From the IMG/VR virus record IMGVR_UViG_3300042883_000326, positions 1-30,368 of that record: 30,368 nucleotides of DNA. One strand, written 5' to 3'. Source of the DNA: a virus. The notes beneath the pieces were generated by a model. The model was not told the DNA's origin, did not search any database, and saw nothing but the letters and a program-made list of their open reading frames with translations. Positions 1 through 30,368 of this stretch are shown here, in pieces. The position numbers and the translations under genes were made by a program. The first letter of the stretch is position 1. Each line of letters begins with the position of its first letter.

Positions 1-1061
1 AAAGGTTCTGTATGCTTTATGTGAAATTCAGCTGTGATTCCAAACAATGGTAAAATATAACCTAGCCATCTCTCAATGAATTGCTGTTTGCCCGTTACAT
101 AAGTATTTTGGAATATCTCATAAGCGGTTCGCATTTCATTCCTTGCACCTAATGCGCCCTCTTGAGAGATACCAAACAAAGAAGCTGATGTAATCCTATG
201 TCCGCTAAATATCTCTTGCTGTATCGTCTTATTTAGCATATCGAATTGCTTATCCAAATCGGAAGCGGATAAGTCAATTACGGTCGGAGCTTTTGCAGGG
301 TCGTTATTAAAATTGATAATAAATTTACCAGCGTTCTTTTCTCCTGAAAACTTATCTTTTACTTGACGCTCTATTTTACGTTGTTCTTCTTCAGTAGGAA
401 TACCATTGTTAAACGATAGCATCTTTGAAGGCATCATTCCGTTATGAATAGCGTTTAAATGAAATTCACTAACTGCGACATCTAGCTCGATATAATTTAA
501 AGCACCCTGATAAGTTGGTAACGTGTATGTATTAACACCGGGGCGATATTCTTTTAAGTAAATTAATTGCTTACCTACTTTGTTATCAGGATTAAATGCT
601 GATATGGATTCAATATCAGTAGGCTTTGCTTTAATATCCCATTCATTCGAAATATAAAAATAAGTATTATCGGGATTTGAACGAACTTTTGCGTAGTCGA
701 TATGGTATAAACTAACCGCGTCGCCAAAATGATTGTAAATTATTTCAAGATAGCAACCGCCAAAGGTTTCAATATCTAAAGTAATTTTATCTAAGATATC
801 GTTTATGTTTTCTTTTGACCTATTTATAGGCTTTTCAACTAAATATTGGTTAGCTTCGTCGTCAAATACAATACCACCCCCAGCGATGTAATTAGCTTTA
901 CCGTTTACGATAGCATTATGCTTTGCCGATGTATTAAGCAATGAAAGCAAGTGCAAAGGGAATTTATTATCTTCACCATAAGATACCCAATCCTGATTCT
1001 TCTTTTCAGTGAACTTGGGCTGTGAATATTCGCTAAAATTAATTGCTATTAAATTACTCAT
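1..1061 (-). CDS. Phage portal protein, PBSX/HK97-like (3' end outside window)
   Basis: This reading frame is open from an ATG at 1061 to the left edge, so at least 353 residues are visible and the C-terminus is missing. I translated it by eye. It starts MSNLIAINFSEYS and contains the family-typical stretch SAKHNAIVNGKANYIAGGG near residue 45, followed by a long mixed alpha/beta region and a helical segment with EQRKIERQVKDKFSGEKNAGK and ITSASLFGI. Portal proteins form the dodecameric ring at the capsid vertex, through which the terminase packs DNA and to which the tail attaches. The start overlaps the previous stop as ATGA. Its XkdF-like partner protease is encoded at 9615-10202, which fits a PBSX-type head. 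Assignment is by family resemblance and placement. Confidence 0.8.
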   Translation of the reverse strand, partial: MSNLIAINFSEYSQPKFTEKKNQDWVSYGEDNKFPLHLLSLLNTSAKHNAIVNGKANYIAGGGIVFDDEANQYLVEKPINRSKENINDILDKITLDIETFGGCYLEIIYNHFGDAVSLYHIDYAKVRSNPDNTYFYISNEWDIKAKPTDIESISAFNPDNKVGKQLIYLKEYRPGVNTYTLPTYQGALNYIELDVAVSEFHLNAIHNGMMPSKMLSFNNGIPTEEEQRKIERQVKDKFSGEKNAGKFIINFNNDPAKAPTVIDLSASDLDKQFDMLNKTIQQEIFSGHRITSASLFGISQEGALGARNEMRTAYEIFQNTYVTGKQQFIERWLGYILPLFGITAEFHIKHTEP

Positions 1062-1351
1062 TTTTTAATGTTTTTATTACCCTGCTCTTCAGTTGTGTAT
1101 TTCTTTAATCCTAATCTAATCAACAACTCATTAACTATAAAGTTGTCATCTTTGCCCCACTTATCAAGCGTTTCTTTTTTTATAAATATACTTTCCTCAA
1201 AACAAATACAATTATTAGCGTCGCATATTTGACAAATGATATTAACGCCTTCACAAAACAAGTCATATCTAAAAGATAAGATATTAACTGAATTAATCTT
1301 TCGTGAAATATTCCCGACTTTTAGCTCGGTGTCTAAAACTCTAATTTTCAA
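1058..1351 (-). CDS. Small phage protein, paralogue of the neighbour at 1341-1640
   Basis: A 97-residue protein of unknown function between the fibre genes and the portal. No ATG is available near the N-terminus; the best start is TTG at 1351, which overlaps the upstream gene by 11 nt and suggests translational coupling. The C-terminal half carries KWGKDDNFIVNELLIRLGL, which matches EWGNDDEYAYNYAAEQLNL in the upstream protein, and both have an F-x-Y-x-L segment about 40 residues earlier. This points to an old tandem duplication. It is unusually rich in Cys (four between residues about 33 and 50: C33, C41, C43/C48, C50), which the neighbour lacks. Confidence 0.75.
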   Translation of the reverse strand: MKIRVLDTELKVGNISRKINSVNILSFRYDLFCEGVNIICQICDANNCICFEESIFIKKETLDKWGKDDNFIVNELLIRLGLKKYTTEEQGNKNIKK

Positions 1352-1640
1352 CTGTCAAGGATTCCTTTACAACTGGTTTAACGTATTCCCCTGTAATAAC
1401 TAAATTAAGCTGCTCAGCTGCATAGTTATATGCATACTCATCATCATTACCCCATTCATTATAACTTTCGCCTGACATCGTTAAATTGCCTTCTGCGACC
1501 ATAACTAAGTCGCTATCTAATAAAGCATAATAAAAACTAGCACTTTGGAATAATTCGCCACCGATTGGTCTTAAATTAAAAATAGTAGCTATTACGGCTT
1601 GACCTTTTACCCATGTAGGGATTGATTGTATTGTTTTCAT
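1341..1640 (-). CDS. Small phage protein near fibre and portal
   Basis: A 99-residue protein with ATG start, one base after the fibre gene's stop region, in the same operon. No membrane segment or signal peptide. It begins MKTIQSIPTWVKGQAVIATIF and ends with an acidic WG-x-DD motif region (EWGNDDEYAYNYAAEQLNL). I recognise this as a type of small protein that sits beside fibres in Bacteroidota phages, but I know no assigned function. A virion accessory or fibre-assembly role is only inferred from position. It appears to be a divergent paralogue of the protein encoded at 1058-1351. Confidence 0.75.
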   Translation of the reverse strand: MKTIQSIPTWVKGQAVIATIFNLRPIGGELFQSASFYYALLDSDLVMVAEGNLTMSGESYNEWGNDDEYAYNYAAEQLNLVITGEYVKPVVKESLTVEN

Positions 1641-1641
1641 T

Positions 1642-4600
1642 TTATTTATTTTTAAGTAATTCTATTTCTGCTTTTAATTCTTGTATTGCTTTGATATATA
1701 CGGCGTGTAACTGGTCATAATTAATACCCATTTTACCAGTTGAAGGAGTTGTAAATACGGCTTCTGGAATTATTTTTTGCATTTCTTGTGCAATATTTCC
1801 GTTTTGTCTGCCCTCACCATAATTTTTATAATCATTTACAAAATCAAACCAAACAGGATTCATTTTGACAATTTCATTTAAGCCATAGCCGATTGATTTA
1901 ATATTTTCTTTTACTGAAATATCTGAAACTGGTGCAGATAATAAACCATTAGCATCTGCCAATACTGCTCTGCTTCCTGTTCCCGCTAAATTTGATAATG
2001 TAGCTGCACCTGTGGAGGCTATGGTTAATAAATCAGTTGATGTGCTAAAGTTCCTTATACTCATTGAAGCTGCACCGCTTGGAGTATATAGCGAGAAATA
2101 TCTTACATTCCCATCTCCAAATATTATGTTATGAGCGCCTCCGTTTTGAGCAAATAATACCCCAGTTGATACTGAATCTATTGCTCTACCTCCTGTATTA
2201 TTAAAAGTATTATTTCCGATTGTTGTTAGTGTTGTAAACCTACCAGTACCATTAACATCTAGCTTGTAACCTGCATCTGTTGTAGTGCCTATTAGTACGT
2301 TACCGCTGCTATTAATTCTAACTTTTATGTCTGAGCTATCCCAATTAGTTATTGTACTCCCAGCTGTTCCTGCATTTGCAACGTGAAATGAAATGCCCGA
2401 TTGCCCTGTATCAGCATTTATTCTAATTGCAGCTACGGCAGTTGCTGTTGTAATTCTTTTCCAAGCTCCATCGTAATATGCGTTATTTGAAAAAAGAGCT
2501 TGGATTCCAACAACATTTTGCAAAACCAAAGTATTTTTCAATTGCAAAGTTACTGAACTAGAATCGCTATTTACTGGACTTGCAGTTCCTATACCTACGT
2601 TACCGCCTAAACCATTTAATATTAAATTTTTATATCCTACTCCTTGTTGAACGGCTTGTATATAACCATGATTTTCAGTGTATTTATAACCTATTAATAG
2701 TTGTCTATTAGTATCGGTTAATGTTCTTATTTTTAATTGTTCGGTTGAATCGCTTGTTAAATCTATTGTTGTAGCACTTACACTACTAGAGAATGTAGCT
2801 GCACCTGTTGAGGCTATGGTTAATCCGTTTCCTGTGCTTCCGCTATATAGTTTTAAAGACCTAAAATTGCTATTTTGACCTATATAATATGCAGTTCCAT
2901 CTAAAAAGTGAAATCCGCTATAATTTGTATTATTTAAACTTAGATTAGCAGTTCCCTCTGTTGCATCTGATAATGTTCCAACTGTAAGTCTACCACTAAA
3001 CCTCCCCGTACCATTAACATCTAGCTTGTAACCTGCATCTGTGCTAGTATTTATTAGTACGTTACCGCCTGATGGAGCTAATGCAAGATTACCAAAAGCA
3101 GTTTCTCCACCAATTAAAACATCAATATATCCATAAGTATTACCTGTACTAGCTCCGAGATTTGCTCTTAAATATGTACCTGAACTCCCAACTACAAAAT
3201 CTGTTGTTGTTGTTCTTATAAAACCTTTAGCCGTCACACTACTAGAGAATGTAGCTGCACCTGTTGAGGCTATGGTTAATCTTGCAGTTCCATTATTAAA
3301 AGCTACTGAACCAGCTGCTGGATATTTAAATGTTAATTCTGTTGCTCCAGCGTTATACGTTTCAAAAGTGTTTGATGCAATTGACCCTGAAGCATTTGAT
3401 TGATATATACTATTTTGCCCTGTAATTAATCCACTAAACGTAGCTGCACCTGTGGCTAAAGTAATTGATAAATAAGGCGATGTTACTAAACTTCCAATTG
3501 TAAAAGTTGTAGATGTAGAGGCAATAGCTGAACCAACATTGTTTGAAGCATCGCTAGGTCTAAGCCATAAAGCTGAAATTCCATCATTTGCTGGTCTTGG
3601 GCCTATAACTGCACTAGTAAAATTTGAAAAAGTAAATTCTGTTGAGTTTACATACAAAGTATTTGAGTTCAATCTAGCACTAAACAAAGCATTACCAGCT
3701 GAATTAATCGTTAATCTAGCAGACGCTCCAGTTTGTAATATCAAACTACCAGCTGACTCGTAAACAAAAGTATTATCTGATGAACCCAATTTAAGTATTC
3801 CTGTAATTGTTGCACCTCCTGTAACTTGTAACTTATCGCTAGTAGCATTTGTTCGTGAACCTAAAAGCAAGTTACCGCCTAGCCATGTAGATGTAGTAGA
3901 AGCATTACCAATCCACGTTCTACTATTTTCGGTTGCTGACTCACCAACTGTATTATACCCAATAAAAATATTATTTAATCCAGTTGTGTTTGCATTCGTT
4001 CCGCCTGAGCCATAGCCTGCCTGATAACCAAATGCGGTATTTAAAGAGCCTGTTGTATTGGAAAACAAAGAATTGATACCAAATGCAGTATTAGAGAATA
4101 TTGCACCGCCGCCTCTACCAACAGTTAAATTATTTACTGTTAAATCACTATTAAAACTTTTAGCTCCTGCAATCGTTTGCGCTCCAGTGGTTATTACACC
4201 CCCAAAACTTGCATCAGCTGGTTGTAAACTTAAAAGGCTACCGACTATACTAGCTCCATTTGCATTTGGTGTTATACCAATAGCAGCTAAAGATAAAACG
4301 GTGTATTGTGGAATATTTAACGTATTACTTATAAATGTAGCTGCACCGCTTGACCCTGTTGTGGTTAATGTTATTGTGTTTTGCTTACTATTAAATGTAG
4401 TCCAATCCGTAGAGGATAAATACCCATTAATCGTAGATGTAGCAGCTGGAATAGAAATAGTGTTTAAAGTTCTAACTAAAGGAGATGAGAAAGTTAATAC
4501 ATTTTCTTTTCCATTAAACGTACTCCAATTAGCTGAACTTAACGCCCCTCTATTTGTAGCACTTGCAGTTGGTAAATTAAAAGTATGGGTATCTAAAGTA

Positions 4601-5982
4601 CTTGAAATATTAAAATCAGTCCCAGTCGTTCCAGTCGCAAAATATTGAGTATTAGCCGTTAATCCGTTTAATGCTGCAATGCCACCTGCGAAAGTTGTAG
4701 TTACTAAACACAAAGTATTATCCTCAGTGTGCAAAGTGACTGTACGACCTCCTGAATTATCTACGATATACACCCTGAGAGCTAACCTATCGGTAATTAA
4801 TAAAACAGTTTCGGGTACTGCTAAAGACGTGATATATAAATCAGTGGTTGTTCCGCCTGTTATTTCTTCGGGAACTGTAACTGAACTAGCTATACTTGTA
4901 AAAGTCGTTCCATCGTATTTTAATAACTCGACATAAAATTTAGAATTGCCACCGCTTGAACTAATATTAAAGTACATCTCAAAATTCCACGCACCGCCCG
5001 GAATAAGCAATCTGTTTGGGTTACCCGCATCCGTTAAGAATTGAGCTATTAATCCATTACCAACTAAATTAAAGTCAGTACCTCCACCAATAATGGCACT
5101 GTTATCCATTTGCTTATAAGTAGCCACACTTGCAGCTATCGAGCCATTTAAATAATAATTAACATTAGCACCTCCGCTTGATGTCGATGGTATAGTCGCT
5201 AAAGTTCCATCTCCACGAATGTATTGAGATGCCGAACCGATTGCCGTAACCTCTAAAGTACCCGAGCTTGTAATTGGTGAATTAGCAACGCTAAAAGCAA
5301 CTGGCATCGTTAAACCAACCGATGTTACCGAACCAACCCCTGCACCTATATCTGCTAAAACCTCCGCACCTGTACGGTATTTAACAACTCCGCCCTCAGA
5401 AACTAAAAATTTATCTGTATCAGCTAAAGCGTTTTGAATGTTAGCGATTGTTAATCTAAAATTAGTATCTATTCTTAACGCTTCTGTGTTGTTTACTCTT
5501 ATTATAAAGTCATTGTTTATTGTCGAACCTATATAAGCATCATTATCTACGCCCGGATTAATTATCCCGAAACTTGCATAACTTGAAGTTCCATCTGTTA
5601 AGTGTATAACATTACCGATTTCCTCAAGAATAGAATCACCGACCGCGCCCGAACTTGTAAACTTTGCAATATTGCCAGTCGTGCCAGAAATGCTTGAGCT
5701 TGATGCGCCACCTATATCGGTTAATACCTCGGAAGCTGTACGATATGCAACGGAATTATCTGCTTTTAAGCTTAGAAATTTTGTAGCTGCTTCTAAGTCT
5801 GTTAATGCTGAAAGTATTAGCGTTCCATCAATTTCGATATCGGTAGAAGAAAGTTGCAAAGGTATTTCGTTTCCAAATCCATCTGTAATTCTTTTCTTAA
5901 CGCCTGTGATTGTATTATTGTCGGTTACCTTTAAAAGTGAATCGTAGGTTTCCGATATTAATTCGCCTGTAAGTGTAGCCAT
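1642..5982 (-). CDS. Tail fibre/tailspike with C-terminal peptidase S74 intramolecular chaperone
   Basis: At 1446 residues this is the largest gene here. The N-terminal part (about 1-120) is the likely virion-attachment region. The long middle is low-complexity, rich in Ser, Thr, Gly, Ala and Asn, with many copies of units like LTIASTGAATFSSSV and GTTTDAGYKLDVNGTGRF, as in trimeric beta-fibres. From about residue 1353 the sequence SDISVKENI begins an S74 (endosialidase-type) chaperone of about 94 residues, ending in a coiled coil. Ser1353 and Lys1358 keep the S-x4-K spacing of the known self-cleavage dyad, so the chaperone is probably cut off after trimer folding. The receptor or glycan bound cannot be told. 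The internal DNA repeats make this gene prone to recombination. Confidence 0.9.
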   Translation of the reverse strand: MATLTGELISETYDSLLKVTDNNTITGVKKRITDGFGNEIPLQLSSTDIEIDGTLILSALTDLEAATKFLSLKADNSVAYRTASEVLTDIGGASSSSISGTTGNIAKFTSSGAVGDSILEEIGNVIHLTDGTSSYASFGIINPGVDNDAYIGSTINNDFIIRVNNTEALRIDTNFRLTIANIQNALADTDKFLVSEGGVVKYRTGAEVLADIGAGVGSVTSVGLTMPVAFSVANSPITSSGTLEVTAIGSASQYIRGDGTLATIPSTSSGGANVNYYLNGSIAASVATYKQMDNSAIIGGGTDFNLVGNGLIAQFLTDAGNPNRLLIPGGAWNFEMYFNISSSGGNSKFYVELLKYDGTTFTSIASSVTVPEEITGGTTTDLYITSLAVPETVLLITDRLALRVYIVDNSGGRTVTLHTEDNTLCLVTTTFAGGIAALNGLTANTQYFATGTTGTDFNISSTLDTHTFNLPTASATNRGALSSANWSTFNGKENVLTFSSPLVRTLNTISIPAATSTINGYLSSTDWTTFNSKQNTITLTTTGSSGAATFISNTLNIPQYTVLSLAAIGITPNANGASIVGSLLSLQPADASFGGVITTGAQTIAGAKSFNSDLTVNNLTVGRGGGAIFSNTAFGINSLFSNTTGSLNTAFGYQAGYGSGGTNANTTGLNNIFIGYNTVGESATENSRTWIGNASTTSTWLGGNLLLGSRTNATSDKLQVTGGATITGILKLGSSDNTFVYESAGSLILQTGASARLTINSAGNALFSARLNSNTLYVNSTEFTFSNFTSAVIGPRPANDGISALWLRPSDASNNVGSAIASTSTTFTIGSLVTSPYLSITLATGAATFSGLITGQNSIYQSNASGSIASNTFETYNAGATELTFKYPAAGSVAFNNGTARLTIASTGAATFSSSVTAKGFIRTTTTDFVVGSSGTYLRANLGASTGNTYGYIDVLIGGETAFGNLALAPSGGNVLINTSTDAGYKLDVNGTGRFSGRLTVGTLSDATEGTANLSLNNTNYSGFHFLDGTAYYIGQNSNFRSLKLYSGSTGNGLTIASTGAATFSSSVSATTIDLTSDSTEQLKIRTLTDTNRQLLIGYKYTENHGYIQAVQQGVGYKNLILNGLGGNVGIGTASPVNSDSSSVTLQLKNTLVLQNVVGIQALFSNNAYYDGAWKRITTATAVAAIRINADTGQSGISFHVANAGTAGSTITNWDSSDIKVRINSSGNVLIGTTTDAGYKLDVNGTGRFTTLTTIGNNTFNNTGGRAIDSVSTGVLFAQNGGAHNIIFGDGNVRYFSLYTPSGAASMSIRNFSTSTDLLTIASTGAATLSNLAGTGSRAVLADANGLLSAPVSDISVKENIKSIGYGLNEIVKMNPVWFDFVNDYKNYGEGRQNGNIAQEMQKIIPEAVFTTPSTGKMGINYDQLHAVYIKAIQELKAEIELLKNK
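2246..2280. repeat. 35-nt direct repeat within fibre gene (copy 1 of 2)
   Basis: Identical to 3008-3042 by direct reading. It encodes part of the repeated unit DAGYKLDVNGTG. The two copies lie 762 bp apart in the same orientation and the same reading frame. Confidence 0.9.
2780..2825. repeat. 46-nt direct repeat within fibre gene (copy 1 of 2)
   Basis: Identical to 3236-3281 by direct reading; a third, imperfect copy of the core lies near 1997-2030. It encodes LTIASTGAATFSSSV. Copies are 456 bp apart, a multiple of three, so recombination between them would delete 152 residues and keep the frame. Confidence 0.9.
3008..3042. repeat. 35-nt direct repeat within fibre gene (copy 2 of 2)
   Basis: Second copy of 2246-2280, spacing 762 bp, also a multiple of three. 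Confidence 0.9.
3236..3281. repeat. 46-nt direct repeat within fibre gene (copy 2 of 2)
   Basis: Second copy of 2780-2825, in frame with it. Confidence 0.9.
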
Positions 5983-6342
5983 TTATTTGTATGTTATAAA
6001 GTCCTCTGATTGTCCGTTATATTCAGTGAAAACAAAAGCTTCACCAACTAATTTCATTTTACCGATTTCTAATTGTTTTTTTATTTCTGGTTCTTCTTGA
6101 AATTCAAAAACTTGATATGTCCAAAAACCTTCCGTTGCGTTTAAAAAATAATTATTTACGTTTATCTCAAATTCTGAATAACGCTCAATGTATAAACTTT
6201 CATTCAATGCTTCAAAGATAACGATTTCATTTGTAATATCATTAACAAATTCAAACACGTAAATAGGTGATTCTAAACTTATTTTTTCTAAGCTTAAAAC
6301 CAAATCTTTTACTGTTCCTTTTTCAAAAAGTATCATAATCAT
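5983..6342 (-). CDS. Fibre-associated phage protein, unknown function
   Basis: A 119-residue protein directly upstream of the fibre gene, ending one base before it, so the two are almost certainly co-transcribed. It opens with two in-frame ATGs (MIMI), either of which could serve. It is acidic, without membrane segments, and rich in aromatic residues in short beta-like stretches (PIYVFEFVNDITNEIVIF, GFWTYQVFEF). I know small proteins of this pattern next to fibres in Bacteroidota phages, but not their function. A role in linking or assembling the fibre is inferred from position only. The gene begins right beside the noncoding control region at 6343-6682. Confidence 0.75.
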   Translation of the reverse strand: MIMILFEKGTVKDLVLSLEKISLESPIYVFEFVNDITNEIVIFEALNESLYIERYSEFEINVNNYFLNATEGFWTYQVFEFQEEPEIKKQLEIGKMKLVGEAFVFTEYNGQSEDFITYK

Positions 6343-6380
6343 AAATATAATTTTTAGACGTAAAAAACACTATATATATT

Positions 6381-6445
6381 ATTTACTTTACTTTACTTTA
6401 CTTTACAAGCGTTACGAACACATTCCGAACGCGTTACATTTTTTG
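6381..6445. repeat. Imperfect 65-bp duplicate of replisome-organiser gene segment
   Basis: Ungapped alignment with 24403-24467 on the same strand gives about 55 of 65 identical bases by hand count. It includes TTTAC units and the elements GTTACGAAC and GCGTTACATTTT. Read on the minus strand it would encode NVTRSECVRNACKVK-stop-SKVN against NVTHSENVRNTPKVKKSKVN in the real gene, so it is a noncoding relic or a reused DNA element. Confidence 0.85.
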
Positions 6446-6511
6446 CAATAGTTTAAATATCAATAAGTTATGAGATTATTTTCTTAGTTTTTTTTTGAAA
6501 AACCTCCAACG

Positions 6512-6532
6512 TTTCACTAAAGTTTAGTGAAA
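6512..6532. repeat. Perfect inverted repeat, 10-bp arms, 1-nt centre
   Basis: Left arm TTTCACTAAA, centre G, right arm TTTAGTGAAA. The 1-nt centre makes it a protein-binding dyad (operator-like) rather than a transcription terminator. It overlaps the first iteron by four bases and lies 79 bp upstream of promoter A. Confidence 0.85.
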
Positions 6533-6565
6533 GTATCATGAAACTATGATGAAAGTATCATGAAA
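6529..6565. repeat. Two 15-nt iterons at 22-bp pitch
   Basis: GAAAGTATCATGAAA occurs at 6529-6543 and again at 6551-6565. The 22-bp period is two DNA helix turns, so bound proteins would sit on one face. The 7-nt spacer CTATGAT also makes ATCAT/ATGAT inverted pairs with both iterons. Confidence 0.85.
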
Positions 6566-6610
6566 ACATAACTAAAAAACACAAATTTAATGTTTAATAT
6601 TATTATACAT

Positions 6611-6656
6611 TATGACAATTTTATGACAATTAAATACAATATTACTTTTACATTTG
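6611..6656 (+). promoter_or_regulatory. Promoter A: double TATGACAATT + 17 nt + TACATTTG
   Basis: Repeats at 6611-6620 and 6622-6631 (11-bp pitch), 17-nt spacer, then TACATTTG at 6649-6656, which fits the Bacteroidota -7 consensus TANNTTTG. The same layout with identical spacing occurs at 17159-17204 and 27036-27081. It drives the plus-strand operon starting at 6683 through a 26-nt A-rich leader. Confidence 0.75.
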
Positions 6657-6682
6657 ATTCATAAACAAAAACAAAAAACGAC

Positions 6683-6838
6683 ATGAAAAATTACACAATC
6701 GCATTTATGGACAATGATTATAATGACCTTATAATTAAGAAAGTTCAATTCAATAATTTAAAAGAAGTCAAAGCTTTTGCTAAAGAAATTTTAGCGAACC
6801 TTTGCGATAATGACATCACTAACTTTAGAATTTACTAA
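6683..6838 (+). CDS. Small unknown protein, first gene of plus-strand operon
   Basis: A 51-residue ORF starting at the first ATG after promoter A. It encodes MKNYTIAFMDNDYNDLI followed by a likely helix (NNLKEVKAFAKEILANL). No membrane segment or known motif. The leader ends AAAAACGACATG, nearly the same as before the helicase (24152) and DnaA-like (25360) genes, which supports this start. The stop is one base before the next ATG. The function is unknown; small proteins in a separate early-type operon are often host-takeover or anti-defence factors, but nothing here shows that. Confidence 0.75.
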   Translation: MKNYTIAFMDNDYNDLIIKKVQFNNLKEVKAFAKEILANLCDNDITNFRIY

Positions 6839-6839
6839 C

Positions 6840-6959
6840 ATGGAAATATTAGCTTTTATTTTTTGCGCAGTACCTATTTTATTTGTACTTTTATTCGCAA
6901 CCGCAGTTCACTATTTTATGGAAACACTTAAAAAACACGACAATGAGAAATCTATTTGA
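6840..6959 (+). CDS. Small single-pass membrane protein
   Basis: A 39-residue ORF, second in the plus-strand operon. Residues about 3-25 (ILAFIFCAVPILFVLLFATAV) form one strong transmembrane segment; the tail HYFMETLKKHDNEKSI is polar and probably cytoplasmic. It overlaps the next start by 17 nt. Function unknown: it could act at the host membrane (superinfection exclusion or signalling) or be a small regulator. It lies outside the lysis cassette. Confidence 0.65.
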   Translation: MEILAFIFCAVPILFVLLFATAVHYFMETLKKHDNEKSI

Positions 6960-7161
6960 AAGACTAAAGCCAGAGCATATTGAAAAGCTTAAAGAATCAC
7001 AAACTTTATACCCATCAACTATTCCAAACTTATTTTTGGAATTAGAATTGAATACTTTTTGGGCAGACTTGACTTATTCTTGTGTATTTACTTTACTAAG
7101 TTATTTAGATATTTACGATTATTCACCTTCTACAATAGAAAATTTATTTGATAATGACTAA
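6943..7161 (+). CDS. Unknown small acidic protein
   Basis: A 72-residue protein. I chose ATG 6943 because longer versions lack a good start and would cover the whole membrane-protein gene. It begins MRNLFERLKPEHIEKLKESQ and reads as a helical protein with acidic, aromatic-rich stretches (LELELNTFWADLTYS, LSYLDIYDYSPSTIENLF). No motif recognised. It overlaps the next gene by 8 nt, so all four genes of this operon are translationally packed. Confidence 0.75.
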   Translation: MRNLFERLKPEHIEKLKESQTLYPSTIPNLFLELELNTFWADLTYSCVFTLLSYLDIYDYSPSTIENLFDND

Positions 7162-7435
7162 ATTAATCGACAAAATAGAAAATATTTATTTAGATAAATT
7201 TTATGCACTACCAGAGTGCGAAATGAAAACTAAAGCTTTACACGCTTTAAATAATGAAACAAGTTTTGGGTGGTTAGGTGGCGATATAGCCGACTACCTT
7301 GAAGATAATTTACTAAGTGAAGAAGAACACCCTTTTATTTTAGACTTGCTTAAAACGTACGACAATCGTTCTAGTGGCTCAAGTCTTTGCAATGGTGAAG
7401 GTGGTATAAACATAAAAAGTGGGTGGGGTTTATAA
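7154..7435 (+). CDS. Unknown small protein, last gene of plus-strand operon
   Basis: A 93-residue protein from ATG 7154; a TTG six bases upstream is less likely. It begins MTKLIDKIENIYLDKFYALPECEMK and has a helical body (GDIADYLEDNLLSEEEHPFILDLLKTY), with a flexible Gly/Ser-rich end. No known family recognised. Its stop codon lies in the loop of the terminator hairpin at 7420-7445, so the gene and the end of the transcript coincide. Confidence 0.75.
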   Translation: MTKLIDKIENIYLDKFYALPECEMKTKALHALNNETSFGWLGGDIADYLEDNLLSEEEHPFILDLLKTYDNRSSGSSLCNGEGGINIKSGWGL

Positions 7436-7445
7436 TTCCCACCCA
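7420..7445. terminator. Bidirectional terminator between convergent operons
   Basis: TGGGTGGG (7420-7427) pairs with CCCACCCA (7438-7445) around a 10-nt loop that contains the TAA stop of the last plus-strand gene. TTTCTTATTT follows on the plus strand. On the minus strand the stem is followed by CTTTTTATG. It lies between the plus operon and the minus-strand virion genes. Confidence 0.8.
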
Positions 7446-7453
7446 TTTCTTAT

Positions 7454-7966
7454 TTAATCTATTAATGCAGCAATAATTGAAGAAGTAACTTCAGGCGAAA
7501 GAGCTTTCTCTTGACCACTAAATGTTAATTCGTAACCTGAACGGTCACCAGTTGCAACACCAGAAGCAGCAGTTCCAGCAGTGATGTCTAAACCTCCCGC
7601 TTTACCTAGCATCCAATACTTACCGTTTTTATCTTCAGCAATAGCGATAAGGCTATTTTGTGCCAAAAGTAAAATCTCGTTACGTGTGTTAGCTTGCAAC
7701 TTGTTTAAAATTACGGTCAATTCTTGAGCGTAAAAGATTGTACCGTTTTGTACGGAAGCTGTAATCGTTTCTGTAAAAGAAGATGTTTCTTTTATCAAGT
7801 CGTATTTATAGAAGAATTTTCCAACCGCTAAAGTTATTGCAGTAACAACACCAGCTACTTCAGTTGTGGCAGTTACGTTTCCTTGCTCTATAAATAAAAC
7901 TGATTTTAAACCTCCGAGCGACGATTTACAATCGTAAATGTACCCTTGCGTTAATGCACATGACAT
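7454..7966 (-). CDS. Probable major tail (tube) protein
   Basis: A 170-residue protein just downstream of the major capsid gene and separated from it by a hairpin terminator. It begins MSCALTQGYIYDCKSSLGG and carries LIKETSSFTETITASVQNGT near the centre, a pattern I associate with an abundant conserved protein of Bacteroidota siphophages. Its beta-rich composition and lack of membrane segments fit a tube subunit. The tube assignment is inference from size, composition and position; a capsid-decoration role is the main alternative. Confidence 0.6.
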   Translation of the reverse strand: MSCALTQGYIYDCKSSLGGLKSVLFIEQGNVTATTEVAGVVTAITLAVGKFFYKYDLIKETSSFTETITASVQNGTIFYAQELTVILNKLQANTRNEILLLAQNSLIAIAEDKNGKYWMLGKAGGLDITAGTAASGVATGDRSGYELTFSGQEKALSPEVTSSIIAALID

Positions 7967-7979
7967 ATATTTGAGAATT

Positions 7980-8010
7980 AAAAAAGGGTAGGCAGTTTAT
8001 CCACCTACCC
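7980..8010 (-). terminator. Hairpin with T-tract after major capsid gene (partial terminator)
   Basis: On the minus strand GGGTAGG and CCTACCC (8010-8004 and 7992-7986) form a stem with an 11-nt loop, followed by TTTTTT. The next gene starts only 14 nt further on, with no room for a full promoter, so this probably lowers rather than ends transcription and sets a high capsid-to-downstream ratio. Confidence 0.8.
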
Positions 8011-8035
8011 TCTTTGGTTAAAAATTAATTATTAA

Positions 8036-8989
8036 TTAAGCAACGCCACCTTCTTGCCAGTAAACGATTTCAGTTGGGAAAGCATATTGAACTCCCATCT
8101 TAAATTCAGCAACGAAACGCATTTCGTCAGCTTCCTTCGCGTAGAACAATTCAAATCTTTCTTCTTCGTTTAACAAATCAACACCTAAATAAAGGTTTGA
8201 CATTCTAGTTGCGATAAGCTTGTCAGTTCCGTTCAAACCGTTTACAGCGATTAGCTTTACGCTAGTTCCCGGGATAACGATTTCGAAATCAACTGATTCA
8301 GCTGCGTAATGGAAAAGATTTGCAGCCTTCAATGCAACTGTGTACATTCTGAAAGCATCCATTCCCGCGAAGATAACAACGTCACCATTTGAAACGATGT
8401 CAGCAGGTATCAAAGTGTAAACTTCATCAACAGCAGCGATAATAGTGCTTGTAGTCAATGCAGCTACGTTACCAGGATTACCATCGATAACACCCGCAAC
8501 TGGCGCACCAGCAGGAGCTATGAGCTTCAAAAGACCATCAAATTTATTTAACTGTGCATTCAAAGACGTAGTATCACCTTGCCACAAACCAACTTCTAGA
8601 GCTTCACCAATTACAGCGATTTTCTTTGAAGTGTACTCATCAGCAAATGGCATGTAATCGTACATTGAACCAGCTCTCAAAGCCTTTTGTGTATACTTAG
8701 CCTCAAATGACTTAGGACAAATAGACTCATTTACTTTAATCTTACCTGGAGTTAATGCTCTTTGTGTGAAAGCAGTTGTGCCACTTGAGCTAAATCCACA
8801 AGTTCCACCTGCTTGGAATACAGCATCGGTTTCCATAAGGTTAATTTTTTCGGAGGACTTGATACCTACCTGCACGTTTCCAGCTGCTTCGATTAATTTA
8901 GCAGTCTTTGGCGCGAATACTAGAGATGTAGCAAGTTGCTGCTCGTTCTCTTTTACATAATTGGTTAAACCAGTTAAATCTAAAGCCAT
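8036..8989 (-). CDS. Major capsid protein, HK97-fold type
   Basis: A 317-residue protein of the length and composition of Bacteroidota phage capsid proteins. It starts MALDLTGLTNYVKENEQQLA, has a Gly/Thr-rich loop region, a long helix-like stretch (FADEYTSKKIAVIGEALEVG, likely spine helix) and a C-terminal beta region ending PTEIVYWQEGG. It should assemble the icosahedral shell together with the portal. Upstream lie a scaffold candidate and an XkdF-like protease, the usual head-gene order. A partial terminator follows it. I infer the fold from family likeness. Confidence 0.8.
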   Translation of the reverse strand: MALDLTGLTNYVKENEQQLATSLVFAPKTAKLIEAAGNVQVGIKSSEKINLMETDAVFQAGGTCGFSSSGTTAFTQRALTPGKIKVNESICPKSFEAKYTQKALRAGSMYDYMPFADEYTSKKIAVIGEALEVGLWQGDTTSLNAQLNKFDGLLKLIAPAGAPVAGVIDGNPGNVAALTTSTIIAAVDEVYTLIPADIVSNGDVVIFAGMDAFRMYTVALKAANLFHYAAESVDFEIVIPGTSVKLIAVNGLNGTDKLIATRMSNLYLGVDLLNEEERFELFYAKEADEMRFVAEFKMGVQYAFPTEIVYWQEGGVA

Positions 8990-8995
8990 GTTTTT

Positions 8996-9565
8996 TTAGT
9001 TTTTAATTGTTTGAAAAATGTTTTGTAATTTTTTAAAGCTATCCGATTTTACGTTTTTGCTTTGTGCAAGAAATGTATTTTTCGGTGCTTGTGTTTCTGG
9101 AGCGGATTCGATTGTTGCAAAAGCTTCCATGAATTCAATTAGCTTTTTAGTAACCTCATTCAATGAACTTACTTTAGTTTCAATCTCGGACATCTTAGAA
9201 TTAAAAGAATCGCTAATCTCAAGAAACTTCGCATCGTAATTAAATGCTTCCTCTTTTGATTGCTCAACCTCAACCTCAACAGATACCTCTTCCTCTTCTA
9301 CCATTTTAACCTCGGCAATTACGCCCGGCTCGGCTACGATTACTACCGTGCCATCTTCTAGTTCATGCTCGCCAACTGGTGCTGGAATTTCTCCTTCTTC
9401 TGTAACAACTGAAATTAAACCGCCAACTTCTAATTTGTCGAACTTAACGATTGTGCCATCGGCTAGAACGCCTTCAGCAAATTCAGTTACCACTTCTGGA
9501 GTATTCACAACCTCGTCGGAAAACAATAAGCTTTTGATTTGTTCTAATGCTTCCTTTGCTTTCAT
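8996..9565 (-). CDS. Candidate capsid scaffolding protein
   Basis: A 189-residue, very acidic protein (Glu/Val-rich stretch around residues 85-105) followed by a predicted coiled coil (ISDSFNSKMSEIETKVSSLNEV) and a basic C-terminus (KNVKSDSFKKLQNIFQTIKN). That shape, with an acidic/helical body and a basic tail that could touch the capsid, matches scaffolding proteins. It sits exactly between protease and major capsid genes, six bases upstream of the latter. A repeated G-x-L-x-DGT-x-V motif (GVLADGTIVKF; HELEDGTVVIV) recurs twice and is unexplained. Function inferred from shape and context. Confidence 0.65.
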   Translation of the reverse strand: MKAKEALEQIKSLLFSDEVVNTPEVVTEFAEGVLADGTIVKFDKLEVGGLISVVTEEGEIPAPVGEHELEDGTVVIVAEPGVIAEVKMVEEEEVSVEVEVEQSKEEAFNYDAKFLEISDSFNSKMSEIETKVSSLNEVTKKLIEFMEAFATIESAPETQAPKNTFLAQSKNVKSDSFKKLQNIFQTIKN

Positions 9566-9614
9566 ACTTTTTGATTAATAATAATTATATATAATTGGAT
9601 TGATTTTATGCAAC

Positions 9615-10202
9615 TTAAATTTCAGCGATTCGCAATATCTCTTTTATCTTTTCAAGCATTATATCTTCTTTTTTTACGATGTCTGAATATCCAAAAATAC
9701 CTTCTACGCTAAAGCCTTGAAATTCGCCTGACTTTACCTTTGCCCAAATGTCCGCGTTATCTACTTTATAGCTTCCGAACCAAGACCCGTCTTTTGCATC
9801 TTCAAAACCTTTGATAGGCATTTTACCCATCTCTTTATTTACTAGCCATGATTCAAACATCGTCACGCCTTGCACCGCCTTATCTGGATTGTGCATCTCG
9901 TTTACATTTGATTGATAGCCACGCTTAAAAAACTTTTCTGCTATTTGCTGAATAGTTCCTGAATCGAAAACTACATAGTGTTCGCCAAATTCTTCATTAT
10001 TACGATAAATTGGAACGTCTGCTAACATCAATGCACCTGATAAAATTTGTTTATCTTCGCTAATAACCTCAAACTTTAAACGCTCGTTAAAAGCTAAGAA
10101 GTTTTTCTGAATAGCGGGTCTATCTACTAGAGCAATATAATCAACTTCGCTATCGTCGGACATATCCGAATTGATAATTAATTTGTAAATTGGTAAGTCC
10201 AT
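9615..10202 (-). CDS. XkdF-like prohead protease (peptidase S78_2 type)
   Basis: A 195-residue protein starting MDLPIYKLIINSDMSDDSEV. The segment VDYIALVDRPAIQKNFLAF is the usual opening of XkdF-type proteins. The likely catalytic region contains NEMHNPDKAVQGVTMFESWLV, with a His in MHN and a Ser in ESW; GEFQGFSVEGIF follows. Such proteases cut scaffold and capsid proteins after prohead assembly. Placement directly ahead of scaffold and capsid genes supports this. The catalytic residues are suggested by family likeness, not proven. The C-terminal helix (EDIMLEKIKEILRIAEI) may be an assembly tail removed by self-cleavage. Confidence 0.75.
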   Translation of the reverse strand: MDLPIYKLIINSDMSDDSEVDYIALVDRPAIQKNFLAFNERLKFEVISEDKQILSGALMLADVPIYRNNEEFGEHYVVFDSGTIQQIAEKFFKRGYQSNVNEMHNPDKAVQGVTMFESWLVNKEMGKMPIKGFEDAKDGSWFGSYKVDNADIWAKVKSGEFQGFSVEGIFGYSDIVKKEDIMLEKIKEILRIAEI

Positions 10203-10215
10203 ATCTTTAAATATA

Positions 10216-11931
10216 TTAAATTGTTGCAGCTGCCTTTATTTTGTTAATTCTATCTTGTGAATCTGTGATGTCTGTTTCTACGACGAAAGCTTTTATCGCT
10301 TGTTGGTTTTGTACGTTCACGTTTGCAGTTCCTAATGATTGAGTTTGTGTCACGTTAATACCTGATTGAATAGGTGCTTGAGCTGAAGCAGTGCTAAAGC
10401 TTTGTGGACTTCCACCACCCGGAATAGAACCACCACCCCCACCGCCCGGCACTTTCACAGACATAATACTTTTGACCGCCTTGAATCCTGTAACGGAAGC
10501 AGCTAAGACCGCTGGAATAGCAGCAGGGAATCCTAATTTAACACCCGCAGAAATACCTAAGTACGTATTAATCAAAGCTTGTGCAACTGCTAAAGCCTTA
10601 CCAGCTGCCGTTTCCTTACCAGCTAAGTCCGCTAATTGTCCAGCCGTACTTGACACCGCTGTTAAAAGTTCAATCTCAGCTTGTGAAGCTCTAGTTTTTA
10701 TTTCTAAATCTGTTTTTGCATTTTCTTGAAACTTAGCATAGGTTTGTGCGTTAATAGATACCGCCTTTGCTTGTGTTGATAAATCAAGTCCTATTTTCTT
10801 TTCAGATGAAGCCTTTAAAAAAGCATCGTTTTCATTATCTAATTCTTTAATTAATCCTAAACGCTTTGCTTCTTTGTCTTTTATTTCTTGTTGTTCTTTC
10901 TCATAAGCAGCGACCCTAAGACCACCAATTCTAAGAAGCTCGGCTTCGTCTTTTGCTTTCTTATCCGCAATTTCCTTTTCTCTAATTGCTTTTCTATCAG
11001 CGACCCTTTTTTCCTCTTCAGTTTTTAGCCTTGCGGTTTCTTCTGCATCAATTACTTTCTTTTGATTTTTTAAATCTTCAAAGTTTTTTAAATCTTCGCC
11101 ACGCAATCCCTTTTCTGATTTGTACTTTGCTCTTAATACGTTTAAATCATTATCTGCTAATTGTTTAGATAGATTTGCGATTTCAGATTCTTTGCCACCT
11201 TGAGCTTTTAATAAATCAATACGCCTTTTAATTGCTTCGTTAGCTGTTTTATTACTCCCTGCTAATTTATCATAAGCACGTGACGCTTCACTTGTAGCAC
11301 CTACAAAATCGGTTACTTGCTCAACTAGTTTACCGATAAATTCACCAACTTTTGCAAGTCCTGGAATTAAATTTAATACTACTTTTTTAACGGTATCAAA
11401 ATTAGCTATCAATAAACCAATAGCCACAACGGCAGCACCTATTCCAGTGGCTATAATTGCACCCTTTAAGGTGGTGAACGCAGTGATTACATTCTTTTTA
11501 ATTACAACCGCTAAGTTAGTGAAGGCGTCTTTTGATTCTAAAACACTATTTAAGCCTTCAGATAATGCCAAAGCACTTTGCACCTTTAGTAATTGCTTTT
11601 CAAGCTCAGCGCTTTCAGTACCGAATAAACCTATTGCACCCTGAACACCTGCAAAACCACCCGCAACGCCTTGCAAAGTTTGCGAAAACGCTTTAAATTT
11701 AGCATCTGGATTTAAGGCATCGACTCTATCTTTGAAATCCCCGACTTCATCCCTTAGATTTGCAACCTTTTGCTGTGCTTCGATTGCTTCTTTCGAGGTA
11801 TCGCCAAACTTTCTAGATAGATTTAAAGCTTCCTGTGTGGCTTCCCTTAATTCGGTTTTTATAGACTTAACAGCCTTTTCGGTTTGGCTTGTGTCGGTTG
11901 TTATCTTAAACGCTACTGGTTCTATTGCCAT
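10216..11931 (-). CDS. Tail tape measure protein
   Basis: A 571-residue protein with the classic layout. It has an N-terminal coiled coil (TEKAVKSIKTELREATQEAL onward), a hydrophobic segment near residues 145-190 (ITAFTTLKGAIIATGIGAAV, GLLIANF), a long Lys/Glu/Ala-rich helical middle, a second hydrophobic Ala/Gly-rich region (AVAQALINTYLGISAGVKLG) and a Gly/Ser/Gln-rich C-terminus. Tape measures set tail length and are ejected to help DNA cross the envelope. At this length the tail would be fairly short, roughly 85 nm if 0.15 nm per residue applies. It is unusual that this gene follows the two large tail-tip proteins and precedes the head genes. Confidence 0.85.
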   Translation of the reverse strand: MAIEPVAFKITTDTSQTEKAVKSIKTELREATQEALNLSRKFGDTSKEAIEAQQKVANLRDEVGDFKDRVDALNPDAKFKAFSQTLQGVAGGFAGVQGAIGLFGTESAELEKQLLKVQSALALSEGLNSVLESKDAFTNLAVVIKKNVITAFTTLKGAIIATGIGAAVVAIGLLIANFDTVKKVVLNLIPGLAKVGEFIGKLVEQVTDFVGATSEASRAYDKLAGSNKTANEAIKRRIDLLKAQGGKESEIANLSKQLADNDLNVLRAKYKSEKGLRGEDLKNFEDLKNQKKVIDAEETARLKTEEEKRVADRKAIREKEIADKKAKDEAELLRIGGLRVAAYEKEQQEIKDKEAKRLGLIKELDNENDAFLKASSEKKIGLDLSTQAKAVSINAQTYAKFQENAKTDLEIKTRASQAEIELLTAVSSTAGQLADLAGKETAAGKALAVAQALINTYLGISAGVKLGFPAAIPAVLAASVTGFKAVKSIMSVKVPGGGGGGSIPGGGSPQSFSTASAQAPIQSGINVTQTQSLGTANVNVQNQQAIKAFVVETDITDSQDRINKIKAAATI

Positions 11932-13983
11932 CTATATCTTTTTTAATAATTCCACTTTTGTTAAACTATCCCCTAAAGGATTATACCCATCTATTTTATT
12001 TAGGTAATATAAACCGTTTTGCACTTTGATAGGTTTCTTAAAATCTAAGTCCATAATGTCAATCGTGTTCAATAAGAAATATAAAGTAATTAGTTTAGCG
12101 TCTTTATTATCTTGTGACTCTATAAATTCCTGATAATATTTAACAAATAAGTTATACGCGGGATAAAAAGATGTTTGAAAATATATCTCTTTAGGTGCTT
12201 CAAATGTCAAGTCGTATAATTCGCTTGTCGTGCTATCAATTAAATAATTATATATATGCCCAAAGTAGGGATATTGTACATTTGTCCCATCAAGCAAAGT
12301 ATCACCATTGTAAATCTCAAAGTTAGTGCAATCTTGTAAACCCCCATAAAATACTAGCTTTGGGTTTGTCTTTACTTTCTTGTAAGTTCCATCTGTGTTA
12401 ATATCAAACATTGCTGGAAGTGCCATATCGGTATTGATAAACACGTTAGGCACTAAAGAGAATATCAATTCAAATGCTTTGTCATCTTTGCTAAATTCGT
12501 TTTGTGTCGTATAGGTTTTATTACCATACGCGCTATTATATTTATTGAAATACAACTTTGAATAATAGTCGTTATCATTCTTGTATTTAAAGCTCAAGGT
12601 CTTAGGTAGAAAATCATTTGAAGATTTAATTGTAAAACCTTTAGATAAATCCTTCTTATTATCCCAATCGATTACATTGTCATTGTAGAAATCTGGATAA
12701 GGTATGAAAGTGAGTTTAAATTCATTGTCTTTATCTTGAATTACATATAAGTTTAAAAGGTTAATTATTGACTTTAAGAAATCAGCTTGTTTAATCGCTG
12801 TCGGCACAAATGATTTGCCTTCAAATTGCTTACCATAAATTGCGGGTACTTTTGCCGAATTATCAAAGTTGGTAATTACTAAATTAGAACTTAATTGAAT
12901 GTTTAAAATTGTTGTGCTTAATGCGTCACCTATCTTTGCCCTAAATTCATTCGCTGCACCGGGTCGTAATACAAAACTAAATTCATAATTAAAAGAACCT
13001 ATACCACCAGAGATAGGATATTCCGAATAACTCTCTACGCCTGTGAATAAGTCAATCATACCAATAGACATATTTTCATTTGCGAAAGTGTCACGTTCCC
13101 AAACAATCATACCTTTAAAAGTAGCTTTTATTTCAGCATTAGAATTGTTTACAATGTAGTAATTGCCTAAGCCATCGTCTGCAAAATTAAAATAACTAGG
13201 TACTAAACTTCCCAAGTCTAATTGTAAAGACCGATATAAATTATTAACTTCCTGAGCTTCTAAATCCGCGCTACCTAGAGCCGAAATGTATACCGTGAAA
13301 TCTTCCTCATTGTTTAAAAGTGTAACCTTATCTAGGTTATTAGTATCCCATAACGTAGTATTATAAGTATATCCCGCTTCGCTCATTATCTTATCGAATA
13401 TTTCACGACAAAATAAGGTTGGTCTAAAATTCATGACATCTAATTTGCTCGGTGTCGCATCTTTAAATTTACCGTAATTCGCTAAAGCATAAATATAATC
13501 GTCACGCGACCAACTCGCTTGTATATTTGTTAAGTTGTACGTTTGATTATATTCTACGAGGTTTAAGTCAGTCAATAGTTTGTCACCTACTGCACTAAAA
13601 AGGTTGTTTAACGAACCGAATAAGGCGCACTCGTATATTAGCTCACCGTTCAAATACTTTATCTCTAAGAGCCTTAAAACGCCTACAAATATTTCAATGT
13701 TATCAAGCGTTACTTTTGTAAAAGCTTTCTTTAAAGGATTGAAATTTACCCCGATATTAGTTTCTAAGCTCGAATAAGGATTCTCGATATTGAAATCAAA
13801 GTAACTACCGAATAAAAAGTTATTGTGAGCAGTGCCCGGAATGTAAATAGTCTTTGAATATGTCGTGGTGCGTTTCTCAAAATCTTCAATATCGACAATC
13901 GAATAAGTGAAATCTATATCTACGTTCTTATCCAAGTCTAATGCAACGCCCTCCAAATATATCTGTGTCCTTTGCGTAGCCAT
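11932..13983 (-). CDS. Large tail protein, probable baseplate/tail-tip component
   Basis: A 683-residue protein beginning MATQRTQIYLEGVALDLDKN. The segment DIEDFEKRTTTYSKTIYIPGT is typical of a tail protein widely found in Bacteroidota siphophages. It is beta-rich, aromatic (many Tyr, Phe, Asn) and has no membrane segment or visible lytic motif. It shares one base with the upstream tail gene stop (TAATG) and lies directly before the tape measure. A hub or tail-associated role is inferred from size and neighbours; no catalytic site is recognised. Confidence 0.65.
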   Translation of the reverse strand: MATQRTQIYLEGVALDLDKNVDIDFTYSIVDIEDFEKRTTTYSKTIYIPGTAHNNFLFGSYFDFNIENPYSSLETNIGVNFNPLKKAFTKVTLDNIEIFVGVLRLLEIKYLNGELIYECALFGSLNNLFSAVGDKLLTDLNLVEYNQTYNLTNIQASWSRDDYIYALANYGKFKDATPSKLDVMNFRPTLFCREIFDKIMSEAGYTYNTTLWDTNNLDKVTLLNNEEDFTVYISALGSADLEAQEVNNLYRSLQLDLGSLVPSYFNFADDGLGNYYIVNNSNAEIKATFKGMIVWERDTFANENMSIGMIDLFTGVESYSEYPISGGIGSFNYEFSFVLRPGAANEFRAKIGDALSTTILNIQLSSNLVITNFDNSAKVPAIYGKQFEGKSFVPTAIKQADFLKSIINLLNLYVIQDKDNEFKLTFIPYPDFYNDNVIDWDNKKDLSKGFTIKSSNDFLPKTLSFKYKNDNDYYSKLYFNKYNSAYGNKTYTTQNEFSKDDKAFELIFSLVPNVFINTDMALPAMFDINTDGTYKKVKTNPKLVFYGGLQDCTNFEIYNGDTLLDGTNVQYPYFGHIYNYLIDSTTSELYDLTFEAPKEIYFQTSFYPAYNLFVKYYQEFIESQDNKDAKLITLYFLLNTIDIMDLDFKKPIKVQNGLYYLNKIDGYNPLGDSLTKVELLKKI

Positions 13984-15224
13984 TATTTTGTAAGTTTAAT
14001 ATTATCGTAAGAATATTGAAGCTCTATTTGCACGTTTTGCAATCCATCTACTCGTTGTATTTTAGGCTCGTAGGTAGTCGATTTAATTGTCGCTGGTATA
14101 TAATAGGTAACTCCGTTTATCTTTTCTTCTACGTAAAGAGAATGCGCCTTGATAAGTTCCCAAAACCATTCATGTTCAGCATCGTTTAACAAATCTGAAT
14201 TTAAGACTACGCCCTCTGTGTAATTAGTGAAATAGTTTTGATTCGAAAGATTAAACATATTGTTTACATGCTGACTATAACCAGTCGGTGTAAAGTTATA
14301 AGGGTAGTTTTGAATACTCTTTCTTTCAATGTCGTATCGTTTACGCTTCACCATGTTAAACGTGTAACTATCAAACCCTCCTAAACTGTTCTGCCAATAC
14401 ACGTTTGTTTTTGCGTATTTAGAACAATAGTCATCAAATGTGAATTTAAATGTTTCACTCACAGCGATATCGTCTACATCTAACAAAGTAACTTCACAAG
14501 CTGTGACAAAAGGATTAATCAAATAACCTCCGACCGTTTCCCAAGTCGAAGCTACCGTTTCCCAAGCTTCTGATACATCTTCCCAATAAACGAAATCCGC
14601 TCCGAATGATTCTCTACTAATCGCAATAATACCCGCTAAAGCTGAAAGGTCGGGAATATCAAACTCATAAACACCTGTCGGGATTAAAGCGTTACTTTCA
14701 TATAGCTTTAAAAGTATCTTTGTAGCTGGTGAATCTCCATCAATATAACTCAAAAAGTTTGTACGCTCAAAGTCTGTGCTTAAAACACGTGGTGAACTTG
14801 TTAAAAACTTTGTACTTGTGTCGGTCGTTGTAAATTGTGTTTGATTAAATTGCACAAAATCAGTGAAAGAAACTTGACCGTTAAAGGCATAGCGCACAGT
14901 ATCATTATAAGACGTTCCACCGATAGATTCCACGCACTTAATCTGATAGTTCACGTAATAGCTTAAATCGTTTAGAGGCTTCCAGAATACGTCAAACTCA
15001 AAAAACATTTGGTCGTTTTTTATAAATGATAGTAAGAATTGTTTAACATCACAATAAGCAAAGTTACCATCATTAACAACTAACTTGACGCGCCCGACTA
15101 TTGTGGATTGCACCCATATCTCAAGGAATAAAAAATCTATGTCGCTATTCGTTTGCACGTAATAAATCATATCATTATTTATCGGTGTCCAAAGCTGTGG
15201 TGTTTGTATGTAGGTTATTGCCAT
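13983..15224 (-). CDS. Tail protein, probable distal-tail component
   Basis: A 413-residue protein starting MAITYIQTPQLWTPINNDM. It is beta-rich, with a central stretch of three heptads of form W-E-x-V-x-x-x (about residues 211-231). The region CEVTLLDVDDIAVSETFKF and YCSKYAKTNVYWQNSLGGFD is a pattern I associate with tail proteins of Bacteroidota phages. Coupled to the next gene by TAATG. Its place before a large hub candidate and the tape measure suggests a distal-tail or baseplate part; the exact role is not shown by the sequence. Confidence 0.6.
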   Translation of the reverse strand: MAITYIQTPQLWTPINNDMIYYVQTNSDIDFLFLEIWVQSTIVGRVKLVVNDGNFAYCDVKQFLLSFIKNDQMFFEFDVFWKPLNDLSYYVNYQIKCVESIGGTSYNDTVRYAFNGQVSFTDFVQFNQTQFTTTDTSTKFLTSSPRVLSTDFERTNFLSYIDGDSPATKILLKLYESNALIPTGVYEFDIPDLSALAGIIAISRESFGADFVYWEDVSEAWETVASTWETVGGYLINPFVTACEVTLLDVDDIAVSETFKFTFDDYCSKYAKTNVYWQNSLGGFDSYTFNMVKRKRYDIERKSIQNYPYNFTPTGYSQHVNNMFNLSNQNYFTNYTEGVVLNSDLLNDAEHEWFWELIKAHSLYVEEKINGVTYYIPATIKSTTYEPKIQRVDGLQNVQIELQYSYDNIKLTK

Positions 15225-15225
15225 G

Positions 15226-15885
15226 TTATTTATTTTTATACTTTTCTGCTAATGGATTAAACACCATTATATTATTTCTTATATCTCTTTTTAATGCACC
15301 TGATAATTCTTTGTAAAAGTTCTTTTCAACTGACTTAATAGCATTCGTTAAAAAATAAGTCGGTGGCGTTCCTTTTTTCCCTATGCTTGAAGCTATCTTG
15401 TAAGCTGTCATATCTAAAATTGAAACTTTCTTTTTACCTGAAAGTACTTTCTTTTTTGATTTGCTAATTAAAGTACCTTCACGCTTATAACCATTTTTAG
15501 TAGTGCCACCATCGTCAAGCCTTAATTGCTTATCTCTTATCCATTTTTTAATATTCTCAATCGGTGGGCGCTTACTATTAGGTCTACGCCCTTGGTCTAC
15601 TATCTCAAAGTAATCAAGCATAGTAACCTCGATTGAATAAACACCGCCCATGAATTTAACAGGTGAAATCTTGATACTTTCTTCTAAGTCACCAGAAGCA
15701 TTCGAACCGCTAGGACTATTTTTTTTAGGTTTGTTTAAATTCTTTGCAGCACGTGACGCAATTAAACCAGCATATTTAAAAAGGATAAGCTCAAGTTCAG
15801 GAAGTGCCACCTCATTTTTACCCAATATCTTGAAGTCACCTTTGCCACCCCCTAAATTTGCATAAAAACTTTCGTCATCTACCAT
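15226..15885 (-). CDS. HK97 gp10-like tail completion / minor structural protein
   Basis: A 219-residue basic protein. The central segment YFEIVDQGRRPNSKRPPIEN followed by IKKWIRDKQLRL is the hallmark of gp10-like proteins, which sit at the head-tail joint. N-terminal helix (LELILFKYAGLIASRAAKNL) and C-terminal helix (FLTNAIKSVEKNFYKELSGA) frame it, again as in the family. It comes right after the tail chaperone pair and two bases before the next tail gene. Longer than the usual 120-150 residues because of a Lys/Ser-rich insertion (residues about 135-160). Confidence 0.7.
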   Translation of the reverse strand: MVDDESFYANLGGGKGDFKILGKNEVALPELELILFKYAGLIASRAAKNLNKPKKNSPSGSNASGDLEESIKISPVKFMGGVYSIEVTMLDYFEIVDQGRRPNSKRPPIENIKKWIRDKQLRLDDGGTTKNGYKREGTLISKSKKKVLSGKKKVSILDMTAYKIASSIGKKGTPPTYFLTNAIKSVEKNFYKELSGALKRDIRNNIMVFNPLAEKYKNK

Positions 15886-15886
15886 C

Positions 15887-16659
15887 TTATTTTCTTAACT
15901 TTTCCAACTGTCTACGTTCATTTGCATTCTTATCTTTTAAATAAGCTAATGAATTTAACGCCTGTATTATATTTAATTTCCAAACCTCGTTTAATGCTAC
16001 TCGTTCAAACTTTGCGATAAGTTCGGCATTGTAAACCCATCCCCACCGTTTTTCAAAGGTTTCAGAATCGCTTTCAATTTCTCCTTCGTCACTCGTTTGC
16101 TCTTCAAAACCTCCTTGACCGAATAGACCCCTATAACCTTTATTAAGGCGCTTATAAGTTTCAAAAAAAAAACGCTGGTGTGATAGCAATTAGCAAAGTT
16201 TGACTTTAGCATATCGCTTGACACCTTGCTATGCTCAACACTACCATAAGGCATTATGCTTTCTTTACCATACCAATTAGTTTTTACAGGCATTGACAAT
16301 GAAGCCATAATTAAATGCAAGTTTTCTACCATAGCGTTTTCACCTGCTAAGAAGGTTGTGATATCTACATATTGCCCATACGTCAATTTAAAAGCATCTA
16401 AAGACATCATGTACTTAGTATCGTTTACTTTCACATACTTTTGAAGTTTGCCCTCAATCGTTCCCTTATGCAAAAAATCTAAGCTAGGTTTTAAATCTTT
16501 GAACTTATCCAAAGGCATATTGTCAAGTTCATCTTCTGAAATTTCATTAATTATTGAAATCAATTTAACTTCTTTTTCAAAGTCATTCATGTTCGCATCG
16601 TTTATGATGCCATAAATAAGCTGATAATCTTCTATTGTAATTGTATTCCAGTTCTTCAT
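15887..16659 (-). CDS. Tail assembly chaperone, frameshifted long form (G-T type)
   Basis: The gene at 15997-16659 is overlapped by a -1 frame that continues to 15887. A T10 run (16172-16163, minus strand) provides a slippery T-TTT-TTT. A -1 slip after codon 165 gives about 257 residues, joining TSVFF to FETYKRLNKGYRGLFGQGG. The -1 part ends WGWVYNAELIAKFERV and LNSLAYLKDKN, which I recognise as the usual T-domain pattern of this family. As with lambda gpG/gpGT, both forms coat the tape measure during tail assembly. Transcriptional slippage on T10 could give the same product. The frame starting at 16189 alone is unlikely to be separately translated. Confidence 0.8.
15997..16659 (-). CDS. Tail assembly chaperone, unshifted short form (G type)
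   Basis: A 220-residue protein beginning MKNWNTITIEDYQLIYGIIN, helical and acidic in its first 70 residues. The stretch YVKVNDTKYMMSLDAFKLTYGQYVDITTFL fits the G-type chaperones encoded ahead of tape measures. It is made when ribosomes do not slip at the T10 run. Its last 55 residues, after codon 165, form a basic tail (KEVLKSKRVTKEKLKAILKP) that the long form lacks. Starts 35 bases after the small gene at 16694 ends. Assignment rests on family likeness, the slip site and neighbours. Confidence 0.75.
   Translation of the reverse strand: MKNWNTITIEDYQLIYGIINDANMNDFEKEVKLISIINEISEDELDNMPLDKFKDLKPSLDFLHKGTIEGKLQKYVKVNDTKYMMSLDAFKLTYGQYVDITTFLAGENAMVENLHLIMASLSMPVKTNWYGKESIMPYGSVEHSKVSSDMLKSNFANCYHTSVFFLKLISALIKVIGVYSVKEVLKSKRVTKEKLKAILKPLKNGGDGFTMPNLSQSLNE
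16163..16172 (-). promoter_or_regulatory. T10 slippery site for -1 frameshift
   Basis: Ten consecutive A on the plus strand, read as G-T10-G in the gene. Frame 0 reads GTT TTT TTT TTG; frame -1 reads GTT TTT TTT then TTT GAA. Lies 176 bases before the end of the frame-0 ORF and links it to the 15887 frame. Confidence 0.8.
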
Positions 16660-16693
16660 TATTGTTTAAATATAATGTAAATAAAAAAAAGAC

Positions 16694-16903
16694 TTACCGA
16701 GTAGGCAAATCTTTAAAGTCATTAGGGTCGTTATCTTTTCTGAACTTCCGCCAGTCTGGTGATATCGTAATCAAACCACCGCTATCGATGTAGTCCTTTA
16801 GATATTGTTTAAATGCTTCAGGGTCATTCTTTGCTATTTCCTTTATAGCTATTATCTGACCGCCTTGCATTGAATCGAAAAAATTAAAAGCTTTATCTTT
16901 CAT
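16694..16903 (-). CDS. Small unknown protein upstream of tail chaperone
   Basis: A 69-residue protein, MKDKAFNFFDSMQGGQIIAIKEIAKNDPEAF followed by a polar C-terminus with KFRKDNDPNDF. No membrane segment or family recognised. A good -7 element (TATATTTG) ends four bases before the ATG, so its mRNA would be leaderless or nearly so. A 9-bp-arm inverted repeat lies just upstream and could repress it. A structural or regulatory role at the head of the virion operon is possible, but nothing shows which. Confidence 0.7.
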   Translation of the reverse strand: MKDKAFNFFDSMQGGQIIAIKEIAKNDPEAFKQYLKDYIDSGGLITISPDWRKFRKDNDPNDFKDLPTR

Positions 16904-16907
16904 AATT

Positions 16908-16915
16908 CAAATATA
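16908..16915 (-). promoter_or_regulatory. -7 element TATATTTG of a very short-leader promoter
   Basis: Matches TANNTTTG and ends four bases before the ATG at 16903. No TATGACAATT array lies upstream at the spacing seen in promoters A-C; instead there is the inverted repeat at 16920-16951. Confidence 0.55.
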
Positions 16916-16919
16916 CAAT

Positions 16920-16951
16920 AATTTGGCAGATTGTAAATATAGTGCCAAATT
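16920..16951. repeat. Operator-like inverted repeat AATTTGGCA/TGCCAAATT
   Basis: Perfect 9-bp arms (16920-16928 and 16943-16951) with a 14-nt AT-rich spacer. It covers the area between -7 and -33 upstream of the gene at 16903, where a repressor or activator would act. No T-tract follows, so it is not a terminator. Confidence 0.75.
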
Positions 16952-16973
16952 TTATCTTTTTATTTATTTATAA

Positions 16974-17138
16974 TTATGATTGTATTTTCTTAATTGCTAA
17001 CAAATAACTTTTTTTATTTTTATAAGAAAATTGAATCATGTATCCATCTTCTGAATAATAACTTTTATAAAATTTATTATCTATTTGAGTAAATGTAAAA
17101 ATAGTTCCTTCTTTTTCTATTTTGATTTGATTTGTCAT
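16974..17138 (-). CDS. Small unknown protein, first gene behind promoter B
   Basis: A 54-residue ORF beginning MTNQIKIEKEGTIFTFTQID and ending in a Lys-rich stretch (YKNKKSYLLAIKKIQS). It starts 20 bases downstream of the -7 element of promoter B. Basic, with no membrane segment. About 60 AT-rich bases separate it from the next unit. It is the only gene between the large terminase and the promoter-proximal part of the virion operon. No function recognised. Confidence 0.65.
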   Translation of the reverse strand: MTNQIKIEKEGTIFTFTQIDNKFYKSYYSEDGYMIQFSYKNKKSYLLAIKKIQS

Positions 17139-17158
17139 ATCTTTCTTTGTTTGTTAAT

Positions 17159-17204
17159 CAAAGATAATGCAAAGCACCTATTCAATTGTCATAGAATTGT
17201 CATA
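17159..17204 (-). promoter_or_regulatory. Promoter B: double TATGACAATT + 17 nt + TATCTTTG
   Basis: On the minus strand TATGACAATT lies at 17204-17195 and 17193-17184 (11-bp pitch), then 17 nt, then TATCTTTG at 17166-17159. Both decamers are perfect. Same architecture as promoters A and C. Positioned to drive 17138 and probably the virion genes downstream, starting inside the gap after the large terminase. Confidence 0.75.
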
Positions 17205-17215
17205 AAGCAAATTAT

Positions 17216-18385
17216 TTAAATCAAAGCATATTGCCCAAGTGTACGCCCTTGAATAAATCCGCGCCACGCTAAAGCTAAAGAACAAACAGCGTCATCGTGC
17301 ATCCCTTGAGGTGCTGAATACTTTACACCTGTTTTGCTATACACATATTCAAACAAACTTAATTCATCTACGATTGAACCTTCTGGGTATTTAATTAAAC
17401 CTTGCTGAATAGCTATAACTAAACCCTCGATTAGTTGCTGTTTTGAAGTGCTGGTAAATTTAAACCCTTCAATCATATAGTCATCACGTTGCAAGTCCTC
17501 GACTATCGGGTCACCTACGCCTGTGGCATCAATTACCTTTGGCACGTTTGATAATTGCTTTATCTTATTCTTAGTAGTATTCCAGTCAGCTTGAAAGCGG
17601 TCGTAATGACATACGCAACCATTACCGTCAAGACCGATAATGACAGTATAATCGTAAGACTTAGCCAAATCAATCCCGTAGCAAATGGGAACGGCACTGG
17701 ATATTTCCGTAATGTTTTGACGAATAAAGTCCATGCCAAACGGATTAGCTGCATTCTCCATTGGATTCGCAAGATATTCTTGCTCAAAGACCGCCGAAGG
17801 TAACGAAGCCCGAGCGTCGTCAATTTCTTGATTATTAATAAATGGATTGTCATACGTTGTATATTTAAAGGATTCAAAGTCTTTGTCACCATTACGCAAA
17901 TAAAGGCGATAGAAGAAGTCTTTGCCACGCGGGGTAGATATGAACAAGGCACGACCTTGATAATCGGTTAGCGTTGGTCTTATTGCGTTGTTCCAAGCGT
18001 CCTCTAAGTGTGGGATATAACAAGCTTCATCTATTATAACATTATGAAACTTTAAACCTCTAAGATTATCTAAACGCTCACCCGTAAAGAAACGAATCTC
18101 CCCACCTGTGACAAACTTAAAAACTAAATCAGACTTGTTTGCGGTTGCTACTTCGTTCGGGATTAACTTTGCTATCTCGTCAAAGAAAACCTTTGCAAGT
18201 GAATAGGTCGGAGTTATATAAGCATTAATATTACCTGCTAAAGATTCCGTAATCGTGTACTGTTTACTAATCAAAGATTTACCCCATCGACGACCACACA
18301 TTAATACGCGAAATCTAGCCTTTGATTCTAATACGCTACGTTGCCCTTCGTGTGGCTTAGGAAGCTCGATTGCTATCGTCTGCAT
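17216..18385 (-). CDS. terL: Terminase large subunit (DNA-packaging ATPase/nuclease)
   Basis: A 389-residue protein. The ATPase domain has Walker A GRRWGKS near residues 31-37, Walker B VIIDEA near 115-120 and coupling motif ISTPRG near 149. The RNase H-like nuclease domain has GIDLA near 237, IDATG near 285 and HDDAV near 362, giving the acidic residues for metal binding. It docks on the portal, pumps DNA into the prohead and cuts concatemers. It overlaps the small-subunit gene by 29 nt. Length is at the short end for the family but all motifs are present, so it should be active. Confidence 0.95.
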   Translation of the reverse strand: MQTIAIELPKPHEGQRSVLESKARFRVLMCGRRWGKSLISKQYTITESLAGNINAYITPTYSLAKVFFDEIAKLIPNEVATANKSDLVFKFVTGGEIRFFTGERLDNLRGLKFHNVIIDEACYIPHLEDAWNNAIRPTLTDYQGRALFISTPRGKDFFYRLYLRNGDKDFESFKYTTYDNPFINNQEIDDARASLPSAVFEQEYLANPMENAANPFGMDFIRQNITEISSAVPICYGIDLAKSYDYTVIIGLDGNGCVCHYDRFQADWNTTKNKIKQLSNVPKVIDATGVGDPIVEDLQRDDYMIEGFKFTSTSKQQLIEGLVIAIQQGLIKYPEGSIVDELSLFEYVYSKTGVKYSAPQGMHDDAVCSLALAWRGFIQGRTLGQYALI

Positions 18386-18740
18386 CTTTATATGTTACCT
18401 CTATTTTAAACCCACCAGAAGCGTTTAAATCCATTTGCTCTTTAGGTTTACCATATACTCTATTCCATAATAAATCTAATGAGTAAAGAGTACCTTTTTC
18501 GATTGACTTTCTTATCGCACCAGCAACGGTCTTTTCTAAAACGGTTGTATTTTTATCTTGATAAACTTCTTTAAGTTCATCGATAGTCATTGACATCAAA
18601 GCCTGAATCGTATCTGTGACCTCTGAATTTTTATAGCCTTGTTCTGTTAATGTAGATACCCATTTTCTAGGTCTACCATTTCCCTCTCGTCTTGAATCAT
18701 AACCTTTATTGAAAGGTTTTAAATTTTGTTCATTTGCCAT
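18357..18740 (-). CDS. Terminase small subunit (probable)
   Basis: A 127-residue protein immediately before and overlapping the large terminase gene. N-terminus GYDSRREGNGRPRKWVSTLT is a basic, DNA-contacting type of start seen in small terminase candidates. The middle is helical (TDTIQALMSMTIDELKEVYQ) and is followed by VLEKTVAGAIRKSIEKGTLYSLDLLWNRVYGKP. It should recognise the packaging site and regulate the large subunit. Assigned mainly by position, size and overall pattern. ATG overlaps the preceding stop (TAATG). Confidence 0.75.
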   Translation of the reverse strand: MANEQNLKPFNKGYDSRREGNGRPRKWVSTLTEQGYKNSEVTDTIQALMSMTIDELKEVYQDKNTTVLEKTVAGAIRKSIEKGTLYSLDLLWNRVYGKPKEQMDLNASGGFKIEVTYKDADDSNRAS

Positions 18741-18961
18741 TATTTCGCTTTTGTTTCACTTTTATTTAAATCACCGTTAAATATATCCTTTAAGCTATCA
18801 TAAATATAACTTGATTGTTTACCCCAAAAAAACTCGCATTCATCTTCAATATACGGGGGGTCTACAAAGTAACTTTGATATTCACATGGTGTCGCTGTGT
18901 AACGATAGCATTCATTTTTTAAAGGGCAATCTTCACCCTTGCACATTGCGATGTCTGGCAT
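18740..18961 (-). CDS. Small Cys-rich protein before terminase
   Basis: A 73-residue protein with five cysteines (C7, C12, C18, C26, C42) in MCKGEDCPLKNECYRYTATP and YIEDECEFFWG. The pattern suggests a small metal-binding (Zn-type) fold. The motif CP-x4-C-Y-R-Y-x-A/T is one I have seen in short phage proteins near terminase genes, with no known role. It shares one base with the small terminase start. DNA binding or a packaging accessory role is only a guess. Confidence 0.75.
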   Translation of the reverse strand: MPDIAMCKGEDCPLKNECYRYTATPCEYQSYFVDPPYIEDECEFFWGKQSSYIYDSLKDIFNGDLNKSETKAK

Positions 18962-18962
18962 A

Positions 18963-19061
18963 TTAAAAATAATTAAATATTTCTATCAATTTTATTATTA
19001 AATAATAAAGCATTAACCCAATAAATGAAACGTATAAAACTAGTTCAATTACCTTTTCCAT
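18963..19061 (-). CDS. Tiny single-pass membrane protein
   Basis: A 32-residue ORF read by eye: MEKVIELVLYVSFIGLMLYY then LIIKLIEIFNYF. Almost the whole peptide is one hydrophobic helix. It overlaps the end of the HNH gene by 17 nt and stops one base before the next ATG, so it fits the tight coupling of the operon. Function unknown. Such short ORFs can arise by chance in AT-rich DNA, but the exact fit between neighbours favours a real gene. Confidence 0.5.
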   Translation of the reverse strand: MEKVIELVLYVSFIGLMLYYLIIKLIEIFNYF

Positions 19062-19317
19062 ATAACCTTTCTTGAATTAATAAGTCGTGTATATCTTGTA
19101 AATATTCTTTATGTTGTTTCTTATCACCGTACTTAATATGACAATCCCTATCAAGTGCTTGTAAATTGTCGATATGGTCTGCAAGTTTAGTGCCACCCAT
19201 TCCACGTGCTTCGATATGATGAATGTCTACCGATTGTTTGCCACAAACTTCGCAAGGTATGAAGTCAGTTGTATCGTAGCCAAAGAATGACAAATAAAGT
19301 TTAACGTGTTTTTTCAT
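19045..19317 (-). CDS. HNH endonuclease
   Basis: A 90-residue protein with a CEVC pair (C22, C25), the core DIHHIEARGMGG (H33/H34), N51 in NLQAL and H60 in DCH. This is a complete HNH beta-beta-alpha metal site with one pair of structural Cys visible. Small HNH proteins encoded next to terminase are known to help cut DNA during packaging in HK97- and cos-type phages. Here it lies about 0.3 kb upstream of the small terminase, so that role is plausible; a homing nuclease is less likely given its tight place in the operon (4-nt overlap upstream). Confidence 0.85.
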   Translation of the reverse strand: MKKHVKLYLSFFGYDTTDFIPCEVCGKQSVDIHHIEARGMGGTKLADHIDNLQALDRDCHIKYGDKKQHKEYLQDIHDLLIQERLYGKGN

Positions 19318-19811
19318 TTGACTTTCATTATCGCGCTATATTCATCGCATAAGTTTTGAAGCTTTTCATTCATTTCAATAAAAGCGTTATTCGTTGTTTC
19401 GATTGATATTTTAATAAAGTTTTCTTCTTGAGCATCTTTCACTGATTCGCTATCAAATACCGGTACGTTTAAACCCCATTCTTTTAATTCGTGTTCATCC
19501 CATTCGTTTGCCAAGGTGTCCCAATCCCATTCGCCAGTGTTTGCGTTTAGCCTTATATTTAATTCTCTTTCGTCGTCGTCGTTTAAATCGACAATCACGC
19601 ATTCTATTTCTTTATAACCTAGCTTTGTTAATTCACGTACTCTAAAATGACCACCTACAATGTAACCACTTTGCTTGTTAAATATAATAGGCTCGACAAC
19701 GCCAAACTTTTCTAAGGAAGCTTTTAAATGCTTTTCTTGATTCTTCGTACTTTGTCTAGGATTGTAAGGTGCAGGGATTAAATCGCTTAATTTCTTTATC
19801 TCTATTATCAT
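19314..19811 (-). CDS. ParB/Srx N-terminal domain protein
   Basis: A 165-residue protein with the ParB N-domain hallmarks: LIPAPYNPR (residues 11-19) and VGGHFRVREL (52-61), the nucleotide-binding motif. It then has the usual DNDDERELNIRLNAN-like segment (here LNDDDERELNIRLN) and WDWDTLANEW. In many phages this domain is fused to or paired with an adenine/cytosine methyltransferase. Here it stands alone, with an orphan methyltransferase 2.7 kb upstream. No HTH or C-terminal dimer domain, so chromosome-style partitioning is unlikely. A role in DNA binding, modification or packaging is inferred. Confidence 0.8.
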   Translation of the reverse strand: MIIEIKKLSDLIPAPYNPRQSTKNQEKHLKASLEKFGVVEPIIFNKQSGYIVGGHFRVRELTKLGYKEIECVIVDLNDDDERELNIRLNANTGEWDWDTLANEWDEHELKEWGLNVPVFDSESVKDAQEENFIKISIETTNNAFIEMNEKLQNLCDEYSAIMKVK

Positions 19812-19975
19812 AACCTATCAAGCAAATTATCAATTTTATTTATAACCTTTATTTTCATTGGTATTGAATTACCTAACAAATCAATGTCATCTAGTTGCGC
19901 GAGTATCTCAAGCATAACCATTATCTTATCTAAGTTCTGATTTGTTTCTTTTTCAATATCGATTTTATTAGGCAT
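19808..19975 (-). CDS. Small helical unknown protein
   Basis: A 55-residue protein. I place the start at ATG 19975, which shares its A with the preceding stop (TAATG); an upstream TTG would extend it into that gene. Sequence MPNKIDIEKETNQNLDKIMVMLEILAQL followed by MKIKVINKIDNLLDRL reads as two amphipathic helices. No motif known. It overlaps the ParB-like gene by 4 nt. Confidence 0.65.
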   Translation of the reverse strand: MPNKIDIEKETNQNLDKIMVMLEILAQLDDIDLLGNSIPMKIKVINKIDNLLDRL

Positions 19976-20100
19976 TATTTCTTTTTTGATTCTTTTATTA
20001 TAATAGCTTCCCAAGCTTTTTGAGCTTTCTCTTTAGTATCGTAAATACAAGCACCTTGTCCAATACGATATTTTCCGTTTAAACATTGAGTTACTGGCAT
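19975..20100 (-). CDS. Very small conserved-type phage protein (CxNGKYRIGxGAC)
   Basis: A 41-residue ORF found by reading the gap. It encodes MPVTQCLNGKYRIGQGACIY followed by DTKEKAQKAWEAII and a basic tail. I recognise the motif P-V-T-x-C-x-N-G-K-Y-R-I-G-x-G-x-C-x-Y-D-T as a short domain that recurs in phage and bacterial proteins, alone or at C-termini; its role is not known to me. Two Cys 12 apart could bind metal or form a disulphide. Start and stop both share bases with neighbours (TAATG each side), which strongly supports translation. Confidence 0.8.
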   Translation of the reverse strand: MPVTQCLNGKYRIGQGACIYDTKEKAQKAWEAIIIKESKKK

Positions 20101-20456
20101 TACTTTCTTGATTTACGCCCTCTTCTTTTAGGCACTTGTTTGTTCACATCTTCAGGCTTAAAGTCATTTGTAAACGTAGCTTCTACATTAGTAGTACTTT
20201 GTATTGATTCTGCAAACGCTTCGATAGGTTCTATATAACTATCGTAATTAACGCTAAGATATATCCTTTGAATCATTTCCGCCACGCAAGACATACACCA
20301 CTTATTCACAAAGAATTTATCATCTACTTCCTGTTTATAAATAGCTTCAAGCTCTAAGATAGTAACCTCGTTTAAGTTCTTGATAAACCCGGCATCGCGC
20401 AATGAAACCCAGTGTTCTTTATATTTATCAAGTGTTTTTTTTGTAAGATAGTTCAT
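20100..20456 (-). CDS. Unknown protein with basic C-terminus
   Basis: A 118-residue protein: helical N-terminal half (LTKKTLDKYKEHWVSLRDAG), a WCMSCVAEMIQRIYLSVNY segment with two Cys three apart near residue 54, an acidic linker and a strongly basic end (KQVPKRRGRKSRK). The tail suggests nucleic-acid binding. I recognise no family. It overlaps the membrane-protein gene upstream by 4 nt and the next gene by one base. Confidence 0.7.
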   Translation of the reverse strand: MNYLTKKTLDKYKEHWVSLRDAGFIKNLNEVTILELEAIYKQEVDDKFFVNKWCMSCVAEMIQRIYLSVNYDSYIEPIEAFAESIQSTTNVEATFTNDFKPEDVNKQVPKRRGRKSRK

Positions 20457-20752
20457 ATAAATTTTTTAAATAATACAGCTACAATACTCGCAGCGAAAGC
20501 AATCATCAAAGCTACAAGCATTATATAATTAAAATATAAAGCAGATAGCAAAGCTACCCAAAAGCTCAAGCAATACCCACAGTCAAAAGGTTTTAAGCGT
20601 AAAGGTGTCTTAATAAAATCGTAACCCTTTAGTTTGCTACCGATATTAAAACTATCAAACAACCAACGTGAAAACATTTGTGGTATCATTGAGATTTCGG
20701 CAAAGCTAAAACCTAAACAAGCACTACCGATAATTAAAAATAATTCATTCAT
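20453..20752 (-). CDS. Membrane protein, DUF1360-like
   Basis: A 99-residue protein with a hydrophobic N-terminal segment (LFLIIGSACLGFSFAEISMI) and a C-terminal one (FWVALLSALYFNYIMLVALM onward, about 45 hydrophobic residues, possibly two passes). Between them is PFDCGYCLSFWVAL, with a C-x-x-C pair next to F-W, which resembles DUF1360 proteins found in phages and bacteria. Function unknown. The cysteine pair at the membrane edge may bind metal or be redox-active. It overlaps the sigma-like gene by 8 nt. Confidence 0.65.
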   Translation of the reverse strand: MNELFLIIGSACLGFSFAEISMIPQMFSRWLFDSFNIGSKLKGYDFIKTPLRLKPFDCGYCLSFWVALLSALYFNYIMLVALMIAFAASIVAVLFKKFI

Positions 20753-21264
20753 ATTCTTTTACATTTAATTTAACATTATTTATAGCATTCTTTACTCCGT
20801 TTGCGATTGTGCGTATCGGAATACCAGTCTTTAAACTCACATTCTTATACGTACCTAGTTGTAAATATAACTTTAAGACTTCACATTCAAAGAAGCGAAG
20901 TTCTGATATGCTCTTTTCGACCGCCTGAATTCTAGCTTCTATCTTATCATACGCATTATCGTCTTGCAATTCAAATAAATGATTTGCAAATAGTATATGG
21001 TCACTGTTTTCGATTAGTTCGTCGTCAATTATATTATCGCTTATTCTTTGATTCTTAAAATTCTGATAATAAAACTTTGAATTTTTAGACCTAAATTGGT
21101 TTAAACCTATGCGAACAATAAAGTATTTTCGTCTGGTCGTACTCGCAAATCGTTAAAAATACATCTTGACGAAGTTCTTCCCACCATTCACCAGCGATAT
21201 TCTTAAAGAATGTTATTATATCCTTTTGCGTATAATATTCGCTTATAACCTTATTATAATTCAT
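20745..21264 (-). pseudogene. Sigma-70-like factor interrupted by a one-base frameshift
   Basis: From ATG 21264 the frame encodes 57 residues (MNYNKVISEYYTQKDIITFF, ELRQDVFLTICEYDQTK) and stops at 21091. Removing one base from the AAAA run (plus-strand T4 at 21126-21129) continues it as KYFIVRIGLNQFRSKNSKFY to a C-terminal HTH (LQLGTYKNVSLKTGIPIRTI), 172 residues in all. The layout resembles short sigma-70-like phage proteins: region-2-like helices, then region-4-like HTH. The second part has no ATG start of its own near the break. It may be a sequencing error, a true mutation or a +1 programmed shift. If functional, it could direct the phage's conserved promoters. Confidence 0.7.
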
Positions 21265-21640
21265 TGTGCATATACTTATCTATTATTTCTATTGAGTTCG
21301 TTACACCAACGCCAAACGAAGCGAAAGCACCCTCTCTATTTAGGTAGTCAAGATAATTCTTTTGTTTAGTTAAATGCTCGTTAGTTTTCAACATACCATT
21401 AAGCTTAAAAGGTGATTCGACTTTTAACTCTAAAACTAGCATTGAATATTTACCATTATTGTGAAAAATAAATAAGTCGGGCGTTCCTTGACCTGCTTGA
21501 CCTAGCTTCTTTGCTTTACGTGCTAAGTAAATCGGAAGCCTTGCACCTGAAAGATAGTTTGCCATAAACCGAACTTGTGGATATTGCATCTTCAAATAAT
21601 TAACCACACTTAACTGAATTAAATCTTCTTTGTTTTGCAT
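21254..21640 (-). CDS. VRR-NUC nuclease (PD-(D/E)xK type)
   Basis: A 128-residue stand-alone VRR-NUC domain. Catalytic residues are visible as GTPDLFIF (D55) and LVLELKVE (E71, K73), with the conserved LSGARLP and KKLGQAGQGTPD segments before. Such phage nucleases are thought to act on branched DNA or in recombination/replication. Genes for annealase, helicase and methyltransferase in the same operon agree. It overlaps the sigma-like gene by 11 nt and abuts its upstream neighbour. Confidence 0.85.
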   Translation of the reverse strand: MQNKEDLIQLSVVNYLKMQYPQVRFMANYLSGARLPIYLARKAKKLGQAGQGTPDLFIFHNNGKYSMLVLELKVESPFKLNGMLKTNEHLTKQKNYLDYLNREGAFASFGVGVTNSIEIIDKYMHNEL

Positions 21641-21907
21641 TTATTTCTTTTTAAATTGTTCAAGACAATCATTAAATGAATATAATCCTTCTTTACCTTC
21701 AAAATAAGCTACTTCTAAATCTTCCTCACTATACATTCTTTCACCTTGATATTTAGCACCATTTATAAAAGCATTTTTACAAACCCTTCTTGGATGTGCA
21801 ATACCATATTCAAAACTATCTACATACTTTTCAGCAGCTTCTTCAATTGTTTCTTGTGTGAGCCCATTAAGCCCATTATGAGCCATTTGTTTTTCTTTGT
21901 TTTGCAT
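21641..21907 (-). CDS. Small unknown protein
   Basis: An 88-residue protein. It starts MQNKEKQMAHNGLNGLTQET; the Met at position 8 is an alternative start. It contains TIEEAAEKYVDSFEYGIAH and AFINGAKYQGERMYSEEDL. This combination (short helix, 'F-x-x-GA-x-Y', then 'YSEEDL-x-x-A') is common in small phage proteins of Bacteroidota with no known role. The first five residues (MQNKE) equal those of the next gene, which may reflect a shared translation-initiation sequence. Likely an early-operon accessory protein. Confidence 0.75.
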   Translation of the reverse strand: MQNKEKQMAHNGLNGLTQETIEEAAEKYVDSFEYGIAHPRRVCKNAFINGAKYQGERMYSEEDLEVAYFEGKEGLYSFNDCLEQFKKK

Positions 21908-21909
21908 GA

Positions 21910-22170
21910 CTATTTATTTATCAATTCATTCCAATTATTATCCAGTTGTTCTTCAAAATCATTCTCAAGAAGTTCTTTGTTTTCGATATTACGCTCCATC
22001 GTACCCATAGCTTTACGGTGCGCATTGATTAGCTTTTCAAACTTATGCTGTAACTTCCCTGCATCTTCATTATTCAAGACTGATAATTCATGAACTGCGA
22101 CTTCTAAATTCTTAATCGACATTTTAGAATGAAGATAAGATAATATTAATGAGTTTTCTAGTGGTGTCAT
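21910..22170 (-). CDS. Unknown helical protein
   Basis: An 86-residue, mostly helical, mildly acidic protein beginning MTPLENSLILSYLHSKMSIK, with a heptad-like stretch (KLQHKFEKLINAHRKAMGTM) and an acidic end. No family recognised. It overlaps the upstream coiled-coil gene by 4 nt. The two may form a complex, but only adjacency supports this. Confidence 0.7.
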   Translation of the reverse strand: MTPLENSLILSYLHSKMSIKNLEVAVHELSVLNNEDAGKLQHKFEKLINAHRKAMGTMERNIENKELLENDFEEQLDNNWNELINK

Positions 22171-22490
22171 ATACTTGAATTTAATTTTTTAACTTCCTTT
22201 TCTAAATCGTTTACATATAAAAGCAAAGTTCCTATCTGCATTCGCATTGTTTCTAATTCAATCGCTGCGAGTTCGTACTTTGCAAACATCTTGCTATAAG
22301 CATTCATTGCCTGTTCAACATATATTTGAGCTTCGTTAATTTCATTATCAAAACCTTTTAAATCTGTTAAGGCTCGATTAATTATTTGCAAGTCTAAAGC
22401 TACTTTTAAAAGGCTTAGCCTTTCTTCGTCGAAGAACTTGTAAGCGTTTAACTTATTTTGTAAGTCGTTTATTAATTCTTTGTAATTCAT
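22167..22490 (-). CDS. Coiled-coil protein, unknown function
   Basis: A 107-residue protein, helical throughout: MNYKELINDLQNKLNAYKFF, ALDLQIINRALTDLKGF, then a C-terminal coiled coil (AAIELETMRMQIGTLLLYVN, DLEKEVKKLNSSI). No catalytic motif. Three bases separate it from the methyltransferase gene stop. It may act as a small adaptor within the replication operon; this is only inference. Confidence 0.7.
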   Translation of the reverse strand: MNYKELINDLQNKLNAYKFFDEERLSLLKVALDLQIINRALTDLKGFDNEINEAQIYVEQAMNAYSKMFAKYELAAIELETMRMQIGTLLLYVNDLEKEVKKLNSSI

Positions 22491-22493
22491 ATC

Positions 22494-23159
22494 TTAAAAT
22501 AGTTTAGTTTGTGCCATGTGATTGTTAATTCTTTTCATTGCTGAATCAAAATACTCTTTGTCTAATTCACAAGCTGTTAAATCAAATTTATAATCATGAC
22601 AAGCTATTGCAATACTGCCAGAGCCTAAATGAGTGTCTAATATTTTATCTCCTTGTTTTGCGTATTTGTCAAGTAGCCATTTGTAAAGTGATGCTGGTTT
22701 TTGAGTTGGGTGAATTCTATTTTCTTTGTTTTTCATATTGCCTTGCAACATTCCAGCCCATCTAAATTCAAATTTTCTAACTGCTGTCTTATAGTTAGTC
22801 CAAGCAAGTTCACAATCTGCAAAGTCATTATCCCCATTTTGTTTATCCCATACAACCCAACTGCTGCTATTTGAGTTTGGTATATCTTGAATAAAATGAT
22901 TTGCGCCCCAAATAATAGTATTTTTAGATACTCTTAATAATTCAATAAAATATTCTTTTTTAGGTGTTTCTTTATCCCAATTTTTAGAAGTGTATAATTT
23001 TGGCTTTGTTTCTTTACCTCTTGAATGGTTTTTGGCTCCATCCTCATTAATTCCATAAGGCGGGTCTACAATAGCTAAATCAAAATAATTATCAGAATAA
23101 CGAGCCATTAGCTCCATATTGTCCTCGTTTGTTATTTGTATTTTATTTGTGCTTTTCAT
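22494..23159 (-). CDS. Orphan DNA methyltransferase (N6-adenine/N4-cytosine, beta class)
   Basis: A 221-residue enzyme with motif IV DPPYG at 32-36, a target-recognition region in the middle, RIHPTQKP (about 149-156; motif X-like) and SAM-binding motif I DTHLGSGS at 175-182. The order IV before I is the beta arrangement. It transfers a methyl group from S-adenosylmethionine to DNA; DPPY makes adenine more likely than cytosine. No restriction enzyme of a matched kind is adjacent, so it probably guards phage DNA against host cutting or marks it. The recognition site cannot be read from sequence. Confidence 0.9.
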   Translation of the reverse strand: MKSTNKIQITNEDNMELMARYSDNYFDLAIVDPPYGINEDGAKNHSRGKETKPKLYTSKNWDKETPKKEYFIELLRVSKNTIIWGANHFIQDIPNSNSSSWVVWDKQNGDNDFADCELAWTNYKTAVRKFEFRWAGMLQGNMKNKENRIHPTQKPASLYKWLLDKYAKQGDKILDTHLGSGSIAIACHDYKFDLTACELDKEYFDSAMKRINNHMAQTKLF

Positions 23160-23162
23160 ATC

Positions 23163-24152
23163 TTAAAAATCAAAGTCTTTACCAAATGTACTACTTAAAA
23201 CGGATATATTGCCCGGCTCTTTATTTAATTTCTCTTTAGCTTCGTATTCAAGACCAAAGTAAATCACGCCCTCGATTTCTTCATAAAAGCGATTTTTCTT
23301 CCAATCCCAAAATAGTTTGCACATTCCTAGTTTTGCCGAACCTTTAGGCTTTGCCTTTGCGATAATAACGTGAGTTTCATTTTCTTTGTAAGGTTGCCCA
23401 TCTTTATCGTTAAACCCAAATGGAGGTCGCCACAAGATTATAAAAGCCATTGCTTTACGGAAGAATGATTGACCCCCTGCGGATTGTCTAGGATGCGGAG
23501 GTGGATAATAAGTCACACCGTTTTCTGTAATCGGTTGCTGGTCTTGTGGGTGCATACAAATAAAGATATGCTTTTCTTCTTTTTTTGCGTAACGTCTAAG
23601 CTTACCGACTGCGTCCTCGATATATAAGTCTTGACGACTGCCAAACTCTGCCATGTTATGCTTAATTTCGTTGTAAGGGTCAAACAAAATATTGTCAATC
23701 TTGATACGATTTTCAGCTTCTAAGATTTTAACCTGACTTATAATGTCATCAAAGCTAAATGAATTTTCGTCGTTATCTACGATATAAAATTTATCACTTA
23801 AAAAAGCAATAGCGTTGTAAATTTCTGATTCACTACAAGCGTTCACGTCACTTGCAAAGAATGGTTTTCTAATGTATTTACTTATAAGCTCTTTCGCTAG
23901 GTCTTTATAATCCCCCGTTTCTGGTGAAAATATTACGTGCTTTTCGTTGTGCTTAATTGAAAGGTTTAAAAGTATCTCTAAGTTAAATTCTGTTTTGCCC
24001 GAGTGTGGTGATGCAAGTATAAAAGTCATTGACCCTTTTTTCTTTGTGTATAAAGCATCTAAAGATTTAAAACCAACGTATTGACCTCGTTGTATTCCTG
24101 ACTTGTGAAAGTCTAAGATTTCGTTTTCAAATTGAATTAAGTTTTTTATCAT
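23163..24152 (-). CDS. DnaB-type replicative helicase-like ATPase
   Basis: A 329-residue RecA-fold ATPase without the DnaB N-terminal domain. Walker A is ASPHSGKT (47-54), the same form as DnaB's A-x-P-x-x-GKT. A catalytic-Glu candidate lies in FSPETG (E78), Walker B in DNILFDPYNE (D158), and HPQDQ and RQSAGGQSFFRKA (about 224-236) follow the helicase layout. It probably unwinds DNA at the phage fork, loaded by the DUF4373 protein encoded just upstream. The leader contains two copies of ACAAACGAC before the ATG. Confidence 0.8.
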   Translation of the reverse strand: MIKNLIQFENEILDFHKSGIQRGQYVGFKSLDALYTKKKGSMTFILASPHSGKTEFNLEILLNLSIKHNEKHVIFSPETGDYKDLAKELISKYIRKPFFASDVNACSESEIYNAIAFLSDKFYIVDNDENSFSFDDIISQVKILEAENRIKIDNILFDPYNEIKHNMAEFGSRQDLYIEDAVGKLRRYAKKEEKHIFICMHPQDQQPITENGVTYYPPPHPRQSAGGQSFFRKAMAFIILWRPPFGFNDKDGQPYKENETHVIIAKAKPKGSAKLGMCKLFWDWKKNRFYEEIEGVIYFGLEYEAKEKLNKEPGNISVLSSTFGKDFDF

Positions 24153-24168
24153 GTCGTTTGTCGTTTGT

Positions 24169-24176
24169 CAAATGTA
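24169..24176 (-). promoter_or_regulatory. Possible internal -7 element before helicase gene
   Basis: TACATTTG on the minus strand, overlapping the region just past the DUF4373 gene's stop, 16 bases before the helicase ATG. It fits TANNTTTG and equals the -7 of promoter A, but no TATGACAATT array or clear -33 is upstream, so it is weak evidence. Confidence 0.35.
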
Positions 24177-24177
24177 A

Positions 24178-24804
24178 TCAATTAACTGGTATATTAAAAC
24201 TTAAAGTATTATTTGTGTTTATTTTATTTTCATCTCTAAACCATACGCCCCTCATTTTTTGTTTCCAGTTTAAAACCTTCTTACCATTGCTATCGACCCA
24301 ACCAGATTCATTGTAATATTTATAAGCATTCTTTGCAGCATCGGCTTTAAATCCATTCTCAAGAAAGTACTTAATAACTTCATCAATATTTGGCATATAT
24401 ATATTTACTTTACTTTTCTTTACTTTAGGAGTGTTACGAACGTTTTCTGAATGCGTTACATTTTCTGTAACTACTTGTTTTTCACGCCATTGTGAAATTC
24501 TTTTCGCGTTTTTTTCTTTTTTTATCTGGTACTTTTGTGCAAAGTTTAGTAATTGTTTGTTGAAAGTTTCACCATTGTTTGACGAAATCAAGTCTATTTC
24601 TTCCATAAAATCCCAGCACTTTTCAAGTCTTTTACCTACTTTACATTGATGTTTTAAGACGTTGGTTTTGATAGGTTTTTCTTGACGTGCCATCTTTTCA
24701 ATCAAAGTATAGAACAATCCAAGACCTTCATATCCAAAGTTTATAAATAGCTCCGAGATTTTTTCATCTTCAAAACTTGCGGTATCATGTAGGAAGTATT
24801 TCAT
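24178..24804 (-). CDS. DUF4373 (Lin1244/Lin1753-like) replisome organiser
   Basis: A 208-residue protein. The N-terminal winged-helix-like domain is typical: MKYFLHDTASFEDEKI, then GYEGLGLFYTLIEKMA. It ends with a DnaT/DnaD-like module (DAAKNAYKYYNESGWVDSNG, VLNWKQKMRGVWF). The family is thought to bind the phage origin and load the helicase, encoded next. The linker between the modules (residues 113-134, ENVTHSENVRNTPKVKKSKV) is encoded by DNA that recurs, imperfectly, in the noncoding region at 6381-6445. As in lambda O, an origin inside this gene is therefore possible. Confidence 0.85.
   Translation of the reverse strand: MKYFLHDTASFEDEKISELFINFGYEGLGLFYTLIEKMARQEKPIKTNVLKHQCKVGKRLEKCWDFMEEIDLISSNNGETFNKQLLNFAQKYQIKKEKNAKRISQWREKQVVTENVTHSENVRNTPKVKKSKVNIYMPNIDEVIKYFLENGFKADAAKNAYKYYNESGWVDSNGKKVLNWKQKMRGVWFRDENKINTNNTLSFNIPVN
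24403..24467. repeat. Genic partner of the 65-bp repeat at 6381-6445
   Basis: About 55 of 65 bases match 6381-6445 without gaps. Within the gene it covers residues 113-134 of the DUF4373 protein. It includes the direct elements GTTACGAAC and GCGTTACATTTT. Confidence 0.85.
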
Positions 24805-24805
24805 T

Positions 24806-25360
24806 TTAATAGTCGATTTTTTGAATTACAAATCTAGACAATTTTACTTGAGGTTTTCTCGTTGCGTTTAGAGTTTCTTTATTTAAGCTATAAAGATAAA
24901 ATTTAACAGCTCCTTTAGTTTTGTTTAAAATATCTGCGTAATAACTTACCGAGAAATCATTTGATAAGTTTGCTTTTATAAAGTCTTTGTCATCTTCTGA
25001 TAAGATACCTTTTGAAATAGGTCTGTCGCGCGTTACGGTGCGCTGTACGCCGTTAATTATATCGACCATAAAGTCATGCCTATATTTCATTCTTTTATCG
25101 GTACGAAGGCTGTAAAAGACTTTGTCAATTTGATAAATTATAGAGCTGTGATTTTGTAGTTTAAATTCTTTTGCGATTTGCACCATAGTCATTTTGTAAT
25201 GGTTGTACAAAAAGTATGAAACAAGTTGCCTTGCTTTTGTAACTTCACCAATACGTCTGTTAGTGGTGGTTAATAATTGATAAATATCATTTGAACTAAG
25301 CTTCTTAGATTCGTAAAGTTCTGATGCGTAATAGCATAATTTTAAAGTGTCTTGATTCAT
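24806..25360 (-). CDS. DnaA domain IV-like DNA-binding protein without ATPase
   Basis: A 184-residue protein. Residues about 43-81 (ARQLVSYFLYNHYKMTMVQI, then AKEFKLQNHSSIIYQIDKV) match the shape of DnaA domain IV, where NHSSIIYQI corresponds to the DnaA signature RDHTTVLHA. A second HTH-like region (SVSYYADILNKTKGAVKFYL) lies near residues 137-156. No Walker motifs are present, so it is not an initiator ATPase. It may bind DnaA boxes, compete with host DnaA or mark the phage origin. A terminator hairpin ends 12 bases before its ATG. Confidence 0.75.
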   Translation of the reverse strand: MNQDTLKLCYYASELYESKKLSSNDIYQLLTTTNRRIGEVTKARQLVSYFLYNHYKMTMVQIAKEFKLQNHSSIIYQIDKVFYSLRTDKRMKYRHDFMVDIINGVQRTVTRDRPISKGILSEDDKDFIKANLSNDFSVSYYADILNKTKGAVKFYLYSLNKETLNATRKPQVKLSRFVIQKIDY

Positions 25361-25371
25361 GTCGTTTGTAT

Positions 25372-25399
25372 AAAAAAAGGGAGGTTTTTACGCTCCCTT
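25372..25399 (-). terminator. Intrinsic terminator/attenuator before DnaA-like gene
   Basis: On the minus strand AAGGGAG and CTCCCTT pair around a 9-nt loop and run into a T tract (down to 25372). The next ATG is at 25360, leaving no room for a new promoter, so read-through or antitermination must supply the genes beyond. Confidence 0.85.
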
Positions 25400-25406
25400 G
25401 TTTGGT

Positions 25407-25604
25407 TTAAAATGCGTCCTCTGTGTTTACAGGCTTTAACTTTTTAGTTTTGCCTGTGTCATCACTTGCAACTTCTTCTTGCGTTGGCGTGAAAGTATCG
25501 ATTGCTTCCTTTACTAAAACGCTTTCTTCTAATTTAAGTGCGCCAACTGATTGAGCTTTTAAGGCTACCTGAACAAGTATGTTCAATGCTTCGTTTTCTG
25601 TCAT
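25407..25604 (-). CDS. Small unknown acidic protein
   Basis: A 65-residue protein: a helical first half (NEALNILVQVALKAQSVGALKL) followed by a flexible acidic and Lys-rich end (EVASDDTGKTKKLKPVNTED). I have seen similar small proteins after the SSB/annealase genes in Bacteroidota phages, without a function. It lies two bases beyond the SSB-like gene and directly before the terminator at 25372-25399, so it ends the recombination sub-operon. Confidence 0.75.
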   Translation of the reverse strand: MTENEALNILVQVALKAQSVGALKLEESVLVKEAIDTFTPTQEEVASDDTGKTKKLKPVNTEDAF

Positions 25605-25606
25605 GA

Positions 25607-25822
25607 TTAAAATGGTAAATCTGTTTTTGATTCTGTTAATTGTTCTGTTACTGGTGCAACGTAATCATTTACGTAGATATTGAAATCTGGTTGCTTCTCT
25701 TCTTTCTTGTAGCCATTTGCCCACATCGAATATCGAGTTCCATTAATTGCAAAGTTGATTACTTCGCCTTTTGCAGTGGTACGTTTCCACGCGCCAAAGC
25801 TTACTTTTTTTTCGTCTGTCAT
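25607..25822 (-). CDS. Small DNA-metabolism protein with SSB-like C-terminal tip
   Basis: A 71-residue protein from ATG 25822; a TTG three codons upstream is possible but weaker. It has a beta-rich body (VSFGAWKRTTAKGEVINFAI, RYSMWANGYKKEEKQPDFNI) and ends ESKTDLPF, close to the SSB tip DDDIPF that recruits partner proteins. With the ERF annealase next to it, a single-strand-binding or partner-recruiting role is likely. It is shorter than a normal SSB (about 110 or more), so a full OB fold is uncertain. Confidence 0.65.
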   Translation of the reverse strand: MTDEKKVSFGAWKRTTAKGEVINFAINGTRYSMWANGYKKEEKQPDFNIYVNDYVAPVTEQLTESKTDLPF

Positions 25823-25842
25823 AGTTTTCAAATTTATATAAT

Positions 25843-26427
25843 TTATTTGTTAAATTCAAGCTTTTTATTATTTATTAATTCTTTAAAGGTTGTATTTGTG
25901 TGAAACATTGGATAAGATGCCCAGATAGCTTTTAACTTATCTACATTATCGCAAACATTTGTTTCGGCTATTGCTATGTTAAGCAAGTTACTTAATTGCA
26001 CCGCTTCACCAGCTGAAATCTTTACAGGCTCTTTGTCGTTGTTATTCGTTGCATCGCTATCTTTTGTGTCATCAATAGCAAACATTCCATTTAAAGCGTA
26101 TTTACGTGCGTAACTAGAACACGCTCCAGTCACTTGCGAAGCATCCATTCCTTTTTTATTTTCTTCTTCACGTGCAAAACCATCTACTGAATATTTGTCT
26201 GTTCCGTCTGTGATATTTACCGAAGCTTTGATATAGTATCTATCACCTATGTTTATAATTTCATCCGTGATTGATAAGAACAAACCATGCTTTAATAGAT
26301 GCGGTTTAACTGCTTCAAGTATATCTTCGCATGAGCGGTACTTATATTTACCGAAGTTATTAGTTTGACCCTTTGGTGCTTTCAATTCGCTTTGAATTGT
26401 TACAAGCTTTTTAATTAGTTTTTCCAT
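25843..26427 (-). CDS. ERF-family single-strand annealing protein
   Basis: A 194-residue recombinase. The N-terminal ERF core is clear: KLVTIQSELKAPKGQTNNFG, then KYKYRSCEDILEAVKPHLLK (helix and strand), GLFLSITDEIINIGDRYYIK, and the family-typical region ASQVTGACSSYARKYALNGM ending in an acidic DDTKDSD segment. The C-terminal part is variable and helical. ERF proteins anneal single strands in phage recombination and repair, and often support circularisation or concatemer formation. Its partners here are the SSB-like protein just downstream and the VRR-NUC nuclease. Confidence 0.9.
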   Translation of the reverse strand: MEKLIKKLVTIQSELKAPKGQTNNFGKYKYRSCEDILEAVKPHLLKHGLFLSITDEIINIGDRYYIKASVNITDGTDKYSVDGFAREEENKKGMDASQVTGACSSYARKYALNGMFAIDDTKDSDATNNNDKEPVKISAGEAVQLSNLLNIAIAETNVCDNVDKLKAIWASYPMFHTNTTFKELINNKKLEFNK

Positions 26428-26430
26428 TTC

Positions 26431-26604
26431 TTATAAAATTACAAATTCTTTGTTTTCAAAATACCATTCTTCAGGTTCGTTAAATTCATTGGTAAATTCA
26501 ATTAATGAAAATTTAAACCATCGCTTTAAAATGATACCTGTTTTTCCTGTTGTTTGCACGTCAATCCCTTGCGGATTAGTTAATAATTTTACTTTGTTAT
26601 CCAT
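26431..26604 (-). CDS. Small unknown protein before ERF
   Basis: A 57-residue ORF: MDNKVKLLTNPQGIDVQTTG, KTGIILKRWFKFSLIEF and an acidic, aromatic end (NEPEEWYFENKEFVIL). No recognised family. Its stop lies four bases before the ERF start and it overlaps the upstream 42-residue ORF by 16 nt, so it fits the operon. The amino-acid composition (charged and aromatic, no low-complexity) supports a real product. Confidence 0.7.
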   Translation of the reverse strand: MDNKVKLLTNPQGIDVQTTGKTGIILKRWFKFSLIEFTNEFNEPEEWYFENKEFVIL

Positions 26605-26717
26605 AGCATTAATTTTTTAAAAGTTGTTTGTTTGTTTTGATTTGATTTAAAGATTATTTGTTCTTCATAAAGCCTAATATAATTAAGCTTTGATTTTTCT
26701 TGTGGTGTTAATTCCAT
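26589..26717 (-). CDS. Very small unknown protein
   Basis: A 42-residue ORF: MELTPQEKSKLNYIRLYEEQ, then IIFKSNQNKQTTFKKLMLW and a short end. A basic, helix-prone peptide; the opening resembles the start of small DNA-associated helices. It begins 17 bases after the double-hairpin element at 26734-26797, so that RNA structure could control it. Short and AT-rich; moderate confidence. Confidence 0.55.
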   Translation of the reverse strand: MELTPQEKSKLNYIRLYEEQIIFKSNQNKQTTFKKLMLWITK

Positions 26718-26733
26718 TTTAATTATTTTTTAC

Positions 26734-26797
26734 TGCCAAATCCTCATGCCTTGTGAGCTATGAGGTGGCAAATTCCTAACTTGCAGGAACAGGAATT
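26734..26797 (-). ncRNA. Double-hairpin RNA element in early operon leader
   Basis: Transcribed on the minus strand, the first hairpin pairs AATTCCT with AGGAATT (26797-26791, 26777-26771; 13-nt loop). The second directly adjoins it and pairs TGCCA+CCTCAT with ATGAGG+TGGCA (26770-26734), 11 bp with a 3-nt bulge and a 12-nt loop. No T tract follows, so it is not a terminator. It fills the gap between two genes and may act as a processing site, a translational switch or a small RNA. Confidence 0.55.
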
Positions 26798-26800
26798 ATT

Positions 26801-26995
26801 TTAATATCCTCTATTCATTAATTGAGATACTCTAATAGCAAAAGATTTTTCATTTTTGTAGATTCTAACCCATTTATTATTAAAGTTAATTATATGAGTA
26901 TTATCTCTAGAAATTGCATACCAATTATCAACTTCATTATTAAATGATAATATTCCTTTTTCGTTTCTTTGATTTAAAATTTCTTGAGTTGTCAT
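26801..26995 (-). CDS. Small unknown protein, first gene behind promoter C
   Basis: A 64-residue protein starting MTTQEILNQRNEKGILSFNN, then EVDNWYAISRDNTHIINF and a basic, beta-like end (KWVRIYKNEKSFAIRVSQL). No family recognised. It is the promoter-proximal gene of the early operon, about 40 bases past the -7 element of promoter C, so it should be among the first proteins made if that promoter is early. Regulatory or host-directed function is only inferred from this place. Confidence 0.75.
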   Translation of the reverse strand: MTTQEILNQRNEKGILSFNNEVDNWYAISRDNTHIINFNNKWVRIYKNEKSFAIRVSQLMNRGY

Positions 26996-27035
26996 GTTTG
27001 CAAGTTTTGTGCAATCCTTTATTGAATCGTTGAAA

Positions 27036-27081
27036 CAAATATAAGGTCATTGTACAAAAGAATTGTCATAGAAATGTCATA
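27036..27081 (-). promoter_or_regulatory. Promoter C: TATGACATTT/TATGACAATT + 17 nt + TATATTTG
   Basis: Repeats at 27081-27072 (one mismatch) and 27070-27061, 11-bp pitch, 17-nt spacer, then TATATTTG at 27043-27036. Same design as promoters A and B. It starts right behind the lysis-cassette terminator and drives the early region beginning at 26995. Confidence 0.75.
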
Positions 27082-27084
27082 AAT

Positions 27085-27114
27085 AAAAAAAGGCAGTCAA
27101 ATTAATGACCACCT
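27085..27114 (-). terminator. Intrinsic terminator after lysis cassette
   Basis: On the minus strand AGGTGGTCA (27114-27106) pairs with TGACTGCCT (27099-27091) around a 6-nt loop, with two G-T pairs, and continues into a run of seven T (27091-27085). It closes the lysis cassette 24 bases after the spanin stop and is followed at once by promoter C. Confidence 0.85.
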
Positions 27115-27138
27115 TTAAACAAACAACAATGAAAAAAC

Positions 27139-27528
27139 TTAATTAAAGCGTTTAAACGCTACATAAGCACCGACAAACAAAAGTAATAAATAAAATGAAT
27201 ACTTATAAAAAGAGTTTTTAACAATCACTTCCTTTGTCTTTGTGATTGTTTTCGTGATAGGAATAATAATCTCTTTAGGTTTACAAATCCCTTGCACTCT
27301 TATATACTTATCTCTGAATTTTTGAATAGTGATTACCATTTGACCGCTAGTGTCTTGAATAGTCACGATTGAATCCTTAAACAAAACCAAAGTATCAAGC
27401 TGAATCTTTGCGGGTACTATAATAGTATCCTTAATTGTAATCGTTTGCGTAATTCGTTTACTTGCACAAGACGCAATTACAAGCGATGTGAGCAACGATA
27501 ATAATAAAGCCTTATAATTTGTCATCAT
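27139..27528 (-). CDS. Unimolecular spanin candidate (lipoprotein with C-terminal TM)
   Basis: A 129-residue protein. The N-terminus is a lipoprotein signal with lipobox IASC (Cys21; LLLSLLTSLVIASC). The C-terminus (about 107-126, YKYSFYLLLLFVGAYVAFKRF) is a transmembrane helix, and between them lies a beta-rich periplasmic stretch. One chain anchored in both outer and inner membranes is the layout of u-spanins such as T1 gp11, which fuse the two membranes at the last lysis step. It follows holin (17-nt overlap) and endolysin genes. Two ATGs in tandem (MM) can start it. Confidence 0.8.
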   Translation of the reverse strand: MMTNYKALLLSLLTSLVIASCASKRITQTITIKDTIIVPAKIQLDTLVLFKDSIVTIQDTSGQMVITIQKFRDKYIRVQGICKPKEIIIPITKTITKTKEVIVKNSFYKYSFYLLLLFVGAYVAFKRFN

Positions 27529-27718
27529 CTATACTAAAGTTTGTTAGGAACTTCCCTACAACGCCAGAAACGATAGCAACGATTGCCACCCATTCAAAAC
27601 CTGCGTAAATTGAATAACTTGCTACCATTGTACTACAAGCTAATAGCGTGTCACCTATTTTACGAAATAGTTTTGGAGTTGGTTTCCAGTATCTGTTTTT
27701 AAGTTTGCTCACAATCAT
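27512..27718 (-). CDS. Holin (two-TM, small)
   Basis: A 68-residue protein with a basic N-terminus (MIVSKLKNRYWKPTPKLFRK) and two hydrophobic segments (about 21-40, GDTLLACSTMVASYSIYAG; 42-61, EWVAIVAIVSGVVGKFLTNF), ending in an acidic tail (SIDDDKL). The W-K-P-T-P-x-x-F-R-K opening is common to small holin-like proteins in Bacteroidota phages. It would open the inner membrane at a set time. Position between endolysin candidate and spanin is the classic lysis order. Confidence 0.8.
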   Translation of the reverse strand: MIVSKLKNRYWKPTPKLFRKIGDTLLACSTMVASYSIYAGFEWVAIVAIVSGVVGKFLTNFSIDDDKL

Positions 27719-27728
27719 AAATATAAAA

Positions 27729-28181
27729 TTAATAAACGATTTGCAATTCTACCTTTTCATTGATTTGTATAGCTTTGTTTATTTCTTTTATAAGCTTGAC
27801 CTCTGTGCTGCCCTGAATCCAATTTAAGACTTTGCCAAATGGTTTATTAATGTGCTTTGTGTTTGCGACTAGAATACAACCTTCAGTAGATTCATGGGTA
27901 TTGCCTCCATGAATTCTGATTCCCGAAAATCCTTTGACTTTCAAAACTTCTGGCATTACACGTTCGAAACGATTGCTTAAAGTTAATATTACTCGATACG
28001 TTCCTGAAGGTATAGCTGTAACACCAAATTTCTTTTGAGTTTTTATTTCAGATTCGATTTGTAATTGATTTAGTTTTCGGTCTTTGTCCTCAAGCGTATA
28101 ACAAAAGAACTTATCATTGATAAACATTGAACCGATAGTTTCGGTATCTGTAAAGAATTCCCTTTTAACTGTTATTTTCAT
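27729..28181 (-). CDS. DUF5675 protein, candidate endolysin
   Basis: A 150-residue protein of the DUF5675 family: beta-rich, starting MKITVKREFFTDTETIGSMF, with VTAIPSGTYRVILTLSNRF and then GIRIHGGNTHESTEGCILV. The pairing of His91 and Cys102 in an H-G-G-N...E-G-C setting resembles the active site of L,D-transpeptidase (YkuD-like) folds, so it probably acts on peptidoglycan. As first gene of the lysis cassette it is the only endolysin candidate in the window. No signal peptide, as expected for a holin-dependent lysin. It overlaps the DUF5664 gene by 17 nt. Confidence 0.75.
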   Translation of the reverse strand: MKITVKREFFTDTETIGSMFINDKFFCYTLEDKDRKLNQLQIESEIKTQKKFGVTAIPSGTYRVILTLSNRFERVMPEVLKVKGFSGIRIHGGNTHESTEGCILVANTKHINKPFGKVLNWIQGSTEVKLIKEINKAIQINEKVELQIVY

Positions 28182-28575
28182 GAGCTTTATAATAGTGGTC
28201 TATTGCTATTCCTTCCTTTTGTTCGTTCTTCATTATTAATTGTAAGCCGAACATAATACAAGCTAAATGGTCTTCGCTTCTATCACCTAATTCGTACTTA
28301 GCTAAGTGCCTATGTAAACTTTCAAGTGAAGATTCATCTGGTTGTCCTTTTTGCCAGTTGTTTTTTTCGTACTTATTTGCACCCATTCGCAAAAGATAGC
28401 CAAATCTTAGCCTTACATAAGCATCTAAATGGTTTACTAATGGCTTGTTTGTGTCGTCGTCGCGCTGACTTCCTGATTCAAATACTCTTTTGTTTGCATT
28501 TTTTACATATTCCGCAATCGGATTGTCTTTCTTTTCTTCAATATATTCATAATGTACGCCCGGTATTCTTTTCAT
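28165..28575 (-). CDS. DUF5664: dATP/dGTP diphosphohydrolase-like protein
   Basis: A 136-residue protein with the characteristic sequence DDDTNKPLVNHLDAYVRLRF, then RMGANKYEKNNWQKGQP and SLHRHLAKYELGDRSEDHLACIMFG. The family is related to MazG-type all-helical nucleotide pyrophosphatases and includes enzymes that hydrolyse dATP or dGTP to the monophosphate. Here it may shift the nucleotide pool during phage growth. No PurZ-like gene is in the window, so there is no sign of 2-aminoadenine DNA. Its place next to the lysis genes is unexplained. Confidence 0.8.
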   Translation of the reverse strand: MKRIPGVHYEYIEEKKDNPIAEYVKNANKRVFESGSQRDDDTNKPLVNHLDAYVRLRFGYLLRMGANKYEKNNWQKGQPDESSLESLHRHLAKYELGDRSEDHLACIMFGLQLIMKNEQKEGIAIDHYYKAHENNS

Positions 28576-28706
28576 TTCTGTATTAATTTACGTAATGCCA
28601 TAACTATTTCTTGAAGTTCCGCTTCTTTTTGTGCTTTTAACTTCATTAATCCTTTAATTTTTTTATTCTCAATTGCTTTCTCTTCTAGTATCTGCATGTA
28701 GCTCAT
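28572..28706 (-). CDS. Tiny coiled-coil protein
   Basis: A 44-residue ORF: MSYMQILEEKAIENKKIKGL, then MKLKAQKEAELQEIVMALRK and a short end. It is one charged helix with heptad-like spacing. Start and stop share bases with both neighbours (ATGA at each side), which supports translation. Function unknown. It may be a small helper of the neighbouring hydrolases. Confidence 0.6.
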   Translation of the reverse strand: MSYMQILEEKAIENKKIKGLMKLKAQKEAELQEIVMALRKLIQK

Positions 28707-29446
28707 AACCAAGATATTTTACTTCCCAAATTCATTGGTAAAAATATAGCTGTTTTTCCATCAATTACTATTCCACATCCTAAAGTAGGCTTCTTAGCGT
28801 ATACTTTGCCATAAGCCATTGCATAGCTTCTAACATCAATACCACAACCGACATTCATTCCGAAAATCATATCTCTATCTGAAGCTGAATAATTAACGCC
28901 CCCGAAAGAATGAATATGTCCTATTACTGTGGATTGTCGATTATCCCTTGCGCGATTAATTGCACCTTGCGCACCACTTGACCCTGTGCCATGAATATAT
29001 AAAGTATTATCTATCTCATGTGAGTACGCCCATTTCCACCCATCGGGATAGCCTAGCATTTCATTATAAGTTTTAAACATAGACTTTGGAAGTCCAGCCG
29101 TTTGAAGCTTTCTAGTTGGTAAACTTGAATGATTACCTATACAACCGTACACGTTCGGAAATGCTTCATGCCATTTAACGTGGTCTTTACGTGCTAGTTC
29201 TAATTCATTACCTGCACTTTCTCCGTCGGGGTCTGATTCGTGGTAACTAATCGCGTGAAAATCGGTATCGTCACCAATATCCACAACTGTTGAAACTTGA
29301 AACTTATTAAACACTTCGTACACAAATTCAAAGTAATCTGGATGTGTGAATGGAGCGTGTCGGTCACCTATTATACCAACTACGTTTGAATTTCGAAATG
29401 ATTTTATCAAGTCGTATTCATTAGAATTTAATCTCGGTCTAAACAT
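28703..29446 (-). CDS. Calcineurin-like metallophosphoesterase
   Basis: A 247-residue enzyme with the full metal-site set: GDRHAPF (about 27-33), GDDTDFH (58-64), GNHSS (102-106), YIHG (about 148-151) and GHIHSF (175-180). The family uses two metal ions to hydrolyse phosphoesters of nucleic acids, nucleotides or proteins; substrate cannot be read here. A metallophosphoesterase in a phage could process DNA or RNA ends or remove signalling nucleotides. It starts a unit with its own -7-like element (TATCTTTG at 29464-29471) and is followed at once by two small genes. Confidence 0.85.
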   Translation of the reverse strand: MFRPRLNSNEYDLIKSFRNSNVVGIIGDRHAPFTHPDYFEFVYEVFNKFQVSTVVDIGDDTDFHAISYHESDPDGESAGNELELARKDHVKWHEAFPNVYGCIGNHSSLPTRKLQTAGLPKSMFKTYNEMLGYPDGWKWAYSHEIDNTLYIHGTGSSGAQGAINRARDNRQSTVIGHIHSFGGVNYSASDRDMIFGMNVGCGIDVRSYAMAYGKVYAKKPTLGCGIVIDGKTAIFLPMNLGSKISWL

Positions 29447-29508
29447 TGTTTGTTTTTTTTAAACAAAGATAATGAAATTATGAAAGATTTTTTGAATGTT
29501 GAAAAATG

Positions 29509-29775
29509 CTAAAATAAAGCGGGGAATATCTTTTTAATTAATTCCGTTATTTGCCACCCGCCTGTGATCCCTACGCCAATTAAAGTATAGTAAACATATT
29601 TAAACTTATTTTGAATAGCAGATATTTCTTCAGTGTTTTTTTTGGTTTGTTGTTTCAAGCCTTCACCGAAATATTCACTTCCTAGAATAGCGTCTTCAAT
29701 CGTTTGAACTTTATGCGATAAGTTGCGTAATTCATCAAATACCTTTTCTAAAGTTGCATTCTCTTTTTGTGTCAT
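29509..29775 (-). CDS. Coiled-coil protein with C-terminal TM segment (holin-like or XhlA-like)
   Basis: An 88-residue protein. The first 60 residues form a coiled coil (KVFDELRNLSHKVQTIEDAI; KQQTKKNTEEISAIQNKF). They are followed by one hydrophobic segment (YVYYTLIGVGITGGWQITELI) and a basic/aromatic end. This design is seen in XhlA-type or holin-accessory proteins, which could regulate holin timing. It lies 1.8 kb from the lysis cassette, so a tail or membrane-adaptor role is also possible. It overlaps the preceding stop as ATGA. Confidence 0.6.
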   Translation of the reverse strand: MTQKENATLEKVFDELRNLSHKVQTIEDAILGSEYFGEGLKQQTKKNTEEISAIQNKFKYVYYTLIGVGITGGWQITELIKKIFPALF

Positions 29776-30224
29776 GAAACTGCATCAATCAAAGGGTAAT
29801 CGGAAGGCACAGCGCATCTATCTGCAACGTATGGTATAGCAAGTGAGATTGAAGCCTGAACACCTGCTACAAGGTCTGATAATCGTTCTGTAAAGAAATT
29901 AATATTAACCGAATTACCGAGCGTAAATTCAAAAGTGTCGCTTCGAAGTTGTGCAATAATATCTTGACAAACTAACATCTGGTCACTTATAACATCGTCC
30001 TCATTCTTTTCGTCTGCAAATACTAAGTCAGCAAAGATAATAGACAAAGAAAGGTTAAAAACAGACCCGCTTACGTTTGAACTTTCGATTGTGCAATACA
30101 TTAATGGATAAGTAATTGATTTACTTTCGCCAAGTTCCCAAACATCGCCCCAACCAAAGTCGTTAATTTGCTTGTGGTCGATTGCTAAATTATTTAATAG
30201 ACTTTTTACTTCCTTTATCGTCAT
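29772..30224 (-). CDS. Probable tail completion / head-tail joining protein
   Basis: A 150-residue protein, MTIKEVKSLLNNLAIDHKQI and then a beta-rich body (PLMYCTIESSNVSGSVFNLS, IIFADLVFADEKNEDDVISD), ending in hydrophobic beta stretches (VAGVQASISLAIPYVADRC). The pattern of an N-terminal helix, beta core and D-x-x-C-Q-D-I-I-A-Q-L helix reminds me of tail-terminator-like proteins in Bacteroidota phages. It lies far from the other virion genes in this window but may join the portal gene if the genome is circular. Function inferred from pattern only. Confidence 0.55.
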   Translation of the reverse strand: MTIKEVKSLLNNLAIDHKQINDFGWGDVWELGESKSITYPLMYCTIESSNVSGSVFNLSLSIIFADLVFADEKNEDDVISDQMLVCQDIIAQLRSDTFEFTLGNSVNINFFTERLSDLVAGVQASISLAIPYVADRCAVPSDYPLIDAVS

Positions 30225-30288
30225 TTTTTACAGTGCTTAAATAAGTCTTTAACTTAACTACGTTTTTATTTGAATAATCCTTTGCCAT
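30190..30288 (-). CDS. Very small basic protein overlapping the next gene
   Basis: A 32-residue Lys-rich ORF, MAKDYSNKNVVKLKTYLSTV then KNDDKGSKKSIK. It begins in the stop of the preceding partial gene (TAATG) and its last 35 bases overlap the start of the 30224 gene in another frame. The TAATG coupling supports translation. The long overlap with the next gene is unusual even here, so the product may serve mainly to couple translation. Confidence 0.4.
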   Translation of the reverse strand: MAKDYSNKNVVKLKTYLSTVKNDDKGSKKSIK

Positions 30289-30368
30289 TAATCTCTATAA
30301 TCTTTACCTAATGCACCGAATTGTGATTGATACATATCTGAATAATCTTTATAATCTCTTTCAATGCC
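30288..30368 (-). CDS. C-terminal fragment of a gene cut by the window edge
   Basis: Twenty-six codons are visible from the right edge, ending GIERDYKDYSDMYQSQFGAL and GKDYRD, then TAA at 30288-30290. The frame shares its stop with the start of the next ORF (TAATG), which supports it as coding. The acidic, Tyr/Gln-rich end suits a structural protein, but too little is present to name it. Confidence 0.5.
   Translation of the reverse strand, partial: GIERDYKDYSDMYQSQFGALGKDYRD

Follow-up and report, generated by a model that had tools for sequence, protein, structure and literature searches.

Phage P4 carries two separate regions, ori1 and crr, with sites of one initiator on the phage genome, and P1 and F have extra initiator sites (incA and incC, respectively) outside the origin. 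To our knowledge, incA and incC lack an unwinding array, and we know of no distant second noncoding origin copy in phage lambda. In lambdoid and Stx phages, an origin with iterons and a neighbouring AT-rich tract lies in the middle of the initiator gene O (PMC7466680), and the part of that paper citing Dodson 1986 gives two lambda iterons plus the AT tract as enough for unwinding. Supplying extra lambda origins in trans prevents initiation from proceeding normally and stops lambda from growing (PMC4488673).

Here we compare these systems with a noncoding junction in a virus genome (the window: the whole 30,368-bp stretch analysed, G000, an IMG/VR virus record), in which almost every gene points leftward. 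We read positions 6372-6566 as an origin module that is noncoding and matched to the initiator, and that most likely serves as a second origin (probability about 0.6).

Layout of the junction and its repeats

The longest gap between ORFs of annotated size in the window lies at 6343-6682, between 5983-6342 on the minus strand and 6683-6838 on the plus strand. The first-pass annotation had described stacked repeats in the only long intergenic region, and all the features it listed were present (Table 1). Its iterons with a 22-bp period were recovered as two 22-bp spacings; one separates the GTTAC boxes, while the other (GAAAGTAT at 6529 and 6551) is really part of an 11-bp tandem array of three units. 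These GAAASTAT-N3 units are exact in the window, G002, G006, and G007, and decayed in G001. The 11-bp core of the palindrome, CTAAAGTTTAG, also occurs in the initiator genes of G006, G007, G018, and G029. In 5,000 shuffles of the 340-bp block, which preserved base composition only and not dinucleotides, the 5-mer array, the tandem GAAASTAT, and the tandem TATGACAATT had zero occurrences, and the rate for GTTAC-N17-GTTAC was 0.0002. When windows were ranked by weakness of the duplex, junctions took ranks 1-7 of about 3,100, a weak duplex being expected of any AT-rich noncoding stretch.

Table 1. Positions of the junction features, the initiator locus, and neighbouring genes in the window
Feature	Position	Strand	Remarks
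Divergent noncoding region	6343..6682		o5983 (-) on one side, small-gene cassette (+) on the other
Constrained noncoding element	6343..6566		192/224 identical to G006, 189/224 to G007
AT-rich tract with 5x TTTAC (GTAAA) array	6372..6406		Array 6382-6406, 100% perfect; candidate unwinding element
Two GTTAC boxes	6411-6415, 6433-6437	+	22 bp spacing; candidate initiator sites
21-bp palindrome, TTTCACTAAA-G-TTTAGTGAAA	6512..6532		10-nt arms fully complementary, single free centre base
11-bp tandem array, GAAASTAT-N3	6529..6566	+	Three units
Tandem TTATGACAATT x2	6610..6631	+	Common to sites at 17204(-) and 27081(-)
TACATTTG	about 6649..6656	+	Bacteroidota-type -7 box for cassette
Cassette of three small ORFs	6683..7435	+	6683-6838, 6943-7161, 7154-7435; function unassigned; antisense to late genes
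Inverted repeat	7412..7453		Probable bidirectional terminator separating cassette from tail-tube-like gene
DnaB-like helicase	23163..24152	-	Downstream of initiator
Lin1244_N/DUF4373 initiator-like protein	24178..24804	-	208 aa; N-domain, disordered linker 113-132, C-domain
In-gene copy of element	24395..24470	-	Array 24404-24427; GTTAC boxes from 24433 and 24455; synonymous constraint
DnaA-domain-IV-like protein	24806..25360	-	Upstream of initiator

A matching copy lies within the initiator gene

The best self-match of the block pairs 6372-6448 (minus strand) with 24395-24470, about 18 kb away (84% over 77 bp, E 2e-18), and homology to the initiator genes of relatives extends to 6527-6543. 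The junction copy is colinear with initiator coding sequence, with its frame interrupted by stops and no open frame remaining. A replication-gene-derived segment had been noticed previously; what was missed is that the gene segment itself looks like an origin, so the block is a second copy. Searches of named phages with the block DNA, and of named plasmids with the initiator N-domain, gave no match.

Lin1244_N (PF14297) was the only relevant Pfam family for the initiator, scoring 24.7 bits against a curated cut-off of 25 over the first 42 positions only, while relatives of a second initiator class (class II, below) scored 53.6 and 50.5 bits, and a class II relative is annotated in PHROGs as a replication initiation protein (E 1e-20). 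The protein probably belongs in or near the Lin1244_N/DUF4373 family. A PDB fold search with its AlphaFold2 model gave no significant match; in that model (pLDDT 70, modest confidence) residues 113-132 are disordered, exactly at the element.

The DNA encoding this linker is built like a lambda-type in-gene origin, with a 5-mer AT-rich array and GTTAC boxes at a spacing of 22 bp. Among 19 diverged relatives picked by protein similarity, synonymous identity in the linker was 1.2-1.3 of expectation, versus 0.7-0.9 over most of residues 1-60. The codon for K129 was AAG in 17/17 and Val116 was always GTA, and the NGT-AAC bases (residues 123-124) were kept in 18 of 19 while residue 123 was R, C, S, or H. 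As the GTAAC/GTTAC boxes are 22 bp apart, they fall in different reading frames, and protein selection cannot account for both. By these comparisons, the in-gene element is held by selection acting on DNA.

Relatives retain the N-domain and linker but have a very different C-domain. In the initiator genes of L023-L037 and L137, unrelated C-domains begin at the 5-mer array, which therefore marks a recombination joint; this pattern of domain swaps resembles the modularity of lambda O.

Conservation of the noncoding copy

We assessed constraint on the junction against fourfold-degenerate sites. Identity of 6343-6566 between the window and its diverged sister G006 was 86%, and 84% to a second diverged sister, G007, compared with only 48% at fourfold-degenerate sites (23 genes; p below 1e-27), implying that about 224 bp of noncoding DNA are under strong selection. 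The constraint ends near 6566, with identity over 6567-6600 dropping to 14/34 (G006) and 9/34 (G007). The iterons and palindrome were thus conserved in related phages, the comparison proposed in the first-pass annotation as a check, and its suggestion of an origin was not refuted. Colinearity with the gene and in-frame stops could also mark a decayed pseudogene fragment of the initiator gene left by recombination; as the sole explanation this is refuted by the excess over fourfold-site identity, and with conservation far above that of neutral sites and a repeat class that tracks the initiator's, a relic is scarcely credible. We rejected ongoing gene conversion between the two loci as the cause of conservation, given that junction copies share bases absent from gene copies (TTTTTT versus TTTTC after box 2).

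Selection might instead act on a structured RNA, or on an antisense RNA pairing with the initiator mRNA. The minus strand of the block folds somewhat better than shuffles (z -2.67), and a plus-strand transcript would be antisense to the initiator mRNA. However, an Rfam search of the block gave no match, no promoter was found placed for plus-strand transcription through it, and conservation falls on the boxes and arrays, making an RNA function very improbable.

Both copies were present in five genomes of the window's own initiator class (class I). The second copy was absent from 13 other contigs with the same initiator N-domain, all outside the window's clade, which had the in-gene copy only; in most remoter structural relatives the junction was a gap of only about 100 bp. 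A collection scan for the array plus boxes returned 91 stretches. Among 80 pattern matches examined on viral contigs, 70 were in an open frame and 10 were noncoding, and all ten of the latter lay beside o5983 in phages of the window's kind; conservation of the boxes among scan matches is by construction and was not counted as evidence. L147, with a longer junction, had no matching second copy on its short contig. Self-repeats in G022 were considered as a third case and dropped, being three short matches in noncoding DNA with no link to an initiator gene seen.

Matched replacement in sister phages

Two remoter relatives with a different repeat block at the same junction led to G035, G036, and G044 (class II), which are complete or near-complete, share the window's gene order, and have terL about 75% and major capsid 75-82% identical. 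Their initiator has a different N-domain and a C-domain of the same kind. The class II in-gene element consists of GTGTTSAACAA iterons and an AAAAG array, and at the tube-side junction of these phages lie GTGTTCAACAA iterons together with an AAAAG array and a stretch of TATATA. Searches put the class II match between junction and in-gene segment at 84%-87%, and local alignment put it at 72%-87% within each genome. Junction and gene agreed in class in 8/8 genomes having both loci, and the junction-by-gene alignment matrix fell into class blocks with only short alignments across classes. The o5983-side flank ATATATAGTGTTTTT was common to class I and G036, which suggests that the core was exchanged in situ. 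In TerL and capsid trees, classes I and II formed one clade apart from every relative without the copy; because these are two sister clades, one evolutionary event may account for the matched replacement.

Without a protein common to both, it is hard to see how two loci 18 kb apart would shift to one and the same new specificity, and use of both the junction and the gene copy seems to be what keeps them in step. Together with conservation, this replacement gives good support to two earlier suggestions, namely a replication-origin-like element at the junction and a DUF4373 protein in need of a DNA target. It is very probable that the junction block is a functional site matched to the initiator.

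The same matched replacement would fit equally well a cis-accessory half of a bipartite replicator, as in P4 ori1/crr, or a titrating or handcuffing site like P1 incA and F incC, with the initiator binding the junction and forks starting only at the in-gene origin. Inhibition of normal initiation by extra lambda origins in trans also indicates that a spare copy can control initiation (PMC4488673). Yet the module is conserved in full, AT array included, and in 7/8 genomes the junction has longer perfect 5-mer runs than the gene. For titration, boxes alone would suffice, as for incA and incC, and iterons without an unwinding element would be expected, whereas the array is retained and regular at the junction. 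The longer runs fit an origin freed from codons and would be unneeded for mere titration; with the retained array they favour an origin, and we consider an accessory or titrating role unlikely, if the most serious competitor.

A probable origin module at the junction

Two copies of the element exist, with DNA-level selection on both, coding capacity lost at the junction, and class-matched replacement, in sister phages, together with the presumed DNA-binding domain of the initiator. Under the preferred reading of the junction as a second origin, the original copy would sit in the linker-coding part of 24178-24804, as lambda ori does in gene O. The initiator N-domain would bind the GTTAC boxes at both places, the adjacent 5-mer AT array would open, and the C-domain would recruit the DnaB-like helicase from the adjacent gene; the junction copy could thereby serve as a further origin, about 18 kb away from the in-gene one. 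We infer such binding, unwinding, helicase loading, and origin firing from the sequence; that the junction copy does fire is somewhat favoured. More tentatively, and at slightly less than even odds, this tailed-phage clade may run on two full origins, one in the initiator coding sequence and one noncoding in the late region, the remote copy being replaced along with the DNA-binding domain and the two-site module recombining or being reselected as a pair.

A consistent skew change, another sign of an origin proposed beforehand, was not found. GC skew (cumulative and at fourfold sites) differed between the two arcs of the window (z 4.4, 1/31 rotations) but failed in G006, G035, G036, and G044, and was not used.

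Flanking genes and host

A rightward TAnnTTTG box, in the cassette direction, was found in 8/8 junctions examined. With this box and a site in a divergent promoter region, a bound initiator could act as a transcription switch, activating either o5983 and the tail-fibre gene or the small cassette and so tying late expression to replication. Such a switch is improbable in that the junctions examined had no conserved leftward TAnnTTTG box, the constrained block stops about 83 bp before the cassette promoter box, and the conserved unwinding-type array would be left unexplained. Nothing in the analysis demonstrates the "master control locus" of the first-pass annotation; the flanking promoter serves three small genes.

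At L213 (G003 contig, 11400-11603), a gene 38% identical to cassette gene 6943-7161 adjoins replication genes, and the junction cassette may therefore stem from the early region. The 11-bp tandem TTATGACAATT precedes three sets of small ORFs (6610-6631 on the plus strand, 17183-17204 and 27060-27081 on the minus strand), with a clear TAnnTTTG box at two. Two or three such sites occur in most class I genomes examined and none in G007; they resemble a small regulon of the phage that has an activator or operator of its own. The tail-fibre-like gene (1642-5982) contains internal direct repeats of 36-72 bp with 90%-94% identity at 1994-3281, where relatives differ strongly. Contigs of this phage kind can break at or next to the junction element, as at the L092 end (11153) and at both ends of G005, perhaps because the origin module is repeated, which would be an assembly hazard.

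The initiator matched 68 Flavobacterium phage records, mostly via the C-domain, and distant N-domain relatives were found in Larkinella, Spirosoma, and a Hymenobacter bin; two further matches were in bins labelled as other groups and may be misplaced phage contigs. Together with the TAnnTTTG boxes, these matches suggest that the host is probably a member of the Bacteroidota.

Comparison with known systems

Phage origins are seldom predictable from sequence. In this case, frozen linker codons and a noncoding copy that follows the initiator class provide two independent marks on the same about 80-160 bp. Origin function of Lin1244_N-type initiators, found in many phage contigs, can thereby be tested readily, and one may ask why a phage with a 30-kb genome retains a matched second copy. 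An origin inside an initiator gene is already known from lambdoid phages (PMC7466680); the Lin1244_N-type case and the class-following noncoding copy appear to be new, as we found no report in open papers of an origin in or near a Lin1244_N/DUF4373-type gene, nor of a noncoding origin copy following initiator class.

As in lambda, the origin-like repeats of the window lie inside the initiator gene, between two protein domains, and DNA-level selection maintains at least two iterons next to an AT-rich tract. Unlike lambda, the boxes are 22 bp apart, the array is built of 5-mers, and a second, noncoding copy lies far away; by Pfam (Lin1244_N) the initiator is not homologous to O, and it would work like the lambda type rather than be a member of it. 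Extra candidate initiator sites outside the in-gene origin recall incA and incC, from which the window differs in retaining the array at the junction. Similar to P4, the window phage has two separate regions with candidate sites of one initiator, whereas here the initiator gene contains one of the regions, and each of them resembles a complete origin module.

Follow-up and report, generated by a model that had tools for sequence, protein, structure and literature searches.

A tandem-decamer design shared by three promoters of a phage genome: a candidate operator for an OmpR/PhoB-type response regulator

The locus raises two questions: which protein recognizes three promoters that are built to one exact design, and what do these promoters drive? 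The window, i.e. the whole 30,368 bp virus record analyzed here, can be read as a near-complete genome in permuted order, and related contigs indicate that ~1.4 kb is absent between its right and left ends. It encodes a portal protein, an ERF recombinase and a DnaB-like helicase and looks like a Flavobacterium-type siphophage, a putative assignment for which the host evidence consists of similarity to Flavobacterium phage 11b (an 84% DNA match in the methylase gene) and the promoter type. A terminase search for prophage relatives in 398 genomes was empty; named phage and plasmid records gave chance matches only, and no named phage isolate with the motif was found among them.

In the shared design, the decamer TATGACAATT occurs twice at 11-bp pitch and is followed, after 17 nt, by TANNTTTG. 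A pattern search of the whole window at up to three mismatches returned exactly three matches, at 6611-6656 (+), 17204-17159 (-) and 27081-27036 (-), with 0, 0 and 1 mismatches (Table 1); this confirms the positions given in the earlier note and its count of five perfect decamers out of six, the exception being TATGACATTT in the last site. Shuffled sequence does not contain the motif as often: the mean was 0.00 matches in 100 dinucleotide shuffles. Single decamers are at chance level (62 found versus 72 expected at up to two mismatches), and the signal above chance is the tandem pair together with the -7 element, not the lone decamer. The decamer pair accompanies three of the 45 TAHHTTTG sites in the window, and the self-identity of decamers at pitch 11, 17 nt before TANNTTTG, is 10/10 on both strands in the real sequence and at best 8/10 in 60 shuffles.

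Table 1. Promoter elements, slot genes and candidate regulators in the window
Feature	Positions	Strand	Basis
Tandem decamers TATGACAATT-T-TATGACAATT of the plus-strand promoter	6611..6631	+	Pattern search; relatives
-7 element TACATTTG, 17 nt past the decamers; expected start ~6661	6649..6656	+	Numbering of PMC6847099
Tandem decamers TATGACAATT-C-TATGACAATT directly after the terminase gene	17184..17204	-	Pattern search; relatives
-7 element TATCTTTG; expected start ~17154	17159..17166	-	Pattern search
Tandem decamers TATGACATTT-C-TATGACAATT upstream of the early region	27061..27081	-	Pattern search; relatives
-7 element TATATTTG; expected start ~27031	27036..27043	-	Pattern search
Second 11-bp-pitch array TATCATGAAAC / TATGATGAAAG / TATCATGAAAA in the divergent region	6534..6566	+	Direct reading
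51-aa first gene of the plus-strand slot; no family found	6683..6838	+	Comparison with relatives
54-aa first gene of the post-terminase slot; other genes fill the slot in relatives	16974..17138	-	Comparison with relatives
64-aa first gene of the early slot	26801..26995	-	Comparison with relatives
Second -7-like element TATATTTG; 4 nt separate its end from the first gene of the virion operon (16694-16903), a conserved gene	16908..16915	-	Comparison with relatives
Sigma-like gene, frameshifted in the window	20745..21264	-	Relatives; weak sigma match (phrog_1740, 2.3e-4)
DnaA domain-IV-like protein, rival candidate for the binder	24806..25360	-	PF08299, 3.5e-8

The -7 elements TACATTTG, TATCTTTG and TATATTTG are of the Bacteroidota type, as the earlier note had it: all three agree with the Flavobacterium johnsoniae primary-sigma consensus TAHHTTTG (PMC6847099). 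In the numbering of that paper, in which the T is at -12 and the start lies 4-5 nt after the -7 element, the TATGACA units of the decamers span -50 to -33 with their centre at -41.5. The decamers as a whole occupy -50 to -30, and no conserved TTG or TTTG is present under them near -33, i.e. the repeats lie over the missing -33 element. A centre at -41.5 over the -33 region is the classical position of a class II activator.

A second array is found upstream of the 6611 site and in phase with it, its units starting at 6534, 6545 and 6556 (6611 = 6556 + 55). It is preceded by a perfect palindrome, TTTCACTAAA-G-TTTAGTGAAA, and palindrome and array together make up 6512-6566 (+). A related array is also present in the relatives G661 and G662, and a different one, of the TTGTTGAACAC type, is found at the same place in G663-G665.

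What do the promoters head? The earlier note assigned them to the plus-strand operon, the virion operon and the early operon. They do sit at the junctions of these operons. What immediately follows each of them, however, is a small variable gene, and in the relative G668 (locus L009) no such promoter precedes the virion operon. The first genes are among the least conserved in the genome and gave no Pfam match save one below threshold and none in PHROGs. The plus-strand first gene has a clear homologue in only one of nine relatives (G668) and is absent in G667, in which the next gene comes first; a 46% identical homologue of the early first gene lies behind the post-terminase promoter of L004/L005; and the post-terminase slot holds six different first genes in L003, L006, L008, L011, L012 and L013. 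L007, L009 and L010 lack the post-terminase cassette altogether, and their virion operon begins at the second -7-like element, which is conserved in these three loci. Because the first genes swap between relatives and the cassette is missing in L007, L009 and L010, we regard each promoter as the putative head of a slot for exchangeable accessory genes, from which transcription may continue into the operon. The plus-operon slot of G663-G666 (the region from 5983-6342 to 7454-7966 in the window) holds different small genes in each relative, one of them (in G664) being related to the early first gene of the window, located elsewhere in its genome.

The motif search that the earlier note proposed for related phages found the design again. 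Among the collected loci, 25 distinct copies of the tandem core precede a TAHHTTTG, and in 24 of them the distance from TATGACA to the -7 element is exactly 20 nt. TATGACA and the -7 element are fixed, with a spacer that is almost free to vary in its letters; the invariance of the heptamers is partly by construction since the search required them. An unbiased repeat scan before TANNTTTG in relatives singled out pitch 11 among pitches 8-14. The 6611 site is the same in L083/L087, and diverged versions are present in L090, L097, L099, G668 and G662. G662 (terminase 89% identical) has all three sites at homologous places, whereas G661 (terminase 92% identical) has none of them, its flanking genes being the same and its orthologous promoters, including that of the plus-operon, retaining the -7 element at the same place without decamers. 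The three sites are thus gained or lost as a set, which argues for one trans-acting factor; together with the spacing kept over diverged spacers, this lends good support to the shared regulator suggested in the earlier note. When gene content was compared among the relatives, no gene was found to separate motif-bearing from motif-free genomes by its presence in the former and absence from the latter.

Two further arrangements were seen in relatives. In the motif-free L018, L029, L035, L024 and L188-L189, the early and plus-operon promoters share TTGATNATCAA upstream and TTGCATT before the -7 element, which gives the impression of a swap of promoter type. In L324, which belongs to the 75% relatives, a box TATGACATTTCTATGACA lies near 10161, within the divergent region of the plus operon and in reverse orientation to the genes of that operon.

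The tandem core is also present in phage lineages outside the relatives of the window. The full design occurs in the group of the window, in a second siphophage group (L219, L223, L225), in the 32-kb phage G670 and in a 5.8-kb microvirus (L218), a single case in which the site is intergenic and has the same linker; the 61-kb phage G671 has the design with TACTATTG as its -7 element. In a further set of phages, the same 18-bp core is reversed, and the promoter that follows at a distance of 57 or 58 nt still has a TTG near -33. Some exact tandem cores without a -7 element correspond, in a phage group other than that of the window, to the coding end ...VIELS* of a YqaJ-like gene, with the box reversed relative to the next promoter. 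The reversed box, TATGACAATTCTATGACA, was seen in L309, L318, L321, L333 and L315, 57-58 nt before promoters of small genes, and in several of these loci it overlaps the last codons (VIELS*) of the YqaJ-like gene. The two arrangements suggest either an activator that may work from two positions or a different role of the box in the reversed set.

The geometry of the sites resembles that of known phosphate-control systems. As in Pho boxes, which have at least two units, they consist of direct repeats at 11-bp pitch in a fixed register over the -35/-33 region relative to the -10/-7 element, and as in PhoB class II promoters (E. coli PhoB, Bacillus PhoP) two 11-bp direct repeats cover the -35 region. 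The E. coli Pho box consensus is CTGTCATAWAWCTGTCAY; the reverse complement of the phage site, AATTGTCATAGAATTGTCATA, resembles it at ~15 of 18 positions. Unlike in E. coli PhoB promoters, the orientation of these putative PhoB sites relative to transcription is reversed, and unlike in PhoB class II promoters, no phosphate gene was recognized behind the phage promoters in the annotation of the window genes.

A closer parallel in orientation was found in the Flavobacteriales, where 11-bp repeats can be read upstream of pstS. A pattern derived from them, TTTACAATTNCTTAACA, had 11 matches in 198 genomes versus two for the reversed control; nine of the 11 stand 70-100 nt before pstS or porin-like genes, and two pstS cases adjoin a divergent regulator of the OmpR/PhoB type (with Pfam support for one). 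The porin O/P genes of larger genomes have the same kind of array. In these reconstructed phosphate promoters, T(A/T)ACA units end 9, 20, 31, 42 or 53 nt before the -7 element, an offset that leaves 9 modulo 11 for 29 of the 34 units. Ending at 20 and 31 nt, the units of the phage have the same pitch, register and orientation relative to TANNTTTG, a register match that alone is expected by chance in ~1 of 11 cases. The phosphate promoters contain four to five units of the TTAACA/TTTACA type and the phage promoters two of the TATGACA type, and the letters differ (TTAACA/TTTACA/GTAACA versus TATGACA), so that the phage sites do not share the letters of these phosphate boxes. The regular array at fixed register to TANNTTTG is seen in L264-L273 and L287-L295, and no description of it was found in the literature searched.

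Do hosts use the letters of the phage sites? The sequence TATGACAATTTTATGACA, identical to the core of the 6611 site, precedes 5'-nucleotidase genes in two Bacteroidota (G072 and G174), in G072 lying between the nucleotidase gene and a divergent gene for an OmpR/PhoB-family regulator, and TATGACATTTCTATGACA precedes a Na/Pi cotransporter gene in a Bacteriovoracaceae genome (L111). Identical or near-identical boxes before 5'-nucleotidase genes (L138, L140) and this cotransporter gene are few. The G072 box is not conserved across its order, and two other matches are a near-microsatellite and an unrelated intergenic site. TATGACA pairs are not enriched in 398 Flavobacteriales genomes (12 matches versus ~15 for the reversed pattern), and a further scan of host genomes with the phage letters gave 11 sites versus 9 for the control. 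The exact design had seven chance-like matches in 84,980 species, none of them titled Flavobacterium. No TATGACA boxes were found upstream of 5'-nucleotidases or TIGR02136 matches, part of this test being weak because many of its minus-strand loci were mis-oriented. Because the host matches are few and the host genomes are not enriched, a phosphate regulator is something that we infer and do not read from the hosts.

Which protein, then, binds the decamers? The best single explanation, which we hold tentatively and with somewhat less than even confidence, is an operator for a response regulator of the OmpR/PhoB type, probably an activator encoded by the host. We suggest that (i) one transcription activator has a two-unit operator at each site, (ii) this activator would bind head to tail as a dimer, (iii) it would cover -50 to -33, centred at -41.5, and replace the weak -33 contact, and (iv) it would bring RNA polymerase with the host primary sigma to the TANNTTTG element. 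Its gene would most likely be found in the host, PhoB or a near relative being the first choice, and among ~30 window proteins scanned there was no response-regulator, OmpR-type or Trans_reg_C match. This reading is favoured by the fixed 20-nt spacing, the 11-bp pitch, the gain or loss of the three sites as a set, the register shared with Flavobacteriales phosphate promoters, the boxes before host 5'-nucleotidase and Na/Pi cotransporter genes, and the recurrence of the tandem core in other phage lineages; the differing letters, the lack of enrichment in host genomes and the G072 box not being conserved in its order speak against it. The phage would thereby tie three small accessory-gene slots to a host regulator, possibly one that senses phosphate. 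A strict class II model leaves the reversed box, 57-58 nt before a promoter that keeps its TTG, unexplained.

Phage genes under the control of host PhoB have been described in cyanophages, by gel shift and expression for Synechococcus phage S-PM2d (PMC10976474) and, as cited there, for P-SSM2. That paper also cautions that Pho-box predictions in phages are not reliable. The promoters described here are similar in that they carry sites, in this case putative, for a host response regulator; they differ in the host phylum and in their letters, and our proposal is drawn from sequence.

A wider version, possible and rather doubtful, is that many Bacteroidota phages, unrelated to one another and comprising several tailed lineages and a microvirus, have acquired a Pho-box-like operator in class II and in reversed upstream arrangements, and that a host response regulator, possibly phosphate-sensing, sets the expression of small accessory genes in all of them. 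Alternatively, though we regard this as unlikely, the binder could be a host factor outside the OmpR/PhoB family, e.g. a nucleoid or stress regulator, or a regulator from a resident mobile element. The presence of the site in unrelated phages including a microvirus, which is not expected to bring a regulator of its own, is consistent with such a factor, as is the use of the box in two orientations, at 20 and at 57-58 nt; the head-to-tail 11-bp pair and the register of the phosphate promoters fit the OmpR/PhoB family better.

The decamers could also be bound by a DNA-binding protein of the phage that times the three slots, the best candidate being the DnaA domain-IV-like protein, and this too we consider unlikely. 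Its PF08299 match is above cut-off and is accompanied by a weak match to 'transcriptional regulator, D5-like', homologues occur in seven of 11 motif-bearing phage groups (A, B, C, D, F and H, and weakly G), the protein is only 47-52% identical to its counterparts in G661/G662 versus 86-90% for neighbouring genes, and the rarity of the site in host genomes favours a mobile regulator. However, G661, which lacks the motif, and G662, which has it, hardly differ in the recognition-helix region (ANHTSVLYAVNE versus ANHTSILYAVNE); the gene is present in all motif-free relatives; G670, G694, the portion of G696 that was searched and the microvirus gave no homologue; and the decamer, which reads TTATGACAA, is not a DnaA box (TTATNCACA). 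Phage lambda has an activator of its own, CII, for which TTGC-N6-TTGC direct repeats at 10-bp pitch flank the -35 element. The promoters described here resemble those of CII in having direct repeats about one helical turn apart at the -35 region, with a presumed activator bound, and differ from them in their letters and their 11-bp pitch, and CII is phage-encoded.

It is improbable that the decamers are repressor or temporal operators at which binding over -33 blocks the host polymerase until the factor is removed. The position over -33 would suit such a role, and close upstream of the 6611 site are the second array and the perfect palindrome. Against it, no TTG -33 element is left under the decamers. 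That the orthologous G661 promoters keep the -7 element without decamers does not separate an activator from a repressor. Recognition by the sigma-like gene product, one candidate named in the earlier note, is highly improbable and was rejected: intact homologues do give a weak sigma match, but the gene, a single 183-aa ORF in relatives, is frameshifted in the window by a ~40-nt deletion relative to all intact relatives, it is intact in the motif-free L035, L018, L022 and L031, so that no intact cognate sigma gene accompanies the motif, and the -7 element is of the host primary-sigma type. The deletion may be a real loss or an assembly error.

Promoter control in Bacteroidota phages is little described, and we found no account of it in the open-access literature; here, a concrete operator with fixed geometry recurs across phage lineages. 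The interchangeable slots behind one promoter type also provide a route to many uncharacterized genes of 50-65 aa. If the binder is a host response regulator, as we tentatively favor, then phage gene expression would be wired to host physiology, as is the case with cyanophages and phosphate.
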